64,000 nt of DNA from Dokdonia pacifica (GTDB lineage Bacteria; Bacteroidota; Bacteroidia; Flavobacteriales; Flavobacteriaceae): assembly GCF_900188275.1 (NCBI RefSeq), contig NZ_FZNY01000008.1, positions 124,001-188,000 of the forward strand, written 5' to 3'. Both the position numbers and the translations under genes were made by a program. Positions within the stretch are counted from its first letter, which is position 1. Each line of letters opens with the position of its first letter. Under the pieces are notes generated by a model, which ran no database searches, was not told where the DNA came from, and saw only the letters and a list, made by a program, of their open reading frames with translations. Of the stretch, positions 1-64,000 are shown one piece after another.

Positions 1-519
1 CTGTAGAAATCCTGTTTAAAAAAGGATGGTTAGGGACAAAACATTCCCCTCAACTAATAAAAATACAATCATCTGATTAACAATTATTTACAAGTAATTA
101 TCTGTGAAATTCTAAAAAAACTATGTATTTCATCGATTTTAACATTTTTGTAGGAATAATCGTCACATGTTTTTAATTAATTATCGCTTAAATACACATA
201 TTTAACTATATTTGTACTTCCCAAATCAAAAATTAAACGTCATGACACAAATTACACTTCTACATCCTCGTATCCACATTACTTCCAGTTTCAAATAAGT
301 AATAAGCAAAATTCTATTGTATAATTACTAGTAAATATTATAACCATAATATTGCTTTTCATGTTTTATAGCTAGATCATTTTTCATACACATATACTAT
401 GTATGAAATAGAATACATCTAGATAAAAATAGCAAAAAGCTAAAATTCATGGTCATTTTCTATAGTAATTATACCTACTAATTATTCATAGTATACTCAT
501 CCCCCAAATCAAGATTATT
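1..519. other. Gene-poor left edge, no convincing gene
   Basis: I see no gene of normal size in this AT-rich stretch. A -7-like element TATATTTG (TAnnTTTG type) lies at 207-214, but no clear -33 TTG precedes it. It is followed by a possible 18-codon reading frame at 242-298 (MTQITLLHPRIHITSSFK). That frame could be a leader peptide or chance. The stretch from 300 to 519 is very AT-rich with no hairpin I trust. It presumably contains the promoter of the lipoprotein gene starting at 520. Confidence 0.4.
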
Positions 520-1254
520 ATGTCACCAAGAATATATAAACTCACTTTTATTTTATCATTTTTCATTCTCACTTCGTGTGTTGATGAGACAGGTATTGAA
601 GATGCTCCACCAGCATATGAAGTAAACATCTTAACCCTAGGAGATTCTAGAGTTCAAGGTAATAGACCAAACCATGAAAGCTATCGTTTTGAGCTTTGGA
701 AAAACTTTATAGAAAATAACTGGACGGTCGATTTTTTAGGACCTAATGTAGACACTAGCGAATATCCTCCAGTAGAAGGAATAAACTTCGACAATAACCA
801 CGGAGGTGTAGGCGGATATACTACAAAAAGTTTATTATTTTCTCTAGAAGAAATGTTAGCAGAAGTAGAAATGCCTGATGTTATTTTATTAGGTATTGGA
901 GGTAATGACCTCGTACTCAATGTGCCTAATGAAGATGCTATTGAAAACATACATGGAATCATTGATATTCTACAAGATCACAATCCTGACATAACCATAT
1001 TTATAGAACAAATTGCACCAGCTGTATCAGAAATCTATACCGAAGAAAATTTAGCAATCTTTAATGGATTTAATGATGCCATCGCAACTATTTCTCAAGA
1101 ACGTACAACCCAAGATTCTGATGTTATCTCTGTAGATATGGCATCAGGATGGTATGATGTATTACTAGCTGATGAAGTACATTATAATACGCTAGGAGCA
1201 AAAGTAGTAGCCGATAAATATTTTAATTCTGTAAATTTGAATCTAGAAAGATAA
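520..1254 (+). CDS. SGNH/GDSL-family hydrolase, predicted lipoprotein
   Basis: This 244-residue protein has a lipoprotein signal with lipobox LTSC (Cys20), so it is probably anchored in a membrane. SGNH blocks are visible: GDSR with nucleophile Ser43, a glycine-rich block GGVGGYTT at 95-102 (block II), GGND at 127-130 (block III), and the terminal DxxH pair Asp218/His221. Such enzymes are serine esterases or acetyl-esterases acting on lipids or decorated polysaccharides; the substrate cannot be read from sequence. The dioxygenase gene begins 5 nt after the stop, so the two are probably cotranscribed. The start is the first ATG before the signal peptide. Confidence 0.85.
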   Translation: MSPRIYKLTFILSFFILTSCVDETGIEDAPPAYEVNILTLGDSRVQGNRPNHESYRFELWKNFIENNWTVDFLGPNVDTSEYPPVEGINFDNNHGGVGGYTTKSLLFSLEEMLAEVEMPDVILLGIGGNDLVLNVPNEDAIENIHGIIDILQDHNPDITIFIEQIAPAVSEIYTEENLAIFNGFNDAIATISQERTTQDSDVISVDMASGWYDVLLADEVHYNTLGAKVVADKYFNSVNLNLER

Positions 1255-1259
1255 ATTCA

Positions 1260-1976
1260 TTGAATATACATCATCTAGCACATACACTTGAGAAACAAGG
1301 ATATTTTATTTTAGATGATGTATATTCAATTTCTGAGATACAACAAATAACGACACATGTAGACCAAGCTTCTCAAAATAGCGAAGGTTTCTTAAAAACA
1401 AATGATTTATTTGCTGTAAGACAGCTTCTTAAAAACATTCCGAAACTCAAAGAAGTTCTTTTTAACACCCATCTTATTTCATTATTATCTACTATTTATA
1501 AGACAAAATACTTTTTAACAAAAGCAATATATTTTGACAAACCCCCAACTTCAAATTGGTTTGTACCCTATCACCAAGACTTAAGTATTTCTGTAAATCA
1601 AAAAATAGATACGCCAAATTATAAAAACTGGACCTATAAAAAAGGGCAATATGGTGTACAGCCACCACTAAAGGTTTTAGAAAACAGCACCGCAATTAGA
1701 ATACATTTAGATGACACAACTCTAGAAAATGGTGCATTAAAGGTAATACCTACCTCACATTCAAAAGGAATTATCCGTACAGATTTAAAAGATTGGGATA
1801 TAAATACAGAAAAAATAGGTAATGTAAAAAAAGGAGGAGCAATGCTCATGAAACCATTAACATTACATGCTTCTAATAGAACCACAAATGGAAAACGTAG
1901 AAGAGTAATTCATCTAGAATTTTGTGATCAAAAACTAGAAAGTCCTTTAGAATGGTTAGAATACCATTCCCTATAG
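1260..1976 (+). CDS. Phytanoyl-CoA dioxygenase (PhyH)-family Fe(II)/2-oxoglutarate oxygenase
   Basis: The 238-residue protein has the PhyH pattern: the iron ligands His105 and Asp107 (YHQDLSI), a distal His203 (PLTLHASN), and an Arg-rich stretch at 213-215 that would bind 2-oxoglutarate. Members hydroxylate small molecules; the substrate is unknown here. The start appears to be TTG at 1260. No in-frame ATG exists before Met195, and the N-terminus LEKQGYFILDDV matches the usual start of the fold. It has no signal peptide and is cytoplasmic. It sits 5 nt behind the SGNH lipoprotein gene, so a joint role is possible but unproved. Confidence 0.82.
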   Translation: MNIHHLAHTLEKQGYFILDDVYSISEIQQITTHVDQASQNSEGFLKTNDLFAVRQLLKNIPKLKEVLFNTHLISLLSTIYKTKYFLTKAIYFDKPPTSNWFVPYHQDLSISVNQKIDTPNYKNWTYKKGQYGVQPPLKVLENSTAIRIHLDDTTLENGALKVIPTSHSKGIIRTDLKDWDINTEKIGNVKKGGAMLMKPLTLHASNRTTNGKRRRVIHLEFCDQKLESPLEWLEYHSL

Positions 1977-2087
1977 CTCAAAGCAAACTTTTATGACTCC
2001 ATAACGTTAAAGCTATTTTAAAATCTATTATGCATCAATTTTAGATAGTACCTTAGAGGCTTATGTTGAAACCAAAACCAACGTTTT

Positions 2088-3170
2088 ATGTCTAAGAAAG
2101 TACTCCTATTAGCAATTTGTATACTATCAATTACTGTACAAGCACAAGACCTCACCTTTGAAGAATACAACCCTACTTCTACGCTCGTCGTTCCTGGGAA
2201 CATTGTTAACCAAGCAAAATTCCCATTTATAGACGTACACGGACATCAGTACCGAATGCCAACTCAAGACCTAGCTCCAGTGATTGCAGCAATGGATACA
2301 CTTAATATGGGAATAATGGTAAACTTAAGTGGTCGTTCTGGAGAAAACTTAAAAAAATCTGTTCAAAATATAGCAGATCATTACCCGAATAGATTTGTGG
2401 TTTTTGCGAATATCGATTTTAGTGAAGTGGGTAGCACAGGATGGACAGAAAAAACGGTAGCTCAATTAGAAAAAGATGTGCAAAATGGTGCGAGAGGTTT
2501 AAAAATATACAAGAGCTTAGGATTACGATATAATGACACACAAGGAAATCGTGTTACAGTAGACGACTCAAGACTAGATCCTATATGGGCTAAATGTGGA
2601 GAACTAGGGATTCCTGTATTAATCCATACCGCAGATCCAAAACCATTTTGGGATGAATTTGATGCAGATAATGAACGATGGTTAGAATTAAAAACCCGAC
2701 CTAGAAGAAAAAGAGGTGAAGATAACCCAGCTCCATGGGAAACACTTATCGCTGAGCAACATCGTATGTTTAAAAAACACCCAAACACAACGTTTATCAA
2801 TGCTCATATGGGATGGTATGCAAACAACCTCCCTAAACTAAGTCAACTATTAGACGAGATGCCTAATATGAATGTAGGCATTGGTGCTATTATAGCAGAA
2901 CTAGGTAGACAACCAAGACAAGCCAAAGCTTTCTTTATAAAATATCAAGATCGCATTCTATTTGGAAAAGATAGCTGGAAACCTGAAGAATTCCCAACCT
3001 ATTTTAGAGTATTAGAAAGTGATGATGAGTATTTCCCATACCATAAAAAATACCACGCATTCTGGGCTATGTATGGATTAGACTTACCAGACGATGTTCT
3101 TAAAAAAGTATACTATAAAAATGCATTGCGAATTGTACCTGGATTAGATAAAACATTATTTCCAGAATAA
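2088..3170 (+). CDS. Exported amidohydrolase-family metal-dependent hydrolase
   Basis: The protein has 360 residues with a Sec signal peptide ending near VQAQ (residue 20). It is an amidohydrolase-type TIM barrel: DVHGH gives metal ligands His51 and His53, GLKIYK contains Lys139, HTAD gives His180, NAHMGW gives His240, and GKD supplies the catalytic Asp295. These are the expected metal-site residues, so it should be active in the periplasm. The related amidohydrolase_2 families include decarboxylases and lactonases, and I cannot choose among them. About 110 nt separate it from the dioxygenase gene, so it may have its own promoter. Confidence 0.82.
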   Translation: MSKKVLLLAICILSITVQAQDLTFEEYNPTSTLVVPGNIVNQAKFPFIDVHGHQYRMPTQDLAPVIAAMDTLNMGIMVNLSGRSGENLKKSVQNIADHYPNRFVVFANIDFSEVGSTGWTEKTVAQLEKDVQNGARGLKIYKSLGLRYNDTQGNRVTVDDSRLDPIWAKCGELGIPVLIHTADPKPFWDEFDADNERWLELKTRPRRKRGEDNPAPWETLIAEQHRMFKKHPNTTFINAHMGWYANNLPKLSQLLDEMPNMNVGIGAIIAELGRQPRQAKAFFIKYQDRILFGKDSWKPEEFPTYFRVLESDDEYFPYHKKYHAFWAMYGLDLPDDVLKKVYYKNALRIVPGLDKTLFPE

Positions 3171-3248
3171 TTATTTTGTTAAACTTTTTTGAATTTTTAT
3201 TAAACAAAACTAATATTTCATATTTTAGGAGTGTAAAACTAGCTAATT

Positions 3249-3911
3249 ATGAAATCTTCAAAGTTTATTTTTCCAGTCCTTTTGTCTGTCATAGCATTTA
3301 GTAGTACTTCTTGTGGCGATGATGATGCCGATATTACTCCAATAGAACCAACAGCTCAAGAAGTGCAACGTACGCTTATTCCTGACCCTGCTTTTGAAGC
3401 CGCACTCATTGAATTAAACTTAGATAATGAATTAGATGGTTCTGTTCCTACAGAAAATATCGAAGATGTCATGGATTTAGTCCTTAATGAAAAAGGAATT
3501 TCTGACCTCACTGGAATAGAAGGATTCACAAACCTGTATAACTTATGGCTTAATGATAATCAATTATCAGAAATAGACCTTTCTCAAAATAATAGAGTAA
3601 AGTTTATCTTCCTAGAAAACAATTCTATCTCTACAATTGACGTAAGTAATATGCCTAATCTAGAGAAGTTAGAATTAAAAGGAAATACTATTTCTGAAAT
3701 AGATGTTACTACGAATCAACAATTACAATTTTTGATTTTAGATGGGAACAACATCAATGCATTGGATGTGTCAAACAATCCAGAACTCTTTACCCTAGAA
3801 GTCCTTAATAATCCTTTAAGTTGTATTAAAGTAAGTCAATCGCAACTGGAAAACACACCATCTAATTGGGTTTTAGATACCAACGACACCTTATCATTAG
3901 ATTGTAATTAG
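3249..3911 (+). CDS. Leucine-rich repeat lipoprotein
   Basis: The 220-residue protein has a lipobox STSC (Cys22) followed by an acidic GDDDAD linker, typical of surface-exposed lipoproteins in this phylum. From about residue 75 it carries five or more 21-23-residue leucine-rich repeats (NLYNLWLNDNQLSEIDLSQN, VKFIFLENNSISTIDVSN and so on). It ends in a cap with two Cys residues (SCIKVS and LDCN) that could pair. Such proteins bind other proteins or glycans; no enzyme motif is visible. The next gene is convergent with only 7 nt between stops, and no hairpin lies there. Confidence 0.85.
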   Translation: MKSSKFIFPVLLSVIAFSSTSCGDDDADITPIEPTAQEVQRTLIPDPAFEAALIELNLDNELDGSVPTENIEDVMDLVLNEKGISDLTGIEGFTNLYNLWLNDNQLSEIDLSQNNRVKFIFLENNSISTIDVSNMPNLEKLELKGNTISEIDVTTNQQLQFLILDGNNINALDVSNNPELFTLEVLNNPLSCIKVSQSQLENTPSNWVLDTNDTLSLDCN

Positions 3912-3918
3912 AGTCACA

Positions 3919-4425
3919 TCACCAGTGAAATTCGCGATCTTTTACTTCTAAGTCATCTCGTACTAAATAATCCGTAATTCTGCGACGGTTATTGAATTGT
4001 TTGTGCACATAAGAAAGCGTAAGAGAGTCTTTACTTAGATACAGGATTTTAAAAAACTTCTCATTAGATTCTTGCTGTAATAATTCAGGAATTTGATCAC
4101 TAGTTAATTTTAAATAATAGTCTCCTTTTTCGGAAGATGTGATTTCCCAAGTGGCTTCTAAAGAAGGACCACAATCTCTTTGCAAATCATTGTTATCCTT
4201 TACGAGTCCGCTTTCGCGAAAGCGTTGCCTGTATTTTAAAAAGCAATCCCCCATATTCATTCTTGTTTTTCCATTATATCGCTTTGCAATTTTCCAAGTC
4301 TTGACTGAATCTGCCGTTAATAAGTGTACAGCATTTTCAGGAATGATATAAGGTTCTTTTGTTTTGTCTTTACACGATATAAAGACGCTGAAAAGAATAC
4401 AGGAAAAAATTGCATATGGTTTCAT
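3919..4425 (-). CDS. Small lipoprotein of unknown function, lipocalin-like
   Basis: About 168 residues from the ATG at 4425; an ATG five codons upstream is possible, but the signal peptide starts with MKPYAIFS. The lipobox is FISC. The body (LLTADSVKTWKIAKRYNG, then WEITSSEKGDYYLKLTSD) resembles small lipocalin-like beta-barrel lipoproteins common in Flavobacteria, but I do not recognise a named family. The genome-wide palindrome (4209-4224) falls inside the gene and encodes RFRES, a loop between predicted strands. It diverges from the FKBP gene. Confidence 0.7.
   Translation of the reverse strand: MKPYAIFSCILFSVFISCKDKTKEPYIIPENAVHLLTADSVKTWKIAKRYNGKTRMNMGDCFLKYRQRFRESGLVKDNNDLQRDCGPSLEATWEITSSEKGDYYLKLTSDQIPELLQQESNEKFFKILYLSKDSLTLSYVHKQFNNRRRITDYLVRDDLEVKDREFHW
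4209..4224. repeat. Palindrome copy in small lipoprotein gene
   Basis: CGCTTTCGCGAAAGCG, frame giving RFRES. Confidence 0.95.
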
Positions 4426-4523
4426 ATCTCTAAAATACATATTCTATATTTCTATAAGGTATTAACGTATCGTATCACACCAATTAGATAGTGTATTTGT
4501 ATCTTAGGAGGAAATTACGAAGT

Positions 4524-4940
4524 ATGTCCAAATTATTTTCAATAATTGTAATGGTATGTATTGCATCATTTAGTTGTCAAAAACACACACAACAACAAAA
4601 TGGTATGATTACAACGGTATCAGGATTACAATATAAAATCCTGAAAGAAGGGACAGGAGAGGAAGCAAAATTGGGTCAAGATGTTCAGATACACGAGAGT
4701 ACTTCGTATAGAGATGGAACACTTATCTTTTCTTCAGAAGGAATGAAACCACTTCAATTTACACTGGGAGGAAAAATGGTAATTCAAGGAGTAGATGAAG
4801 GCGTACGCGGTATGAAAAAAGGAGAGATTCGTAAACTTATTGTTCCAACTTCACTAAGTAAACGCTCTAGTTATCCACCCATATTATCTAAAGATTCCAT
4901 TTTAGTTTATAGAATAGAACTTATTGATATCATACACTAA
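4524..4940 (+). CDS. FKBP-type peptidyl-prolyl cis-trans isomerase, lipoprotein
   Basis: The 138-residue protein begins at the ATG at 4524; reading from 4491 would add residues ahead of the signal peptide. The lipobox is SFSC (Cys18). The FKBP core follows: TVSGLQYKILKEGTG, a shortened YRDG strand, LGGKMVIQGVDEGVRGMKKGEIRKLIVP, and VYRIELIDI. It catalyses proline isomerisation and probably helps fold exported proteins. The classic DGxxFDSS strand reads DGTLIFSSEG, which is an acceptable variant. The SnoaL-like gene starts 10 nt downstream, so cotranscription is likely. Confidence 0.85.
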   Translation: MSKLFSIIVMVCIASFSCQKHTQQQNGMITTVSGLQYKILKEGTGEEAKLGQDVQIHESTSYRDGTLIFSSEGMKPLQFTLGGKMVIQGVDEGVRGMKKGEIRKLIVPTSLSKRSSYPPILSKDSILVYRIELIDIIH

Positions 4941-4950
4941 ACATCCTACT

Positions 4951-5421
4951 ATGAAAGAGGTTATTGAAAAATTTTATACTGCATTTGCGGCCAAAGATCC
5001 AGAAGCAATGATTGCTTGTTATCATAAAGATATTCAATTTGAAGATCCTGCATTTGGCGTGCTTACGGGCGAAAAGCCAGGTCAGATGTGGCGTATGTTA
5101 TGCGCATCTCAAAAAGACAAAGAGTTTCTAATTGCTTTTTCTGATATCACGTATGATCAAGGAAAAGGAACGGCACATTGGGAAGCCAAATATAACTTTA
5201 GTAAAACCGGACGTAAAGTACATAATAAGATAGATGCTACTTTTGAGTTTAAAGATGGTAAAATCATCAAACATATTGACACCTTTAATCTTCGTAAATG
5301 GGCCGGACAAGCATTAGGTTTTAAAGGAGCCTTAATAGGAGGCACTAACTTCTTTAAGAATAAATTACAAGCGCAAACTAAGAAAGCACTGGATGTATTT
5401 ATAGCAATGCAAAAGGATTAA
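4951..5421 (+). CDS. SnoaL/NTF2-like fold protein
   Basis: The 156-residue cytoplasmic protein starts with MKEVIEKFYTAFAAKDPEAMIACYHKDIQFEDPAFG. This is the classic alpha-helical entry and first strand of SnoaL/NTF2-like proteins, and TFNLRKWAGQ follows at the end of the sheet. Members are small cone-shaped enzymes or binding proteins; the active-site content cannot be assigned. The start is placed at the ATG at 4951, because the longer reading frame overlaps the end of the FKBP gene without adding conserved sequence. The 193-nt gap behind it shows no strong hairpin. Confidence 0.8.
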   Translation: MKEVIEKFYTAFAAKDPEAMIACYHKDIQFEDPAFGVLTGEKPGQMWRMLCASQKDKEFLIAFSDITYDQGKGTAHWEAKYNFSKTGRKVHNKIDATFEFKDGKIIKHIDTFNLRKWAGQALGFKGALIGGTNFFKNKLQAQTKKALDVFIAMQKD

Positions 5422-5614
5422 TTCGCAGTATTTGATGTTACGGTTTTTATTTTGATTTAGTACGACAACTACCTCTTCAGGTATTTTATTATGTTGTCAA
5501 TTATTCCTTGTTTACATTTTTACACGTTAACACTAATTAACATAAGAGGAAGTAGGAGTACCATAAAATGAATTGTTTAATAATAAAGAATTCATTATTC
5601 AAAAAAAAACAATT

Positions 5615-6226
5615 ATGAAAAAGTCCCTTTCTCTCTTATTCGCTTTATCCTTAGTATGTATGTCTTTTCAGTGCGAGGATGAACCCAATGAAGTTATCAT
5701 AACAAATAACTTTAAAGCTACTGTATCTACTACAAATGTATCTCTAAATGACACCTTGTGGATTACTGGCAGAGTATCTTCACAAGCCTTTAATGAAACA
5801 CTTGGAGACTCCATCCCTAATGATTTTAACAATGGGGATTTAGTTTCTATTTACAAGCTAAGACCTGCTATGGATCAAAGTAATAGTGTAGACGCTATTA
5901 ATAATTTTGAGATCATTGAAGAAGTTGGACAAACTTCCCGTTTAGGTGCATGTCCCAATGGTGGTTTAGCTATTGAAGGGACACTTTCTGAAGACAGTTC
6001 TGAATATCGTTATGAAATTGGTTTAAAACCAGTGGAAGAAGGAGACTATGTACTCAGTTGGAATTTTGATACTTCTATAACAAATACCGATAGGAATACA
6101 GAAATCTTATCTAATTATCCTGTAGATGGCAATCCAAATACGTTAGAGTTTGACAATTGTGGTATTGTTTCTACATTACCTAACATTGATACTTCTACAA
6201 AATTATATTTCTTTTCTGTGGAATAA
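5615..6226 (+). CDS. Lipoprotein of unknown function
   Basis: About 203 residues from the ATG at 5615; the open frame extends upstream from a TTG, but the signal peptide MKKSLSLLFALSLVCMSFQC starts here. The lipobox is SFQC, followed by an acidic EDEPNE linker. The rest is beta-rich (FKATVSTTNVSLNDTLWITGRV), and two or three Cys residues (ACPNGG, FDNCGI) may form a disulfide. I recognise no family. The gene ends in a terminator it shares with the convergent guaB gene. Confidence 0.65.
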   Translation: MKKSLSLLFALSLVCMSFQCEDEPNEVIITNNFKATVSTTNVSLNDTLWITGRVSSQAFNETLGDSIPNDFNNGDLVSIYKLRPAMDQSNSVDAINNFEIIEEVGQTSRLGACPNGGLAIEGTLSEDSSEYRYEIGLKPVEEGDYVLSWNFDTSITNTDRNTEILSNYPVDGNPNTLEFDNCGIVSTLPNIDTSTKLYFFSVE

Positions 6227-6235
6227 CTAAAGGTT

Positions 6236-6272
6236 AAAAAAATGCCTAGTCATTTTGACTAGGCATTTTTTT
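6236..6272. terminator. Bidirectional intrinsic terminator
   Basis: A perfect 16-bp inverted repeat (core ATGCCTAGTC / GACTAGGCAT, 5-nt loop) with A-tract and T-tract sides. It separates the lipoprotein gene (+) from guaB (-) and can stop transcription from both. Confidence 0.9.
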
Positions 6273-6326
6273 TATGAATGTTTGATCTTTACGTACTATT
6301 ATATAGTCGTATAAGAATATTATGAA

Positions 6327-7799
6327 TTACCTACTATAATTAGGTGCCTCCTTTGTAATGGTTACATCATGTGGATGGCTTTCATTAATACCACTTGCAG
6401 TGATTTTTACAAATCGGCCATTTTCTTTTAAAGCTTCTATAGTACCAGCCCCACAATATCCCATTCCTGCTCTTAGGCCACCTACAAATTGGTGGATGCT
6501 TTCATTCAATTCTCCTTTATAAGGTACGCGTCCTACAATTCCTTCTGGTACTAATTTTTTAATATCATCTTCTACATCTTGGAAGTAACGATCTTTTGAA
6601 CCTTTTTTCATGGCCTCTACAGAACCCATTCCGCGGTAAGACTTAAATTTACGTCCTTCATAAATAATAGTTTCTCCAGGAGATTCTTTGGTACCGGCTA
6701 GTAGTGATCCTAGCATCACACAATCTGCTCCAGCTGCAATCGCTTTAGGAATATCACCTGTATAACGAATACCTCCATCAGCAATTACGGGTACACCAGA
6801 ACCCTTAATAGCTGCTGCGCATTCTAATACTGCCGAAAATTGTGGAAAACCTACACCAGCAACAACACGTGTTGTACAAATAGATCCTGGTCCAATTCCT
6901 ACTTTAACAGCGTCGGCTCCAGCTTCTACTAGGTATTTTGCCGCTTCGCCTGTAGCTATATTTCCTACCACACAATCTAAATTTGGGTATGCAGCTTTCA
7001 CATCTTTCAATACCGTTACTACGCCTTTTGTATGTCCATGTGCTGTATCGATTACAATCGCATCAACTCCTGCTTTTACTAAAGCACCAGCACGCTCTAC
7101 AGCGTCACCAGTAACGCCAATAGCAGCTGCAACACGTAAGCGTCCAAATGAATCTTTATTTGCATTTGGTTTTAAGGTAAGCTTCGTAATATCTCTAAAA
7201 GTAATCAGCCCTACCAATGTATTGTCATCTTTAACAACGGGTAGTTTTTCTATTTTATGATCTTGTAATATTTCTTCTGCTTGTGCAAGTGAAGTTCCTT
7301 CTTCTGCAGTCACTAGATTTTCAGAAGTCATTACTTCTGATACTGGGCGATCGTTATTTTTCTCAAAACGAAGATCTCTATTGGTTACAATCCCTAATAG
7401 TTTTCCTGCATCATCTACAATAGGAATACCACCTATACTATGTTCGCGCATTGCATTTTTTGCATCAGACACGATAGAGCTTAATGGTAGTGTTACTGGA
7501 TCTATGATCATTCCGCTTTCTGCACGTTTTACTTTACGCACCTTCATGGCTTGTTGCTCAATCGTCATATTCTTGTGAAGCACTCCAATACCACCTTCTT
7601 GTGCAATCGCAATTGCCATACGGCTTTCGGTAACTGTATCCATAGCAGCAGATACAATAGGCACATTAAGTGTAATGTTTTTAGTAAACTTTGCGCGTAT
7701 ACTTACGTCTCTTGGGAGTACTTCAGAAAAAGCTGGGACAAGAAGTACGTCATCATAAGTAAGACCTTCTCCTAAGATTTTGTTTTCGTGTGCAGTCAT
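6327..7799 (-). CDS. guaB: IMP dehydrogenase
   Basis: The 490-residue enzyme catalyses NAD-dependent oxidation of IMP to XMP, the committed step of GMP synthesis. It has the full family length. The N-terminal barrel section ([20 protein letters not shown]) is followed by two CBS domains at about 95-205. The catalytic loop GPGSICTTR contains the nucleophile Cys308. Downstream are the phosphate-binding [19 protein letters not shown] and the flap [10 protein letters not shown]. It is monocistronic between a shared terminator and its own promoter at 7918-7951. Its roughly 110-nt leader contains a copy of the genome-wide palindrome. Confidence 0.98.
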
Positions 7800-7858
7800 T
7801 GCAATTATGTTTTATTAGTTCGGTACTTCTATATACTATTTTGATAAAATCAGTATAT

Positions 7859-7872
7859 GCTTTCGCGAAAGC
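7859..7872. repeat. Palindrome copy in guaB leader
   Basis: GCTTTCGCGAAAGC, about 60 nt upstream of the guaB start and downstream of its promoter, so it should be transcribed and could form a hairpin in the leader RNA. Confidence 0.9.
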
Positions 7873-7917
7873 GTAAAAACTAAGAAAAGTTCCTACTAGT
7901 TAACATTTAATTGCGTG

Positions 7918-7951
7918 CAAAGATAGTGATAAAATGAAGACTTTAAGCAAA
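7918..7951 (-). promoter_or_regulatory. guaB promoter, Bacteroidota type
   Basis: On the minus strand TTTG (7951-7948), a 22-nt spacer and TATCTTTG (7925-7918) match the Bacteroidota primary sigma consensus TTTG/TAnnTTTG. It predicts a start about 110 nt ahead of guaB. Confidence 0.6.
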
Positions 7952-8183
7952 GGAAACTTAATTCTTATAAGCGATCCATTCTTTTAAGTGCATAAAATTC
8001 TATACTATTATTAGTGATTGCATTATTGACCTTTATAAGTACGTTTTTTAAAGTCTATATCGTATTTATACTACATTATCTTAATTCAATCTAAATACAA
8101 ATGCTTTGAAAACAGCTATTTATATTGTTTCTAAAATTATTGGTTTTTAAATTGTATGTACTTAATCACTAAAAAAAAGAATT

Positions 8184-8429
8184 ATGGCTATTAGACTCGC
8201 ACACAATTGTAGTAATTGTGATCAATTAAAAGACGGAAATTTTTGCGCAAAACACAAGGTGCATGTAAATACTCATTATACGTGTGATAGCTTTGAAATG
8301 AAGGCTTCACTTAAGGATGAACGTAATTGTGTTACTTGCTCTCGATACGAAAAAAGTGATTGTGCAAATCCAGAAAAATCTGCTCCAGGTATGTTATGCG
8401 CTTCATGGGCTCCACAAGCGCAAGCTTAA
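8184..8429 (+). CDS. Small cysteine-rich protein, probable metal binder
   Basis: The 81-residue cytoplasmic protein has Cys residues arranged as CSNC, C-x-K-H, then CVTC, DC and LC, eight in all, with His residues among them. That spacing (C-x2-C ... C-x3-H ... C-x2-C) suggests a zinc site or iron-sulfur binding; I do not recognise a named domain. A 25-bp perfect inverted repeat follows. Start ATG at 8184 is preceded by AAAAAAAGAATT, an A-rich leader typical of the phylum. Confidence 0.75.
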   Translation: MAIRLAHNCSNCDQLKDGNFCAKHKVHVNTHYTCDSFEMKASLKDERNCVTCSRYEKSDCANPEKSAPGMLCASWAPQAQA

Positions 8430-8432
8430 CGA

Positions 8433-8490
8433 AATACGACATAAAAAAAGCCTTATGGTATATGTCATAAGGCTTTTTTTATGTCGTATT
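8433..8490. terminator. Bidirectional terminator, 25-bp perfect inverted repeat
   Basis: The arms 8433-8457 and 8466-8490 are exact inverted repeats around an 8-nt loop. The GC core GCCTTATG / CATAAGGC is bordered by A7 and T7 tracts, then a further 10-bp outer stem (AATACGACAT). It ends the Cys-rich gene (+) and the haem-region operon (-). The outer stem is longer than termination needs. Confidence 0.9.
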
Positions 8491-8516
8491 ACTTGTTATT
8501 AAAACTGGTGTAAATT

Positions 8517-8870
8517 CTAGTTCAAAAAAAACGTATAATCAATATCTAATAACGATAGATTTTCAAATGGCTTTTGGGTCTTTTGCATAATCAAATCTTT
8601 TAATGATAATAGCTCTTGTTTATTAAACATCATAGATAGGTTTTGTTGCATAGTCTGAATAGGAATTTTACGTTTTATAACCATACGTTCATACTTCATT
8701 TCCCAATATTCTACTTCAATACCAGATACATACCGCTTAAAAGACTCTAGTTCTCTAGCAGTAAATTCTATATATAAATTATTAAATGTCAAATGATATA
8801 CTTGGCAATTTTCACAAAAAGAAAGTTGTCCGTCACAGTTTTTAGCAATTGTTTTTACTTGATGACACAT
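8517..8870 (-). CDS. DUF6686-like protein, last gene of haem/iron operon
   Basis: The 117-residue cytoplasmic protein starts MCHQVKTIAKNCDGQLSFCENCQVYHLTFNNLYIEFT. The CENC pair (Cys19, Cys22) plus Cys2 and Cys12 could bind a metal. The rest is predicted alpha plus beta. The sequence resembles Bacteroidota DUF6686 proteins, often found by iron-uptake genes; I am fairly but not fully sure of the family. It lies 15 nt behind the reductase gene and is the final gene before the 25-bp terminator. Confidence 0.7.
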   Translation of the reverse strand: MCHQVKTIAKNCDGQLSFCENCQVYHLTFNNLYIEFTARELESFKRYVSGIEVEYWEMKYERMVIKRKIPIQTMQQNLSMMFNKQELLSLKDLIMQKTQKPFENLSLLDIDYTFFLN

Positions 8871-8885
8871 ACTACTATTATTTTT

Positions 8886-11081
8886 TTAATAACAATCCAT
8901 GAATAGTTGTTGATTCTTTTCAAAATATATTAATGGACGTTTTAATTCTTCATTTGAAACCTGTTCTAACAGCTCTAACACTTGATACTGCATTGCTAAT
9001 GATCCGCATATCATAATCGCACCTCCTGTAGTCAATACTTCGGCTATAAGAGCTCGTTTTGTAGCTAAAACATCTTGCACATACTGTTGATTTCCTTCTC
9101 TGGAATAAGCATTTTTATAAGATTTTATACGCTTTCGCGAAAGCGCACGACGCATAAACTTCTCATACATTGCAAAAGACTCTTCTGTACGACCTCCCCA
9201 AAATATATGCATTGGGATTTGTTTTGTGTTTTCTTCTATCATTCCTAAAAAAGGAGCGATTCCAGTTCCATTTGCAATACATATAATAGAACGCGCATGT
9301 TTAGGGAAATGAAACTTCGTATTCTTTTCTAGAGTACCACTTATTTTGTTGCCCAACTCAAGCGTACTCATGTATGAAGAACATTTCCCTTGGTCATGCT
9401 TCTTAACACTTAACACAATTTTCTTATCTATTTTCGCTACAGAATACTGCCGTGCTTTTGTTTCATTTTCTGGCGTAATCGCTACCAAATCCCCAGATTG
9501 AAATGGTACTCTTTTCGCACTTTTTAACTGAAGTATAAAGGTGTCATCCTTATTAAGATCTGTCTTTTCTACAACAGTAAAGCTGTGTAGCTTCTTTTTA
9601 TTTTGACGTATAGATGCTTGTAGTGACATTTCTGTGTGTGTATTCCAATCGTGTACCCAATGCTGAAAGGAATCTTCAGATTGATCATCTATTTTATGTA
9701 AAGGCATCACAGGTTGATACATAGGGTTTTTATGTAATAATGCATCTACACGTATTGCAAATCGACAATACTTTGGATAAATAGATGATCCGAAGCCTAC
9801 TACTGCAAATTTTAAAGGAGTTATAGGGGTGATTTTTGCTACTAATTTTTCAAAATTACGAGCATTTGTAGGGGCATCTCCATCTCCATACGTGGCCGTA
9901 AAGATGAGTAAATGTGTGGCTTTTTTATAGGTACTATACTCATTTAGTGAAGACATAAAAACAGTTTTCCCTTGTTGAACAAGCGATCTATGCACCGCTC
10001 TTGCAAACGTATATGTGTTTCCTGTTTCTGATCCTACCAATAAAATATATTCACTAGCATCTTTACCTTGAGAAACTATTGGCTTTTCTGATTTTGATTT
10101 TTTACTACGCTTTAAAGTCATAGCAATACCAGAGTATATAAAAAACAATATACTCATACTAGCGACTAGTAACACCAATGACCAAAGTACACTCCCCTGA
10201 CCTGTATGCAATCTAAAACTTAATTGAGATGCTACTCGAACAAATGGATATGTTAACTCGCTTACAACAGCACCATTATATTGATGTATGAATAACTCTT
10301 TATCTAGTAATGCTACTTCATAATAGTCTTCGGTATCTTCAGAAAAAGGAAATGTTATTTTTCGCACTTCATTAAGAGAAGTTTGCTTAAAGATTGGGAA
10401 ATCAATAAGATCTAGTGATGGTTTATTTTCAGTTCCATCAACATCCCAATGATGCTGTAAATCACTTTCAGGTAGTAAGGAAAACTTCTCTGCAGAAAGA
10501 TACACTCCTGTGATCGCAAGTATTAAAATAGGATATAACAACCACCTTCCTAAAATAACATGATACCGCTGATTAAAATTACGTTCTTGAACCTTTGTAT
10601 AGAGTTTTAAAAAACCTCCTTGTCGTTGTGCCAATACTAAAAGTCCTGTGACTGCGATCAAACAAAGCAATAGAGATACCAATCCTATAAAAAACCGTCC
10701 TATACTTTTTAAGAAAAGTGACCTATGAAGGTTTGTTGTAAAACTAAAAATAGGAGCTCTCTCCTTTACTTCTCCAAGTATCTTTCCTGTAATAGGGTCT
10801 ATATACCCTGTCTGACTTTCTCCATCTTTAGTAATGACAGATGCTATGACAAAATCTGAAGGTGTTACTTCAAATTCTAATACTTCATCATATTCATTTT
10901 TGAGCGTTTGGATAGTTTCTCCTAAAGATATTTCATGGAGGTTGTTTACAACATAAGGTTGTATACTATTAGATATAGGTTCAAATGCTAGAATAATTCC
11001 AGTGATAGAAGCTATAATTAGAAATAAAGCAGAAGATATAGCCAGTACTAAGTGACTATACCTCCAGAGAGAAAGTACCAT
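8886..11081 (-). CDS. PepSY-domain membrane flavodoxin/FAD/NAD(P)H reductase
   Basis: The 731-residue protein is a fusion. The N-terminal half (1-330) is a PepSY_TM unit with membrane segments near 10-35, 135-155, 175-195 and 300-325 and His residues suited to haem. A flavodoxin domain follows at about 345-480 (LLVGSETGNTYTFARAVH). The C-terminal third is a ferredoxin-reductase-like module with an FAD site (RQYSVAKI) and a nicotinamide site (IICIANGTGIAPFLGMIEE), as in CysJ. It should pass electrons from NAD(P)H through FMN/FAD across the inner membrane, most likely to reduce ferric siderophore or haem iron. That role is inferred from context. A palindrome copy encodes ALSRKR in the nicotinamide domain. 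Confidence 0.9.
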   Translation of the reverse strand: MVLSLWRYSHLVLAISSALFLIIASITGIILAFEPISNSIQPYVVNNLHEISLGETIQTLKNEYDEVLEFEVTPSDFVIASVITKDGESQTGYIDPITGKILGEVKERAPIFSFTTNLHRSLFLKSIGRFFIGLVSLLLCLIAVTGLLVLAQRQGGFLKLYTKVQERNFNQRYHVILGRWLLYPILILAITGVYLSAEKFSLLPESDLQHHWDVDGTENKPSLDLIDFPIFKQTSLNEVRKITFPFSEDTEDYYEVALLDKELFIHQYNGAVVSELTYPFVRVASQLSFRLHTGQGSVLWSLVLLVASMSILFFIYSGIAMTLKRSKKSKSEKPIVSQGKDASEYILLVGSETGNTYTFARAVHRSLVQQGKTVFMSSLNEYSTYKKATHLLIFTATYGDGDAPTNARNFEKLVAKITPITPLKFAVVGFGSSIYPKYCRFAIRVDALLHKNPMYQPVMPLHKIDDQSEDSFQHWVHDWNTHTEMSLQASIRQNKKKLHSFTVVEKTDLNKDDTFILQLKSAKRVPFQSGDLVAITPENETKARQYSVAKIDKKIVLSVKKHDQGKCSSYMSTLELGNKISGTLEKNTKFHFPKHARSIICIANGTGIAPFLGMIEENTKQIPMHIFWGGRTEESFAMYEKFMRRALSRKRIKSYKNAYSREGNQQYVQDVLATKRALIAEVLTTGGAIMICGSLAMQYQVLELLEQVSNEELKRPLIYFEKNQQLFMDCY
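9130..9145. repeat. Palindrome copy inside PepSY reductase gene
   Basis: CGCTTTCGCGAAAGCG read in the frame giving LSRKR. Confidence 0.95.
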
Positions 11082-11092
11082 ATATGAATGTA

Positions 11093-11581
11093 TTATTGAG
11101 GTATCATACGGATATATCGAATAAATCCTTTTCCTTCTACTTTACTTTTTACACTTTCTGATGTCAACTCAAACTGAACATCATCTACATAATACTCCTG
11201 GTCTTCTACAGCAGTTTCAAATCGGATGCTATAGCCAGCATCTATTTTATCACTTGGAATTTTCAGCACATTAATTTTACGCTCTCCACCACTTATGGTT
11301 GCTCCAGAAATCGCATCTATATCTGGACGGCGTTTTCCGTAAAATTTCCACCATTCTGTAATATCACTATACCACTCTTTATCTTTTCCCTGCACATATA
11401 AGGTTTCTTCATAGGCTCCTTCAGGGTTGATTAATGAAACTACGATATAGGCTCCTTCCCCTGTATAATTTACCATTTGAATCATACATTTTACTGAAGT
11501 AGTTTCTCTAGGTTTTGTAAAAGCAACCAATAAAAAAATAGCGCAAATGGCGATGGTGCTTTGTTTGATAATACGTTTCAT
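11093..11581 (-). CDS. DUF2271-family exported protein
   Basis: The 162-residue protein has an N-terminal signal or anchor (KQSTIAICAIFLLVAFTKP). Its body matches the DUF2271 pattern: MVNYTGEGAYIVVSLINPEGAYEETLYVQGKDKEWYSDITEWW, then DAISGATISGGERK, and a beta-rich end. DUF2271 proteins are found next to PepSY proteins in iron-related clusters, and the ISGATxSGG part recalls sequences near covalent flavin sites in FMN-binding domains. The function is unknown. It sits 11 nt ahead of the PepSY reductase and 1 nt behind the ankyrin gene, so the three are cotranscribed. Confidence 0.85.
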   Translation of the reverse strand: MKRIIKQSTIAICAIFLLVAFTKPRETTSVKCMIQMVNYTGEGAYIVVSLINPEGAYEETLYVQGKDKEWYSDITEWWKFYGKRRPDIDAISGATISGGERKINVLKIPSDKIDAGYSIRFETAVEDQEYYVDDVQFELTSESVKSKVEGKGFIRYIRMIPQ

Positions 11582-11582
11582 A

Positions 11583-13079
11583 TTACTTAAGAAAATTTAA
11601 TGGTGTTTGTTGTTGTTGTAAAAGTTCATTTTCACTAGCGAGATCTAATACCGTTTCATCAAAATCCGTTTTTATGGTTTTATCGGCTCCTAGACTTAAT
11701 AGGCATTTAAGGATTTCATCATTTTCTGCTTTCATTGCTGCAATATGCAATGCGGTATACCCTTCATTATTTTTAGCATTTACATCTATATCAAAAGCAA
11801 CTACTCTTTTTAATAAAGCAAGATTATTTTTCTGTGTCGCAAGGTGCAATAATGTATTCCCATCATATTGTGTTTGATTCATCGACAAACCATTTTCTTG
11901 AAGTAATTTCAATTTTGCATCAAACACTTTTGAATCTTTTGCCCTAAATGTATTCAGTAAATAGTATGCTAGTGAATTTCCATCTTTATCCTTGGTTTGG
12001 ATATCGGCTCCTTTTTCTAATAAGAAGGCTACTACATCAGAGGTATTCCGATTGACAGCCATCGCAAGTGCAGAGCGTCCGTTTTCATCTTTTACATTGA
12101 GATCCTTTACATACTCCGATAAAAACTGAACAATTTCTAATGTATTGCTATTTGCAGCATTCATAAAAGGAGAATCTCCGTCTTTATCTTGTAAATTCAC
12201 ATCCACTCCTTTTTCTATAAAATATGAGAAAATAGCAGAGTCATTAGATTTATAAGCAATCGCATGTAAAGGATTACGACCACGATCTCCTATCACATTA
12301 GGTTGAATTCCTAAACCTTCTAAAAAAGTATAGGTTTCCAATCCATTTTGCGAGCGACGTGTCCCTTGACTTGCAAACAAGATGGCATTACCTCCTTCTT
12401 TATTGACTGTATTTGGATCGACTCCTTTTTTAATAAGTAATTTCAAAAATGGGACATTTCCATTTCTAGCCGCATACGTAAAGAGCGTGTTTCCTTTGGG
12501 GTCTTTTTCTTTTACATCAAATCCTTTCGTTATAAAATAAGCAAGCTCTTTTTCATTTTCTAAAGAAGACGCTATTAAGAATAATGCGTTTACACCATCC
12601 TTATTTTTTTCTTGAGTAAGTATCACACCATTCTTTTCAAATAAATCATACACTTTTGTATTCTTTTGACCTGTTGAGGCTGCAAAGGTTACTGGTGTAT
12701 TTCCATGACTATCTGTGATATCAATAGCTGCTCCTTTTTCAAAAAGATGCTCCATAATTCCTGTATTGCCTTTGTATGCAGCCCAGAAAATATAGGTACG
12801 ACTATCATGCGTTCGTTTCTTTACGTCATTTCCTTCTAGCGAAAGAAGATACTTTATAGCATTCTCATTTGTGTTTTCAAGTAACGCATATACGACAGCA
12901 TCAAAAGCATTACCATTGAGCTCAGAAGGATTATTTCCTGCTTTGATATCTTCTTTTATTTTTTCTACAGAAGGATTTTCTTTCCAGTAATCTCGTTGTA
13001 AGAAAACATTATTTTGAGCAAATACGAGTTGCGAACATACAAGTACTACTCCTACACAGATATATTGTATTGATTTCAT
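11583..13079 (-). CDS. Exported ankyrin-repeat protein
   Basis: The 498-residue protein has a signal peptide cleaved near VFAQ (about residue 22). From residue 85 it consists almost entirely of ankyrin repeats of about 33 residues (DSHGNTPVTFAASTG, DPKGNTLFTYAARNGN, DKDGDSPFMNAANSN, NEGYTALHIAAMKAENDE), roughly eleven units. Ankyrin repeats mediate protein contacts. Being secreted to the periplasm and placed between DUF6607 and DUF2271, it may act as a scaffold for iron/haem handling; this is inference. Gaps to both neighbours are 1 nt. Confidence 0.9.
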   Translation of the reverse strand: MKSIQYICVGVVLVCSQLVFAQNNVFLQRDYWKENPSVEKIKEDIKAGNNPSELNGNAFDAVVYALLENTNENAIKYLLSLEGNDVKKRTHDSRTYIFWAAYKGNTGIMEHLFEKGAAIDITDSHGNTPVTFAASTGQKNTKVYDLFEKNGVILTQEKNKDGVNALFLIASSLENEKELAYFITKGFDVKEKDPKGNTLFTYAARNGNVPFLKLLIKKGVDPNTVNKEGGNAILFASQGTRRSQNGLETYTFLEGLGIQPNVIGDRGRNPLHAIAYKSNDSAIFSYFIEKGVDVNLQDKDGDSPFMNAANSNTLEIVQFLSEYVKDLNVKDENGRSALAMAVNRNTSDVVAFLLEKGADIQTKDKDGNSLAYYLLNTFRAKDSKVFDAKLKLLQENGLSMNQTQYDGNTLLHLATQKNNLALLKRVVAFDIDVNAKNNEGYTALHIAAMKAENDEILKCLLSLGADKTIKTDFDETVLDLASENELLQQQQTPLNFLK

Positions 13080-13080
13080 A

Positions 13081-13986
13081 TTATGGTTTTTTTATAAAAG
13101 ATTCAATGACAGGATTAATCTGTACAGATTCAGTAATGGCTTCATCAAAAAGGTGTTTGTATAATGCTTTATTATCCACTTTAGCTTCTAATGACAAATC
13201 ACTTTTTCTCCCATATACTTCTTCCCATTTAACACGAACTAACTCCCATTTTTGGGTATGCTCTTGCCACCATTTTGCAGCAGCAGCGCAACGACTCTCG
13301 TCTACTCTCTTATAGGTATTGTAGCCTTTTTCTTGGGCAATCACCATATCCTCTTTTCCTGCTTCACGTATCACTTTATCATTATCCTGATCATGAATCC
13401 ATCCTTCTGAGGTAATCTCTTGACGATTTCCACGTACGGTAATATTATAATCACTACGGGTTGTATATTCTCTACGTGGTAATGGTGCATCTGTTCTATT
13501 TTCCCAAAAACTCTTGCCATCTACATGTACCCATGTTGCAGATCCTTCATATCTAGGACTATCATCTACTTGATATACTTTCTGCGTCCATTGTCCTTTT
13601 ACATGGTCTTTAGGTTTTTGTTCGAAACGCCACTTATTATCTCCATCGTACATATAAAAATCTTGGTTTTCAAACATCCAATCTTGCCTCCAATGCTTTA
13701 CAATATGTGGTTGAGAAGGGTTTCCAACTTGCAAAAGATGCTGTATAGACACCTTATTTTTTTCATCAGCCACCAATGCTGCATATTCTAGAGCTGTAGA
13801 GGTTTCTGGGTGGGATGGTTTATATAAAGAATCTCCACTGTATTCAAATGTTTCAACAAAATTAAAAGTCACTTCAAAACAACCACACATTTTCTTTATA
13901 GCCGCTGCGTCTTGTTTTTTTTTGTTTTGTGCATGTACTATTCCTAGCATAAAAATTGCAATAAGTGCAATCACAGTTCTTTTCAT
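13081..13986 (-). CDS. DUF6607-family exported protein, first gene of haem/iron operon
   Basis: The 301-residue protein starts at the ATG at 13986; the longer open frame enters the promoter. The signal peptide ends at VHAQ. The mature protein reads KKMCGCFEVTFNFVETF, then HWRQDWMFENQDFYMYDGDNKWRF and many Trp/Tyr residues, as in DUF6607 proteins, whose function is unknown. The CGC motif and several His/Trp residues could serve cofactor binding. It heads a minus-strand five-gene operon and diverges from the TonB receptor, with the 23-nt operator motif between. Confidence 0.85.
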   Translation of the reverse strand: MKRTVIALIAIFMLGIVHAQNKKKQDAAAIKKMCGCFEVTFNFVETFEYSGDSLYKPSHPETSTALEYAALVADEKNKVSIQHLLQVGNPSQPHIVKHWRQDWMFENQDFYMYDGDNKWRFEQKPKDHVKGQWTQKVYQVDDSPRYEGSATWVHVDGKSFWENRTDAPLPRREYTTRSDYNITVRGNRQEITSEGWIHDQDNDKVIREAGKEDMVIAQEKGYNTYKRVDESRCAAAAKWWQEHTQKWELVRVKWEEVYGRKSDLSLEAKVDNKALYKHLFDEAITESVQINPVIESFIKKP

Positions 13987-14021
13987 GATATCTCTTTTTA
14001 ATTGGATTAATTGTTCGTGTG

Positions 14022-14029
14022 CAAAAATA
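14022..14029 (-). promoter_or_regulatory. -7 element of DUF6607 operon
   Basis: TATTTTTG on the minus strand fits TAnnTTTG. No clear TTG lies about 20 nt upstream; the expected -33 position falls inside the 23-nt operator. Confidence 0.45.
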
Positions 14030-14030
14030 A

Positions 14031-14053
14031 TTATTTTTATTAAATCTAAATAA
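14031..14053. promoter_or_regulatory. Operator-like site A between divergent haem operons
   Basis: TTATTTT-TATTAAATC-TAAATAA, one of four sites with 7-9-7 layout (TTATTTW-N9-TAAATAA). It lies between the divergent -7 elements of the DUF6607 operon and the TonB receptor gene and would cover the -33 regions of both. Confidence 0.6.
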
Positions 14054-14063
14054 GAATAATTTA

Positions 14064-14071
14064 TATATTTG
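14064..14071 (+). promoter_or_regulatory. -7 element of TonB receptor gene
   Basis: TATATTTG fits TAnnTTTG; it precedes the start codon by about 30 nt. Just downstream at 14082-14092 is the small inverted repeat AGAAT-C-ATTCT. Confidence 0.45.
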
Positions 14072-14099
14072 CTCACTATTAAGAATCATTCTAGATAAA

Positions 14100-16265
14100 A
14101 TGAAAGCTAACTACCTACTAATCTTAACGTTATATTTTTTTGCTTTCGCGAAAGCGTATACACAAGAAATACAACCTCAAAAGAAAAAAGACACTACGCG
14201 CGTCTCTGAACTTGATGAAGTTGTTCTTACAGCAACCCGCACAGAACGCCAATTATCATCATTACCACTACCCGTTACATTAGTTTCTGGCAAGACTATC
14301 AAACAATCTGGAAGTTTACGAATAGACGATATTCTGGCAGAACAAACTGGTCTCGTTCTAGCTACAGATGAAAGTGGTTTTGAAGGCATACAAATACAAG
14401 GAATAGATTCTGATTATACGCTTGTATTAATAGATGGAGTTCCTCTTGTAGGAAGACGGGCTGGTAATTTTGACCTAAGCAGACTTACCGCTGGGAATAT
14501 AAAGCAAATCGAGGTTGTAAAAGGGCCTTCTAGTAGCTTATATGGTTCTGAAGCATTAGCAGGCGTTATTAATATCATTACTAAAACACCTAAAAATGAG
14601 AAGTTAAAAGGAGAAGCTTCTTATCGTGTAGGTTCCTTTACAGAACAGGATATTAACCTTTCATTCCAACAAAAGAAAGGAAAAATACGATACGCTATTT
14701 TTGGGAATCGTTTTTCAAGTGAAGGGTATGATCTCACCCCAGAAACAGTATCTCAGACGGTAAATCCATTTGAAAACTATACGTTTAATGGCAGATTTTA
14801 TTATGATTTTTCAGATCGATTAAAACTATTTGCTTCTGGGCGTTATTTTGATCAATCACAAGATTCTGGATTTTCTTTTACAGATACCAATACCAATGGA
14901 GAACAAGTAATTATTACTGCTGCTGGTGAAGCTAATGAACAAGACTGGAATGGGCATGTACGATTGGATCAAGAGTGGAATGATAACCTAACCACTTCAT
15001 ATGAATTGTACTATACAAATTACATCGCTGAATCCCTTGCAAGAGATACTGATACCGATACAATTATTACCGATACATTTTTTGATCAACAATTAGTACG
15101 ACCTGAAATACGCAGTAATTACACTTTTGAAAATGAAGGTACTCTAACAGCAGGTGCTGGGTACCAATACGAATCATTAGATCGTTCGTTTTTTGATGAG
15201 CAAGTGAGTTTTAATTCGCAATATGTATATGCACAATATGATTTTAATCCTATTGAAAATTTGAATATAATCGTTGGAGGGCGCTTTGACAATCACTCTG
15301 AATACAGCAACCAATTAAGCCCTAAAGTAGCTTTACGCTATAATATTACAGATGAACTAGCCTTAAAAGGTTCTGTAGGGTATGGATTTAAAGCGCCCGA
15401 TTTCAGACAACTTTATTTCAATTTCACCAACTCAACAGTAGGATACACAGTATTAGGTTACAATGCTGTACCAAATGAATTACAAACATTATTTGAACAA
15501 GGGCAATTAGCATTAGGACAAAATATATCTACTGTAGAAGGGCAAGCAAATGTGAATGAAATCATTTCTCAATTTGATGATGCATTAAAAGCCGAAAGTT
15601 CAGTAGGATATAACATAGGGTTTACTTATCACCCTTTTAATGAACTTACCCTAGATATTAATGCCTTTAGAAATAACTTTAGCGACCTTATTGACACCCA
15701 AGTAATCGCAAGAAAAACAAACGGTCAAAATGTATTTAGTTATAAAAATTTTGACCGCATTTATACAGAAGGACTTGAGCTGAATGCTACTTATAAAATC
15801 ACACAGCATATTAAAATTAGTGGTGGTTACCAATTATTATATGCCTTCAATAAAGATATTAAAGACCAAGTAGAAAATGGAGAACTCTTTGTAAGAGACG
15901 AAGACTTGACCTCTATTCCACTCTCTGAAGATGATCACTTTGGTTTTTTTAATAGATCAAGACATACCGCTAATCTCAAACTCTTTTATAACATTCCAAA
16001 ATGGACATCCAATATCAATGCTCGCGTCATTTATCGAAGTAAATACGGATTAGGAGATACCAATGGAAACGGAACATTTGATGCCTTTGATGACGATGCC
16101 ATAGTAGTAGATGGTTTTGCTACTGTTAATATAGCTGCTAGTAAAAAGCTATTTGACCACTTTGAAATACAAGCAGGAGCCGATAATCTGTTTGATTTCC
16201 AAAATACTAACATTCCTGGAATTCCAGGAACTCGAGGATACGTGAAAATTAATTACCAATTTTAA
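14100..16265 (+). CDS. TonB-dependent outer-membrane receptor (haem/siderophore/cobalamin type)
   Basis: The 721-residue protein has a signal peptide, then a TonB-box-like region (SELDEVVLTATRTERQ), a plug at about 55-165 (DDILAEQTGLVLATDESGFEGIQIQGIDSDYTLVLIDG, GSSSLYGSEALAGVINIITK region) and a 22-stranded barrel ending in NYQF. It lacks the N-terminal carboxypeptidase-like domain of SusC proteins and resembles CirA/FepA/HmuR receptors. It is directly followed by a HmuY-family gene, so haem is the likely ligand. A palindrome copy encodes AFAKA exactly at the end of the signal peptide, creating the cleavage site. Confidence 0.93.
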   Translation: MKANYLLILTLYFFAFAKAYTQEIQPQKKKDTTRVSELDEVVLTATRTERQLSSLPLPVTLVSGKTIKQSGSLRIDDILAEQTGLVLATDESGFEGIQIQGIDSDYTLVLIDGVPLVGRRAGNFDLSRLTAGNIKQIEVVKGPSSSLYGSEALAGVINIITKTPKNEKLKGEASYRVGSFTEQDINLSFQQKKGKIRYAIFGNRFSSEGYDLTPETVSQTVNPFENYTFNGRFYYDFSDRLKLFASGRYFDQSQDSGFSFTDTNTNGEQVIITAAGEANEQDWNGHVRLDQEWNDNLTTSYELYYTNYIAESLARDTDTDTIITDTFFDQQLVRPEIRSNYTFENEGTLTAGAGYQYESLDRSFFDEQVSFNSQYVYAQYDFNPIENLNIIVGGRFDNHSEYSNQLSPKVALRYNITDELALKGSVGYGFKAPDFRQLYFNFTNSTVGYTVLGYNAVPNELQTLFEQGQLALGQNISTVEGQANVNEIISQFDDALKAESSVGYNIGFTYHPFNELTLDINAFRNNFSDLIDTQVIARKTNGQNVFSYKNFDRIYTEGLELNATYKITQHIKISGGYQLLYAFNKDIKDQVENGELFVRDEDLTSIPLSEDDHFGFFNRSRHTANLKLFYNIPKWTSNINARVIYRSKYGLGDTNGNGTFDAFDDDAIVVDGFATVNIAASKKLFDHFEIQAGADNLFDFQNTNIPGIPGTRGYVKINYQF
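14142..14155. repeat. Palindrome copy in TonB receptor signal peptide
   Basis: GCTTTCGCGAAAGC followed by G, frame giving AFAKA. The AKA triplet of residues is a good signal peptidase I site. Confidence 0.95.
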
Positions 16266-16278
16266 TATATATACAACA

Positions 16279-17037
16279 ATGAGAAAAGGATTTTATTTAT
16301 TAGTACTAGTTAGTTTCATTATTGCTTCATGTAGTAATGATGATGACGGAGGTGAGGTAGCTTGCGCAGAAAACACATTCTTTGAAGATAGCGATGGCGA
16401 TGGCTTAGGAAATGCCAACGAATCACAAAGTGCCTGCGAAGCTCCAGAAGGTTTTGTTGCAAATTCGGATGATAATGATGATACGCAAGCATTAGCAAAT
16501 CTGATTACTGCATCTATTACAGACGTACATGCCCCACAAGAAGGAGGACAAGGGCAACCCATTTCAGGAGATTTTACCAAGTTTGATCTTGATACAGGAC
16601 AAATCACAACTAGCGATACAGATTGGGATATTGCTTTTAGAGCAACGACCATTATTGTAAATGGTGGTGTCTCACAAGGAACCACAGACGAGCCAGAGAG
16701 AACTGGTAATGCTGGCGCTTATATCGCTACAGGAACGATGAGTGATATTACATCTGTAGACACCAATTTGTTTGTTCAAGATGCTGCCGATATACTTGCT
16801 ATTCCTTCAGGAAGTGATAATGGTTGGTATAATTATTCAGGACCTCCATTATTCTTAATTACTCCTTTACCAGGGAAGATTTTAGTATTTAGAACTACAG
16901 AAGGTCGTTATGCAAAAGTCGAAATTTTAAGTTATTATGAAGGCGCTCCTTCTAATCCTGATACAACAGTAGATGCTAGTAGGTATTTTACATTTAATTA
17001 TGTGTATCAACCTAATAATAATGTTACTGTTTTTTAA
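16279..17037 (+). CDS. HmuY-family haem-binding lipoprotein
   Basis: The 252-residue protein has lipobox IASC (Cys18) and an acidic linker. Residues 30-75 hold a thrombospondin type 3-like calcium loop (DSDGDGLGNAN, then NSDDNDD). The rest fits HmuY: FDLDTGQITTSDTDWDIAFRATTIIVNGG, AYIATGTMSD, and WYNYSGPPLFLITPLPGKILVFRTTEGRYAKVEILSYYEG. HmuY proteins bind haem at the cell surface and hand it to the TonB receptor, here encoded 13 nt upstream. Haem ligands cannot be assigned by eye. A strong terminator follows. Confidence 0.88.
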   Translation: MRKGFYLLVLVSFIIASCSNDDDGGEVACAENTFFEDSDGDGLGNANESQSACEAPEGFVANSDDNDDTQALANLITASITDVHAPQEGGQGQPISGDFTKFDLDTGQITTSDTDWDIAFRATTIIVNGGVSQGTTDEPERTGNAGAYIATGTMSDITSVDTNLFVQDAADILAIPSGSDNGWYNYSGPPLFLITPLPGKILVFRTTEGRYAKVEILSYYEGAPSNPDTTVDASRYFTFNYVYQPNNNVTVF

Positions 17038-17055
17038 ATCAAAAATTAATCACTT

Positions 17056-17091
17056 ACTAAAAAAGCCTCTCATTTGAGAGGCTTTTTTAGT
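17056..17091. terminator. Bidirectional intrinsic terminator
   Basis: Perfect 17-bp arms around a 2-nt loop (core AGCCTCTCA / TGAGAGGCT) with A6 and T6 tracts, between the HmuY gene (+) and the TonB receptor gene (-). Confidence 0.92.
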
Positions 17092-17111
17092 ATCATATCG
17101 ATATCCTTTTA

Positions 17112-19550
17112 TTACAACTTCACTTGCAGGGTCGTATAAAACGCTAGTGGCTCTGCAGGAATAATTCCTGGTCCAGGATACCCAGTGGCTCTTCTCGTAA
17201 AATACGATTCATCTAGTGCATTATTAATACCTGCTTCTAATCGCCAACGTTTATAAGTATATGCCGCAGAGATATCTAAAATACCATACGACGGAATACT
17301 TCCTTCTATACCACGTTGATTATCATTTACATCTTGAGGAGCATTAGTTGCATCTGTAAATTGTTCTGTCAAATAGGTATATTGAATACTTGCCGTTAAA
17401 TTTTTATATCCAAAGTTTATACCCGTTTTAAGGTTTACATCAGGAATAAATTCTACTTGATTCCCTTCTACCCCTATTTCTTCAGAGTTTACATATTCAG
17501 ATTGTGTCAAAGCTAGGTTTGCAAATAGATTTAGTTTGATATTTTCTTTTTCTTCAAAGAATGTATTTCTCACATTCCAATCTCCAAAAAATTCTAGTCC
17601 ATAAATAAACGCATCACCTATATTTCCTCTTCGTCTCTTAATACTATTATCAGTATCTGTAAACAATACTTCCCCCAGACGTTCGTCATAACGCACTCCA
17701 AATAAGCTCACATCATAAGACAATTTATTATCGATACGACCTCTCGCACCAATGTCAATGGTAAATCCTTCTTCATCAGTAATATTTTCATCAATTACAA
17801 ATGATGGATTTACAATACGAATATCACTAAATGTCACCGATCGGTAATTTTGACTTACATTTCCATACAATTCTATTGCCTGATTTAATCTGTAGGTTAT
17901 ACCGGTTCCTAATAACACAAAGTCACGTTCAAAAGTTCTGTTATCTGGTACTTCTTCATTTAATAAAGGATTTCCAGCTAAGTCCAACACAATATTTCTA
18001 AACGATCCTTCACTTTCTGTTTTGATATATTCAAAACGAAATCCTGGTGTTACCGTAAGTCTATCTGTAATATTAAAAATATTTTCTCCAAAAACAGCTA
18101 GGTTTCTATTTGGGAGGTCAAACTGTGCTTGACGTTCAAAATTTGGAAATTGATCATCTGCAAAAGAAAAATCAGCATCTGCGGCGGTGGTACCTGGTCC
18201 TTGACGTTGATTATTATTAGCGTCATAATATTTAGACCCTACCAAAAGTACAGCATCTTTTTTTCCTATGTTATAACGTGTCAATAATCGTGCTTCTGCT
18301 CCCCAATTTGAAAAATCATCTACCAAAACTTCTCTTGGCTCTTCTAAATCATCTGACTGAGAAACTCTATTTTGACGAAATCCTACAGCACTTCGCCTCG
18401 CATCTAATCCGAATAGATGTAAACTAAAATCTGTTTTCTGACTAAATTTATGATCTAAACGTAACGAATATACTTTCCAATCGATATCAAACCAATTACG
18501 ATCTCTATTACTAAAATCTGGATCTTCTAAAAATTGAACATCTGTAAGTCCTCCAGCTTGTTTTGCTAGGTAATTAAATAAGGTAAGCTCTCCTGTAATA
18601 GTTGTTTTCTCGCTCAATTTATAACCTACGTGTGCAAAATAGTTACGGCTATTAAATTGGGAATTGGGGCGAAAACCATCCCCTTCTTTATAATTAAAAT
18701 AGGTATAATAGCTAAATTTCCCAACTGTTCCACTTATACTATTAAAAGAAGTAAGCAACCCAAACGAACCCGCAGTTTGTCTTGATATAAGTTCTATTTT
18801 CTTATCTGGATTTGGTTTTTTAAATTTGAAATTTATCAATCCTCCAAACTGTGTTCCATACTGTAAAGACGCGGCACCACGTACTACTTGTATCTCACTC
18901 AATGCTTCTGCAGGAGGTGTATAATAACTTTCTGGATACCCCAACACATCTGCGCTGATATCATAATTATTCTGACGAATATTAAAATTGGCCGAACGAT
19001 TAGGATCCAATCCTCTCCCTCCAATATTTAATTGTAATCCCGCATCTCCATTCTCATAAATATTCAACCCTACTACTTGGCTATAAATTTGACGAGGTGC
19101 ATTTGCCGCAAGGTTTCCTGTGATTTGATCGATCAGTACTACCTCACTTTTTTTACCTGCATAAATAGCTGTTCCTTCTACCTTCTTTAAAGAACGTAAT
19201 GCAAATATTTTTTCTTTACGCGTACTTAAAACAACTTCAGACAAAGATTCTCCTAGAGGTACTAGACTGTAATTCTTTTGAGTATTTCCCTGAACCGTAA
19301 GTGGCTCTTCTACGAGCTCAAAGGAAAGTCCGAAAACAGTAAGCACATACGTACCTTCTTGTACATTTTCAAAAACATAAGCTCCTTGTGTATCAGTTGT
19401 GACTACTTGATTCCCGCCTTGTAGATAGAGTTCTACGTCAGCCAATGGGGTATTGGTATCGTCTGTAATAACACCAGAAACAGTATACTGTGCTTGTGCA
19501 TAAAATGATAGTAGTATAAAAAACAATAAATTATAAACCTTTAATCTCAT
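17112..19550 (-). CDS. TonB-dependent receptor with carboxypeptidase-like regulatory domain
   Basis: The 812-residue protein has a signal peptide ending at YAQAQ. A CarboxypepD_reg-like domain follows at about 21-105 (YTVSGVITDDTNTPLADVELYLQGG). The plug spans about 125-250 (IYSQVVGLNIYENGDAGLQLNIGGRGLDPNRSANFNIRQNNYDISADVLG, VRGAASLQYGTQFGGLINFKFK) and the barrel ends in YTTLQVKL. It resembles FecA-type ferric-chelate receptors. It is the last gene of the DUF4856-imelysin-HTTM operon and overlaps the HTTM gene by 20 nt, showing translational coupling. The likely substrate is a ferric chelate or other metal complex; this is inference from context. Confidence 0.92.
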   Translation of the reverse strand: MRLKVYNLLFFILLSFYAQAQYTVSGVITDDTNTPLADVELYLQGGNQVVTTDTQGAYVFENVQEGTYVLTVFGLSFELVEEPLTVQGNTQKNYSLVPLGESLSEVVLSTRKEKIFALRSLKKVEGTAIYAGKKSEVVLIDQITGNLAANAPRQIYSQVVGLNIYENGDAGLQLNIGGRGLDPNRSANFNIRQNNYDISADVLGYPESYYTPPAEALSEIQVVRGAASLQYGTQFGGLINFKFKKPNPDKKIELISRQTAGSFGLLTSFNSISGTVGKFSYYTYFNYKEGDGFRPNSQFNSRNYFAHVGYKLSEKTTITGELTLFNYLAKQAGGLTDVQFLEDPDFSNRDRNWFDIDWKVYSLRLDHKFSQKTDFSLHLFGLDARRSAVGFRQNRVSQSDDLEEPREVLVDDFSNWGAEARLLTRYNIGKKDAVLLVGSKYYDANNNQRQGPGTTAADADFSFADDQFPNFERQAQFDLPNRNLAVFGENIFNITDRLTVTPGFRFEYIKTESEGSFRNIVLDLAGNPLLNEEVPDNRTFERDFVLLGTGITYRLNQAIELYGNVSQNYRSVTFSDIRIVNPSFVIDENITDEEGFTIDIGARGRIDNKLSYDVSLFGVRYDERLGEVLFTDTDNSIKRRRGNIGDAFIYGLEFFGDWNVRNTFFEEKENIKLNLFANLALTQSEYVNSEEIGVEGNQVEFIPDVNLKTGINFGYKNLTASIQYTYLTEQFTDATNAPQDVNDNQRGIEGSIPSYGILDISAAYTYKRWRLEAGINNALDESYFTRRATGYPGPGIIPAEPLAFYTTLQVKL

Positions 19551-20925
19551 CAGTGAAGGGTTTGATCCAATTTTTGTGTGTAAATGATTCTTTTATTTCT
19601 GCCAGATTTACATCTGGGTCTATATATGTGGTACTCAACCGCCCATTAAGAGCTACGTATGATTCTACATACACCTCAACATTTTTATGACCTTGCGCTG
19701 TAAAATGATCGCGAAGATAATGTGCATATTCCAATATAAAGTCAGGCTGAAAGCTCATTTGTTTTTCTTGTAAGGGTGTCAAGAAATCTGCATTATTCAC
19801 ATAAAAGCGTTTGCCCGTCACTCCATCTTTGATTTTGAATTGTGCATATCCTGATTTTTCCATGAGCATCACACGCCAAGAAAAACGATACCCTTCTTCT
19901 GTCCAAAAAAGCTCTCCTGGATAAAAAGCATATCGCCAAGGGAGTAGTAATTGGATACAAAAGAACACGACCACAACTCCTACAGACAGTTTGTATCGTT
20001 GTACAGAAAGGGGTTTCCAAACGGTAGTTCCTTCTAAAAGTTCTTTGGGATATTTTATCGCTTTCGCGAAAGCGTATACCACTTTCTTATGCAAACTAGC
20101 ATCAAAAAATATCAATGCGCTTACAATCATGATGTATGGGAACATTCCTATCGGGAATAAAACGCGTGTCAATACATGAAAGATCACCACCATCACAAAG
20201 GCAAACGTACGCGTAGGCTTCCAGAGTAATAAAAATGGAATAAACAGATCATAGCCAGCGCCTATCCAACTAAAGGCATATTGCGCCCATTCTTGACTTA
20301 CTATATCTCCAATCAAAGGAATATCAAATTTTGAAGGTAGCCATATTTTAAGGGGCATTGCTTCTAGTAACCAATCACTGTTTAATTTGGCAAGTCCTGC
20401 ATACACATAGACAATTGCTAATACTAATTTAATGCTATCAATGGTCCAACGCGGTACATATCCAATAGCCATTGTTGTAGAAAGAGGATCTTTTTGTTTA
20501 CGCTTTCGCGAAAGCGTATCTAGCGAAAAATAATGCCCTGCAGGTACAAAAATTAATAAGAAACTAAGTATAGAAATGAAATAGTAATGATTGAGATACA
20601 TGGTTTTATCCATCAACTCTATGTATGTAAAGCTCAGAAAAAAGGTAATCATTGCAAAGCGACACTTCCATCCTATTGTGATCATCACAGCACTTGCGGC
20701 ACAAATACCGAATAAAAGATAGGTCCATTCGCCCCAAGGTCGTACCCAACTAAAGCCGTAAAATGTAAAATGAAATTCTGGAGTGATGTAAAATTTTTCA
20801 ATCCATCCATAACTCCAAAAACGAATAATACTCACAAACATCAGAATACCAAAAAACACACGAAAGACCGCTAATGGAGCGGCCTCTATGTGGCTATTCA
20901 AATATGTTTGGAGTTTTTTATTCAT
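19531..20925 (-). CDS. HTTM / vitamin K-dependent carboxylase-like membrane protein
   Basis: The 464-residue protein starts MNKKLQTYLNSHIEAAPLAVFRVFFGILMFVSIIRFWSYGW and has many membrane segments. MDKTMYLNHYYFISILSFLLIFVPAGHYFSLD and GYDLFIPFLLLWKPTR are hallmarks of the HTTM domain shared with gamma-glutamyl carboxylase. A soluble C-terminal domain (about 330-464) follows. Bacterial members have no proven function; here one is locked between imelysin and a TonB receptor, suggesting a role in metal transport or modification of a surface protein. Two palindrome copies lie in it, encoding AFAKA and TLSRKR. Confidence 0.88.
   Translation of the reverse strand: MNKKLQTYLNSHIEAAPLAVFRVFFGILMFVSIIRFWSYGWIEKFYITPEFHFTFYGFSWVRPWGEWTYLLFGICAASAVMITIGWKCRFAMITFFLSFTYIELMDKTMYLNHYYFISILSFLLIFVPAGHYFSLDTLSRKRKQKDPLSTTMAIGYVPRWTIDSIKLVLAIVYVYAGLAKLNSDWLLEAMPLKIWLPSKFDIPLIGDIVSQEWAQYAFSWIGAGYDLFIPFLLLWKPTRTFAFVMVVIFHVLTRVLFPIGMFPYIMIVSALIFFDASLHKKVVYAFAKAIKYPKELLEGTTVWKPLSVQRYKLSVGVVVVFFCIQLLLPWRYAFYPGELFWTEEGYRFSWRVMLMEKSGYAQFKIKDGVTGKRFYVNNADFLTPLQEKQMSFQPDFILEYAHYLRDHFTAQGHKNVEVYVESYVALNGRLSTTYIDPDVNLAEIKESFTHKNWIKPFTDEIKGL
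20059..20074. repeat. Palindrome copy 1 in HTTM gene
   Basis: CGCTTTCGCGAAAGCG, frame giving AFAKA. Confidence 0.95.
20501..20516. repeat. Palindrome copy 2 in HTTM gene
   Basis: CGCTTTCGCGAAAGCG, frame giving LSRKR. Two copies in different frames within 450 bp of one gene. Confidence 0.95.
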
Positions 20926-20931
20926 GAAGTC

Positions 20932-22050
20932 CTAATCTCCATCTGCATCTGCAAAGTCAATGCTTATACTTAATGCACTTACTGCATCTACTTTTAATAA
21001 TGGTACAATACGTTGTACCTCGTCATATGCATTTAAAAATGTAGTGGGTGGATTATTTTGTAATTCTTGTTCAAAGCTTCCTAAACTCTGAACAGCTTGT
21101 CTTGCTGAATTAAACTGATTATCTATAATCGTACTTAAATCTGCACCATCTTTGATGATATTCAACTCATCAAGGTAACTACTTAAACTTTCGCCTAATG
21201 CATTTCCATTATAAGCGCGACCATTAAAAAAGTCTTGTACTGCATCTAATCCTTCTAAAAAGAATTGTTTAGATAGGTCTCCTGCATAGAGTGCTTCTAT
21301 AGTATTAGGCTCTACAGAACCTGAGAATACACCTCCTGGAATTCCCATTTTACCTGCTCTTAAATGTCTTTCATAATAAAAGATATAATCGTTTACTAGG
21401 CGATCTACAGAAGCGGTAGAAGAAGAACCATTATTATTTACAAAGGTATCTCTAAAACCTCCTTGCCATTCGTTTAATACAGTTGTGATAAGAGTTTGCA
21501 TATCTGCTACAATATCTTGAAGGTATTGCTTATATAAATCTCCTTCTGCTCCATTGTAAATAGAAAGTATCGTTGCTTCATCTGCTCCAATTCCAAAAAG
21601 AAGATAATCTAATGCTGGAAACCCTTTAGCTGCTCTATTAGAAGATAAAGCTAAGTCATAAGAACCCGAAGCGATATTAGTTTCTATGGTAGTAACATTT
21701 GCAGGAAAGATATTTACATTTAAACGAAGCCCTACAATTTCGGCAGGCCCATTTTCAAACATAGATACACGTTGCCAGGTAGTGTAGGCATCTAACCAAG
21801 CAGCTCTGATGGCTGTTAAGTCATTTGAATTTCCTACAAATGCAGCAGTTTCTGTTTGAAGTGTATTTACCTTAGATTGAAAATCTACATAGCCAGGAAC
21901 AATAATATTATCTGCCCAATTTTCTAATAGCGCAGTTCTATCAAAAGATGAAGGTGTTGGATCTGGTCCTCCTGTTGGATTGTCACCGTCATCACTAGAA
22001 CATGCATATGCAAATAAAACTAACGCAATAATTCCTAAAAATCTTTTCAT
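20932..22050 (-). CDS. Imelysin-family lipoprotein
   Basis: The 372-residue protein has lipobox AYAC (Cys17). The helical imelysin fold is indicated by LENWADNIIVPGYVDFQSKVNTLQ near the start, AWLDAYTTWQRVSMFENGPA, and KGFPALDYLLFG. Imelysin-like proteins (IrpA, EfeO, ICMP) act in iron or metal uptake. In the usual GxHxxE signature, the His and Glu are replaced (GFPALDY), a variant that would alter metal binding. It lies 6 nt ahead of HTTM and belongs to the four-gene operon. Confidence 0.9.
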   Translation of the reverse strand: MKRFLGIIALVLFAYACSSDDGDNPTGGPDPTPSSFDRTALLENWADNIIVPGYVDFQSKVNTLQTETAAFVGNSNDLTAIRAAWLDAYTTWQRVSMFENGPAEIVGLRLNVNIFPANVTTIETNIASGSYDLALSSNRAAKGFPALDYLLFGIGADEATILSIYNGAEGDLYKQYLQDIVADMQTLITTVLNEWQGGFRDTFVNNNGSSSTASVDRLVNDYIFYYERHLRAGKMGIPGGVFSGSVEPNTIEALYAGDLSKQFFLEGLDAVQDFFNGRAYNGNALGESLSSYLDELNIIKDGADLSTIIDNQFNSARQAVQSLGSFEQELQNNPPTTFLNAYDEVQRIVPLLKVDAVSALSISIDFADADGD

Positions 22051-22073
22051 TCGTATTGTTTTTTACCACCAAA

Positions 22074-22093
22074 AGGGAGCACTAAGGCTCCCT
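22074..22093. terminator. Intra-operon hairpin
   Basis: AGGGAGC-ACTAAG-GCTCCCT between the DUF4856 and imelysin genes. On the minus strand only TTTT follows, so it may attenuate transcription or stabilise RNA rather than end it. Confidence 0.5.
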
Positions 22094-22114
22094 GTATTTG
22101 GGTTTTTCTTTTAA

Positions 22115-23341
22115 TTAATTTACAGCTTCTGCTTGTGATACTGTAAATGAAAACCTATTTGCAATGGTACTAGACATTTCATCTAATGTTGCTGGTGTTA
22201 CATCCCAGAATCCATTTCCTTCAGTTAACTGATCAATAAACCCTTGTACTTCTACTGCTGAAAAATAAGGAGCATTCGTTTCTGGATTTCTTGTAAACTG
22301 TAAACTATAGATAAATCCAAATCCTTCAGAAAGATCATGAAAAGCACCTCCTAAGTCATTAGATTCAATTCCGTTTTTACCTTGTTGTAAATAATAAACA
22401 GCACGTATTCCAACCACTTCAGAAATTAATTGTCTTAAGATGGCAGCTTGCTCATCTCTTACTTCATAATTCTTGGCAACAATAGCTGCACGTCCTAATT
22501 TATATGCGTCAAAAATAGCAGCGGCAGTTCCAGCAAAATCGCTGTCTCCTTCTACTCTTCCAATATATTTATTTAAGAAGCTATCATCGTCTCCGATAGT
22601 AGGGTTTGGATTTGTAAGATCTGCTGCAGTACCATATGCATATCCATAAGCTTCATCCCACTTATGTTCCATATTGGTATATGGTTTTCCTTCTGCTACG
22701 ATATCATTATCATTATCTGCTATATTAGTTCCTGCATCTAGTACTGCAGTTCCTAAATAATTATTAAGCGCTTGGTCTACCATTAAAGCTCCTATTAATC
22801 CCTTTGTTACTGCTTGATTATATTCTAATCCTTTAGAATTAATGTAACGTGTACTTCCTCCATCTGCTATTTGACCCGGAACACCAGCTTCTGCCACAGT
22901 ACTTTCTCCTGGAAATACTTCATCTATTTGGGCAGAAATAAGATCTGCAAAAAATTGTTTGATGGTTGCAGATGCTGCACTGTTATTACTAAAATAATCT
23001 TGAGAAGCTGCTACTTTTCCTCGTACGTTTTTATCTGAAGCATTTAAATCTTCACTTGAAAAAGGAGTGTTTTCATTAGCATACATATCTAATAACAATT
23101 GCTCTGAGGCTGTATCAAAATCTAACATGGTAGCGATTAACTCTTCTCCCATGAGGATACGTGTAGTTTGTCCTGAAAAACTTACGGTAGACTCTCCGTC
23201 TCTTTCAAAAGAATAGGTAACAGGAGTTTCAATATTTACAGGATCTGGACCCGGATCTACAATGACTCCGTCATCATCATTGCTACAAGAAGTAAAAGCT
23301 AAAGTCGTAATGGCTAGTGTGGAAAATAGGATTTTTTTCAT
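22115..23341 (-). CDS. DUF4856-family lipoprotein
   Basis: The 408-residue protein has lipobox FTSC (Cys19) and an acidic SNDDDG linker. The fold (TPVTYSFERDGESTVSFSGQTTRILMGEELIATM, then GLEYNQAVTKGLIGALMVDQALNNYLG, and EHKWDEAYGYAYG) matches DUF4856, a helical family placed beside imelysin in Bacteroidota. The EHKWDEAYGY part recalls imelysin-like metal-binding helices. It is the first gene of the operon with imelysin, HTTM and the TonB receptor, and its promoter is flanked by two operator-like sites. Function is unknown; a metal-binding surface protein is likely. Confidence 0.87.
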   Translation of the reverse strand: MKKILFSTLAITTLAFTSCSNDDDGVIVDPGPDPVNIETPVTYSFERDGESTVSFSGQTTRILMGEELIATMLDFDTASEQLLLDMYANENTPFSSEDLNASDKNVRGKVAASQDYFSNNSAASATIKQFFADLISAQIDEVFPGESTVAEAGVPGQIADGGSTRYINSKGLEYNQAVTKGLIGALMVDQALNNYLGTAVLDAGTNIADNDNDIVAEGKPYTNMEHKWDEAYGYAYGTAADLTNPNPTIGDDDSFLNKYIGRVEGDSDFAGTAAAIFDAYKLGRAAIVAKNYEVRDEQAAILRQLISEVVGIRAVYYLQQGKNGIESNDLGGAFHDLSEGFGFIYSLQFTRNPETNAPYFSAVEVQGFIDQLTEGNGFWDVTPATLDEMSSTIANRFSFTVSQAEAVN

Positions 23342-23343
23342 TT

Positions 23344-23366
23344 TTATTTAGACTTAATATAAATAA
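23344..23366. promoter_or_regulatory. Operator-like site D, 5' end of DUF4856 transcript
   Basis: TTATTTA-GACTTAATA-TAAATAA ends 2 nt before the start codon, downstream of the predicted transcription start. A repressor bound here would block both transcription and ribosome access. Confidence 0.6.
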
Positions 23367-23384
23367 CGTTTTTAATTACGACGA

Positions 23385-23415
23385 CAAAAATAAGTCAGAG
23401 AAATCATTTAGCCAA
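23385..23415 (-). promoter_or_regulatory. Promoter of DUF4856-imelysin-HTTM-TonB operon
   Basis: Minus strand TTG (23415-23413), 20-nt spacer, TATTTTTG (23392-23385). It matches the Bacteroidota consensus. Confidence 0.7.
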
Positions 23416-23417
23416 GT

Positions 23418-23440
23418 TTATTTAGATTAAATTTAAATAA
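23418..23440. promoter_or_regulatory. Operator-like site B upstream of DUF4856 promoter
   Basis: TTATTTA-GATTAAATT-TAAATAA, 2 nt upstream of the -33 TTG. The spacing to -33 is the same as at site C. Confidence 0.6.
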
Positions 23441-23478
23441 GCAATGTTAAGTTTTAGTTATGTGCCAGCAATTGTAGA

Positions 23479-23943
23479 TTATAACTGGGTTTGCAACTCT
23501 GCTCGTACAGACTTCACCCAAGTTTCCAAGAGCTCTTTTTCTTCTTCAGAGAGGTTTCCGTGTATCAATGTATAGGATTCTAATGGCATTTCACCTTCTT
23601 CTACTTCTTCCACAAGCTCATCTAATTTATGATCTTTCTTCTTTACAGAATAGCTTTCCCATTTTGCAAAATCAAGATGTTCTTTACCCTCTTCTACATG
23701 ATCTGCCAGGAAAAATGAAAAAGGAGCTACTTCTGCATACCAAGGATATACAGTTGTATTACTGTGACAATCGTAGCAGTTATTTTTAAGAATTGCTTTT
23801 ACTTCTTCAGATGGTTTTGTCTCTGCTTCAAAAGCAGCAATATCAGAATAGTCTCCTATATTTTTATCAGGTCTGATAAATTGAATAATAACCAATGCTA
23901 TAAGCGCTACAATTGCGATAATCTTTACAACTTTACGAATCAT
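23479..23943 (-). CDS. Haem-binding (CxxCH) membrane-anchored protein
   Basis: The 154-residue protein has one N-terminal membrane segment (VVKIIAIVALIALVIIQFI), then the periplasmic motif NNCYDCHSNTTVYPWYAEVAPFSFFLADHVEEGK with haem-attachment residues Cys56, Cys59, His60, and a possible distal Met (EGEMPLESY). This is the haem_bd family, a small c-type cytochrome-like electron carrier. Its promoter carries operator site C in the same position as the DUF4856 operon, so the two are likely co-regulated. A paralogue lies at 60947. Confidence 0.9.
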   Translation of the reverse strand: MIRKVVKIIAIVALIALVIIQFIRPDKNIGDYSDIAAFEAETKPSEEVKAILKNNCYDCHSNTTVYPWYAEVAPFSFFLADHVEEGKEHLDFAKWESYSVKKKDHKLDELVEEVEEGEMPLESYTLIHGNLSEEEKELLETWVKSVRAELQTQL

Positions 23944-23962
23944 GAGGTGTGTATATTTTCGA

Positions 23963-23993
23963 CAAAAGTAAAAATATATGAACGTATTTACAA
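23963..23993 (-). promoter_or_regulatory. Promoter of haem-binding protein gene
   Basis: Minus strand TTG (23993-23991), 20-nt spacer, TACTTTTG (23970-23963); consensus match. Confidence 0.7.
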
Positions 23994-23995
23994 TA

Positions 23996-24018
23996 CTATT
24001 TTTAATTATTCTAAATAA
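23996..24018. promoter_or_regulatory. Operator-like site C upstream of haem-binding gene
   Basis: CTATTTT-TAATTATTC-TAAATAA, 2 nt upstream of the -33 TTG. It shares the right half TCTAAATAA with site A and with the reverse complements of sites B and D. Confidence 0.55.
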
Positions 24019-24092
24019 AAGAAAGTTAACAATAAGTATCGTAATACGTTGCTCGTTTGGATACTTCAGATTTAATAAAGACTTTTACAGCA

Positions 24093-24833
24093 ATGAATAT
24101 ATACACAACGCTCCAAATAGGAGCTTTCCACACGAATCATTGCGAAGATTTCCTTATTACCGAACAAATTTCCTCCCATCATAAATTAATAGCAGTGCTT
24201 GACGGATGTACTATGGGCACTGAATCTGTTTTTGCATCTATGCTTTATGGAAAAATTTTACGAAAGATTGCTAAAAGCACATTCTATAAAGAGTTTGTTA
24301 CCAACAAAACTCTAGATTTAAAAACAACTCTTAAAGAGGTTCTTAAAGAAGTAATGAAAGAAACGGTTGTTATCAAAAACCAATTGGGACTAGAAATAAA
24401 CGAATTACTAGCTACTCTTATACTAGGAATTATAGACACAACATCTCATGCAACAGAATGTATCACCATTGGAGATGGTTTGATTTATATAGATGGAAAT
24501 ACGTATGAGTATGAGCAAAATGATAAGCCAGATTATTTAGGATATCATTTATATGACGATTTTGACACTTGGTATGATCATCAAGAACAAAAATTATCGA
24601 TCCCAAATTTTAAAGATATGTCGTTTTGTACTGATGGAATATTTACCTTTAAGCATTTAGAAAATAAAGAAAAGCAAAAACCAGTATCAGAAATTATTGA
24701 ATATGTATTACAAGATACTGAGCATATGGAATATGACACTTTATTAGATAGAAAAATACGTCATTTAAAGAATCAATGGAAGCATGTTGTCACAGATGAT
24801 CTTGCTATTATAAGAATTATAAATACCCCATGA
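24093..24833 (+). CDS. PP2C-like protein phosphatase
   Basis: The 246-residue protein starts at the ATG at 24093; the frame upstream opens only with TTG. It shows the PP2C outline GAFHTNHCEDFLITEQISSHHKLIAVLDGCTMGTES (metal-binding Asp in LDGC), then ATLILGIIDTTSHATECITIGDGLIYIDG and a late VVTDDLAIIRI with the DD pair that binds the second metal. It should dephosphorylate Ser/Thr residues. It overlaps the next gene by 4 nt (ATGA). Confidence 0.78.
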   Translation: MNIYTTLQIGAFHTNHCEDFLITEQISSHHKLIAVLDGCTMGTESVFASMLYGKILRKIAKSTFYKEFVTNKTLDLKTTLKEVLKEVMKETVVIKNQLGLEINELLATLILGIIDTTSHATECITIGDGLIYIDGNTYEYEQNDKPDYLGYHLYDDFDTWYDHQEQKLSIPNFKDMSFCTDGIFTFKHLENKEKQKPVSEIIEYVLQDTEHMEYDTLLDRKIRHLKNQWKHVVTDDLAIIRIINTP

Positions 24834-25246
24834 AACTAGTATATCTCAAACAAAATTGGTCAGGTTATTTTACATATCCTATCTATGATGAGAAAGGAGA
24901 ATTCGTAAATCAAGAACATCGTATTCCATTTGATATGACTATTAGTATACATGACAATGTATTTATAGGAACTGCTATTGACCAAGAATCAAAGCATCTC
25001 TTTGACAAGCCCGCAGAAGTAAAAGGATTTATAGAAAAAAATCTGATTAGCTTTACTAAACAATACCCTTGTCTTTATTTTTTAAATGATCAAGGAGAAC
25101 TTGCTATAGATCCAGATAAACCACATCCCGAAATACGATATACAGGTTTTTTAAATGATGATAAGAATGAGATTATGGGGAAATGGGAAATGAGTATAGA
25201 ACCTGAACAAGGGGATTGGGGAGAATTTGAATTAAAAAAAGTATAA
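24830..25246 (+). CDS. Protein of unknown function in PP2C operon
   Basis: The 138-residue soluble protein (MKLVYLKQNWSGYFTYPIYDEKGEFVNQEHRIPFDMTISI, many aromatic and acidic residues, ending GDWGEFELKKV) matches no family I recognise. It is translationally coupled on both sides: a 4-nt overlap with the PP2C gene and a 1-nt overlap (TAATG) with the VOC gene. No signal peptide or membrane segment is visible. The late segment GFLNDDKNEIMGKWEMSIE looks like a beta-sheet edge. Confidence 0.75.
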   Translation: MKLVYLKQNWSGYFTYPIYDEKGEFVNQEHRIPFDMTISIHDNVFIGTAIDQESKHLFDKPAEVKGFIEKNLISFTKQYPCLYFLNDQGELAIDPDKPHPEIRYTGFLNDDKNEIMGKWEMSIEPEQGDWGEFELKKV

Positions 25247-25656
25247 TGAATGATTTTGCTATAGAGTATTTAGATCATGTTGCTATACGTGTGAAAGATA
25301 TAGAAGTTACTGCTTCATGGTATGAAAACGTTCTTGGACTTAAACGCAAAGTAGTTCCAGAATGGGGAGAATATCCTATTTTTATGCTGGCAGGCAAAAC
25401 GGGTATTGCCATATTTCCTGCTACACTAGATGACCCACCTCTGAATGCTTCTTCAAGAAACGTAAGAATAGATCATTTTGCTTTTTATGTAAGTATGGAA
25501 AATTTCGCGAAAGCGAGAAAAAAATACGAAGCCTTACAACTAGAATATATTTTTAGAGATCATACACACTTCCATTCTATCTATACAGAAGATCCTGATG
25601 GCCATACTGTAGAACTTACCACTATTATTGGAGATTCAGATACATTTTATGGGTAA
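25246..25656 (+). CDS. VOC (glyoxalase-fold) family protein
   Basis: The 136-residue protein shows the VOC pattern: YLDHVAIRVKDIEVTASWYENVLGLK with metal ligand His, then RIDHFAFYVSMENF, and HTHFHSIYTEDPDGHTVELTTII with the closing DPDGHxVEL. It is a cytoplasmic metal-dependent lyase or dioxygenase of unknown substrate. A palindrome half encodes FAKAR at 25503-25515. The gene is the last of the PP2C operon and is followed by a hairpin terminator. Confidence 0.85.
   Translation: MNDFAIEYLDHVAIRVKDIEVTASWYENVLGLKRKVVPEWGEYPIFMLAGKTGIAIFPATLDDPPLNASSRNVRIDHFAFYVSMENFAKARKKYEALQLEYIFRDHTHFHSIYTEDPDGHTVELTTIIGDSDTFYG
25503..25515. repeat. Partial palindrome copy in VOC gene
   Basis: TTTCGCGAAAGCG: the left arm is cut to TTT, the right arm complete; frame FAKA. 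Confidence 0.85.
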
Positions 25657-25691
25657 GTAGTATGTAAGATCCATTCAGATGTAAACATAAA

Positions 25692-25715
25692 AAAGCCTTC
25701 TAAAAAGAAGGCTTT
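25692..25715. terminator. Terminator of PP2C-VOC operon
   Basis: AAAGCCTTCT-AAAA-AGAAGGCTTT, flanked by an A tract; the trailing T run is short. Confidence 0.75.
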
Positions 25716-26074
25716 CATTTATACATATTTCAATATGTTTCTTTTTAGTGACATCCAGGGCTCAATTTGGTGTTTACTTTATGTTTCATATCTGAAATAG
25801 GTTAAGTTATTCAAAGTAACTAACGTTTGTTAGACTATTTTATTGTTTTACTATTATATAATCAAATAGCGTACCAATTAAATATTTAGTACTGAAGAGA
25901 TTGATCTGAAATCAGTATCTTAAAAAACGTATATCATATACCCTTTTTTAAAAATTAAATAAGAAGAAGAAGCCAAGAATATTTAAAAAAGAAATATTTT
26001 TTTTACTTTTTGTCCCCTTATTAAAAAACAGCTTCGTCTTAGAAGTAAACAATCTTTAATTAAAAACGACAATT
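25716..26074 (+). other. Intergenic region ahead of YCII/sigma pair
   Basis: No gene is visible. There is a small hairpin CTAAC-GTTT-GTTAG at 25820-25833 and an imperfect -7-like TACTTTTTG at 26004-26012, which would give a leader of about 60 nt for the YCII gene. The rest is AT-rich. Confidence 0.4.
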
Positions 26075-26422
26075 ATGAAAGAATTTATGATGATTTTTAC
26101 GGGAGCTGATTATGCTGATCTTGGATTATCTCCAGAAGAGTTACAAAGCCGCATGGGAAAATGGTTTTCTTGGGGTGAGAAAATGGAGAAAGCAGGTGTT
26201 TTACGTGGCGGTAATGCACTTACACCAAACATGCGCAGAGTTTCTGGTCAAGATAGAACGGTAACAGATCTTACCTCTGCCGAAGTAAAAGAAATTGTAG
26301 GTGGTTATTATATTGTAGAAGCAAAAGATGTAGACCAAGTACAAGACATTGCACAAGATTTCCCTGATTATGATTTAGGAGGTACTGTTGAAATTCGTGA
26401 AATCATGGTTTTTGACAAATAA
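26075..26422 (+). CDS. YCII/DGPF-family protein, partner of the ECF sigma factor
   Basis: The 115-residue protein (MKEFMMIFTGADYADLGLSPEELQSRMGKWFSWGEKMEKAGVLRGGNAL ... GGYYIVEAKDVDQVQDIAQDFPDYDLGGTVEIREIMVF) is a ferredoxin-like YCII domain. DGPF/YCII genes characteristically accompany ECF42 sigma factors, and here the sigma gene begins 1 nt after the stop. The protein may be the regulatory partner or a target; the exact job is unknown in the literature I recall. Confidence 0.88.
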   Translation: MKEFMMIFTGADYADLGLSPEELQSRMGKWFSWGEKMEKAGVLRGGNALTPNMRRVSGQDRTVTDLTSAEVKEIVGGYYIVEAKDVDQVQDIAQDFPDYDLGGTVEIREIMVFDK

Positions 26423-26423
26423 T

Positions 26424-27662
26424 ATGGAACCAAAACTTATAGACCATCTTTTCAGGCACCACTACGGGAAGATGGTCTCTGTTTTGGTACGTATTTTTGG
26501 ATTACCACATTTAGAAATTATAGAAGACGCTATACAAGATACATTTATCAAAGCCACACTTTCCTGGAAAAATAATCAACCAGACAATCCAGAAGCATGG
26601 CTTACACAAGCAGCAAAAAATAGAGTACTAGACTTATTTCGGAAACTCACTGCAGAAAAGAAACGGGTTCCTCATATCGCATCTGGTATTGACACCATTG
26701 CTATACAAGAACTCTTTTTGGACAGTGAGATTGAAGATAGTCAGCTACGTATGATCTTTACTGCTTGTCACCCTTATCTCAATCCTAAAGATCGTATTGC
26801 TTTTGCTTTAAAAACGGTTTCTGGGTTTAGTAGTAAAGAAATTGCAGCAGCATTACTTTCCAAAGAAGAGACCATAAAAAAACGCCTGAGCCGAGCACGC
26901 ACTTCCATTCAAAAAGAACATATTTCTTTTCAGATTCCAAAAGGAAAGACATTAGCATTACGTTTGGACAGTGTTTTAGAAGTATTATATCTCATTTTTA
27001 ATGAAGGGTTTCATTCTACAAAAAAAGAAATTATTGTTCGCAAAGAACTCTGCGCCGAAGCAATGCGTTTATGTAAAATGCTTCTCAATCATAAAAATAC
27101 AAAGACCACAAAATCCTACGCCCTATTTGCTATTATGTGTTTTCATGCAGCGCGTATAGATTCTAAAACGACGCATGACAATCAGCTCTTAGATTTACAA
27201 CATCAAGATCGCTCTCAATGGTATTTCCCGCTTATCAAACTAGGAAATACTGCCATGCACAAAGCCGTAGAAACCGATACCTTCTCTACCTATCATTATG
27301 AAGCTGCTATTGCTGCCGAACATCTCAAAGCAAAAACATTTAAAGATACCAATTGGAAAGCAATCTTACATTGGTATGAATGCTTATATGCGTTACAACC
27401 TATGCCTATACACTTGCTCAATATCGCGGTAGTTCAATTACAGGATTCCCGCTTTCGCGAAAGCTACCAACTCCTGCAACAATTAGAGCCAGAAACGTTG
27501 GGACAACGTAGTTACCTTTATTATGCGACACTATCGGATTATTATCTAACACAAGAAGATTACAAAAAAGCAATAATGCACATGGATATCGCTATAGATC
27601 TAGTAACAAATCAACAAGAAAAAGAATATTTAGAGAAGAAGAGAATTGCGCTCATTCTTTAA
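26424..27662 (+). CDS. ECF42-type RNA polymerase sigma factor (DUF6596)
   Basis: The 412-residue protein starts at the ATG at 26424. Sigma-70 region 2 (HHYGKMVSVLVRIFGLPHLEIIEDAIQDTFIKA) and region 4 (FSSKEIAAALLSKEETIKKRLSRAR) occupy the first 180 residues. The large C-terminal half is helical and TPR-like (DUF6596), including RAQ-type repeats. No anti-sigma gene is adjacent, as expected for ECF42, in which the C-terminal domain replaces it. A palindrome copy encodes RFRES in a late helix (27451-27464). The last 33 nt overlap the convergent downstream gene. Confidence 0.92.
   Translation: MEPKLIDHLFRHHYGKMVSVLVRIFGLPHLEIIEDAIQDTFIKATLSWKNNQPDNPEAWLTQAAKNRVLDLFRKLTAEKKRVPHIASGIDTIAIQELFLDSEIEDSQLRMIFTACHPYLNPKDRIAFALKTVSGFSSKEIAAALLSKEETIKKRLSRARTSIQKEHISFQIPKGKTLALRLDSVLEVLYLIFNEGFHSTKKEIIVRKELCAEAMRLCKMLLNHKNTKTTKSYALFAIMCFHAARIDSKTTHDNQLLDLQHQDRSQWYFPLIKLGNTAMHKAVETDTFSTYHYEAAIAAEHLKAKTFKDTNWKAILHWYECLYALQPMPIHLLNIAVVQLQDSRFRESYQLLQQLEPETLGQRSYLYYATLSDYYLTQEDYKKAIMHMDIAIDLVTNQQEKEYLEKKRIALIL
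27451..27464. repeat. Palindrome copy in sigma factor gene
   Basis: CGCTTTCGCGAAAGCT core, frame giving RFRES. Confidence 0.92.
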
Positions 27663-28088
27663 GTCATTAACCTCATCTTTGAGCATTTTTTCAGCCCAAA
27701 TCATGGCTTCTTCTAAACCATTATTAAAAAGTTTAAAAGGTTTTCTACAAAAAATTTGTTCTATAGCTGTGGTAGAAGGATCTGTTCCAGTAGGAACAAC
27801 GATTGAAAGTGCTTTTAATGTTCCTATTCTATGAAGATACTCATAGTCAGTGGGCACCACAGAATACGAATGAACGCGATGAGAAATATACACCCAAGGT
27901 CTATTTTTCAAAACCAATAATCCTTTAAAGAGTAATGACGCTGCTGATGCATAGGATAGATTAACGCCTTCGTTTACCTCTACAACAAGAATATTTTTAT
28001 TGTAAACATATACCGTGGCAATCTTACTTGTAATGGTTTTCGTCAATTGAAAAGCACTACTTACATTATGTGGATCTAGGGGCTCCAT
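27630..28088 (-). CDS. Unknown protein, STAS-like by size and outline
   Basis: About 152 residues from the ATG at 28088; the upstream in-frame start is only TTG. It has no signal peptide or domain I can name. Alternating strands and helices (SKIATVYVYNKNILVVEVNEGVNLSYASAASLLF, WVYISHRVHSYSVVPTDYEYL, then LKALSIVVPTG) recall STAS/SpoIIAA-like proteins seen in Flavobacteria, but this is a guess. Its 3' end overlaps the sigma gene antisense by 33 bp. Confidence 0.6.
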   Translation of the reverse strand: MEPLDPHNVSSAFQLTKTITSKIATVYVYNKNILVVEVNEGVNLSYASAASLLFKGLLVLKNRPWVYISHRVHSYSVVPTDYEYLHRIGTLKALSIVVPTGTDPSTTAIEQIFCRKPFKLFNNGLEEAMIWAEKMLKDEVNDLKNERNSLLL

Positions 28089-28197
28089 TGCAAGCAAGAT
28101 AGCGCATTCTATTCAAAATAGAAAAACTAAAAAACAAAAATCTAGTAACCCTGTGAAATACAAAAATTTACAGATGAAATACCCTATTTGGTATTGT

Positions 28198-29760
28198 TTA
28201 ATCCTGTAAATTATACTTCTCTACCACTCTGTCTACACAATTAATTCCATCTATAGCCGCCGAAATAATACCACCTGCATACCCTGCTCCTTCCCCACAC
28301 GGATATAATCCTTTTATTTCTATATGCTCTAACGTAACAGGATCACGAGGGATAGACACCGGAGATGATGTTCTACTTTCCGGAGCATGTAATACAGCAT
28401 CATTAGTTAAATACCCTTTCATCTTTCTTCCAAAAGCAAGGAATGCTTTCTTAAGACGCTTTGAGAGCATTGGAGGTAATACCTTATTTAAGTCTACCGA
28501 GACAATTCCCGGTTGATAGGAAGTCTTTGGAAAGTTTTTTGAAATACGTCCATCTACAAAATCACGCATACGTTGTGCAGGTACTGCTTGTGTTTTTCCA
28601 GCAGCTTCCCAACAAGCACGCTCTACAGATTTTTGAAAATCTAAGCACACAAACGGGTCGTCTTCTTTATAATTGGGTAAATCTTCTGGAGTCACACTCA
28701 CCACAATCCCAGAGTTTGAATACGGGTTATCACGTTTGGAAGGACTCCATCCATTGGTTACTACTTCTTCCTGTGCCGTCGCACATGGTGCAATAATACC
28801 GCCTGGACACATACAAAAAGAATACACCCCCATCCCATCTACTTGTTGTACCAAGCTATAGGAAGCTGGTGGCAAATACGGATTATCACTATCACCATGA
28901 TACTGGATATGATCAATCAATTCTTGCTGATGCTCTATACGAACGCCTATCGCAAAAGGCTTTGCTTCTATCTTTACGTTTCTTTTATGTAGTAAGTAAA
29001 AAATATCACGAGCACTATGTCCTGTTGCTAGGATTACGTTTTTAAAAGATAACCAGTCTGTATCATTAATTTGTATTTCTGAAATCTGCTGATCTACGAT
29101 TTTAAGATCGGTAAGTTTACTTTCAAAACGAACTTCACCGCCTGCTTCAATAATCGCTTCTCGCATGGCAGTAATAATTTTTGGCAACTTATTAGTCCCG
29201 ATATGTGGATGCGCATCTACCAAAATATCTTCTACAGCACCAAAATGTACAAACCATTCTATCGCCTTTAGTACATTACCTCGTTTTTTAGATCGTGTAT
29301 ATAACTTCCCATCTGAATACGTACCCGCACCCCCTTCTCCAAAACAATAGTTAGAGTCTTCATTTACAATATGATCTTTATTGATAGCTGCAAGATCTCG
29401 ACGTCTTGCTCGTACGTCTTTTCCTCGTTCAAAAACAATAGGCTTCAATCCTCCTTCTATAGCACGTAAAGCAGCATATAATCCAGCGGGTCCTGCACCA
29501 ATAATGGCAATTTCAGGAGCATTATGTACCTCTTGAGGTACAAACACAGGAAGAGACTCTCGTACTTCATCATGCTTCCAAAACTCAATTTGTAATGAAA
29601 TCTTTACAGGTGATTTACGCGCATCAATACTACGCTTTCGGATATCCCATTCTCGTACATCATCTGCGCGTAGTCTCGCTTTCGCGAAAGCTTTCTCAGC
29701 AATATAATCATCATCTTCAGCTTGATGCGGTAATACATTTATTTGAACGAGTGTACTCAT
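28198..29760 (-). CDS. FAD-dependent dehydrogenase of the COG2509 family
   Basis: The 520-residue protein has an N-terminal domain of unknown role (LVQINVLPHQAEDDDYIAEKAF), then a dinucleotide-binding fold IAIIGAGPAGLYAALRAIEGGLKPIVFERG at about 83. Mid-protein ILATGHSARDIFYLL and the C-terminal GEGAGYAGGIISAAIDGI complete the HI0933/COG2509 architecture. The reaction is unknown. A palindrome copy encodes AFAKAR in the N-terminal domain. A 123-bp MITE-like element lies just upstream. Confidence 0.88.
   Translation of the reverse strand: MSTLVQINVLPHQAEDDDYIAEKAFAKARLRADDVREWDIRKRSIDARKSPVKISLQIEFWKHDEVRESLPVFVPQEVHNAPEIAIIGAGPAGLYAALRAIEGGLKPIVFERGKDVRARRRDLAAINKDHIVNEDSNYCFGEGGAGTYSDGKLYTRSKKRGNVLKAIEWFVHFGAVEDILVDAHPHIGTNKLPKIITAMREAIIEAGGEVRFESKLTDLKIVDQQISEIQINDTDWLSFKNVILATGHSARDIFYLLHKRNVKIEAKPFAIGVRIEHQQELIDHIQYHGDSDNPYLPPASYSLVQQVDGMGVYSFCMCPGGIIAPCATAQEEVVTNGWSPSKRDNPYSNSGIVVSVTPEDLPNYKEDDPFVCLDFQKSVERACWEAAGKTQAVPAQRMRDFVDGRISKNFPKTSYQPGIVSVDLNKVLPPMLSKRLKKAFLAFGRKMKGYLTNDAVLHAPESRTSSPVSIPRDPVTLEHIEIKGLYPCGEGAGYAGGIISAAIDGINCVDRVVEKYNLQD
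29678..29691. repeat. Palindrome copy in FAD dehydrogenase gene
   Basis: GCTTTCGCGAAAGC, frame giving AFAKA. A decayed copy with one extra base (TTTCTGCGAAAGCG) lies at 29795-29808 upstream of the gene. Confidence 0.92.
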
Positions 29761-29771
29761 GGAATAGTCCT

Positions 29772-29789
29772 TAGTCTTTAGCTATTAGT
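29772..29789. repeat. 18-bp interspersed repeat TAGTCTTTAGCTATTAGT
   Basis: Identical to 45580-45597 and related to the tandem TTTTAGTCGTTAGC pair at 31398-31425. Confidence 0.8.
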
Positions 29790-29824
29790 ATGTATTTCTG
29801 CGAAAGCGGAAATCATTATTATTC

Positions 29825-29947
29825 AGTCATCTCGATCCTTCGACTTCGTTCAAGATAAACTTTAGGAGAGATCACACAAACAGTTTCAGGTGATGCTCAC
29901 TGCCATGATATTTCTCGTCATTCGTTCCTCACGCTGTTGAAATGACT
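29825..29947. mobile_element. MITE-like element with terminal inverted repeats
   Basis: A 123-bp intergenic element opens with AGTCATCTCGAT and closes with GTTGAAATGACT, which are imperfect inverted repeats. It carries the phrases typical of decayed flavobacterial repeats (CTTCGACTTCGTTCAAG, TCGTCATTCGTTCCTCACG). It has no coding capacity. Type and mobility are inferred from structure only. Confidence 0.55.
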
Positions 29948-30022
29948 CTTTTTTACTTAAGCATTCAATATTTTTAAGTTCAAAAATCAGCAATCAACAA
30001 TCGTTAATCTCCAATCAAAATA

Positions 30023-31393
30023 TTACTTCAATCGTTCAATTAAAGCATCTAGTGTTACGGTTTCCTGTTCTCCGGCTACCATATCTTTTAACGCAAACGT
30101 TTTGTTTTCCATCTCTTCGCCACCCGCTAAAATTACAAATGGAATTTCACGACGATTGGCATACGTCATTTGCTTTTTCATCTTAGCCGCATCTGGATAT
30201 AACACCGCAGTAATCCCGTTAGAACGAAGCTGTTTAATTGCTTTCATAGCATATAATGCTTCTTCTTTCCCAAAGTTGATAAACAACACTTTGATTCCTT
30301 CTATCGCTTCTTCTGGAAATAAATCTAATTGTTCAATTGTATTATAAATACGATCTAATCCAAAAGATATCCCTACCCCACTTACATCCTTTAAGCCAAA
30401 AATTCCTGTAAGATCGGCATAACGGCCACCGCCACCTATACTTCCCATCTTCACCGCTTCTGGTGCCGCTACTTCAAAAATGGCGCCTGTATAATAATTC
30501 AAACCACGAGCCAGCGTAACATCAAGTTGTAAGGTAGCACTTTCCAACCCTAAACTTTCGATTGCTTCATTAATAAAGACTAACTCCTCAATTCCTTGCA
30601 TTCCTGTTTCTGAAGTAGCCAGCAGTCCTTTGAGTGTTGCTAACTGGTCTCCAAAACTACCTGAAATCGTAAATAGTGGATCTACGGTTTTGATAGCCTC
30701 CTCAGAAATACCTTTAGAAAGCATTTCTGCGATCACTTTCTCTTTCCCTATTTTATCAAGCTTATCTAAAGCCACTGTAAAATCTATGAGTTTATCACTT
30801 GCTCCAATCACCTCAGCAATTCCAGAGAGGATTTTACGGTTATTCATTTTAATGGTAACTCCTTCAAGTTTCAACGCAGTAAATACAGCATCATACAATT
30901 GTACAAACTCTACTTCCTGCCATAAAGAATCACTCCCTACTACATCGGCATCACATTGACAAAACTCTCTGTAACGATTATTTTGCGGATTATCTGCACG
31001 CCATACTAATTGCATTTGAGAACGCTTAAATGGCAATACAATATCATTTCTATGTTGTACTACATAACGTGCAAAAGGCACGGTTAGGTCATAACGCAAG
31101 GCTTTTTCTGAGATTTGTGGCGTAAGTGCATTTGAGTTTGCTTTCGCGAAAGCGTCATCCTTCACTTTACTTAAATAATCCCCACTATTCAAAATTTTAA
31201 AAATCAAACGGTCTCCTTCTTCCCCATACTTTCCCATGAGTGTACTACTTTTTTCAAAACTCGGAGTTTCAATAGGCTGAAATCCATAGTGCTGAAATTG
31301 TGTACGAATGGTATTCATAATATAGGATCGTTTTGCGACCTCTATCGGTGAAAAATCGCGAGTTCCTTTAGGTATCGAAGGTTTTTGTGCCAT
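30023..31393 (-). CDS. hisS: Histidyl-tRNA synthetase
   Basis: The 456-residue class II synthetase charges tRNA-His. Class II motif 1 region (RSYIMNTIRTQFQHYGFQPIETPSFEKSS), motif 2 (RYREFCQCDADVVG), the histidine A motif LARGLNYYTGAIFE and motif 3 (GGGRYADLTGIFG, GISFGLDR) are all present. The C-terminal anticodon domain covers about 360-456. A palindrome copy encodes AFAKAN in a loop before EKALRYDLTVP where other HisRS proteins are shorter. Confidence 0.97.
   Translation of the reverse strand: MAQKPSIPKGTRDFSPIEVAKRSYIMNTIRTQFQHYGFQPIETPSFEKSSTLMGKYGEEGDRLIFKILNSGDYLSKVKDDAFAKANSNALTPQISEKALRYDLTVPFARYVVQHRNDIVLPFKRSQMQLVWRADNPQNNRYREFCQCDADVVGSDSLWQEVEFVQLYDAVFTALKLEGVTIKMNNRKILSGIAEVIGASDKLIDFTVALDKLDKIGKEKVIAEMLSKGISEEAIKTVDPLFTISGSFGDQLATLKGLLATSETGMQGIEELVFINEAIESLGLESATLQLDVTLARGLNYYTGAIFEVAAPEAVKMGSIGGGGRYADLTGIFGLKDVSGVGISFGLDRIYNTIEQLDLFPEEAIEGIKVLFINFGKEEALYAMKAIKQLRSNGITAVLYPDAAKMKKQMTYANRREIPFVILAGGEEMENKTFALKDMVAGEQETVTLDALIERLK
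31140..31154. repeat. Palindrome copy in hisS
   Basis: GCTTTCGCGAAAGCG, frame giving AFAKA. Confidence 0.92.
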
Positions 31394-31397
31394 TTGT

Positions 31398-31425
31398 TTT
31401 TAGTCGTTAGCTTTTAGTCGTTAGC
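31398..31425. repeat. Two tandem 14-bp units TTTTAGTCGTTAGC
   Basis: Exact tandem pair just upstream of hisS; related sequence at 29772 and 45580. Confidence 0.8.
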
Positions 31426-31647
31426 TAGTTGTTTTCATATGCTATATAGTATAAAAATCAACCTGCTATCATTTTCTTTTCCTTATACAGTGAATCAATG
31501 CATAGAACTTCGGTGTTATTTTCGAATTTCAACTTTGATTTGAATGAGTGCAAATATCATAAAAATTAGACATTATTAATCTGTTTATGATTAGTATTTA
31601 TAGTCTTTTCTTATGGTTTATATAAAGGAAGAAAAATTACACGCCAC

Positions 31648-31689
31648 CAATTTTCCCATTTCCCTAGCCCTAAAGGGTAGGGAAAATTG
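31648..31689. repeat. Left boundary repeat of DUF559 unit
   Basis: The ends CAATTTTCCC (31648-31657) and GGGAAAATTG (31680-31689) are exact complements. Nested inside are TTTCCCTA / TAGGGAAA and CCCT-AA-AGGG. The same words recur at 32110-32131 on the other side of the gene. Confidence 0.7.
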
Positions 31690-31724
31690 CCTGAGAACTT
31701 ATCGATTATTTTTTACTTTTGAGA

Positions 31725-32117
31725 ATGGATCATTTAAAAAATGAAGGGATGCACGGAGAGGCAAAAAGTGACAAATTTGCCTTTGCCGAATATTTACGAA
31801 AAAATGCTACTCCAGAAGAAACTAAATTATGGGAATATTTAAAACAACGTCCTAAAGGTTATAAATTTAGAAGACAACACCCCTTTAACGATTATATACT
31901 AGATTTCTATTGTCATCGAGCAAAATTATCTATTGAAATTGACGGCCCTATACACTCAACTCAAAAACAATATGATAAAGATAGGACATCAGTAATCAAC
32001 GAATATGGAATCTCTGAAATACGATTTTCAAACGAAGAGATACGTACTAACTTTAGAAAAGTAAAAGAAACTATTATAGCTACTATAACCTCAATCACAA
32101 AAAATCACTCCCTTTAG
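31725..32117 (+). CDS. DUF559 endonuclease-fold protein
   Basis: The 130-residue protein (start ATG 31725) reads FAEYLRKNATPEETKLWEYLKQRPKGYKFRRQHPFNDYILDFYCHRAKLSIEIDGPIHSTQKQYDKDRTSVINEYGISEIRFSNEEI. This is the DUF559/Vsr-like restriction-endonuclease fold, with the ExK-like catalytic set in LDFYC and EIDG. It stands alone between long boundary repeats, and its stop codon lies inside the right repeat. Such solitary genes behave like small selfish or homing-type elements; that is inference. Confidence 0.85.
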   Translation: MDHLKNEGMHGEAKSDKFAFAEYLRKNATPEETKLWEYLKQRPKGYKFRRQHPFNDYILDFYCHRAKLSIEIDGPIHSTQKQYDKDRTSVINEYGISEIRFSNEEIRTNFRKVKETIIATITSITKNHSL

Positions 32118-32131
32118 GGTTGGGGAAATTG
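32110..32131. repeat. Right boundary repeat of DUF559 unit
   Basis: CCCTTTAGGG then TTGGGGAAATTG. It is the inverted counterpart of the left boundary and contains the TAG stop of the DUF559 gene. Confidence 0.65.
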
Positions 32132-32269
32132 ATTTTTGGCTAAATTATCTAATACTATTTGTCTTCAAAAAATGGAATATTAGTAATTACTCAGAATAAT
32201 TTTCAAACTTCTCGTAACTTTTTTACTCCTTAATAGTCTTATCACAAACAACTATTAAAACTTGTATTG

Positions 32270-33685
32270 ATGAAAAGAATTGTATTTGTTGTTTTATTGG
32301 GGCTTATCAGCCATTTTAATTTCGCTCAAAATGCGACAGGAGATTGGTATGGAAACTTAGAAGTACAACCAGGCATGACACTCCCGTTAGTGTTACATAT
32401 TACAGAAGCAGATGGAACTTATAGTGGAACGTTAGATAGTCCTGACCAAAAAGCATTTGGAATTCCTATTACCACTGTTACTTATACAGACGCCATCCTA
32501 AACATTGCTATCACCAATATGGGACTTACCTATGAAGGCACCGTAAATAGTGACAAACATATAGAAGGAACCTTCAAACAAGGAGGACAGACATTTCCAT
32601 TAGAATTTGCTCGTGAAGCCGTTACTGTAGAAGCGCCTAATAGGCCACAAGAACCTAAAGCGCCTTTTCCATATACAACAGAAGAAGTAACTTTTGAAAA
32701 CACCGCAGCTAATGCTACTTTTTCAGGTACGATCACCCTTCCTAAAGTTGTTTTTAAAGGTAAAAAGAAACTTCCTGCAGTTATTTTAATATCTGGATCT
32801 GGACCACAAGATCGTAATGAAGAGTTATTAGGTCATAAACCTTTCTTAGTCATTGCAGATTATTTAACCCGTAATGGTATTGCGGTATTGCGTTATGATG
32901 ACAGAGGTACAGCAAAATCTACAGGAGATTTTCAAGGAGCTACTAGCGCCGATTTTGCTACAGATGCACAAGCAGCTTTTGATTTTTTGAAGAATCATCC
33001 AGATATAGATGCTTCTAAAATAGGATTTGCGGGTCATAGTGAAGGTGGATTGATCGCTCCTATGGTGGCTGCTAAAAATAAAGAAGTTTCATTCATAGCA
33101 CTGTTAGCAGGAGTAGGACAACCTGGAGACGAATTACTTATGGATCAAGGATATCTTATTGGGAAAGCTCAAGGGTTTGATGATGAGATGTTACGTAAAA
33201 ATCGTATTGCACAAGAAATGATGTTTGGCACCGTAAAAGAATATTATGGCGATACTCCAAAAATTAAAGAAGAACTCACGAGATATTTAAGTAATGCTTT
33301 AGATGAAAATCCAGAAATGATTCCAGAAGGAAGTTCTAAAGAAGCACTTATGAAACGTGAAATTAACACGCTTTCTTCAGACTGGTTTCAGTATTTGATA
33401 GTTACAGATCCTAGACCTACTTTAGAAAAGGTGACATGTCCTGTATTAGCTATTAATGGATCTTTAGATTTACAAGTACCCTCAAAGAAGAATCTTGAGA
33501 ATATCGAAAGTTCTGTTAAAAAAGGTGGAAATACCGATGTCACTACCGTAGAATTTCCTAATTTGAACCATCTATTTCAAACCACCACAACAGGAAGCCC
33601 AACTGAATATGCACAATTAGAAGAAACATTTTCACCAGATGCATTAAAAGTCCTGAGTGATTGGATTATAGAAAAGACTAAATAA
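32270..33685 (+). CDS. Exported alpha/beta hydrolase
   Basis: The 471-residue protein has a signal peptide ending at NFAQ. Residues 25-120 form a beta-rich domain (GDWYGNLEVQPGMTLPLVLHITEADGTYSGTLDSPDQ). The hydrolase domain starts near 165 with AVILISGSGPQDRNEEL. It contains the nucleophile elbow GFAGHSEGGLIAP (Ser in GHSEG) and ends with an aspartate in INGSLDLQVP and a His in PNLNHLFQ, so the triad is intact. It hydrolyses an ester or amide of unknown kind in the periplasm. The ABC permease gene follows by 11 nt. Confidence 0.88.
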   Translation: MKRIVFVVLLGLISHFNFAQNATGDWYGNLEVQPGMTLPLVLHITEADGTYSGTLDSPDQKAFGIPITTVTYTDAILNIAITNMGLTYEGTVNSDKHIEGTFKQGGQTFPLEFAREAVTVEAPNRPQEPKAPFPYTTEEVTFENTAANATFSGTITLPKVVFKGKKKLPAVILISGSGPQDRNEELLGHKPFLVIADYLTRNGIAVLRYDDRGTAKSTGDFQGATSADFATDAQAAFDFLKNHPDIDASKIGFAGHSEGGLIAPMVAAKNKEVSFIALLAGVGQPGDELLMDQGYLIGKAQGFDDEMLRKNRIAQEMMFGTVKEYYGDTPKIKEELTRYLSNALDENPEMIPEGSSKEALMKREINTLSSDWFQYLIVTDPRPTLEKVTCPVLAINGSLDLQVPSKKNLENIESSVKKGGNTDVTTVEFPNLNHLFQTTTTGSPTEYAQLEETFSPDALKVLSDWIIEKTK

Positions 33686-33696
33686 CACACCACACT

Positions 33697-34932
33697 ATGT
33701 TTTCACTTTTTAGAGAAAATTTCCGTATTTCATTAGATAGTATCAAAAGTCAATTATTGAGAACTATCTTAACCGTACTTATTATTTCCCTTGGAATTTT
33801 TGCGCTGGTTGGAATACTTACATTTATAAAAGCATTTGAAAATACACTTACCAATGATTTTGCTTCTATCGGAAGTAATACCATCACCATACAGCGTTAT
33901 GAATTTTCAAACCAACGAAGAGGGGAACGTAAAATCATAAATCCTGTTATTGGATACCGAGATGTAAAAGAATTTGCAGAAACATATTCATATCCTACTG
34001 CTCAAACAGCTATATCTTTTACAGGTACTCGAAATGCTGAAGTAAAATATGAAAGTGAAAAAACAGATCCTGAAGTACGTGTGGTTGGAGTAAATGAAAA
34101 TTTTCTTCAAAATGGAGGGCTTAAATTAGACAAAGGAAGGAATTTTACTCCTTTTGACATTAGTAACAACACTCGTGTTTGTGTATTAGGTAGTGATTTT
34201 AATAAGAATCTATTTAAAGATGATAACCCTATTGGAAAAACAATAAGTATACGTGGTACAAAATTTAGTGTTATTGCCATTCTAGAAGAAAAGGGCGCTA
34301 CTTTTGGTAATAATCAAGATTTAAGAGTGCTTATTCCTATACAAGTAGCTCGCACTATGTTTACACAGCCCAACATTAATTATAATGTAAGTGTCATGGT
34401 AGATGACCCCGAATACTTAGATAGTGCAGAAGAAGAGGCGGTACTTACCTTTAGAAATATCCGAAAGCTATCACCTGTTGAAGAAAATAATTTTGGAATA
34501 GGTCGTAGTGATGATTTAGTAAATCAGATTGCTACCATAACTGGAGCATTAGGAATAGCCGCATGGGCAATAAGTTTAATTACCATTTTTGGATCTTGTA
34601 TCGCTTTAGTAAATATCATGCTCGTTTCGGTCACGGAGCGTACCCGAGAAATTGGAGTTCGAAAAGCATTAGGAGCTAAAAAATCTACGATTGCATTTCA
34701 GTTTTTATATGAAGCAATTATTATTGGACAATTAGGAGGAGCATTAGGTATATTTCTAGGAATTGGCGTCGGACTCATCATTGCAATATCCTTTGATCTT
34801 GTATTTACAGTTCCATGGAATGCTATTATCGCAGCAACAACCATTACATTTTTTATAGCAGTGGTATCAGGATTATTCCCAGCATTGAAAGCTGCCAAAT
34901 TAGACCCTATTGAGTCGTTGAGATATGAGTAA
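33697..34932 (+). CDS. MacB/FtsX-type ABC transporter permease
   Basis: The 411-residue membrane protein has the MacB layout: N-terminal membrane helix (ILTVLIISLGIFALVGILTFIKAF), a periplasmic MacB_PCD domain at about 60-250, and three C-terminal helices with the FtsX signature (LVNIMLVSVTERTREIGVRKALGAKKSTIAFQFLYEAIIIG). It would work with an ATPase encoded elsewhere, as none is adjacent. Export of a peptide or lipoprotein, or mechanotransmission, is typical. A large hairpin follows. Confidence 0.92.
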   Translation: MFSLFRENFRISLDSIKSQLLRTILTVLIISLGIFALVGILTFIKAFENTLTNDFASIGSNTITIQRYEFSNQRRGERKIINPVIGYRDVKEFAETYSYPTAQTAISFTGTRNAEVKYESEKTDPEVRVVGVNENFLQNGGLKLDKGRNFTPFDISNNTRVCVLGSDFNKNLFKDDNPIGKTISIRGTKFSVIAILEEKGATFGNNQDLRVLIPIQVARTMFTQPNINYNVSVMVDDPEYLDSAEEEAVLTFRNIRKLSPVEENNFGIGRSDDLVNQIATITGALGIAAWAISLITIFGSCIALVNIMLVSVTERTREIGVRKALGAKKSTIAFQFLYEAIIIGQLGGALGIFLGIGVGLIIAISFDLVFTVPWNAIIAATTITFFIAVVSGLFPALKAAKLDPIESLRYE

Positions 34933-34941
34933 TTTAGTATT

Positions 34942-34981
34942 GGTAATTATATAAAGATCTAAAAACCCTCATATAATTACC
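34942..34981. terminator. Bidirectional hairpin
   Basis: GGTAATTATAT and ATATAATTACC pair perfectly over an 18-nt loop, with weaker flanking pairing AGTATT / AATACT. It lies between the permease and the convergent DUF6495 gene and lacks a strong GC core. Confidence 0.55.
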
Positions 34982-34988
34982 TAAAATA

Positions 34989-35468
34989 CTACTCTTTAAT
35001 ATCTACAAAACGAGAAAACCATTGATATAAATCACCTTTTGTGATAACAGCACCTTGTTGAATCAATTTAAATTTATCAGCATTGGGTTTTTCGCCATAG
35101 TTTTTACTAGCACTCATAAACACCACATTATCGTCTCCTAAATTTTGCTGCAACCACTGATACCCTTCTTTTGTAGTAATATCGATGCCCTCTTTATCAA
35201 TTTTTACAGCAATTAATGCCATTTTATCTTCTCGCAATTCAAAAAGATGCATTTGGTTAGGAGACATATGCTCCAGGTAACTAGCCTTTGTTAATACATT
35301 TTCCCAAACGAGATCAGAAAAGACATCAATCTCTTCTTCGGCAACATGAGGTTTATTGGTTTTGATCTCCTGCCATTCATCTGCGGTGATGGATTGTGTA
35401 GCAAGAAAGTTAATAAACTCTTGGTGTAATTCTTCTAATTGTTCTTTTGTAAGTCGAGCGTATTGCAT
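34989..35468 (-). CDS. DUF6495-family protein
   Basis: The 159-residue protein starts MQYARLTKEQLEELHQEFINFLATQSITADEWQEIK, the recognisable DUF6495 opening. The rest (VWENVLTKASYLEHMSPNQMHLFELREDKMALIAVKID) is conserved in Bacteroidota but of unknown function; it is cytoplasmic. The 5' leader carries a palindrome copy between its -7 element (35540-35547, TATCTTTG) and start codon, as in guaB. Confidence 0.85.
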   Translation of the reverse strand: MQYARLTKEQLEELHQEFINFLATQSITADEWQEIKTNKPHVAEEEIDVFSDLVWENVLTKASYLEHMSPNQMHLFELREDKMALIAVKIDKEGIDITTKEGYQWLQQNLGDDNVVFMSASKNYGEKPNADKFKLIQQGAVITKGDLYQWFSRFVDIKE

Positions 35469-35494
35469 GCTATACCTTGTTTTATGTGTCTGAG

Positions 35495-35514
35495 TACGCT
35501 TTCGCGAAAGCGTA
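35495..35514. repeat. Extended palindrome in DUF6495 leader
   Basis: TACGCTTTCGCGAAAGCGTA, a perfect 20-bp palindrome transcribed in the 5' leader. Confidence 0.95.
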
Positions 35515-35606
35515 TAAAGATGTTTTATTTTTAGGGATGCAAAGATACTTATAAAAAACCCATTTCATAAGTAGTTACAGGGTTGTTTATCAATATATGT
35601 CATAAA

Positions 35607-35632
35607 AAAATCGCTCCATATGGAGCGATTTT
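35607..35632. terminator. Terminator of ribosomal operon
   Basis: AAAATCGCTCCA-TA-TGGAGCGATTTT, a 26-bp perfect palindrome after rplI on the minus strand. Confidence 0.88.
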
Positions 35633-35679
35633 AAATATGTATGATCAGAAATTAATAGTAACTTCTAATACCTATGTTC

Positions 35680-36132
35680 TTATTTTGCTTCTGCAATTAC
35701 ATCAAATGCAAATGGCACAACAACATCTCTATGAAAACGTATACTCGCTTCATAGCTACCTAAACGTTTGATGTTATTACCAGGGATAGTAATGAATTTC
35801 TTCTCTACAGCAACGCCTTCTTTTTCTAAAGCCGCTGAAAGGTCTGCATTATTTACAGATCCAAAAAGTTTATCTCCATCACCAGTCTTAGAACTGATCT
35901 TCACTTCTAATCCTTTTAATTTATCTGCTTCTTTCTGAGCATCATCAATTATTTTCTTTTCCTTATAAGCTCTTTGCTTTAAGTTCTCTGCAAGAACCTT
36001 TCTTGCAGAAGGAGTTGCAAGTACTGCTGCTCCTTGAGGAATTAGAAAATTTCTTCCGTAACCATTTTTCACTGTTACGATATCGTCTGCAAATCCTAGA
36101 TTCTCAACGTCTCTTTTTAATATAAGTTCCAT
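35680..36132 (-). CDS. rplI: Ribosomal protein bL9
   Basis: The 150-residue protein has the bL9 form: MELILKRDVENLGFADDIVTVKNGYGRNFLIPQGAAVLATPSARKVL, then a long charged helix and a C-terminal domain with GDGDKLFGSVNNADLSAAL. Typical family length. Third gene of the rpsF-rpsR-rplI operon, 13 nt after rpsR, and followed by a hairpin terminator. Confidence 0.98.
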   Translation of the reverse strand: MELILKRDVENLGFADDIVTVKNGYGRNFLIPQGAAVLATPSARKVLAENLKQRAYKEKKIIDDAQKEADKLKGLEVKISSKTGDGDKLFGSVNNADLSAALEKEGVAVEKKFITIPGNNIKRLGSYEASIRFHRDVVVPFAFDVIAEAK

Positions 36133-36145
36133 GAATGTCTAGTTT

Positions 36146-36445
36146 TTATTTGTATAAATCAGTCACGTAAGGCATAAGTGCTAAGTGGCGTGCACGTTTT
36201 ACAGCTACACTTACTTTACGTTGATATTTTAATGATGTTCCAGTAAGACGACGTGGTAACAATTTACCTTGCTCGTTTACAAAAGACAATAACCAATCTG
36301 CATCTTTATAATCAACGTATTTAATACCTGATTTCTTAAAACGACAGTATTTTTTTGTCTTATTAGTTTCAATGTTTAAAGGCGTAAGATATCTGATATC
36401 TCCGTCTTTTTTTCCTTTTGCTTGTTGTTCGATAGAAGATGCCAT
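36146..36445 (-). CDS. rpsR: Ribosomal protein bS18
   Basis: The 99-residue protein matches bS18 ([54 protein letters not shown]) with the conserved C-terminal basic block that binds 16S rRNA and bS6. The first 20 residues are the usual Bacteroidota extension. It lies 2 nt behind rpsF. Confidence 0.98.
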
Positions 36446-36447
36446 AA

Positions 36448-36786
36448 TTACGCTTGTTTTTTGTTTCTAGCTACTCTTTTTTCAGCCCAAGCAATTGCAT
36501 GCTTGTCTAATTTTACAGTAAGATAACGCATTACACGCTCATCACGACGGAACGTAAGCTCATACTCAGAGATTGCCTCTCCAGGTACTGTAAATTCAAA
36601 TAAGTGATAAAAACCACTTTTCTTGTGTTGGATAGGATAAGCAAGCTTTTTAAGCCCCCAATCCTCTTTGTTAACCATCTTAGCACCCTTGCTTTTAAGA
36701 AAATCTTCGTACTTCTTAACTGTTTCCTTTATCTGTTCATCAGATAAAACGGGATTCAAGATGAAAACAGTTTCATAATGATTCAT
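36448..36786 (-). CDS. rpsF: Ribosomal protein bS6
   Basis: The 112-residue protein is a standard bS6: [65 protein letters not shown]. It forms the 30S platform with bS18. The promoter lies at 36816-36846, and the operon is rpsF-rpsR-rplI. Confidence 0.98.
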
Positions 36787-36815
36787 ATAGAATGATTTTA
36801 ATTTAAAAATGAGTG

Positions 36816-36846
36816 CAAAATTAAGTATAGTTATTGATTTAGCAAA
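36816..36846 (-). promoter_or_regulatory. Promoter of rpsF operon
   Basis: Minus strand TTTG (36846-36843), 19-nt spacer, TAATTTTG (36823-36816). A good match to the Bacteroidota consensus, about 30 nt from the start. Confidence 0.75.
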
Positions 36847-37072
36847 GTATATTTTAGATAAATATGCTCTTAAATACTCGTTTTTATTGAATACGTGTAA
36901 TAATTAACCCTAATTAATTATAATAAAACAACTTATAGCCATATAGAACTCACATCATCACACTCAAAGAGTCGATAAAAAACATAAAAATCCGACGAAA
37001 TTCACTTTTTTATTGGTGTTTCCTTTTTTTTTGAGTATTATTGTATCACTTAACCTATTTAAATTAAAGACT

Positions 37073-37774
37073 GTGGAAGGAGTAATTCTAGATTGCGCTG
37101 TTGTTGACGACTCAAGTCTACAACGCCTTGCGATTGTAAAAATGATCAGTGATCATCCTAATTTACGACTCGTAGCCGAATACAATAATGCCATAGAGAC
37201 AAAAAATGGTTTACTTGAAACAAAAGTAGATCTGATTTTTCTTGATATTGAAATGCCTATTTTATCTGGATTTGATCTCCTTGATGATCTTATCCATAAA
37301 CCACAAATCATATTTGTTACAGGAAAAACAAAATATGCGTACAAAGCATTTAATTATAATGCTATTGATTATTTACGCAAGCCTATAACGAAAGATAGAT
37401 TTACAAATGCGGTATACAAAGCAATAAGTTTATACAAACTAAAAACAGAAGGAGCTGTAGATGATGATGATTACATCTTTGTAAAGAGTAATCTTAAAAA
37501 GAAAAAGGTAATGCTTAATGAGCTAAAATATATCACCGCATTAGGTGACTATGTAAAGCTTGTTACAGTACATGACCCTATCGTAGTACTTGCTACTATG
37601 AAATCTTTTGTAGCACAACTACCACCAGAACGTTTTATGCGTATTCATAAATCTTACATTATCAATATAGATAAAGTAGATAAATACAATAGTAGAAACA
37701 TTGAGATTGATGGAGAAAAAATTCCATTAAGTCGTCATAAAAAGACAGAGTTAATTGAAGCATTATCTGCTTAA
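37073..37774 (+). CDS. LytTR-type response regulator
   Basis: The protein of about 233 residues has a receiver domain with the acidic pair VVDDS, phosphoacceptor Asp58 (FLDIEMP), Thr in FVTGKTK and Lys in RKPITKD. A LytTR DNA-binding domain (FVKSNLKKKKVMLNELKYITALGDYVKLV, RIHKSYIINIDKVDKYNS) covers the last 100 residues. I choose GTG 37073 as start because VILDCAVVDDSSLQ is the usual opening; a TTG at 37013 would add a hydrophobic stretch. No kinase gene is adjacent, so it is an orphan regulator here. Confidence 0.88.
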   Translation: MEGVILDCAVVDDSSLQRLAIVKMISDHPNLRLVAEYNNAIETKNGLLETKVDLIFLDIEMPILSGFDLLDDLIHKPQIIFVTGKTKYAYKAFNYNAIDYLRKPITKDRFTNAVYKAISLYKLKTEGAVDDDDYIFVKSNLKKKKVMLNELKYITALGDYVKLVTVHDPIVVLATMKSFVAQLPPERFMRIHKSYIINIDKVDKYNSRNIEIDGEKIPLSRHKKTELIEALSA

Positions 37775-37796
37775 ATTAATTCCAATTTACAACAGT

Positions 37797-37826
37797 AAAA
37801 TCCGCTCCCCCAAATAAGCGGATTTT
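37797..37826 (+). terminator. Terminator of LytTR regulator gene
   Basis: AAAATCCGCT - AGCGGATTTT around a 10-nt loop, followed by T residues. Confidence 0.85.
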
Positions 37827-37860
37827 TTTATGCGCTATTTTTAAAGACGAAGCTAAATTT

Positions 37861-37985
37861 ATTTGTGCAAGTAGGTTGACGACATACGCTTTCAGAGAAC
37901 ATTGTGACGTAGAAGTATGCAGAGCGAGTCGAAGTACGAAATCGAGCTTGCGAGACCTGCCTGCCGGCAGACAGGTTCACAACTA
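37861..37985. repeat. Decayed interspersed repeat cluster
   Basis: About 125 bp of noncoding sequence between the LytTR gene and priA. It includes the near-perfect palindrome ACCTG-C-CTGCCGGCAG-A-CAGGT at 37955-37976 and words (GAGCGAGTCGAAGT) typical of flavobacterial intergenic repeats. It is markedly GC-richer than its neighbours. Confidence 0.55.
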
Positions 37986-38009
37986 TAAGGTAAAACCTAA
38001 AAGTATAGA

Positions 38010-40463
38010 CTAATAACAGTCTACGTCTATTATAAGACGTACGCTTCTGTATTGAGGTATGGCCTTAAAACTAGTTTGTACCCTAGCAATAAGCCCTTTT
38101 ATTTGTTTTAAGTTTTGCCTTCTATTAATCTTAATGAGCACATTACGACGGTATTGATTACGAATACGCGCTACAGGTGGGGTTTCAGGGCCTAATACAG
38201 CATCACGCCCTAATGCTTGGCGTAAAGCTTTTGCTACCCATATACTAGATTCTTCTATTTTCTGATAATCTCGATGTCGTAAAGTAATACGCACAAGTCT
38301 ATAAAAAGGCGGGTATTTAAAATCGTGTCGTTCTTGCAGTTGTTCTTCATACATCGCATCAAACTTATTGGCAGATACCTGTTGCAATATTTGATGATAC
38401 GGATTGTATGTTTGCACTAATACCTTCCCTTGTTTTTCTGTTCTACCTGCCCTACCCGACACTTGGGCTATTAATTGATAACTTCTTTCATGTGCCCTAA
38501 AGTCTGGAAAATTAAGCATACTATCTGCATTCAGTATGCCTACTAAAGTTACATTTCTAAAATCAAGACCTTTGGTAAGCATCTGTGTACCTACCAGAAT
38601 ATCAATTTCCTCTTGCTCAAATGCTGTTATTATTTTTTCAAACCCATATTTACCCCTTGTTGTGTCAGAGTCCATACGCGCAATGGAGTATTCAGGATAT
38701 AATTCTTTAAGCTCTGCTTCTATTTGTTCCGTGCCAAAACCTTTGGTTGTTAAATCCGGACTTCCACAAGCCATACATTTTAATTGCATTGCGATATGAT
38801 GTCCGCAGTAATGACATCGCAACTGATTTCTATATTTATGATATGTCAAACTCACATCACAATTAGGGCATTGTGGAGCATGCCCACAAGTCTTACACTC
38901 TAAAACAGGTGAGAAACCTCTTCTATTTTGAAACAAGATAACTTGCTCTCCTAGCTGTAATGCATCTGTGATTGCCCTTAATAGCGTGTCACTAAAATGC
39001 CCTGTCATCTCCCGCTTTCGTTGTTTTTCTTTAATATCTACTAGGTTTATTTCTGGCATTAAGATATTACCATGCCTATGCCCTAAGTATACATAACCAT
39101 ATTTTCCATGTCTAGCATTGTAGACAGTTTCTACACTAGGGGTTGCCGACCCTAGTATCACTTTTGCTTTAAACAAGTGCCCTAATACCACTGCAGCATC
39201 CCTTGCATGATAACGAGGCGCAGGATCATATTGTTTAAAACTACTTTCATGCTCTTCATCAACAACAATTAATTCTAGTTCATAAAAAGGGAGTAACATT
39301 GCACTACGAGCACCAATAATAATCTGAGCTTTCGAAGCATTTTGAAGTACATTATTCCAAACTTCTACGCGTTCATGTACAGAATATTTAGAATGAAAAA
39401 CAGCCACCTTTTCTCCAAAATAATTTTGTAATCTAGAAATTAATTGCGTGGTTAATGCTATTTCAGGTAATAAGTATAAAATCTGTTTTCCTGTATGGAG
39501 CAACTCTTCTATTATAGATACATATATTTCTGTTTTTCCTGATGCTGTAACACCATGGAGTAAACATACATTTTGTGTTTCAAAACTTTCTTTGACTTGC
39601 GCTAAAGCTTCTACTTGATGTTCATTTAATGTTTTTGTGCCGCTTGTTTCTCCTTCAAATTCTACGCGGTCTTTTCTTTTTTCATATGTTTCAAAAATAC
39701 CTTTTGCAACAAGAGTTTTAACTTGTGTTGCTGTTGCGTTTGCCGCTTTTTGTAATGCTAATGTTGTAATGGGTTTATTGGTTTTCGCTTTAAGCGAAAA
39801 AAAAGCAAGTAATAATTCTCTCTGTTTAGGAGCCCTCGATAAAGAATCCAACAATGCTACAAAAGCCTTTTCTTCTTTATAATGGGAGTGTAATTGCACA
39901 AAAGTAACAAGCTTAGGTTTGTATTGTTCATATACTTCTTCTTGTACAGATATTGCTCCTTTATCTAGTAATTTTTTAATGGTGGGTAATACTTTACGCT
40001 TACCCAATATATCCATGACTTCCTGTATTTTAATCACAGATTGATGTTGTAACGCTTCGTAGATTAAAAACTCATCGTCTTGAAGATCTTCATCTTGAAG
40101 AACAACTTCAGGTTGTAATCGTATGATTGTTTCACTTTCCAACAAGAAAGCACTAGGAAGTGATGCTCGCATGACCTCTCCTTCTGTACACATATAGTAG
40201 GAAGCCATCCAAGACCATAGTTCAAATTGTTTTTGAGTTACTATAGGTTTTTCATCAAGAATATGTTCTATTTCCTTGGCTTCGTATAGTGTAGGTGGCG
40301 TTGTATGTATATTTTTTACTAAAGCAGCATACACTTTTGACTTTCCAAAAGGAACTGCTACCCGCATACCTGCTTGTAAAAATTTTGCTTCAGCTTCGGT
40401 AATACTATACGTAAAAGCTTTTTCTACAGGAATAGGAAGTATGGCATCTATAAAGTATGGCAT
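38010..40463 (-). CDS. priA: Primosomal replication-restart helicase PriA
   Basis: The 817-residue protein restarts stalled replication forks. It has the N-terminal DNA-binding domain (VRVAVPFGKSKVYAALV), Walker A GVTASGKT at 304-311, DEEH at 402-405, a zinc region with eight Cys near 520-570 (CKTCGHAPQCPNCDVSL, CHYCGHH, CMACGSPDL) and motifs through QVSGRAGRTEK. Full family length and all motifs present. It is alone between noncoding regions. Its last five codons approach the decayed repeat cluster. Confidence 0.97.
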   Translation of the reverse strand: MPYFIDAILPIPVEKAFTYSITEAEAKFLQAGMRVAVPFGKSKVYAALVKNIHTTPPTLYEAKEIEHILDEKPIVTQKQFELWSWMASYYMCTEGEVMRASLPSAFLLESETIIRLQPEVVLQDEDLQDDEFLIYEALQHQSVIKIQEVMDILGKRKVLPTIKKLLDKGAISVQEEVYEQYKPKLVTFVQLHSHYKEEKAFVALLDSLSRAPKQRELLLAFFSLKAKTNKPITTLALQKAANATATQVKTLVAKGIFETYEKRKDRVEFEGETSGTKTLNEHQVEALAQVKESFETQNVCLLHGVTASGKTEIYVSIIEELLHTGKQILYLLPEIALTTQLISRLQNYFGEKVAVFHSKYSVHERVEVWNNVLQNASKAQIIIGARSAMLLPFYELELIVVDEEHESSFKQYDPAPRYHARDAAVVLGHLFKAKVILGSATPSVETVYNARHGKYGYVYLGHRHGNILMPEINLVDIKEKQRKREMTGHFSDTLLRAITDALQLGEQVILFQNRRGFSPVLECKTCGHAPQCPNCDVSLTYHKYRNQLRCHYCGHHIAMQLKCMACGSPDLTTKGFGTEQIEAELKELYPEYSIARMDSDTTRGKYGFEKIITAFEQEEIDILVGTQMLTKGLDFRNVTLVGILNADSMLNFPDFRAHERSYQLIAQVSGRAGRTEKQGKVLVQTYNPYHQILQQVSANKFDAMYEEQLQERHDFKYPPFYRLVRITLRHRDYQKIEESSIWVAKALRQALGRDAVLGPETPPVARIRNQYRRNVLIKINRRQNLKQIKGLIARVQTSFKAIPQYRSVRLIIDVDCY

Positions 40464-40553
40464 TTAGCATCAAAATATAAACGAAAATACAAAGTAAGTA
40501 AGATGTTCTTGCTGTATCTGGATAAGAATTATAAACAAAGTAAAAACAGTAAC

Positions 40554-40584
40554 AAAAAAAGGAAGCTACCCGAAGGCTGCTTCC
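40554..40584 (-). terminator. Terminator of tail-collar genes
   Basis: GGAAGC...GCTTCC hairpin with TTCG in the loop on the minus strand, followed by T7. It ends the tandem collar genes. Confidence 0.7.
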
Positions 40585-40624
40585 CCTTATATCTTTTCAA
40601 TTAAAAATTGAAAATTATTTATTT

Positions 40625-41164
40625 CTAGTTTCTACTTGGGAATACCCCTTGTAGTGCTATGATATAATGTACTCCCAAAAATGGTTGTAAGTTATTATAT
40701 GCTTGTTGCCCTCCATTCATACCTACAGTAGTCGCTGTAGTTACTGCAGAGTCATTTAGTTTATTTCCTGCTGATGCGCTTGTATATACATCTCCCTCTC
40801 CTAAGAAGTTTCCATCTGGATCAGATTCTCCTCCTGTATCACCAACATTTACTGAAGTAGTAGAAGTTACTGTATGATTATGAGAAGGTAAATTTGTTAT
40901 ATTAAGAGTTATTGTTTCTCTTCCTCCCTTTTCTCCTAATCGATAAGCACTTAATCCTGGCCCATTTCCTGGGTGGATAGCAGCCCTACCTCTTAAATCT
41001 GGTAATGCAAATGTTGTTCTTCCGTCTCCGCCATAGGTAGTTCCTAAGATAGAGAACAAAGCCGAGTATTGGCTTATAGCTAATAATTGTCCGTCACAGT
41101 ATGCCCAAGCTCTTGGTGCAAAATTTCCTGCAAATAGTTTAATTTCTCCTAAAAATGGATCCAT
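40625..41164 (-). CDS. Tail-collar (MdpB-like) protein, copy 2
   Basis: The 179-residue protein starts at the ATG at 41164 (MDPFLGEIKLFAGNFAPRAWAYCDGQLLAISQYSALFSILGTTYGGDGRTTFALPDLRGRAAIHPG). This is the phage tail-collar/microcystin-dependent MdpB fold; the middle contains a Gly/Thr/Asn-rich spike (GDTGGESDPDGNFLGEGD). Such proteins occur as free genes in many bacteria and probably act at the cell surface or as spikes. It lies 46 nt behind its paralogue. Confidence 0.85.
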   Translation of the reverse strand: MDPFLGEIKLFAGNFAPRAWAYCDGQLLAISQYSALFSILGTTYGGDGRTTFALPDLRGRAAIHPGNGPGLSAYRLGEKGGRETITLNITNLPSHNHTVTSTTSVNVGDTGGESDPDGNFLGEGDVYTSASAGNKLNDSAVTTATTVGMNGGQQAYNNLQPFLGVHYIIALQGVFPSRN

Positions 41165-41210
41165 GATATATTGTTTTTTTGTATTGTTAGTAAAATTGAT
41201 TAGATAGCTA

Positions 41211-41750
41211 TTAATTTCTAGATGGATACGATCCAAACATGCAAATAATATAATTAGCCGTACCAAAAGGTTTCATGGTATTAAAGCTTTGACCTCCGCC
41301 AGTGTTAGTCATAGAACTAGCTGTTGTCATAGCTCCACCGTTAAGCTTATTTCCTGCTGATGCGCCTGTATAAGCATCTCCCTCTCCTAAGAAGTTTCCA
41401 TCTGGATCAGATTCTCCTCCAGTATCGCCTACATTTACGTCTGTATTACTTGCTGCTATGTGATTGTGAGTAGGCATCTGACCAATAGTAAGGGTATGTT
41501 CTTCAGACCCTCCTTTTTGTCCTAATCTATATGTAGATAGTCCAGGACCATGACCAGGGTGAATAGGTGTTCTACCTCTCAAATCAGGTAATGCAAAGGT
41601 TGTTCTGCCATCTCCTCCATAGGTAGTTCCTAGGATAGAGAATAGAGCTGTATTTTGTGCAATAGGCAATAATTGTCCATTACAAAATGCCCAACTCCTA
41701 GGCGCAAAATTCCCCGCAAACATTACAATTTCGCCAATAAATGGATTCAT
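41211..41750 (-). CDS. Tail-collar (MdpB-like) protein, copy 1
   Basis: The 179-residue protein has the same length and layout as the downstream paralogue (MNPFIGEIVMFAGNFAPRSWAFCNGQLLPIAQNTALFSILGTTYGGDGRTTFALPDLRGRTPIHPG) and differs mainly in the C-terminal half. Both have no signal peptide. The pair has no other phage gene nearby. A stretch of 46 nt is identical between the two genes, indicating recent duplication or conversion. Confidence 0.87.
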   Translation of the reverse strand: MNPFIGEIVMFAGNFAPRSWAFCNGQLLPIAQNTALFSILGTTYGGDGRTTFALPDLRGRTPIHPGHGPGLSTYRLGQKGGSEEHTLTIGQMPTHNHIAASNTDVNVGDTGGESDPDGNFLGEGDAYTGASAGNKLNGGAMTTASSMTNTGGGQSFNTMKPFGTANYIICMFGSYPSRN

Positions 41751-41846
41751 AATTGTGTGTGTTTTAGTGTTAGTTAATAATTTTCTCCATCAAATAATTT
41801 TTAAATAATTTGACATTCCACCAAATCTAAAACTTATGACCAAGAA

Positions 41847-41872
41847 AAAACCCCGTATTTTTACGGGGTTTT
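41847..41872. terminator. Terminator of DUF2147 gene
   Basis: AAAACCCCGTA-TTTT-TACGGGGTTTT, an 11-bp perfect stem usable in both directions. Confidence 0.9.
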
Positions 41873-41897
41873 ATAATTAAGTAATTATTTACTAGTA

Positions 41898-42332
41898 TTA
41901 TTCTATACGTATCCAATCTTGAGTTCTGTAAAAAAAAGCTATATATCCTCTTACATGAAGGATAGAAGCATCCTCCTCATCTAGCCATATTTTTGCCGTA
42001 TATTTCTTTCCTTTTTCAGGATCAAAAATGGTTCCTCCTTTATATTCTCCATCATCTTCTTTGAGGTTTTTTATAATATCTAAACCTATCACAGGAGTAT
42101 TCTTTTCATTGCCTTCACATTTATTACAGACCTCATCTTGACGAGTTACATCTGTAATTGCCACTACCTTTCCATATACAGCATCTCCTTTTTTATAAAT
42201 CTCAACAGTAGATTTTGCTTCTCCAGTTTCATCATCTATTGTTTTCCACTTACCAAAAATAGTTCCTTGTTGCGCATAAGCTTGCACAAAAAACAATAGG
42301 CATACAAAAGGCATTAAAACTTTACTATTCAT
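41898..42332 (-). CDS. DUF2147-family exported protein
   Basis: The 144-residue protein has a signal peptide ending at AYAQQ. The mature part (GTIFGKWKTIDDETGEAKSTVEIYKKGDAVYGKVVAI, CNKCEGNEKNTPVIGLDIIKNLKEDDGEYKGGTIFDPEKGKKYTAKIWLDE, LHVRGYIAFFYRTQDW) matches DUF2147 beta-barrel proteins, whose function is unknown. It is flanked by two terminators and so is monocistronic. Confidence 0.92.
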   Translation of the reverse strand: MNSKVLMPFVCLLFFVQAYAQQGTIFGKWKTIDDETGEAKSTVEIYKKGDAVYGKVVAITDVTRQDEVCNKCEGNEKNTPVIGLDIIKNLKEDDGEYKGGTIFDPEKGKKYTAKIWLDEEDASILHVRGYIAFFYRTQDWIRIE

Positions 42333-42357
42333 CTATTTCAAATTTCATATAAAAAAT

Positions 42358-42381
42358 AACGGTAGGCTAAGGCCTACCGTT
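42358..42381 (-). terminator. Terminator of nadC-yihY-CHI operon
   Basis: AACGGTAGGC-TAAG-GCCTACCGTT with a T-rich tail on the minus strand. Confidence 0.85.
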
Positions 42382-42401
42382 TATCATATCATATAAGGAT
42401 A

Positions 42402-42962
42402 TTAGCTCCCTAACATTCCTTCTTTAAGATCGTCATCTGCAGGATCTTCTCCTAACCAAATTCCAAAAAGTGCTTTTTTGAAATCTAATCCTTCAATCAT
42501 TCCTATTTTAGTTCCATTTTTGTAAACAACAGTTCCTTGTCCTTTGATATATGCAATATCAAATACATTTGTCTTTACAATCTTATCACTAAAGAAGCTT
42601 TTAAATTTTTCAATTCTCTCTGCAAATGGTGCAATATTATCATCTGTAGAAGCTTCAAATCCATCATCTACTGCACTTTTCATTTTCTTACTTGATACGA
42701 GTTTAGAAACGATATCAAGTTTTATCACCATCGTTTCATCTGCATTTATGATACGTTGTGCATCGCTGCTTTTAGATTGAAGGTATAATCCTCCTGCATA
42801 TAGATCAAAAACTACTTTCTCTCTCATTCCAGCTCCATTAAGTACAAGATCTGTACCTTCTAATGTCATTTGATTAGGAAGTGTTGCATCTCCTACCTGT
42901 GTTTGCGCATTTGCAAATCCAATACTAAAAATCGCCATTAAGGCTAACATAAAATTTCTCAT
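42402..42962 (-). CDS. Chalcone isomerase-family exported protein
   Basis: The 186-residue protein has a signal peptide ending at ANAQT. VGDATLPNQMTLEGTDLVLNGAGMREKVVFDLYAGGLYLQ and KSFFSDKIVKTNVFDIAYIKGQGTVVYKNG fit the bacterial chalcone isomerase-like fold, usually a fatty-acid or small ligand-binding domain without flavonoid chemistry. It is third in the nadC-yihY operon, 3 nt behind yihY, and ends at a hairpin terminator. Confidence 0.9.
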   Translation of the reverse strand: MRNFMLALMAIFSIGFANAQTQVGDATLPNQMTLEGTDLVLNGAGMREKVVFDLYAGGLYLQSKSSDAQRIINADETMVIKLDIVSKLVSSKKMKSAVDDGFEASTDDNIAPFAERIEKFKSFFSDKIVKTNVFDIAYIKGQGTVVYKNGTKIGMIEGLDFKKALFGIWLGEDPADDDLKEGMLGS

Positions 42963-42965
42963 TGT

Positions 42966-43898
42966 TTATTTATTGAGGGTTTGATTCATTTTCAATTTTT
43001 GTAATGCTGCATTCAATTCAAAACCGAGTAATAACAGATTTGAATTAAGCCAAATATATAACATCATAATTAAAAGAGCACCTATAGAGCCATACAACTC
43101 ATTATAATTTGAAAAATTATCGATATAAATTCCAAAAAGATAGGTTGTTAACATAAATAATATAGTGGTCATTAAGGCACCTGGAGAGAAAAATTTACTC
43201 GTCTTCCCTTGTTTTGTTCCAAAATAATATAATGTTGCTACTGCAATATATATCATAATAACGAAAAATATATAACTCCCTACAGAAACTAACGTAACAT
43301 CTGCACCATCACTCACCATATCACTATCTCTTAACATATGTAGTACATATTCAAAATATATTAATACTGTTATAGTAGTAACCAACAACAATGCCAAAAC
43401 GATTGCAACACCTAATGCAACCGAGTATTGCCTAATAAAGTTTCTATTAATACTTACATTAAATGAACCTTCAAAACCACTAAAAATAGCATTAATTCCA
43501 TTACTCATTAATACTAATGCCAAAACAGCTCCAAAGGATAACAAGCCTGTTCGCGGGTTTTGCGAGATATCAGAAAATACGGGTTCAAAAAAGGCCAGTG
43601 ATTGTTTAGGGATTAATTCATAAATAAAATCCATAAACTTCTTTTGAAATCCTTCCACCGGTATTAAAGGAATTAAATTCAGTAAGAAAAGTAAGGTTGG
43701 GAATATAGCCATAAAAAAACTATAGGCTATAGATCCTGCTCTTGCAGAAAGTGTACCTCGTATAATTCCTGTGAGATATGTTTTAATGAGATGATAAATA
43801 GTCATCCCCTTAAAACCAGGAAGTGTTACTTTTTTAAGACAATGCACACAGAATCTAAAAATAGCAAAGCGTTCTAGTTTGTTTTCTAGCGATGCCAT
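42966..43898 (-). CDS. YihY/BrkB-family inner-membrane protein
   Basis: The 310-residue protein has six predicted membrane helices (GSIAYSFFMAIFPTLLFLLNLIPLIPVEGF, TGLLSFGAVLALVLMSNGINAIFSGFEGSFNV, VALGVAIVLALLLVTTITVLIYFEYVL and others) and the C-terminal LYGSIGALLIMMLYIWLNSNLLLLGFELNA typical of YihY/BrkB. The substrate is unknown; the family was once misread as RNase BN. It lies 1 nt behind nadC, so translational coupling is likely. Confidence 0.92.
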   Translation of the reverse strand: MASLENKLERFAIFRFCVHCLKKVTLPGFKGMTIYHLIKTYLTGIIRGTLSARAGSIAYSFFMAIFPTLLFLLNLIPLIPVEGFQKKFMDFIYELIPKQSLAFFEPVFSDISQNPRTGLLSFGAVLALVLMSNGINAIFSGFEGSFNVSINRNFIRQYSVALGVAIVLALLLVTTITVLIYFEYVLHMLRDSDMVSDGADVTLVSVGSYIFFVIMIYIAVATLYYFGTKQGKTSKFFSPGALMTTILFMLTTYLFGIYIDNFSNYNELYGSIGALLIMMLYIWLNSNLLLLGFELNAALQKLKMNQTLNK

Positions 43899-43899
43899 T

Positions 43900-44760
43900 T
43901 TATACTGCTTTCAAACTTAAATCCAAATTATATACAGAATGTGTGAGTGCTCCACTAGAAATATAATCTACACCACATAATGCATACTCACGTATGGTTT
44001 TTTCATTAATCCCCCCAGAGGACTCCGTAAGGCATAAGTCACCTATACGGCGTACGGCTTCTTTGGTATCTTCATAATTAAAGTTATCTATCAAAATACG
44101 GTATACATCATTATGACTTTGTAAAATCTCATCTATTTCGTCTAGATCCCGAGCTTCTACAATAATTTTCAAATCACGTTTTGTTTCTTTTAGATACGCT
44201 ACTGTTTTTTGAATCGCTTGCGTAATACCTCCTGCAAAATCTATATGATTATCCTTAAGCATAATCATATCATATAATGCAAATCTGTGATTTTCGCCTC
44301 CTCCTATTTTTACAGCCCATTTTTCTAATGCGCGTATACCGGGTGTTGTTTTACGAGTATCTAAAATGCGTGTTTTTGTACCGTCCAGTAAATTCACAAA
44401 AAAGGCTGTTTTCGTTGCAATGGCGCTCATACGCTGCATGGCGTTCAGCACCAATCGTTCTGCTTTTAAAATAGATTGTGAAGGACCTGTTACGTAAAAA
44501 GCAATATCTCCATGCTGTACACGACTTCCATCAGGAATACGATCTTCTACTTGAAGTAATGGATCTACGTAGGCAAAGACCGCTTTCGCGAAAGCTACCC
44601 CAGCAAGAATCCCTTCGTCTTTTACTAATAATTTTGCCTTACCCGTGGCTGTTGCTGGAATACAGGCTAACGAACTGTGATCACCATCACCTACATCTTC
44701 ACGAATAGCATTTGCAATAATACCTTCTATCTCTTGATCAAATTGCGTTTGAGAAATCAT
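43900..44760 (-). CDS. nadC: Nicotinate-nucleotide pyrophosphorylase (quinolinate phosphoribosyltransferase)
   Basis: The 286-residue enzyme (start ATG 44760) converts quinolinate and PRPP to nicotinate mononucleotide in NAD synthesis. Motifs include REDVGDGDHSSLACIPATATGKAKLLVKDEGILAG, ILDTRKTTPGIRALEKWAVKIGGGENHRFALYDMIMLKDNHI and ESSGGINEKTIREYALCGVDYISSGALTHSV, complete and of family length. The open frame extends further upstream through the heptamer arrays, but that extension is repeat-derived and not credible. A palindrome copy encodes GVAFAKA, where the family has a similar GVxFAK. Confidence 0.97.
   Translation of the reverse strand: MISQTQFDQEIEGIIANAIREDVGDGDHSSLACIPATATGKAKLLVKDEGILAGVAFAKAVFAYVDPLLQVEDRIPDGSRVQHGDIAFYVTGPSQSILKAERLVLNAMQRMSAIATKTAFFVNLLDGTKTRILDTRKTTPGIRALEKWAVKIGGGENHRFALYDMIMLKDNHIDFAGGITQAIQKTVAYLKETKRDLKIIVEARDLDEIDEILQSHNDVYRILIDNFNYEDTKEAVRRIGDLCLTESSGGINEKTIREYALCGVDYISSGALTHSVYNLDLSLKAV
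44582..44595. repeat. Palindrome copy in nadC
   Basis: GCTTTCGCGAAAGC, frame giving AFAKA, at a position where the family normally has similar residues. Confidence 0.92.
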
Positions 44761-44813
44761 ATATATAACTAGTTTATGTAAAAATAAGGAAAGCCCTACA
44801 AATAACGAATAAT

Positions 44814-44909
44814 GAAATACGAAATACGAAATACGAAATACGAAATACGAAATACGAAATACGAAATACGAAATACGAAATACGAAATACGAAATACGAA
44901 ATACGAAAT
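44814..44909. repeat. Heptanucleotide tandem array 1 (GAAATAC)n
   Basis: Thirteen perfect consecutive copies of GAAATAC plus a partial unit. It lies between the divergent nadC and rlmH genes and is read in the frame as 7-residue periods if translated. Confidence 0.97.
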
Positions 44910-44937
44910 TTAAAAAATCAACTTTTATACTCCAAAC

Positions 44938-45042
44938 CTGAAACCTGAAACTTGAAACTTGAAACCTGAAACTTGAAACTTGAAACCTGAAACCTGAAAC
45001 CTGAAACCTGAAACCTGAAACCTGAAACCTGAAACCTGAAAC
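44938..45042. repeat. Heptanucleotide tandem array 2 (YTGAAAC)n
   Basis: Fifteen consecutive 7-nt units, CTGAAAC with four TTGAAAC variants near the left end. It is separated from array 1 by 28 nt of unique sequence. Confidence 0.97.
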
Positions 45043-45108
45043 TAAGTACTCAAAACTAACTACTAATAACATTCAGAGTAAGAAAGTAAGAATTAGTATT
45101 TTTACCCC

Positions 45109-45582
45109 ATGAATATCAAACTACTCTGTATAGGAAAAACAGATGACAAACGTTTACTGGCACTCATTGAAGAGTACACCAAACGCCTGAATCATTATAT
45201 CAAATTTTCTATCGAAATTATTCCAGATATTAAAAATGTTAAAAACCTTAGTGAAGCACAACAAAAAGAGAAAGAAGGGCAGCTTATTTTATCTAAAGTA
45301 GGATCACAAGATCATTTGATTCTTCTAGATGAAAATGGAAAAGAGATGAATAGTATTGGTTTTTCTCAATATTTACAGAAAAAAATGAATGGCGGATACA
45401 AAACACTAGTATTAGTGATTGGCGGACCTTATGGATTTTCTGAAACGGTATACAAAGCATCTCAAGGAAAAATAGCCTTATCACAAATGACTTTTAGCCA
45501 TCAGATGGTGCGATTATTTATCACAGAGCAATTATATAGAGGTTTCACAATCCTAAAAGGAGAACCCTATCATCATAGATAG
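45109..45582 (+). CDS. rlmH: 23S rRNA pseudouridine-1915 N3-methyltransferase RlmH
   Basis: The 157-residue SPOUT enzyme methylates pseudouridine 1915 in helix 69 of 23S rRNA using SAM. LVIGGPYGFSETVYKASQGKIALSQMTFSHQMVRLFITEQLYRGFTILKGEPYHHR is the full SPOUT knot and the invariant C-terminal YHxR. The last 28 nt are repeated 150 bp downstream. The C-terminal codons correspond to the attachment site of SCC elements in staphylococci. Confidence 0.98.
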   Translation: MNIKLLCIGKTDDKRLLALIEEYTKRLNHYIKFSIEIIPDIKNVKNLSEAQQKEKEGQLILSKVGSQDHLILLDENGKEMNSIGFSQYLQKKMNGGYKTLVLVIGGPYGFSETVYKASQGKIALSQMTFSHQMVRLFITEQLYRGFTILKGEPYHHR

Positions 45583-45731
45583 TCTTTAGCTATTAGTCGT
45601 TAGTTAAAAAAGACATCATCTCTATAATTTAGGGTGGTTGTTTATTTAAAAATGTAATTTTTAGCACATTTTTATAGAAACTTTCCGTTATCAAATCTTG
45701 TTATAAAAGGAGAACCCTATCACCATAGATA
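45554..45731. other. rlmH 3'-end direct repeat, att-like scar
   Basis: A 28-nt word TAAAAGGAGAACCCTATCA-Y-CATAGATA occurs at 45554-45581 (end of rlmH) and again at 45704-45731 with one mismatch. The second copy still encodes KGEPYHHR followed by a stop. About 120 bp of unrelated AT-rich sequence lies between, as expected of a site-specific integration at rlmH followed by loss of the insert. Confidence 0.55.
45580..45603. repeat. Interspersed repeat TAGTCTTTAGCTATTAGTCGTTAG
   Basis: It begins at the rlmH stop; the first 18 bases are identical to 29772-29789. Confidence 0.75.
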
Positions 45732-45939
45732 AATGAATACATACCGTCATTCCGAATTTATTTCGGAATCTCATCATACAAATAACAGATTCCTTTTGAT
45801 GAGAACCTGAAACGAGTTCAGGTTGACATAACAATAATCTATAGTTGAATACGTCACATAAAAAACTACAGTATCTGAATAAGTATTCTACTGAAAATAA
45901 TGTCATTTTCTAAAAAAGAGCACTACTCTATTATAAGAA
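45583..45939. other. Gene-free repeat-rich region after rlmH
   Basis: Besides the rlmH direct repeat it holds at 45742-45829 a decayed interspersed repeat with two hairpins: ATTCCGAA-TTTA-TTCGGAAT and AACCTGAA-ACGAG-TTCAGGTT. I see no gene; the short minus-strand frame crossing it has a repeat-derived sequence. Confidence 0.6.
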
Positions 45940-46785
45940 TCACTCCGTACAATACACCTCCGTTTTATGTTTTCCTCTCACATAGATATATCGGTGTCTA
46001 CGAATCACAAATTCAGACAATCCTATATTTGAAGGGTTCTCAGGACTCCAATCATAGGTATATCCTAATTGTGTCCATGGGTATCCGTATTCTTTAAATT
46101 CGGTATCTGTGCAATCATTATACTGAACTGCTCTTGTGTGATTAAACCATGCTCGGTATTCTTCAGAGATATCATTAGGCACATTTAAATCACAAATGGT
46201 GTCATCTGTTCCATTATCTGGACATGGACGGTATATATCTTCCGGTTTTACCCATAATTCTAAAAAGAAGGTTTCTTGAGTAAACGGTTGTAATCCCAAT
46301 AATTGTCGTAAACGCATAATAGGATCCTTTTGTGTTTTAAAAAAGCTTCTACAACTATCTTTGATGATAGGAGCTAATGTCACCCAGATATCATATCCTT
46401 GCGTACTATCTATCCCTTTTTTAGAATAATTGTCAGGATGCGATTTCCAAGACACTACTTGTATATAACGCTCTCCATTAATGAGTGTATCGATGAGATT
46501 AGGGTTTCCCTCTATAGGTAATAGATGCGCATATCGCTCTGTAGGAGTAGGATTTTGAGCATCTATCATCGCTTTTTCAAATAATTCTCCTAAATGGGCT
46601 ACTTGCACACTATCATATCCTGGATGGATATTCTTTTGCTTTATGAAAGTTTTTGAGCTTTCAACTTCTACTTTGGTATCTCTACTGTGCTTACAACCCA
46701 CAAAACTGATAATAAACAACACCAAAAAAACAAAAACAATAAATAGTCGCAGGGAAGATATTTTATAGTTAACATTCATCATCAC
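45940..46785 (-). CDS. Lipoprotein of unknown function
   Basis: The 281-residue protein has a long hydrophobic signal and lipobox FVGC. The mature protein holds several Trp/Tyr residues and six Cys (KDSCRSFF, YRPCPDNGTDDTICDLNVP, NDCTDTEF, VYCTE), suggesting disulfides, and probably faces the periplasm. I recognise no family. A -7 element TACATTTG is present on the minus strand at 46819-46812, about 25 nt upstream of the start. No neighbour is close enough to be in an operon with it. Confidence 0.72.
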   Translation of the reverse strand: MMMNVNYKISSLRLFIVFVFLVLFIISFVGCKHSRDTKVEVESSKTFIKQKNIHPGYDSVQVAHLGELFEKAMIDAQNPTPTERYAHLLPIEGNPNLIDTLINGERYIQVVSWKSHPDNYSKKGIDSTQGYDIWVTLAPIIKDSCRSFFKTQKDPIMRLRQLLGLQPFTQETFFLELWVKPEDIYRPCPDNGTDDTICDLNVPNDISEEYRAWFNHTRAVQYNDCTDTEFKEYGYPWTQLGYTYDWSPENPSNIGLSEFVIRRHRYIYVRGKHKTEVYCTE

Positions 46786-47121
46786 ATGTATTTTAAAATG
46801 TTATAATAGTGCAAATGTAATATGCAACAAGCACCTATTTATACGTACTTCTACGGGAAAACCACAGCCTTATATAAGACAATTCTGAATACTAGCATAT
46901 AATTTACATTCGTTTTTCTTACAGCTATAAGAATAATGCAATACTCTAATTTCATGTGCTTTATTATGCCACTTTTTAGATATAGAATCAATTAAAAACA
47001 GTAGCTTAGAAACCCTTTTAAAAACAACACCCCGTAAAACTACCTGTTTTTAAGAAAACTATTTTTTAATCAAGCAATTTTAACGAACTTGGAGACTTAT
47101 TAACCAAAAACCTCTAAACTT
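46786..47121. other. Divergent intergenic region
   Basis: It contains the -7 of the minus-strand lipoprotein (46812-46819). No promoter or hairpin I trust is seen for the plus-strand gene at 47122; no small gene is visible. Confidence 0.4.
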
Positions 47122-47601
47122 ATGAGTACCAAAACAATTCCATTTGATGATGCTACCGCTGACACTGACTTATGGCAAAAACTCAACCCAGATCACGCAA
47201 AAGCTTTTTTAATCCCTACAGGTGATTTATTAGCTATGCTTGCTGAAATGGAAATTATTGCTGTAGATCCTGCTACGGGGAACATAACAGGTAACACTTC
47301 AGCTGCTAATAATCAAGAAGTAAGAGCTTATATGGGTATTGACACATCTATCTATTCTTCTTACGGGGGAGGAAAAGACCCAGTTAAATTCAGAAAAAAT
47401 GGATTTGGCGAAAAACTAATTATGGTAGGAACTATGCCTGATCCATTTACACCAAATGTAGATATTGACGTTATGGTAGACGAAAAAAATAGAGTGACCT
47501 ATCCTCCAGGAGCAAGATACTCTATTGAAGGTAGTGGTATTTATGATTTTACAAGACCATGTCCAAATGAGTGCGATCCTAATAGTCCGCTTAACCATTA
47601 A
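47122..47601 (+). CDS. Unknown soluble protein, start of two-component cluster
   Basis: The 159-residue protein (MSTKTIPFDDATADTDLWQKLNPDHAKAFLIPTGDLLAMLAEMEII ... RAYMGIDTSIYSSYGGGKDPVKF ... YDFTRPCPNECDPNSPLNH) has no signal peptide and no known domain. The short Cys-rich tail CPNECDPNSPL looks like a conserved C-terminal signature, and the middle is Asn/Gly-rich. I could not assign it. A 7-TM protein gene begins 21 nt after its stop. Confidence 0.7.
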   Translation: MSTKTIPFDDATADTDLWQKLNPDHAKAFLIPTGDLLAMLAEMEIIAVDPATGNITGNTSAANNQEVRAYMGIDTSIYSSYGGGKDPVKFRKNGFGEKLIMVGTMPDPFTPNVDIDVMVDEKNRVTYPPGARYSIEGSGIYDFTRPCPNECDPNSPLNH

Positions 47602-47622
47602 TAAATATAATTTGCAAAATTA

Positions 47623-48279
47623 ATGACAATTACAGATTTAAATAATGTCTTTCAATATTTAACGTTAGGCTTATTATTTGTGAATGTTGAATTGTATTTG
47701 AGAAGCCATAATCTTTTCTCAAAGGTTATGGCTTACAACTTACTAATAATATACATAATACTAAATCTAATTAACTCTTTAACAATAGAATATTTGTATC
47801 ACGAAAGAATTGAAAATTTATATTTATCTAATTTCTATTTAATATTTCAATTTATTTTATTCACATATTTCTATTTACACTTATTCAAAAACAAAAAACA
47901 AAAAATATATGTAAAGGCTTCATTTATAATAGTCATATTAATTTTAATGATTCAATACATACTGACTCCTTTGAGCTTTTTCTATTTTAATTTATTAGAG
48001 GTACTTTTAACTTCTTTTCCATTAATAACTTACTCAATTATTCACCTCTATAATTCGTTAGTAACAGAAGGAAAATTCTTATATATAAATGCTGCTATTC
48101 TAATTTATTTAACCGCGAGCACATTAATTTTCATACTAGGAAATTACATTAGAGGTATAGATAGAGAATTAGCAAGAGGTATTTGGCTCATATTAAAAAT
48201 ATTATATTCTATCTTTTTAATCTTATTAACATTAGAATGGAAAAACAGTTTCTCATCACACAAGATGAAAGTACAGTAA
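47623..48279 (+). CDS. Seven-helix membrane protein of unknown function
   Basis: The 218-residue protein is almost entirely hydrophobic with about seven membrane helices (FQYLTLGLLFVNVELYLR, LLIIYIILNLINSLTIEY, YLIFQFILFTYFYLHLF, ASFIIVILILMIQYILTPL, AAILIYLTASTLIFILGNYI and others), like small 7-TM sensor modules. Its last 43 nt overlap the histidine kinase start, so the two are translationally coupled, suggesting it senses or feeds the kinase. Confidence 0.78.
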   Translation: MTITDLNNVFQYLTLGLLFVNVELYLRSHNLFSKVMAYNLLIIYIILNLINSLTIEYLYHERIENLYLSNFYLIFQFILFTYFYLHLFKNKKQKIYVKASFIIVILILMIQYILTPLSFFYFNLLEVLLTSFPLITYSIIHLYNSLVTEGKFLYINAAILIYLTASTLIFILGNYIRGIDRELARGIWLILKILYSIFLILLTLEWKNSFSSHKMKVQ

Positions 48280-49046
48280 TAGCTGCACTCGTCTATGGAA
48301 TTATATTCCTAGTCTTATTGACTACGGGACTGCTTTTGTTTTTCCATTATTCAAGACGTAAGATCATTCAAAAAGAGCTTGAAAAGGCGGCTTTAAAACT
48401 AGAACACCAAAAAACCATCTTACAAGCAACCATTGCTACCCAAGAAGAAGAGCGCAAACGTATTGCACAAGACTTACACGACGCTATTAGTGCGCGCCTC
48501 AATGTCGTGAGTCTTACCACCAACTTATTACTAGATGATGATGATATCAATGAAGAGCAAAAAGCATCACTAGAACACATTTTAGGCGTGACGACCACCA
48601 CCCTGGAAAGCTCTCGTAAAATTGCACATGACCTCCTCCCTCCTATCTTAGATAAATTTGGACTTAAAGTAGCCTTAGAAGAACTCTTTGAAGATTTTAC
48701 AAAGAGCAAACAAGTACAAATCAAATACGATATAGACGAACTTGATTTTTTAAGTAAAACAAACAACCTACATATCTTCAGAATTGCACAAGAATTAATT
48801 AATAATGCCATACGTCATGGAGATGCCAGCCGTATGAACATCCAATTAAAGAAAGAAGGAGAGAACCGTTTTATGTTTACCTGTAAAGACAATGGTAACG
48901 GGTTTGATATTAAAAAAATTAGAAAGCAATCAGGGATTGGTTTACAAAATATTAAAAGCAGAACTGCCATTCTAGAATGTGACTTAGATGTAGAAAGCGA
49001 AATTGATAAAGGAAGCCTATTCACTATACAATCAAAAAAACAATGA
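48237..49046 (+). CDS. Membrane histidine kinase, HisKA_3 (NarL partner) type
   Basis: The 269-residue protein (start ATG 48237) has one membrane segment (VIAALVYGIIFLVLLTTGLLLFFHYS), a coiled linker, the phosphoacceptor His81 in RKRIAQDLHDAISARLN and an ATPase domain with the N box (QELINNAIRHG), DNGNGFD and GIGLQNIKSR. It has no periplasmic sensor of its own. It overlaps the regulator gene by 4 nt. Confidence 0.93.
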   Translation: MEKQFLITQDESTVIAALVYGIIFLVLLTTGLLLFFHYSRRKIIQKELEKAALKLEHQKTILQATIATQEEERKRIAQDLHDAISARLNVVSLTTNLLLDDDDINEEQKASLEHILGVTTTTLESSRKIAHDLLPPILDKFGLKVALEELFEDFTKSKQVQIKYDIDELDFLSKTNNLHIFRIAQELINNAIRHGDASRMNIQLKKEGENRFMFTCKDNGNGFDIKKIRKQSGIGLQNIKSRTAILECDLDVESEIDKGSLFTIQSKKQ

Positions 49047-49720
49047 GTAATCAGATAAAATTAGCCCTTGCAGATGATGAATTATTATTCAGACAAGGCT
49101 TACGCGCTATTTTAGCCAGAGAAAAAGAATTTGATGTTCTTTTTGACGCCACAGACGGCCAAGACTTAATGGATCAATTACGTAATAATGACACACTCCC
49201 AGACGTCATCCTTACCGACCTTAAAATGCCCGAATTAAATGGTGTAGAAGCCACAAAACTCATACATAAAGAATTTCCAGATGTAAAAATCATTGCTTTA
49301 ACAAGTTACTTTAGCAAACCTTTTATTGTAAATATGATATCTATAGGCGCTGTCGCATATCTAGCAAAAAACAGCAGTCCAAAATTAATGGTGAAGACTA
49401 TTAAAGAAGTCTATGAAAAAGGATTCTATTACGATACGCAAGTACTTAAGTTTATTCAAGAAGGGCTTTTAAACCCTTCTGAAAAGAAACTGAAATCTAA
49501 TTTTGACACCACCTATTTTACTAAGAGAGAAAAAGAAGTACTAGAACTTATCTGTAAGCAACATACCACCAATGAGATTGCAGAGGCTTTATTTATAAGT
49601 CCGCGTACGGTAGAAGGACATCGTAATAATTTATTACTCAAAACAGAATCCAAAAACATTGCAGGTCTTGTGGTGTATGCCATACAACATAAAATTGTTG
49701 ATTTAGATAGTAAGTTTTGA
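49043..49720 (+). CDS. NarL/LuxR-family response regulator
   Basis: The 225-residue protein has a receiver domain with Asp59 (VILTDLKMPELNG), and a LuxR-type HTH at about 150-215 (FTKREKEVLELICKQHTTNEIAEALFISPRTVEGHRNNLLLKTES). It is cotranscribed with the kinase (ATGA overlap). Targets may include the cluster itself. A 14-bp-stem hairpin follows the stop after about 40 nt. Confidence 0.95.
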   Translation: MSNQIKLALADDELLFRQGLRAILAREKEFDVLFDATDGQDLMDQLRNNDTLPDVILTDLKMPELNGVEATKLIHKEFPDVKIIALTSYFSKPFIVNMISIGAVAYLAKNSSPKLMVKTIKEVYEKGFYYDTQVLKFIQEGLLNPSEKKLKSNFDTTYFTKREKEVLELICKQHTTNEIAEALFISPRTVEGHRNNLLLKTESKNIAGLVVYAIQHKIVDLDSKF

Positions 49721-50044
49721 AAAAGTAGAACATAGAAAAAAGAGTAAAGAATATAGATTTCAAAATAGAGTAACACTCTAATTTAGAGCACTACTCTATT
49801 TTGAATACTAATTTTAATATGACTTACGCTATGCCAGTTAGAGCGCAGTCGAGAGTAGTGTTGAGTGTTAAAATATAAAAACCATAAGCTTTTAAAATTT
49901 TTATAACAAAAGGCTTTTTCAAGTAACATACTGACTAAAAACTCGTCATATTCAAAAATACTTTATCATTTTAGTAATTTATTAGTACAGATTACGTCTA
50001 CTATATAGTATTTTTACAGTTCCTAAATTGATAATCAATTTATA
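49721..50044. other. Region after two-component operon
   Basis: It begins with the long hairpin at 49759-49805 and contains decayed repeat words (TTAGAGCGCAGTCGAGAG at about 49838). No gene is visible, and it presumably carries the promoter of the gene at 50045. Confidence 0.45.
49759..49805 (+). terminator. Hairpin after response regulator gene
   Basis: TTCAAAATAGAGTA and TACTCTATTTTGAA pair (14 bp), with a nested CTCTAA-AT-TTAGAG stem; likely terminator or RNA-stabilising structure. Confidence 0.6.
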
Positions 50045-50659
50045 ATGAATCCTACAAAAACAAGAAAAAAGAGTCGTTTGCAATTATTGCATCAGTATTA
50101 TAGCTATACAGGTTTTTATAGTTTTATTAAAGATGCCTTAAAAAAAGCCGTGCCCGCTATTCTTGTTGTTGTTGGAATCTTATTACTTATCAATTATTTT
50201 GTCATTGATGTAAATACTGCATTAACCTACGTTATTGATAATTATTCTGATCTTACAATTATCCTGACGTTTTTGTTATCAGAATCTATTTTAGGAATTA
50301 TCCCTCCTGAGTTATTTATTGCATGGAGTGGTAAAACAGCAACCCCACTCATTAGTCTTACACTATTAGCTACAATGTCATATGTAGGCGGTATATTTTC
50401 TTTCTTTATGGGAAAAGGCATTACCAAAATACCGGCTGTGCATGAATATTTAGAGGTGAAAATGAAAAAGCATATTAAGAATACTCGTAAATGGGGTGGC
50501 CTTATTATAGCTGTAGGTGCATTACTTCCTATTCCTTTTGCAATGACGAGTATTGCTGCAGGAATGATTAAGTATAAGTTTTCCAATTACTTACTCTTTG
50601 GAGCTTTACGCTACATACGTTTTTATGCCTATGCATTGGTCATTTTTAAACTCGTATAG
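50045..50659 (+). CDS. VTT/DedA-like inner-membrane protein
   Basis: The 204-residue protein has four or five membrane helices. The motif GGIFSFFMGKGITKIPAVHEYLEVKMKKHIKNTRKWGGLIIAVGALLPIPFAMTSIAAGMIKYKFSNYLLFGALRYIRFYAYA resembles the VTT (DedA/YqaA) core with G-x-P-I-P. DedA-like proteins are scramblases or transporters for lipid carriers. I am moderately sure of the family. Confidence 0.65.
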   Translation: MNPTKTRKKSRLQLLHQYYSYTGFYSFIKDALKKAVPAILVVVGILLLINYFVIDVNTALTYVIDNYSDLTIILTFLLSESILGIIPPELFIAWSGKTATPLISLTLLATMSYVGGIFSFFMGKGITKIPAVHEYLEVKMKKHIKNTRKWGGLIIAVGALLPIPFAMTSIAAGMIKYKFSNYLLFGALRYIRFYAYALVIFKLV

Positions 50660-50735
50660 CGTAACGATCACAAACTTTAGAAAAAGTATCATTAGTTGTA
50701 TTCCAACTATTCTTTTTAGGTAATGGTATGACAGC

Positions 50736-50757
50736 ATACGCTTTCGCGAAAGCGTAT
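50736..50757. repeat. Extended palindrome between convergent genes
   Basis: ATACGCTTTCGCGAAAGCGTAT, a 22-bp perfect palindrome. Confidence 0.95.
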
Positions 50758-50797
50758 ACAATCAACATAAAAAGTTTTATTAAAAAATCTTTAAAAA

Positions 50798-51064
50798 CTA
50801 TACTACTTTACCTACCAAACTCACTAAAAACCCTACCCCATTATCAATACTTGCGATAGCAGTTGCTTTTTGATTATTAGTACGTGTGGCATTATTTATT
50901 TCCTGTAATACTTTTACAGCGTTTGCATTACTGATACTACTTTCTGCAATAAAATTAGTAATCTCAGTTGTATTTAAACTTGTAAGTTTTGCGAGTTCAT
51001 CACTAAACTCATTATCTGTTTGTTGTGCAGCTTTATTTGCAAGCGCATCCCAATCTATAGGCAT
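50798..51064 (-). CDS. Small unknown protein at end of lysis-like operon
   Basis: The 88-residue protein (MPIDWDALANKAAQQTDNEFSDELAKLTSLNTTEITNFIAESSISNANAVKVLQEINNATRTNNQKATAIASIDNGVGFLVSLVGKVV) is helical with a hydrophobic C-terminal stretch (GVGFLVSLVGKVV) that could touch a membrane. No family recognised. It lies 5 nt behind the lipoprotein gene. Confidence 0.65.
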   Translation of the reverse strand: MPIDWDALANKAAQQTDNEFSDELAKLTSLNTTEITNFIAESSISNANAVKVLQEINNATRTNNQKATAIASIDNGVGFLVSLVGKVV

Positions 51065-51069
51065 AATAT

Positions 51070-51666
51070 TTATTTTAAAGAGTTAGCTATTTGAAGTAAT
51101 TGATCTATAGTCGTTCCAGACTCTGTCAAGAGTTTTTCTAATTTGGATTCTACATTACTTACAGTTCCTGGTGAAACCCCAGTAAGTTGTTCTAAAGCAG
51201 TTAATGCATTACTCTCTGATGCTTTTAATTTTACCGCAGAGTCTATCAAACCTTGTAGTGCGGCAGATGAGGTTGTGTAGGTTGTATAATTAGCAGTCAA
51301 TTGTTTTAAAATATCTTGTTTTTCTGCACCTAATACTCCCTGAAGTGAATCTCGTTTTTTATTAATAACGGGTACAATACTTTTTAAAATATTGGGAAGT
51401 TCTGTTTTATAATCCAACGAATCTGGAAGTAGTTTTTGATAATTATTAAGTAATGCTGGTGTATACTGATAGGTTATAAAATCATTAATGCGCTGCTCTC
51501 GCTCTGCATATAATTGATTGATCAATGCAATATTCAATTGATGCATCCCATCGGCTTCTTTAATAACTTCTTTACTTAAGGTAGAAGTAGAAGCGGGAAT
51601 AGATGCGCAAGACACAATGACTAAAAGTGTCAAGAAAAGCATGAGTATTCTTTTTATTGTTTTCAT
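51070..51666 (-). CDS. Helical lipoprotein in lysis-like operon
   Basis: The 198-residue protein has lipobox IVSC (Cys20) followed by an Ala/Ser linker. The rest is predicted almost all alpha-helical with coiled-coil heptads. It would sit in a membrane facing the periplasm. In phage lysis modules an analogous lipoprotein (spanin) bridges inner and outer membranes; homology is not shown. Confidence 0.7.
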   Translation of the reverse strand: MKTIKRILMLFLTLLVIVSCASIPASTSTLSKEVIKEADGMHQLNIALINQLYAEREQRINDFITYQYTPALLNNYQKLLPDSLDYKTELPNILKSIVPVINKKRDSLQGVLGAEKQDILKQLTANYTTYTTSSAALQGLIDSAVKLKASESNALTALEQLTGVSPGTVSNVESKLEKLLTESGTTIDQLLQIANSLK

Positions 51667-51678
51667 AATACTTACGAA

Positions 51679-52296
51679 TTAGATACTGTATAATTTTTTA
51701 TATTCATCTAAGAAATGCTGTCTATGCTCAAGACCATTAAAACCTCCATTAATGCGCTTGGTGACCATATGGATATCATCTGCATCTGCATATCTATTGA
51801 TATTTCGTTTCTTCCAAAACCAACCTGCTGAAGATAATGCCCATTTTGGTTGCGTTACCAAATCTGGGTTAGACACAAAATCTTGTCCTGTGGCTTCAGA
51901 AAATGTTTTATAATTATCCTTTCCTGTTAATTGTATCAAACCACGACCTCTATATTTCCAGCCTTCACCACTTGCTTCACTTCCATTTCCTATTCTATTT
52001 GCATATACTTTGTTTGCTATTTTTTCAGGTTGTCTGGCATATCCTTCGGCAGCTGCCAATGTTGGAAAATACTTTCTAAAAACTGCAAACAACGCTTTAG
52101 CCGAATAGTTTAAATTTTCTGAAACATATTTAAAACTCCCACTCTCATGAGATATTTGAGCAAGAAAATGTGCCTTACGTAAAGGTGTATTGATTTCATA
52201 CGTATCTAAAATCGCTTCATAAATATCTAGATAAGGCTCTATATATTTCCAGTTTACATCAGGGACAACGGTTTGAAATTGTTCTTTGGTTATCAT
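51679..52296 (-). CDS. GH19-type lysozyme/endolysin
   Basis: The 205-residue protein (start ATG 52296; a start 24 nt upstream is possible but would overlap the preceding gene) matches the GH19 chitinase/endolysin fold: LRKAHFLAQISHESGSFKYVSENLNYSAKALFAVFRKYFPT with catalytic Glu in HESG, then YANRIGNGSEASGEGWKYRGRGLIQLTGKDNYKTFS and WALSSAGWFWKKRNINRYADADDIHMVTKRINGG. It cleaves peptidoglycan or chitin. It has no signal peptide, so export needs help. Confidence 0.88.
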   Translation of the reverse strand: MITKEQFQTVVPDVNWKYIEPYLDIYEAILDTYEINTPLRKAHFLAQISHESGSFKYVSENLNYSAKALFAVFRKYFPTLAAAEGYARQPEKIANKVYANRIGNGSEASGEGWKYRGRGLIQLTGKDNYKTFSEATGQDFVSNPDLVTQPKWALSSAGWFWKKRNINRYADADDIHMVTKRINGGFNGLEHRQHFLDEYKKLYSI

Positions 52297-52297
52297 A

Positions 52298-53101
52298 TTA
52301 TTGTGAATTAGATGGTGCAAATATGGCCTTAAGACGATCTATAAGTCCTTGTAGTACTGTAAAGATAGCATCTGAAGAAAAACCACCTATCAATGCCAGC
52401 ACGCTTTTATTGAAAAGATTGATACTTTCTGGATCTTTTGTATAAAAATGAAGTATTTCTGACATAATCAATCCAGAAATAACTCCTAATACAATCAATG
52501 CGATATAGTAAATGGTATCTTCAGGTACTAAATTCCCATTTTTTACAGACGCACTTACATTTTTAAGTAAATAAAACAATACTCCAAGCCCTGCAATAGA
52601 AGAAAGATACGCAAGATTAAGCAATAAAGACCTCCCATGATTATTCATCACTCCAAGATCTAGCGAGGTGTTATTCACATCTTCAGAAGAACCTGTAATA
52701 ATAAAGGTTGCTAAAAAAACGAGAGATAGTATAATGAGATTACGTACTAAAGGTAGTTTACTAAAAAGTGTTTTTTTATCTGTATTTTCTCGTAGTTTTC
52801 TAGTATATGCAATCGATTTTGGTGTTGCAGGAGCTACATTCTTACACAACATATTATGAGCATTTACTAAATTATCTACAGAGCAATTCTGAATAAGAGA
52901 CACAACATCTGTATTAATTGTAATCCCATTATACACTGCAAATGAGAGCATTTCATTAATCTCTTCACTCATTTTTCCTTTCACCTCATCAGAAATTCCA
53001 TAAGTGGCAGAGGTTTTTTTAGCAGCATCTGTTGTAGTTGTAGCCGCTGTTTGTTCAGGATCTGTTTTTGTTGTTGCCGAAGCCTTTGAGGTAGTTGCCA
53101 T
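52298..53101 (-). CDS. Multi-helix membrane protein, first gene of lysis-like operon
   Basis: The 267-residue protein has a low-complexity Ala/Thr/Lys-rich N-terminus (1-35), a helical part, and membrane segments near 120-138, 160-180 and 195-215 (LVRNLIILSLVFLATFIITG, LLLNLAYLSSIAGLGVLFYLL, TIYYIALIVLGVISGLIMSEIL). It precedes the GH19 gene by 1 nt. It may act as a pore (holin-like) or an anchor for the lysin; inference only. A -7 element TAAGTTTG is present on the minus strand at 53132-53125. Confidence 0.7.
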   Translation of the reverse strand: MATTSKASATTKTDPEQTAATTTTDAAKKTSATYGISDEVKGKMSEEINEMLSFAVYNGITINTDVVSLIQNCSVDNLVNAHNMLCKNVAPATPKSIAYTRKLRENTDKKTLFSKLPLVRNLIILSLVFLATFIITGSSEDVNNTSLDLGVMNNHGRSLLLNLAYLSSIAGLGVLFYLLKNVSASVKNGNLVPEDTIYYIALIVLGVISGLIMSEILHFYTKDPESINLFNKSVLALIGGFSSDAIFTVLQGLIDRLKAIFAPSNSQ

Positions 53102-53360
53102 AGGAAGGTTTGTTAGTATATGATCAAACTTACTTGAATCATACGCTAGATTTAAAGGGGTTGTTATCTGTTTTTAAAATCAGGTAATTTTACGGTGTTT
53201 TATGAGTTCAAAAATTAGTATAAACACAATTACAAATCACTCAAATACTTTTACATTCTTATTTTTCAACACATTAAAACACTTATAATTTTCAGCACAT
53301 CGCTATAGCACTTGTTCGCTTTCTCACGTATCTTAGCAATCTGATTAGAGATTTACACAT

Positions 53361-53939
53361 ATGACACTCGTTTTTGCTACAAATAATCCCAATAAACTAA
53401 AAGAAGTACAAGCTTTATTACCAGACTTTATCGAGTTAAAAAGTCTTGAAGATATTGGATGTACAGAAGATATCATTGAAGATGCACCTACTATAGAAGG
53501 GAATGCGCTTTTAAAAGCCCAGTTTGTAAAAGAAAAATATGGGTATGATTGTTTTGCAGATGATACAGGTCTTGAAGTGACAGCTTTAGATGGAGCTCCT
53601 GGTGTATATTCGGCTAGATATGCAGGCCCACAGAAAAATGCTTCAGACAATATGAATAAACTCTTGATTCATTTAGCCACTCAAACAGATAGAAGTGCGC
53701 AGTTTAAGACTGTGATCGCTTTCGCGAAAGCGGATAAAACATATACATTTGAAGGGATATGCCAAGGTCAGATTACGAGAGAACGTATGGGAGATGGAGG
53801 TTTTGGATATGACCCTATCTTCATGCCAGATGGATATGACGCTACATTTGCTCAAATGGCGCTTGCCTTAAAAGGAAAAATAGGACACCGCGGAAAAGCT
53901 GTAGCTAAGTTTGTAAACTATGTTGCTACACAGGAGTGA
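53361..53939 (+). CDS. rdgB: XTP/dITP (non-canonical purine NTP) pyrophosphatase
   Basis: The 192-residue HAM1/RdgB enzyme removes ITP/dITP and XTP from the nucleotide pool. The N-terminal VFATNNPNKLKEVQ, CFADDTGLEVTALDGAPGVYSARYAG (active site), and GDGGFGYDPIFMP are intact. A palindrome copy encodes IAFAKAD between beta strands. Family-standard length. Confidence 0.97.
   Translation: MTLVFATNNPNKLKEVQALLPDFIELKSLEDIGCTEDIIEDAPTIEGNALLKAQFVKEKYGYDCFADDTGLEVTALDGAPGVYSARYAGPQKNASDNMNKLLIHLATQTDRSAQFKTVIAFAKADKTYTFEGICQGQITRERMGDGGFGYDPIFMPDGYDATFAQMALALKGKIGHRGKAVAKFVNYVATQE
53717..53732. repeat. Palindrome copy in rdgB
   Basis: CGCTTTCGCGAAAGCG, frame giving AFAKA. Confidence 0.95.
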
Positions 53940-53984
53940 TTTTTAATTTTTCACCATACATATCGCCAATTCATTAATTAACCG

Positions 53985-53992
53985 TACTTTTG
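53985..53992 (+). promoter_or_regulatory. -7 element of DEAD-box helicase gene
   Basis: TACTTTTG; the -33 element is not obvious. It gives a leader of about 120 nt with two hairpins. Confidence 0.5.
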
Positions 53993-54000
53993 CACCTTCA

Positions 54001-54040
54001 AAACCTCAGGGTGAGGTTTGTATCGATATAAATTCGATAC
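54001..54040 (+). promoter_or_regulatory. Structured leader of helicase mRNA
   Basis: Two adjacent stem-loops: AAACCTCA-GGG-TGAGGTTT (54001-54019) and GTATCGA-TATAAAT-TCGATAC (54020-54040). They lie just after the predicted transcription start, about 80 nt before the start codon. Cold-shock-type regulation is plausible but unproved. Confidence 0.55.
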
Positions 54041-54117
54041 ACATGTGTTGATCGAAGCAAGTGGTTTTTATACGTCGTTGCGCTTCCTACAGCACACTAA
54101 CGTATAAAATACATCAA

Positions 54118-56070
54118 ATGACATTTGATCAATTAGGCTTAAACGAGCCTTTACTTCAGGCTATTGCCGACATGGGGTTTGTAACTCCATCAGAAATTCA
54201 AGAAAAAGCAATTCCTACATTACTCGAAGAAGATCGAGATATGGTAGCACTTGCGCAAACCGGAACAGGTAAAACGGCTGCTTTTGGTTTTCCATTATTA
54301 CAAAAGATTGATGCTTCTAGCAAAACTACACAAGGTCTTATCATAGCGCCTACTCGTGAATTATGTTTACAAATCACCAATGAGATGAAATTATATGCAA
54401 AGCACGTAAAAGGATTGCGTGTAGTTGCGGTATATGGAGGAGCAAACATCCAAGAACAAGCCCGTGAAATCTCAAAAGGAGCACAAATAGTGGTAGCTAC
54501 TCCTGGGCGTATGCAAGATATGATGCGCAGAGGAATGGTGAATATCACAAAACTGAGTTATTGTGTACTTGATGAAGCAGATGAAATGCTTAACATGGGG
54601 TTTTATGAAGATATTACTACGATTCTAGCAGATACTCCTGAAGACAAACTTACATGGTTATTTAGTGCAACAATGCCTAGAGAAGTAGCACGTATTGCGA
54701 AAGAATTTATGGTAAGCCCACTAGAGATTACAGTAGGGTCAAAAAATGAAGGCGCAAAAAATGTATCGCATGAGTTTTATGTAGTTCATACGCGTGATCG
54801 TTATCAAGCACTTAAACGTCTAGCCGATGCAAATCCAGCTATTTTTTCTGTGATTTTTTGTCGTACCAAAAGAGATACTCAAAAAGTAGCAGAGCTATTA
54901 ATAGAAGATGGGTATAATGCCGCAGCTCTACATGGAGATTTAAGCCAGAATCAGCGTGATCTGGTTATGAAGAGCTTTAGAGGAAGACAAATTCAAATGC
55001 TTGTGGCTACAGATGTAGCTGCGCGTGGTATTGATGTAGATGATATTACACACGTAATTAACTACCAGCTTCCAGATGAAATAGAAACCTATACACACCG
55101 ATCTGGTCGTACAGGTCGTGCCGGAAAGACAGGTACTTCTATGGTTATTGTGACTAAAAGTGAAATGCGTAAAATCAAACAACTAGAAAAAATTCTAGGT
55201 AAAAAGTTTGAGCAAAAAACAATTCCTGACGGAAAAGAAATTACACAAGTACAACTTTTTCATCTTGCTAATAAAATAAATAATACAGAAGTAAATCATG
55301 ATATAGATAGTTATCTTCCAGCAATAGAAGAAGTACTTGAAGATCTCTCTAAGGAAGAATTGATCAAGAAAGTATTTTCTGTAGAATTCACACGTTTCTT
55401 CAATTATTACAAGAAAGCAAAAGACCTTAATCAAAATGCTGTTGCAGCATTTAAAGAGGAATCTGGAGATACCACACGTTATTTTATTAATGTAGGTCGT
55501 AAAGATGATTTTGACTGGATGAAGTTAAAAGACTTCTTAAAAGAAAAAACAGGACTTGGTCAAGATGGTATTTATCGTGTAGATTGTAAAGACAGTTTTT
55601 CTTTCTTTAATACAGATACAGAACACAAAGAAAAAGTAATTGCACTTTTTGAGGACTTTAGTCTAGACGGACGTCGTGTAAGTGTAGAAGAAACACAAGG
55701 CGGTGGAGGCCGTGATCGTAAACGTGGCGGTGGAGACCGAAGACGTAATGATAGACGCGGTGGCGGAGATCGTCGTAGTAGTTTTAAAGGAGGTGGAGAT
55801 CGTGGTCGTAGAAGAAATGACGATGATAGACGTGGTGGCGGAGACCGTCGTCGTAATAGTGATGATCGTTCTTCTGAAGGTGGACGTCGTCGTAATGATT
55901 CAGATAGATCTTCTTACAGAGGGTCTGAAGGAGGAGAAGGAAGACGCCGCTCTTCATCTGAAGATCGTAAACCTACTCGTGCAGAACGCGGTGGACCAAG
56001 ATCACCTCGTAGATCTAGTGATTCTACTCCAAATTCCCCTTTTTCAGGAAAGAGAAGACGTCGTAGCTAG
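54118..56070 (+). CDS. DEAD-box RNA helicase with RNA-binding C-terminus
   Basis: The 650-residue protein (start ATG 54118) unwinds structured RNA. Motifs: Q motif (FDQLGLNEPLLQAIADMGFVTPSEIQEKAIP), AQTGTGKT (46-53), PTREL (78-82), DEAD (152-155), SAT (183-185), and HRSGRTGRAG. A DbpA-type RNA-binding domain lies at about 460-540. The last 90 residues are a basic Gly/Arg/Asp repeat region (GGGDRRRNDRRGGG and similar). It resembles the Bacteroidota CsdA/DeaD-type helicases acting in ribosome assembly and cold adaptation. A long structured leader precedes it. Confidence 0.95.
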   Translation: MTFDQLGLNEPLLQAIADMGFVTPSEIQEKAIPTLLEEDRDMVALAQTGTGKTAAFGFPLLQKIDASSKTTQGLIIAPTRELCLQITNEMKLYAKHVKGLRVVAVYGGANIQEQAREISKGAQIVVATPGRMQDMMRRGMVNITKLSYCVLDEADEMLNMGFYEDITTILADTPEDKLTWLFSATMPREVARIAKEFMVSPLEITVGSKNEGAKNVSHEFYVVHTRDRYQALKRLADANPAIFSVIFCRTKRDTQKVAELLIEDGYNAAALHGDLSQNQRDLVMKSFRGRQIQMLVATDVAARGIDVDDITHVINYQLPDEIETYTHRSGRTGRAGKTGTSMVIVTKSEMRKIKQLEKILGKKFEQKTIPDGKEITQVQLFHLANKINNTEVNHDIDSYLPAIEEVLEDLSKEELIKKVFSVEFTRFFNYYKKAKDLNQNAVAAFKEESGDTTRYFINVGRKDDFDWMKLKDFLKEKTGLGQDGIYRVDCKDSFSFFNTDTEHKEKVIALFEDFSLDGRRVSVEETQGGGGRDRKRGGGDRRRNDRRGGGDRRSSFKGGGDRGRRRNDDDRRGGGDRRRNSDDRSSEGGRRRNDSDRSSYRGSEGGEGRRRSSSEDRKPTRAERGGPRSPRRSSDSTPNSPFSGKRRRRS

Positions 56071-56160
56071 TCACTATAGGGCAATTTAATTGTTATATTT
56101 ATGGTAAAAATGTAGTTTTGACTAGATTTTAACGACATAATCCATAAATTGACCCCCGTT

Positions 56161-56970
56161 ATGAAAAGATTATTATTTATAATAGTAGTATTAAGTGGAT
56201 TAAGCATCGTTAATGCTCAGGAAGATACTGCTCCTGAACAAAAAAATGATTCTGTTCCTGCTTTGCCTAAGGGTTATATTAACGGATCCGTTTTAAGCTC
56301 ATCTACAGATCAAGCATTACAAAATGTAAATATTGTAAATCTCACCAACTTAAAAGGAGCGATTACTAATAATGAAGGTCTATTTGAGATTAAAGCACAA
56401 GTAGACGACACCTTATTTTTCTCTTATTTAGGATATAAAACATTACAAGTACGTGTAAGTGCCGATTGGGTAAAGTATGGAAATGTAAAGATTAAAATGA
56501 CCGAAATTGGTATTGCATTAGAAGAAGTTGTGGTACAGGAAATACAACTTACTGGATATCTAGAAATAGATGCAAAGAGAATTCCTATTTACAACAATTC
56601 TCGTTTTAGTATTTCTGGCTTAAATACAGGATATGAAGGAGGGAAATCTCAACCTGGTGCTGTTTCTAAAGTGATTAACGCTATTTTTAATCCTGCAGAT
56701 TTACTCTATAATCTCTTTGGAAAAAAACCCGAACAGCTTAAGAAAATGCGTAAAATGAAGGAAGATGACAAAGTGCGTAACCTTCTAGAGAAAAAATTTG
56801 ACAGAGAAACCCTTGTAGCTTTACTTCAAATTGACAGAAATGATATAGATGCTATACTTAACAATTGTAACTATTCTGACAACTTTATTGTAACTGCAAA
56901 TGACCTTCAAATACTAGATGCAATTAGTGAGTGTTATGAAGAATATAGAGTCCTACAAAGAAAAGATTAA
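56161..56970 (+). CDS. Exported protein with carboxypeptidase-like regulatory domain
   Basis: The 269-residue protein (start ATG 56161) has a signal peptide ending at VNAQE. Residues 40-125 are a CarboxypepD_reg-like beta-sandwich (YINGSVLSSSTDQALQNVNIVNLTNLKGAITNNEGLFEIKAQVDDTLFFSYLGYKTLQVRV). The C-terminal part is helical and charged (KMRKMKEDDKVRNLLEKKFDRETLVALLQIDRNDIDAILNNC). Such proteins form part of envelope complexes; the partner is unknown. Confidence 0.85.
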   Translation: MKRLLFIIVVLSGLSIVNAQEDTAPEQKNDSVPALPKGYINGSVLSSSTDQALQNVNIVNLTNLKGAITNNEGLFEIKAQVDDTLFFSYLGYKTLQVRVSADWVKYGNVKIKMTEIGIALEEVVVQEIQLTGYLEIDAKRIPIYNNSRFSISGLNTGYEGGKSQPGAVSKVINAIFNPADLLYNLFGKKPEQLKKMRKMKEDDKVRNLLEKKFDRETLVALLQIDRNDIDAILNNCNYSDNFIVTANDLQILDAISECYEEYRVLQRKD

Positions 56971-56991
56971 GTAAGTATACTTATAAAATAG

Positions 56992-57025
56992 AAAAACGGC
57001 TATCTGAAAACAGATAGCCGTTTTT
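56992..57025. terminator. Bidirectional terminator
   Basis: AAAAACGGCTATCTG-AAAA-CAGATAGCCGTTTTT, 15-bp perfect stem shared by the CarboxypepD gene (+) and the VOC gene (-). Confidence 0.92.
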
Positions 57026-57055
57026 TATTAAACTGTCATATAAGAAAGGGAACAA

Positions 57056-57427
57056 TTAACCTGTACTATGCAATGCAATACGATTACCTTCTGAGTCCAT
57101 AAAAACGCCCATATAGCCATGCTCTTCACTAATTTGTGTTTTATTTTGGAGTATTTCTCCTCCAGCTGTACTAACTCGTTCCAAACAAGAGGTAATATCT
57201 GCCGCATAAAAATATAGTAAGGCACCTTCTTTACTTGGGACATAAGATTTCTGCTGAATTAATGTTCCAGACGTCTTATCCATACTATCTGGCCTAGGAA
57301 AGAATCCCATAAGAACACCTCCAAAGTCTTGCAACTGTATCTTTATCCCAAATACAGCTTCATAAAATGCAATAGCGCGTTTCATATCTGTTACAGGGAT
57401 TTCAAACCAATTCAATTTCATTTCCAT
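57056..57427 (-). CDS. VOC (glyoxalase-fold) family protein
   Basis: The 123-residue protein (LNWFEIPVTDMKRAIAFYEAVFGIKIQLQDFGGVLMGFFP ... YFYAADITSCLERVSTAGGEILQNKTQISEEHGYMGVFMDSEGNRIALHS) has the repeated beta-alpha-beta-beta-beta VOC fold. It resembles the PhnB/lactoylglutathione lyase-like small proteins with unknown substrate. It follows the SRPBCC gene by 3 nt. Confidence 0.88.
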   Translation of the reverse strand: MEMKLNWFEIPVTDMKRAIAFYEAVFGIKIQLQDFGGVLMGFFPRPDSMDKTSGTLIQQKSYVPSKEGALLYFYAADITSCLERVSTAGGEILQNKTQISEEHGYMGVFMDSEGNRIALHSTG

Positions 57428-57430
57428 AAT

Positions 57431-57958
57431 TTATGCTTCTACTATTTTCTTTAAATTTTCTAACCCCTCTTCAAAATCTTTTCCGACTGCTTTATCCATA
57501 TTAAAGAATAGCATAAATATAGTCGTGGGGAATTTATTTTGCCCTCTAAATCCCCAGACAACTTTGGTTTGTCCAGGACTTCCATCTGCTACTGTATAAT
57601 ATCCATCGCTTTCAGATTTCCAGGGCTTCAGAAAAACTAAATGGTTATCAATTCGTTCATTTTCTACAATAGCAGTAATGGTTTGGCTCCCTTCACCCAC
57701 ATCTTTATTACCTACCCAGCTTGCTTTAAAACCTACTTCACCATCTGTACCTTTATACGTTTGCTGCATATTAGGGTCTTTCTTTTTCCATGGGGACCAA
57801 TGGTCTTGATTTTTGACCATTTTCAAATACGGAAATACAATCTCTTTCGGTTTATCAATTACAATACTTCTACTTACATCGTATGTTTTAGGGGCTATAG
57901 CTGCCAAAATGATGATTAATACAACGATAGCGGCAACTATATAAATGAGAGTTATCAT
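57431..57958 (-). CDS. SRPBCC (polyketide cyclase/START-like) protein
   Basis: The 175-residue protein has an N-terminal membrane anchor (LIYIVAAIVVLIIILAAIAP), then a START-like hydrophobic-pocket domain (TYDVSRSIVIDKPKEIVFPYLKMVKNQDHWSPWKKKDPNM ... TKVVWGFRGQNKFPTTIFMLFFNMDKAVGKDFEEGLENLKKIVE). It binds a hydrophobic small molecule; unknown. It forms an operon with the VOC gene. Confidence 0.87.
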   Translation of the reverse strand: MITLIYIVAAIVVLIIILAAIAPKTYDVSRSIVIDKPKEIVFPYLKMVKNQDHWSPWKKKDPNMQQTYKGTDGEVGFKASWVGNKDVGEGSQTITAIVENERIDNHLVFLKPWKSESDGYYTVADGSPGQTKVVWGFRGQNKFPTTIFMLFFNMDKAVGKDFEEGLENLKKIVEA

Positions 57959-58017
57959 AAGGTTTTAGTGTGTTGATTATTCCTTTAAAGTTAAACAAAA
58001 TAGAATAATATATAACC

Positions 58018-58054
58018 AAAAAGAGACTTACCCAATACGGATAAGCCTCTTTTT
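58018..58054. terminator. Terminator of peroxiredoxin gene
   Basis: AAAAAGAG-a-CTTA ... TAAG-c-CTCTTTTT around an 11-nt loop, with one A/C mismatch. Confidence 0.8.
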
Positions 58055-58070
58055 GATATACTTTTTATAC

Positions 58071-58706
58071 TTAAAGCGCTGCTATAATGTCAGATGGATC
58101 AGCTCTTAGCTTATAATCCTCTGCTAGGTAATGATAACTTACTTTTCCATTTTGTTCAATGATATAGGTCGCAGCAATAGGTAATTCACTGGCTTCATTC
58201 CCTTGACTTTCTATCAAGTCAATTCCAAACTTTTTATACAGCGTTACTAAATCTTCTGGCAATTGGTATACGAGCCCTAAAGAGCGTGCTAATTCATTAT
58301 TTTTACTAGTCAGCACATAAAAATCTAACTCGTTTTTTTCTTGAGTGGATATGCTATTGTCTGGTGTTTCTGGAGTAATTGCAACAAGATTTGCGCCCTT
58401 AGCTTTTATTTCTGGTAAGGCATTTTGTAATGCTTTCAAAGCAATATTACAATAAGGACACCAACCGCCTCTATAAAATGTAAGTACTACTTTACCTTCT
58501 TGTAAAAGGTCTTCTAATAAAATTTGCTCTCCTTTTGCATTGGGTAATGTAAAATTAGAGAACTGATCTCCCGTTTTAGTTGCTTTTGCTAAAATATCTG
58601 TGGCTTCAAGTGCAGCAATAGCATTCTTCATAGTATCCTGAGCAGCGCCTGGATGCCTTTTTACACTATTATCTGCATATTCTTTAAGTTGTTCTGTAAG
58701 TGTCAT
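58071..58706 (-). CDS. Peroxiredoxin-like AhpC/TSA-family protein
   Basis: The 211-residue protein has a thioredoxin fold with peroxidatic and second Cys in FYRGGWCPYCN (Cys83, Cys86). An N-terminal helical section of about 45 residues precedes it. It belongs to the AhpC/TSA-like proteins that reduce peroxides; the CxxC pair means the disulfide may form within the motif. It is monocistronic, and an extended palindrome lies 85 nt upstream of its start. Confidence 0.88.
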   Translation of the reverse strand: MTLTEQLKEYADNSVKRHPGAAQDTMKNAIAALEATDILAKATKTGDQFSNFTLPNAKGEQILLEDLLQEGKVVLTFYRGGWCPYCNIALKALQNALPEIKAKGANLVAITPETPDNSISTQEKNELDFYVLTSKNNELARSLGLVYQLPEDLVTLYKKFGIDLIESQGNEASELPIAATYIIEQNGKVSYHYLAEDYKLRADPSDIIAAL

Positions 58707-58791
58707 TTCTGAATTTATTTTTGCATATAGTCTCTACTATGATTCAATAATTACATAGTAACACTCATTAAAAAGTGTTAAATTTTCCTGA

Positions 58792-58813
58792 GTACGCTTT
58801 CGCGAAAGCGTAC
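58792..58813. repeat. Extended palindrome upstream of peroxiredoxin gene
   Basis: GTACGCTTTCGCGAAAGCGTAC, a 22-bp perfect palindrome. Confidence 0.95.
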
Positions 58814-58997
58814 CATGAATCTTTCAAATTAAAAGCAAAATCTTCAATACTATTTTCTAAATACATTTTTTCTTCTAAATATTATAAGACTCTCTAAAGG
58901 ATCGTTTACGAATTCAAAAAGCTCCTTTACTCATTGTAAATACCAAAACGGAAAGATTTCCTTTATGTTTGGCAACATACGATAATCCCTTAGTTAC

Positions 58998-59468
58998 ATG
59001 AAACTATTTATATTCTGTCTTTGCATATTTATATCCGTTGGAGAAATGAGATCTCAAGATATTGATCTTTATAAAAATTATGAATTTCAAGAGTTCCTAA
59101 AAACAAAAACTGTTGATAGTGGATATCAGTATATAAAAACAATATATAGAAAGATACTTACCGAATATCCGTATTTCGAAAATCAAGGAGATATTCATAT
59201 CAAAGTCTTATTAATTAATGATGGAGATCAAGAAGGAATTGAAATAATACCAATTGATGAGACAAATAATTTTCGAAAAGATATTATAAGAACTTTAAAG
59301 ATTGCTAATGAAAACTTAGTGCAAAACGATAATGAAAAATATATTACTGAGTTTAACATCACCTATGATTACGAACCACATATAGAAGATTGGAGTTGGA
59401 AAAAAGAACTTCCTAAAATCAGACTACAGCTATTCAAATACAAAAAACGAGAAGTTATTCTACATTAA
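58998..59468 (+). CDS. Small exported protein of unknown function
   Basis: The 156-residue protein has a signal peptide ending near MRSQD and a mixed alpha/beta body (IYRKILTEYPYFENQGDIHIKVLLINDGDQEGIEIIPIDETNNFRKDIIRTLKIANENL). No family recognised. It has no close neighbour on the same strand. Confidence 0.68.
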   Translation: MKLFIFCLCIFISVGEMRSQDIDLYKNYEFQEFLKTKTVDSGYQYIKTIYRKILTEYPYFENQGDIHIKVLLINDGDQEGIEIIPIDETNNFRKDIIRTLKIANENLVQNDNEKYITEFNITYDYEPHIEDWSWKKELPKIRLQLFKYKKREVILH

Positions 59469-59500
59469 GGTTTAAGGAAAAGTACTCTTTAATAGGATGC

Positions 59501-60166
59501 TTAGATATTTTGATCTTCTTCCCATCTCTCAACAATACGGTCTACATCTTTGATCATTTTTTTTGTCCATTCCATTTTCTTTTCGAAAATTTCTGCTGTA
59601 GATAGTTGCCAAGAAATATCAGTGCTTTTTAATCGCGTCATAATATATTGCAGGGTAATTGCCGCAGATACAGAAATGTTAAGGCTTTCTGTAAATCCTA
59701 CCATTGGAATGTAAATAAAGTCATCGGCCGCTTCTAATACCTCAGGGCTCAATCCTTCGGTTTCTCTTCCAAAGAAAATAGCCGCCTTCTGGGTGATATC
59801 AAAATCTTCTAAACGATATGCTTTTTTATGAGGTGTGGTTGCTATAATACGATATCCATCTGCTTTTAGAGATTGCACACATGCTTTTGTACTGGTATGC
59901 CTATGCACATCTACCCATTTCTGTGCTCCCATAGCAATCTCCCTATCAATACGTTTTACATTTACTTCTTCTATTACATGAAGGTTTTGTACACCAAAAG
60001 ATTCACAACTACGTATGACAGCACTGGTATTATGTAATTGATATACATCTTCTACTGCTACTGTAAAATGATAGGTCCGTTCTGACAAGACACGGTCAAA
60101 TAGGTCACGCCTACGGTCTGTTAAATAGGATTGTAAATAATCAAGTAATTTATGATTCATGAGCAT
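59501..60166 (-). CDS. TrmH/SpoU-family RNA methyltransferase
   Basis: The 221-residue protein (MLMNHKLLDYLQSYLTDRRRDLFDRVLSERTYHFTVAVEDVYQLHNTSAVIRSCESFGVQNLHVIEEVNVKRIDREIAMGAQKWVDV) has the SPOUT knot, IFFGRETEGLSPEVLEAADDFIYIPMVGFTESLNISVSAAI, of 2'-O-methyltransferases. It resembles TrmH, which methylates G18 of tRNA. Start at the first ATG; the second ATG two codons on is equally possible. Confidence 0.93.
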   Translation of the reverse strand: MLMNHKLLDYLQSYLTDRRRDLFDRVLSERTYHFTVAVEDVYQLHNTSAVIRSCESFGVQNLHVIEEVNVKRIDREIAMGAQKWVDVHRHTSTKACVQSLKADGYRIIATTPHKKAYRLEDFDITQKAAIFFGRETEGLSPEVLEAADDFIYIPMVGFTESLNISVSAAITLQYIMTRLKSTDISWQLSTAEIFEKKMEWTKKMIKDVDRIVERWEEDQNI

Positions 60167-60261
60167 TGTTTACAAGGTAAAGATACTGTACTTTTAACTT
60201 GTAAAACCAATGTTACTTTGAGTTAGCTCATGCAATAACAACATTGGTATAAAGTAATCTT

Positions 60262-60945
60262 ATGCAAAAACAACGTATTGTCGTCATTACTGGTGCAGGT
60301 ATCAGTGCAGAAAGTGGTTTAAAAACCTTTAGAGATTCTAACGGGTTATGGGAAGGTCATGATGTTATGGAAGTAGCATCGCCACAAGGTTGGGCGGATA
60401 ATATGGAATTGGTCTTAGATTTTTATAATCAACGAAGAAGACAGTTATTAGAAGTAGTTCCTAATGCTGCGCATAAAGCTTTGGTTGCTTTAGAGACAAA
60501 TTTTGATGTACATATCATCACGCAAAATGTAGATGATTTACACGAGCGAGCTGGAAGTACCAACGTACTTCACTTACATGGGGAATTATTAAAAGTGCGT
60601 AGTACCTTTGATGAAGATCTTGTACTAGATTGGCGTACTGATCTAAAATCTGGAGATCTATGTGAACACAATTTTCAGTTGCGACCTCATATCGTATGGT
60701 TTGGGGAAATGGTTCCATTGTTAGAACCGGCAGCACAATTGGTATCTCAGGCAGACTATGTAATGATTATTGGAACTTCTATGCAGGTATATCCAGCAGC
60801 AAGTCTCATAGATTTTGCACCCTCACACGCCTCTATTTATTTTATAGATCCTAAACCTGCGGTGGCCCCTAGAAAAAATCTTACTATATATGCCGAAGCT
60901 GCTACTACAGGAGTACCGAAAGTGGCAAATGAATTATTAAAATAG
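60262..60945 (+). CDS. Sirtuin-type NAD-dependent protein deacylase
   Basis: The 227-residue protein has ITGAGISAESGLKTFRDSNGLW, ITQNVDDLHERAGS with catalytic His106 (HLHGEL), GEMVPLLEPA and the closing GTSMQVYPAASLIDF. It removes acyl groups from lysine with NAD. The four-Cys zinc site of CobB is missing: only Cys134 remains in that region. It ends next to the haem-binding gene on the other strand. Confidence 0.92.
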   Translation: MQKQRIVVITGAGISAESGLKTFRDSNGLWEGHDVMEVASPQGWADNMELVLDFYNQRRRQLLEVVPNAAHKALVALETNFDVHIITQNVDDLHERAGSTNVLHLHGELLKVRSTFDEDLVLDWRTDLKSGDLCEHNFQLRPHIVWFGEMVPLLEPAAQLVSQADYVMIIGTSMQVYPAASLIDFAPSHASIYFIDPKPAVAPRKNLTIYAEAATTGVPKVANELLK

Positions 60946-60946
60946 T

Positions 60947-61420
60947 TTATTCAGCTTTATTCAAACTGTACTGCAATCGTGCAGCTTTTGCCCAGGTTAT
61001 AATTTCTTTAATTTGAGTGTCACTTAATTGTGCTTCTTTATGTGTCCAAGTATAAGAATCTAAAGGCATTTCTCTGTTTTCTACTAATTCTATAATTTCA
61101 TCAAGTTTATGATCTTTACGTTTTACTGAGTAGGAAGACCACTCTGAAAAATTAAGCTCTCCTTTTCCATGACGAATATGATCTGCTAGCCAATATGAAA
61201 CAGGAGCCACCTCAGCATACCAAGGATATCTCGTCTGATTACTATGACAGTCAAAACACGTTTCTTTTAGGGTAGCTTCAACAGATGCAATAGGCTTTGT
61301 TTCTGATATAAAGGGTTGCACACTATCATAATTCCCTTCTTGATTTTTATCAGGACGAAAAAATTGCATGACAACAAGTACAAGTAATGCGAGTACTAGA
61401 AATCGTTTGATCCACTTCAT
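60947..61420 (-). CDS. Haem-binding (CxxCH) membrane-anchored protein, paralogue
   Basis: The 157-residue protein is a paralogue of the one at 23479: one membrane segment, then TCFDCHSNQTRYPWYAEVAPVSYWLADHIRHGKGELNFSEW (Cys55, Cys58, His59) and ENREMPLDSYTWTHKEAQL. No copy of the 23-nt operator is seen upstream. It should carry a c-type haem in the periplasm. Confidence 0.9.
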   Translation of the reverse strand: MKWIKRFLVLALLVLVVMQFFRPDKNQEGNYDSVQPFISETKPIASVEATLKETCFDCHSNQTRYPWYAEVAPVSYWLADHIRHGKGELNFSEWSSYSVKRKDHKLDEIIELVENREMPLDSYTWTHKEAQLSDTQIKEIITWAKAARLQYSLNKAE

Positions 61421-61705
61421 TATCGTAGAGATTAGTTGGTCTGTCTACTAAGTTAGTTTTTATTCTATTAAAATCACGTTTGGTATTGTGCATTTAACAA
61501 TCATAAGAACTAAAACGATATAATAATAAATAAATTTACCTACTTTAGTCTTCTGATTTACTCGTTTTAACATACTATCAATGTCTCACTAAGAGACTCC
61601 CTAACTCAAAAAGGGATAATCGCAATAGATACCACCTATACTATCTATTGCTAGGATAGTTACATCTTTCTATAAATAGAACAATCATTTATTATACAAC
61701 TGAAT
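61421..61705. other. Divergent intergenic region with hairpins
   Basis: It holds CAATAGATA-N10-TATCTATTG (61623-61650) and a small GTCTC-ACTAA-GAGAC hairpin near 61583. No gene is visible. Confidence 0.45.
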
Positions 61706-62536
61706 ATGAAATCAATATGCCTATATGCATGCATATTTTTTATGGTATGCTGCAAACAAAAAAACGAGAGAAATATCATTATGGAACAAAATAGTAATAA
61801 ACAAATAGTAATCAACTTTTATAAAAAAGTAATTGGAGAACAAGATCTTGAATATGCAAAAAAGATAGTTACAGAAAACTATATTCAGCACAATCCACAA
61901 GTAAAAACAGGAAAAGAAGGTTTGTTAGAAGCTATCACATATTTAAAAGAAATTCCCAAACCAAAAAAAGCTTTTAAGCCATTTATGCGAATCATAGCTG
62001 ATCATAACTATGTAGTAGTGCATATGAATATTGAATTTAATGGACAGAAAAAAATCGTACTTGATCTTTTCAGGCTTGAAAATGGATTCATTGCCGAACA
62101 TTGGGATGCTATTCAAAATGAATCAGAAATAAGTTTAAACGGAAACTCAGAAATAAAAGGTCCAATTGTTAGCGAAGATCAAGAGGCCACTTTAAAGAAT
62201 AAAACAAGAGTTCAAGAGTTCACAAAACAAGTACTTATCAATAGAGATTTTGATGCCTTAAAAAAGTATATGGCTACAGATTTAATTCAACACAATCCAA
62301 ACATGACTAATGGATTACATGATATGAAACAGTATTATCAAAAAAATAACATTCAAAAAGTATATAAAATAATAGGGCAAGGAAATTTTGTTGTAACTCA
62401 ATCAAAGGGTATTGTAAATAATCAAGACAATGTGTTTTATGACATCTATCGATTAAAAAATGGATTAATAGTTGAGCATTGGTCTGTATCTCAAATAATC
62501 CCTGAAATAATGGCACATACCAATGGTATGCTTTAA
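61706..62536 (+). CDS. Lipoprotein with two SnoaL-like domains
   Basis: The 276-residue protein has a lipobox ending MVCC (Cys16). Two tandem SnoaL-like units follow: about 28-140 (NKQIVINFYKKVIGEQDLEYAKKIVTENYIQHNPQVKTGKEGLLE ... RLENGFIAEHWD) and about 150-270 (RVQEFTKQVLINRDFDALKKYMATDLIQHNPNMTNGLHDMKQYY ... RLKNGLIVEHWSV). YIQHNP/LIQHNP and EHW are repeated, so both pockets keep the family residues. The enzymatic role is unknown. Confidence 0.85.
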   Translation: MKSICLYACIFFMVCCKQKNERNIIMEQNSNKQIVINFYKKVIGEQDLEYAKKIVTENYIQHNPQVKTGKEGLLEAITYLKEIPKPKKAFKPFMRIIADHNYVVVHMNIEFNGQKKIVLDLFRLENGFIAEHWDAIQNESEISLNGNSEIKGPIVSEDQEATLKNKTRVQEFTKQVLINRDFDALKKYMATDLIQHNPNMTNGLHDMKQYYQKNNIQKVYKIIGQGNFVVTQSKGIVNNQDNVFYDIYRLKNGLIVEHWSVSQIIPEIMAHTNGML

Positions 62537-62574
62537 AATGTGTAGAAATAATTCCTACATAATAATATAACTAG

Positions 62575-62604
62575 GCGATTAGTTTTTAATCAGAAACTAA
62601 TCGC
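62575..62604 (+). terminator. Terminator of double-SnoaL gene
   Basis: GCGATTAGTTT-N8-AAACTAATCGC followed by TTCTTTTGTTTT. Confidence 0.85.
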
Positions 62605-62711
62605 TTCTTTTGTTTTAGTTTTTAAAAATGTAAATTGTGAAAAACAAAAATGGCATATAGAAAGGTTAAAAAAAGTATTCCTGTTATGCATTATTTACTA
62701 TAAAATAGTCT

Positions 62712-63287
62712 GTGACTCAAAATGAATTATATAATGAACTCAACTATGTAAATCATAGTAGAGAAAAACGTGCGTATTATGCGCAATTGGTCATTAGTAC
62801 ACCTGAATTAATGCCACACGTTTTGGATATTTTATTTAAAGTAAATGATCCTATCTCCAATAGAGCTGGATGGTTATTAGAATTTGTATGCAAAACAGAT
62901 ATCACCATGCTGTATCCATATTTAGATGTGTTTACAGAAAAAATGCATTCGGTATATCAAGATTCGGCGCTTCGACCTGTGGCTAAAATCTGTGAGTATC
63001 TTACATTATCCTATTATAAAAAGAAACATCCTGAAACCATCAAATACCTTACAAAGCTTCATAAAGAACGAATTACCGAAGCAGGATTTGATTGGTTAAT
63101 TACCGAACAAAAAGTAGCTGTAAAAGCCTATACACTGACCTCTTTGTTTTTATTAGGCACTGAAATAGATTGGATTCATCCTGAACTCAAACGCATCATG
63201 GAAGATGATTATCATAAAGGAAGTGCAGCCTATAAAGCCAGATGCAGGCATATGTTTGAAGCATTAAAGAAATTTGAAAATCGATAA
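62712..63287 (+). CDS. Unknown helical protein (Flavobacteria-conserved, HEAT-like)
   Basis: The 191-residue protein begins at GTG 62712; the nearest ATG is out of frame. It is helical with HEAT-like pairs (MPHVLDILFKVNDPISNRAGWLLEFVCKTDITMLYPYLDVFTEKMHSVYQDSALRPVAKICEYLTLSYYKKKHPETIKYL). In other Flavobacteria similar proteins sit near purB and have been loosely called adenylosuccinate lyase, which this sequence does not support. Confidence 0.78.
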   Translation: MTQNELYNELNYVNHSREKRAYYAQLVISTPELMPHVLDILFKVNDPISNRAGWLLEFVCKTDITMLYPYLDVFTEKMHSVYQDSALRPVAKICEYLTLSYYKKKHPETIKYLTKLHKERITEAGFDWLITEQKVAVKAYTLTSLFLLGTEIDWIHPELKRIMEDDYHKGSAAYKARCRHMFEALKKFENR

Positions 63288-63294
63288 CGCCTTT

Positions 63295-64000
63295 CTATTT
63301 ACCCATCAACCAATTACCTACAGCGCATTGCAAACATTTGTTTTCTGAGCAATAGGCTGATTTTAGTTGTATCAATGCTTGAGACTGTAATGCATTTTTT
63401 GTTTTAGGGCGTATCTCATTATACTTTTTTATGATATTATTCTGCTCTGATTTTATAGCTGTCATAAAATCTAAAATCATATCGGTACATTCTTTTCCTA
63501 TATACTGACTGTATGCAAATTTTATAGGGATAATAGTGTTAATCAATAAGAGATCAATAAAAGCTTTAGAAAGTTTTTTAACTCTCTTTTTCTGAGTTGT
63601 CGTAAAAGAATAATGTGTATCCCAATAGGTGGATGCCTCTACCTGAAGAATGGTATAGAAATTATTTAAATGCTCTACCTCCATGAGTTTCTGGAATAAT
63701 CCTGGCACCTTATAATACAACATAGCTAGTTGCGAAAGCCTAATTGTTGGGAAGTTATCTGGTCGTAGTTTAAAAAACTGAATCGGTAGTATTCCTTCTG
63801 TATTTAATTGAAATTTATGATGTACAAATTCGTACTCTCCTTGTAATTGCAATACATAACTATCTACACTATCTTCTGACAACAACCCACCAGCGCCTAG
63901 TAATAATGCTTCTAACCGAAACGGTTCTTGAGCACATTTTCTAATAATGGTAAAGTCTATATGTGTTGCTAATGATTGAAATGAAGGACCGTTTACTTTG
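63295..64000 (-). CDS. DUF2851-family protein, N-terminus outside window
   Basis: The minus-strand frame is open from 63295 to the right edge, reading KVNGPSFQSLATHIDFTIIRKCAQEPFRLEALLLGAGGLLSEDS at the edge and LCSENKCLQCAVGNWLMGK-type Cys-rich end (AYCSENKCLQCAVGN). This matches the second half of the Bacteroidota DUF2851 family. The true start is beyond 64000; the internal TTG near 63885 is not the start. Function unknown. Confidence 0.82.
   Translation of the reverse strand, partial: KVNGPSFQSLATHIDFTIIRKCAQEPFRLEALLLGAGGLLSEDSVDSYVLQLQGEYEFVHHKFQLNTEGILPIQFFKLRPDNFPTIRLSQLAMLYYKVPGLFQKLMEVEHLNNFYTILQVEASTYWDTHYSFTTTQKKRVKKLSKAFIDLLLINTIIPIKFAYSQYIGKECTDMILDFMTAIKSEQNNIIKKYNEIRPKTKNALQSQALIQLKSAYCSENKCLQCAVGNWLMGK

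Follow-up and report, generated by a model that had tools for sequence, protein, structure and literature searches.

Two families of Proteobacteria are known to have uptake signals throughout their genomes, and to our knowledge neither these signals nor Chi are palindromic. Known Chi sites are short and asymmetric, and RecA loading prefers GT-rich DNA. The palindromes parS, Noc and matS, each of about 13-16 bp, are read by dimers; parS and Noc have TTTC...GAAA halves in common, and matS and Noc sites show a regional (origin or terminus) bias. HIP1 of cyanobacteria (GCGATCGC) is described as an abundant palindrome in coding DNA (PMC4390886). The motif presented here, a palindrome iterated in the marine bacterium Dokdonia pacifica and its relatives, shares features with each of these systems and differs from all of them.

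The palindrome in the window and its relatives

The window, meaning the whole 64,000-nucleotide stretch of D. pacifica DNA that was analyzed, holds 14 exact copies of the core GCTTTCGCGAAAGC and one copy with two mismatches (AATTTCGCGAAAGC, 25501). The sequence-only reading had listed 15 core or near-core copies, which correspond to these with coordinates correct within 0-4 bases, and its expectation of far fewer than one copy agrees with a computed mean of 0.16 at ≤2 mismatches; at least 15 copies were reached in 0/100 shuffles. The full 16-mer, CGCTTTCGCGAAAGCG, is present at 8/14 exact sites. According to the ORF list, 10/14 exact copies are genic, read as AFAKA (six), LSRKR (two) or RFRES (two), and four are intergenic (7859, 35498, 50740 and 58796). 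The earlier figures of 11 genic copies and seven AFAKA hold only if the degenerate copy is counted, and that copy reads NFAKA. The copies are as follows.

4210..4223, strand., exact motif; within ORF 3919-4440 (-), read as RFRES
7859..7872, strand., exact motif; intergenic, before ORF 6327-7799 (-), IMP dehydrogenase by eye
9131..9144, strand., exact motif; within ORF 8886-11081 (-), PepSY-TM/flavodoxin reductase, LSRKR
14142..14155, strand., exact motif; TonB-dependent receptor gene, near the start (signal-peptide-like stretch), AFAKA
20060..20073, strand., exact motif; within ORF 19531-20925 (-), HTTM/vitamin-K gamma-carboxylase-like, AFAKA
20502..20515, strand., exact motif; ORF 19531-20925 (-), shared with the 20060 site, LSRKR
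25501..25514, strand., degenerate copy; glyoxalase-family ORF, NFAKA, outer two bases of one arm altered
27451..27464, strand., exact motif; sigma-70-family ORF 26388-27662 (+), RFRES
29678..29691, strand., exact motif; FAD-dependent protein gene (-), AFAKA
31140..31153, strand., exact motif; hisS (30023-31393, -), AFAKA
35498..35511, strand., exact motif; intergenic
44582..44595, strand., exact motif; nadC (43900-45072, -), AFAKA
50740..50753, strand., exact motif; intergenic
53718..53731, strand., exact motif; rdgB/Ham1 (53361-53939, +), AFAKA
58796..58809, strand., exact motif; intergenic

The sites at 20060 and 20502 lie 442 bp apart, the sole gap below 1 kb in the window. The degenerate copy at 25501 is of the same type as 16/29 two-mismatch sites in the single-contig chromosome G016.

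The whole genome (G000, 5.5 Mb) holds 903 exact copies of GCTTTCGCGAAAGC and 0 copies of the reversed pattern used as a control. Each of the 17/17 genus-mates searched carries 369-905 copies, and two further genera are motif-rich with 408-664 (G027, G281, G433 and G230); no other genome among 397 of the family exceeds 19. Single-contig chromosomes contain 899 (G016), 757 (G006), 808 (G009) and 408 (G230) copies. The count in the whole genome and in related genera that had been proposed from the window is thus far above random and clade-restricted, and the motif looks like a conserved site kept by selection at hundreds of places, not a sequence accident.

Spacing, conservation and origin of the sites

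The sites occur at a density of one copy per 3-6 kb and are evenly spaced. Between 1.0 and 1.42 Mb of G016, 131 sites have a spacing CV of 0.58 compared with about 0.98-0.99 for random placement, and six gaps fall below 1 kb against 34.6 expected; the CV is 0.61 at 0-230 kb. Thirteen 20-kb samples spaced along this chromosome each hold 4-8 sites, with no visible origin or terminus bias. In the 420-kb stretch, 80/131 sites lie inside ORFs and 51/131 between crude ORF calls, and since these calls cover 90.5% of the DNA, coding DNA is tolerated rather than preferred. The earlier remark that the palindrome may fall at any place and in both orientations is right as regards the lack of stop codons. 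Convergent gene pairs are not preferred either (9/51 intergenic copies; 20% of intergenic bases). The proposed likeness to HIP1 is borne out by abundance, palindromy and tolerance within coding DNA. It does not extend to density, which is higher for HIP1, to core length (14-16 bp plus flanks versus an 8-bp octamer), to the even spacing or to the carriage of the motif on some phages; the sequence and the phylum also differ.

In a Chi-like reading, the sites would be a self-mark in defense that halts degradation by a nuclease complex, kept by chromosome, phages and mobile islands. Chi is likewise genome-wide at about one per 3-5 kb, E. coli Chi, with 67 sites in 250 kb, has a density of the same order as the motif, the chromosome, islands and some phages all bear the motif, and RecA loading would be favored by the GT-rich DNA that lies 5' of the core on each strand. 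However, the Chi sites of E. coli cluster within the 250 kb tested (CV 1.48, or 1.50 without rhs, versus 0.58 for the motif), and the RecC profile (PF04257) finds a homologue in 0/30 genomes searched, and we consider this reading unlikely. Among the roles that the sequence-only reading had named, recombination fits worse, and uptake or self-recognition fits best.

Aligned relatives indicate how the sites arise and persist. In ordered comparisons below 78% identity, which are not mutually independent, the site is perfect in 128/178 (72%) and control 14-mers in 735/25187 (2.9%). Gaps occur in only 6/321 aligned comparisons. A residue-level comparison across genera covered a single gene, hisS. 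Here the site is exact in 5/80 named loci and has one mismatch in a sixth, and the remaining 74 have other residues; no indel is present at this position in 79/80. The possibility, raised earlier, that coding sites are ordinary protein sequence conserved in relatives does not apply to hisS, where both the 14-mer and AFAKA are absent from the position in all 74 loci outside L016-L021. One of these 74, L022, is probably a genus member and carries five motif copies elsewhere in its own locus.

Judged from these alignments, the sites are made by substitution, not insertion, which answers the question of mechanism that the sequence-only reading had raised. Mobile palindromic insertions of the REP, MITE or RPE type would account for many interspersed copies, but the hisS site replaces residues, gaps are rare, and beyond flank composition no sequence is common to the sites; this explanation is scarcely credible. 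Apart from one apparent exception, the sites in g11 and g210 do not occupy the places used in Dokdonia. Independent acquisition by three lineages through transfer of the reader was considered and withdrawn because two trees disagree: in the hisS tree, from a quick search, every motif row falls to the same side of a branch with support 83, and the ParA+ParB tree rejects one clade of motif rows (p-AU 0.016). A second iterated palindrome in other Flavobacteriaceae, GGTAAAATTTTACC, was also rejected, as 32 of its 33 copies (32 loci) represent a single orthologous site within a small conserved gene and the extra copy is in L047.

Symmetry of the site and its putative reader

The core is CGCTTTCGCGAAAGCG, with TTA or TTC as the usual outer bases on either side. 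Symmetric flanks of about 20-25 bp, C-poor and GT-rich on the 5' side and G-poor and AC-rich on the 3' side, bring the total biased sequence around the 14-16 bp core to about 60 bp. The flanking arms show no covariation (211 sites, 30 positions, z -1.5 to 1.8). Symmetric flanks without arm covariation favor a dimeric protein over a hairpin, and we infer that such a protein recognizes each half-site with one of its subunits. An RNA or cruciform hairpin or a bidirectional transcription terminator could exploit the self-complementary core. However, the arms beyond it do not covary, two-mismatch sites in G016 alter paired positions in only 2/29 cases and the outer bases of one arm in 16/29, the T-rich side precedes the core and the A-rich side follows it, which is a terminator reversed, and most sites lie inside ORFs with no preference for convergent genes. 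We regard this explanation as highly improbable.

The core contains TCGCGA, and 222/259 occurrences of this hexamer in 660 kb of G016 lie inside TTTCGCGAAA, as could be the case if an orphan DNA methyltransferase recognized the site, a role that has been proposed for HIP1. However, the sites of DNA methyltransferases are far shorter than a core of 14-16 bp and its 20-bp flanks, and methylation leaves the even spacing unexplained, making this reading very unlikely.

A dimeric nucleoid protein that binds every ~3 kb and organizes or anchors the chromosome is a possible but rather doubtful alternative. Such an architectural role would be consistent with the dyad symmetry and independent half-sites, with the even spacing, with the 4-8 sites in each of the 13 samples of G016 and with the strong conservation. 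Against it, some phages also carry the site evenly, for which chromosome folding creates no need, the samples lack the regional bias of matS or Noc, and ParB is ruled out as the reader. The motif resembles parS, Noc and matS as a palindrome of similar length; unlike them, its half-spacing is off by 1 bp, ordinary parS is also present and copies number ~900, and unlike matS it is not confined to the terminus. Should the role prove architectural, the roughly 900 sites, conserved, evenly placed and sharp in their consensus, would still provide a handle for finding the reader.

ParB and its paralogues were rejected as the reader because their copy number is alike with and without the motif and parS-like sites are present. 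One ParB_N match is found in 13/14 motif genomes; a second occurs in G000 and also in motif-free G034, G035 and G070. The parS-like TGTTYCACGTGRAACA was found in 7/7 motif and 7/7 motif-free genomes searched, with the reversed parS control also giving 1-4 matches at ≤2 mismatches, but 11/14 genomes have a pair of parS-like copies separated by about 1.9 kb. A recognition-helix residue of ParB that seemed discriminating in a partial alignment is, with all 30 aligned, also N in motif-free G024, G071, G116 and G326. ParB/parS, RecBCD-Chi, terminators and inserted palindromes are all disfavored as explanations.

A proposed self-DNA tag on chromosomes, phages and islands

The preferred reading, to which we assign a probability of roughly 0.4, is that the motif is a self-DNA tag read by a putative dimer and working like an uptake sequence. 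The half-sites would be bound one per subunit, selection would keep coverage such that any few-kilobase fragment carries one site, and the tag would most likely be used to recognize self DNA during DNA transfer, like the uptake signals of Haemophilus and Neisseria. The motif shares with USS and DUS of the Pasteurellaceae and Neisseriaceae hundreds of exact copies, semi-conserved flanks, even spacing, phage carriage, tolerance in genes and restriction to a clade. The phages HP1 and HP2 hold 17 USS each, with spacing CVs of 0.51 and 0.54, although HP2 is a close relative of HP1 and this control is nearly one observation. These copies overturned the argument that phage carriage excludes an uptake signal. 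In contrast with USS and DUS, the motif is palindromic and symmetric rather than oriented, its core is longer and it belongs to another phylum.

The hosts differ as well. A T2SSE-type pilus ATPase scores over the cut-off in 5/14 motif genomes, including G000, in 2/16 others and in none of the single-contig chromosomes G016, G006, G009 and G230. Because this motor ATPase is absent from 9/14 motif genomes, we do not class the motif with the classical uptake sequences; for the same reason the receptor would be other than the usual pilus motor system. ComEC is equally common without the motif (14/14 motif genomes, 15/16 motif-free) and hence does not discriminate. In Riemerella columbina, of another genus that the study places in Flavobacteriaceae, transformation is competed by own DNA but not by the same amount of foreign DNA (PMC7965970). 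Flavobacterium johnsoniae was not competent under the conditions of that study, so competence does not extend to the family as a whole. A limited portion of the Dokdonia literature yielded no competence experiment on this genus.

More tentatively, the motif may represent a new class of self-DNA tag that signals uptake or acquisition through a long palindrome, with a dimeric receptor independent of the type IV pilus, common to the chromosome, islands and phages of marine Flavobacteriaceae and a natural tracer of transfer out of the clade. A palindromic equivalent of uptake signals in another phylum, in bacteria most of which, among those tested, lack the pilus motor, would, if true, imply a second receptor type and allow the evolution of signal and receptor to be tested at the bench.

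Phage structural genes (tape-measure, portal, head, protease, terminase) are present on 3/4 viral contigs examined. On low-GC viral contigs, the gaps between sites average 4.4 kb (18 gaps), and the flanks are like the chromosomal ones. One phage, represented by five contigs, has 2-3 sites on each within the pieces read, and 24 of its relatives (46-58% capsid identity) have 0 sites in 238,147 bases. The motif is also present on mobile islands. In several other genera the few copies point to islands whose probable source is this clade, some of them with genes for the efflux of copper and other metals, and the motif is usable now as a tracer of horizontal transfer from it. The nine copies in G184 are spread over six contigs and do not form a single island, and copies are scattered too in several genomes that hold 3-4.

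Distribution and persistence of the palindrome

The window carries 14 exact copies of the 14-mer GCTTTCGCGAAAGC and one degenerate copy, compared with an expectation of 0.16 when up to two mismatches are allowed. Eight of the 14 exact copies extend to the full 16-mer, which adds an outer C and G. The genome holding the window (5.52 Mb) harbors 903 copies and none of a reversed control pattern, and each of the 17 genus-mates searched has 369–905. Genome size barely predicts copy number among 13 genus members with completeness of at least 90% (Pearson 0.34, p 0.25). The best six of the 80 loci kept as relatives of the window's hisS are all Dokdonia (identity 78–88%), which suggests that the motif-rich genus is the one named Dokdonia. 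Among 397 genomes of the family, the only other motif-rich ones belong to two genera, g11 (578, 664, and 609 copies) and g210 (408), and the next-highest counts are 19, 17, and 16. Of 395 genomes sampled from the phylum, only the window's own has more than six copies. Site positions in shared genes differ between Dokdonia and the sampled g11 and g210 DNA, with one apparent exception, and trees disagree on whether the three groups form one clade.

Within the genus the sites are strongly retained. Across 16 genus loci, the site is exact in 250 of 321 aligned comparisons versus 2541 of 33032 for control 14-mers, and below 78% identity in 128 of 178 versus 735 of 25187; these comparisons reuse the same sites and hence are not independent. 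A gap falls at the site in 6 of the 321. Among the 80 named hisS loci, the site is exact in five and has one mismatch in another, while the remaining 74 have variable residues at this position and an indel in only one. The site is absent from the hisS of four genus members (G006, G010, G011, and G014), where a longer segment is inserted at the site loop. This insert, at loci L190, L191, L192, and L189, respectively, spans ∼100–130 residues.

In 420 kb of the genus-mate G016, a single-contig chromosome, 80 of 131 sites lie inside ORFs and 51 between them, with ORFs covering 90.5% of the sequence; the intergenic excess is approximate because the ORF calling is crude. Intergenic copies in this stretch show no preference for convergent or divergent gaps. 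The in-ORF sites encode AFAKA (48), LSRK-type (18), or FRES-type (14) peptides according to frame. By eye, some AFAKA copies in the window and in island loci of other genera fall in signal-peptide-like gene starts and are followed by Q or Y; the A-x-A of such copies would suit a signal peptidase site.

Signal-peptide-like AFAKA copies, read by eye
window 14100-14170
L096 (an island locus of another genus), 6390-6460
L099 (a second such island locus), 2725-2795

Anatomy of the site

Each half-site of 197 G016 sites is flanked, beside the outer C, by TTA or less often TTC. Beyond this, base composition is skewed around the core (up to 145 sites from G016 1.0–1.42 Mb and the window): C and G make up 8% and 30% of the stretch lying 10–20 bases from the core on the 5′ side and 24% and 9% of that on the 3′ side, and the bias fades within ∼30 bases. 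The same asymmetry is present in g11 (20 sites), in island copies from other genera (33 sites), and in viral contigs below 50% GC (40 distinct flanks, a few possibly chance matches), and is weaker in g210 (10 sites). It is absent from the six flanks in viral contigs above 50% GC, which are probably chance matches.

A survey of 660 kb of G016 recovered 197 exact, 14 one-mismatch, and 29 two-mismatch sites. Both outer bases of one arm are altered in 16 of the 29, positions 4 and 13 (0-based) in six, and would-be paired positions in only two. None of 30 positions shows covariation between the arms (211 sites, z −1.5 to 1.8). This mismatch pattern together with the lack of covariation argues against a hairpin and fits a dimer reading two half-sites; the putative reader would be a dimeric protein. 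ParB and RecC were considered as readers and excluded. If the exact and one-mismatch forms are at mutation–selection balance, the ratio of 14 to 197, with 42 possible neighbors, suggests scaled selection of ∼6 per mismatch. The degenerate window copy at 25501 belongs to a recurrent class in which one arm and the center are intact while the opposite arm differs at its two outer bases.

Even spacing on chromosomes and apparently on phages

Sites are spread along G016, with four to eight in each of 13 spaced 20-kb samples; the origin is placed only roughly, from the skew of these samples and parS-like sites at ∼0.74 Mb. Gaps at 1.0–1.42 Mb average 3.2 kb with a CV of 0.58 versus 0.99 at random, and six are shorter than 1 kb versus 34.6 expected. 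Similar values are found at 0–230 kb (CV 0.61; 2 short gaps versus 16.4 expected) and in the window (CV 0.57, 13 gaps, P 0.03). Closely spaced sites are thus avoided and long gaps uncommon, and selection probably keeps coverage. The closest pair in the 420 kb, 130 bp apart (L214:13519 and 13649), lies directly upstream of a gene that by eye resembles ruvA.

The motif also seems to be evenly spaced on phage DNA, as if under the same rule. IMG/VR holds 41 stretches with the 16-mer. Three of the four viral contigs scanned carry tape-measure, head, portal, protease, or terminase genes, and proteins of the fourth match a helicase and otherwise mostly families without a known function. Gaps on viral contigs average 4.4 kb with a CV of 0.44 (18 gaps, some from near-identical phages). 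One phage has two to three sites in the pieces read of each of its five contigs; its 24 relatives with capsid identity of 46–58% have none in 238,147 bases, and six more distant relatives have no exact copy.

Coverage of this kind on the chromosome, and seemingly on phages, is what an uptake or acquisition signal would show. A known signal behaves likewise: the Haemophilus uptake sequence is more even than random on phages HP1 (17 copies, CV 0.51, P 0.004) and HP2 (17 copies, CV 0.54, P 0.006), which are related and hence not two independent controls. Chromosome architecture is the main rival to an uptake-like reading, and a Chi-like self-mark ranks third among the explanations. Unlike the evenly spaced motif, E. 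coli Chi is more clustered than random in the 250 kb tested (67 copies, CV 1.48; 1.50 without two rhs-gene copies), and on a single strand its 40 copies are indistinguishable from random (CV 1.17).

The motif thus may work like an uptake sequence. It is not classed as one because, in contrast with classical uptake sequences, it is palindromic, and because few motif genomes have a T2SSE-type motor over the cut-off (5 of 14, including the window's own, versus 2 of 16 others). ComEC occurs in all 14 motif genomes and in 15 of the 16 others. The T2SSE/PilB-type ATPase gene is patchy within genus g1, with 4 of 10 members searched over the cut-off.

In the same family, own DNA is reported to outcompete foreign DNA in transformation of Riemerella columbina, although Flavobacterium johnsoniae showed no competence in that study (PMC7965970). 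Exact-text searches of the open-licence literature matched only the 10-mer TTTCGCGAAA, and the 12-, 14-, and 16-mers were not found there, which does not imply their absence overall. In that literature, titles and abstract openings retrieved for Dokdonia and palindromes concern no such motif, a broader search gave no match with the word Dokdonia among those listed, and further ones gave nothing on the motif among the matches listed. The HIP paper PMC4390886 mentions neither 'Bacteroidetes' nor 'Flavobacter', and PMC7811141 concerns Haemophilus uptake.

Island copies in other genera

Several other genera have their few copies in clusters, most simply read as transfer from motif-bearing donors. 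All 16 copies of G116 lie in a single 78-kb stretch, 18 of 19 in G326 on two contigs, 12 of 17 in G091 in a single 40-kb stretch, and six of seven in G361 within 17 kb; the nine in G184 are dispersed over six contigs and not packed. Homologous islands are also seen at six loci in five additional genomes, with Pfam matches (two loci, six proteins) to P-type ATPases, AcrB-type pumps, outer-membrane efflux proteins, and a multicopper oxidase. These metal-efflux islands (L096–L101) carry the motif in five genera, in four of which two copies are exactly 933 bp apart; by coordinates, the 933-bp pair is also present in G116, G326, and G200. In Salinimicrobium, locus L077 (17–21 kb scale) has four copies of AAAATGNCATTTT and L093 has two. 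One or more of those in L077 correspond to a site common to many genera, and the others might be another iterated palindrome.
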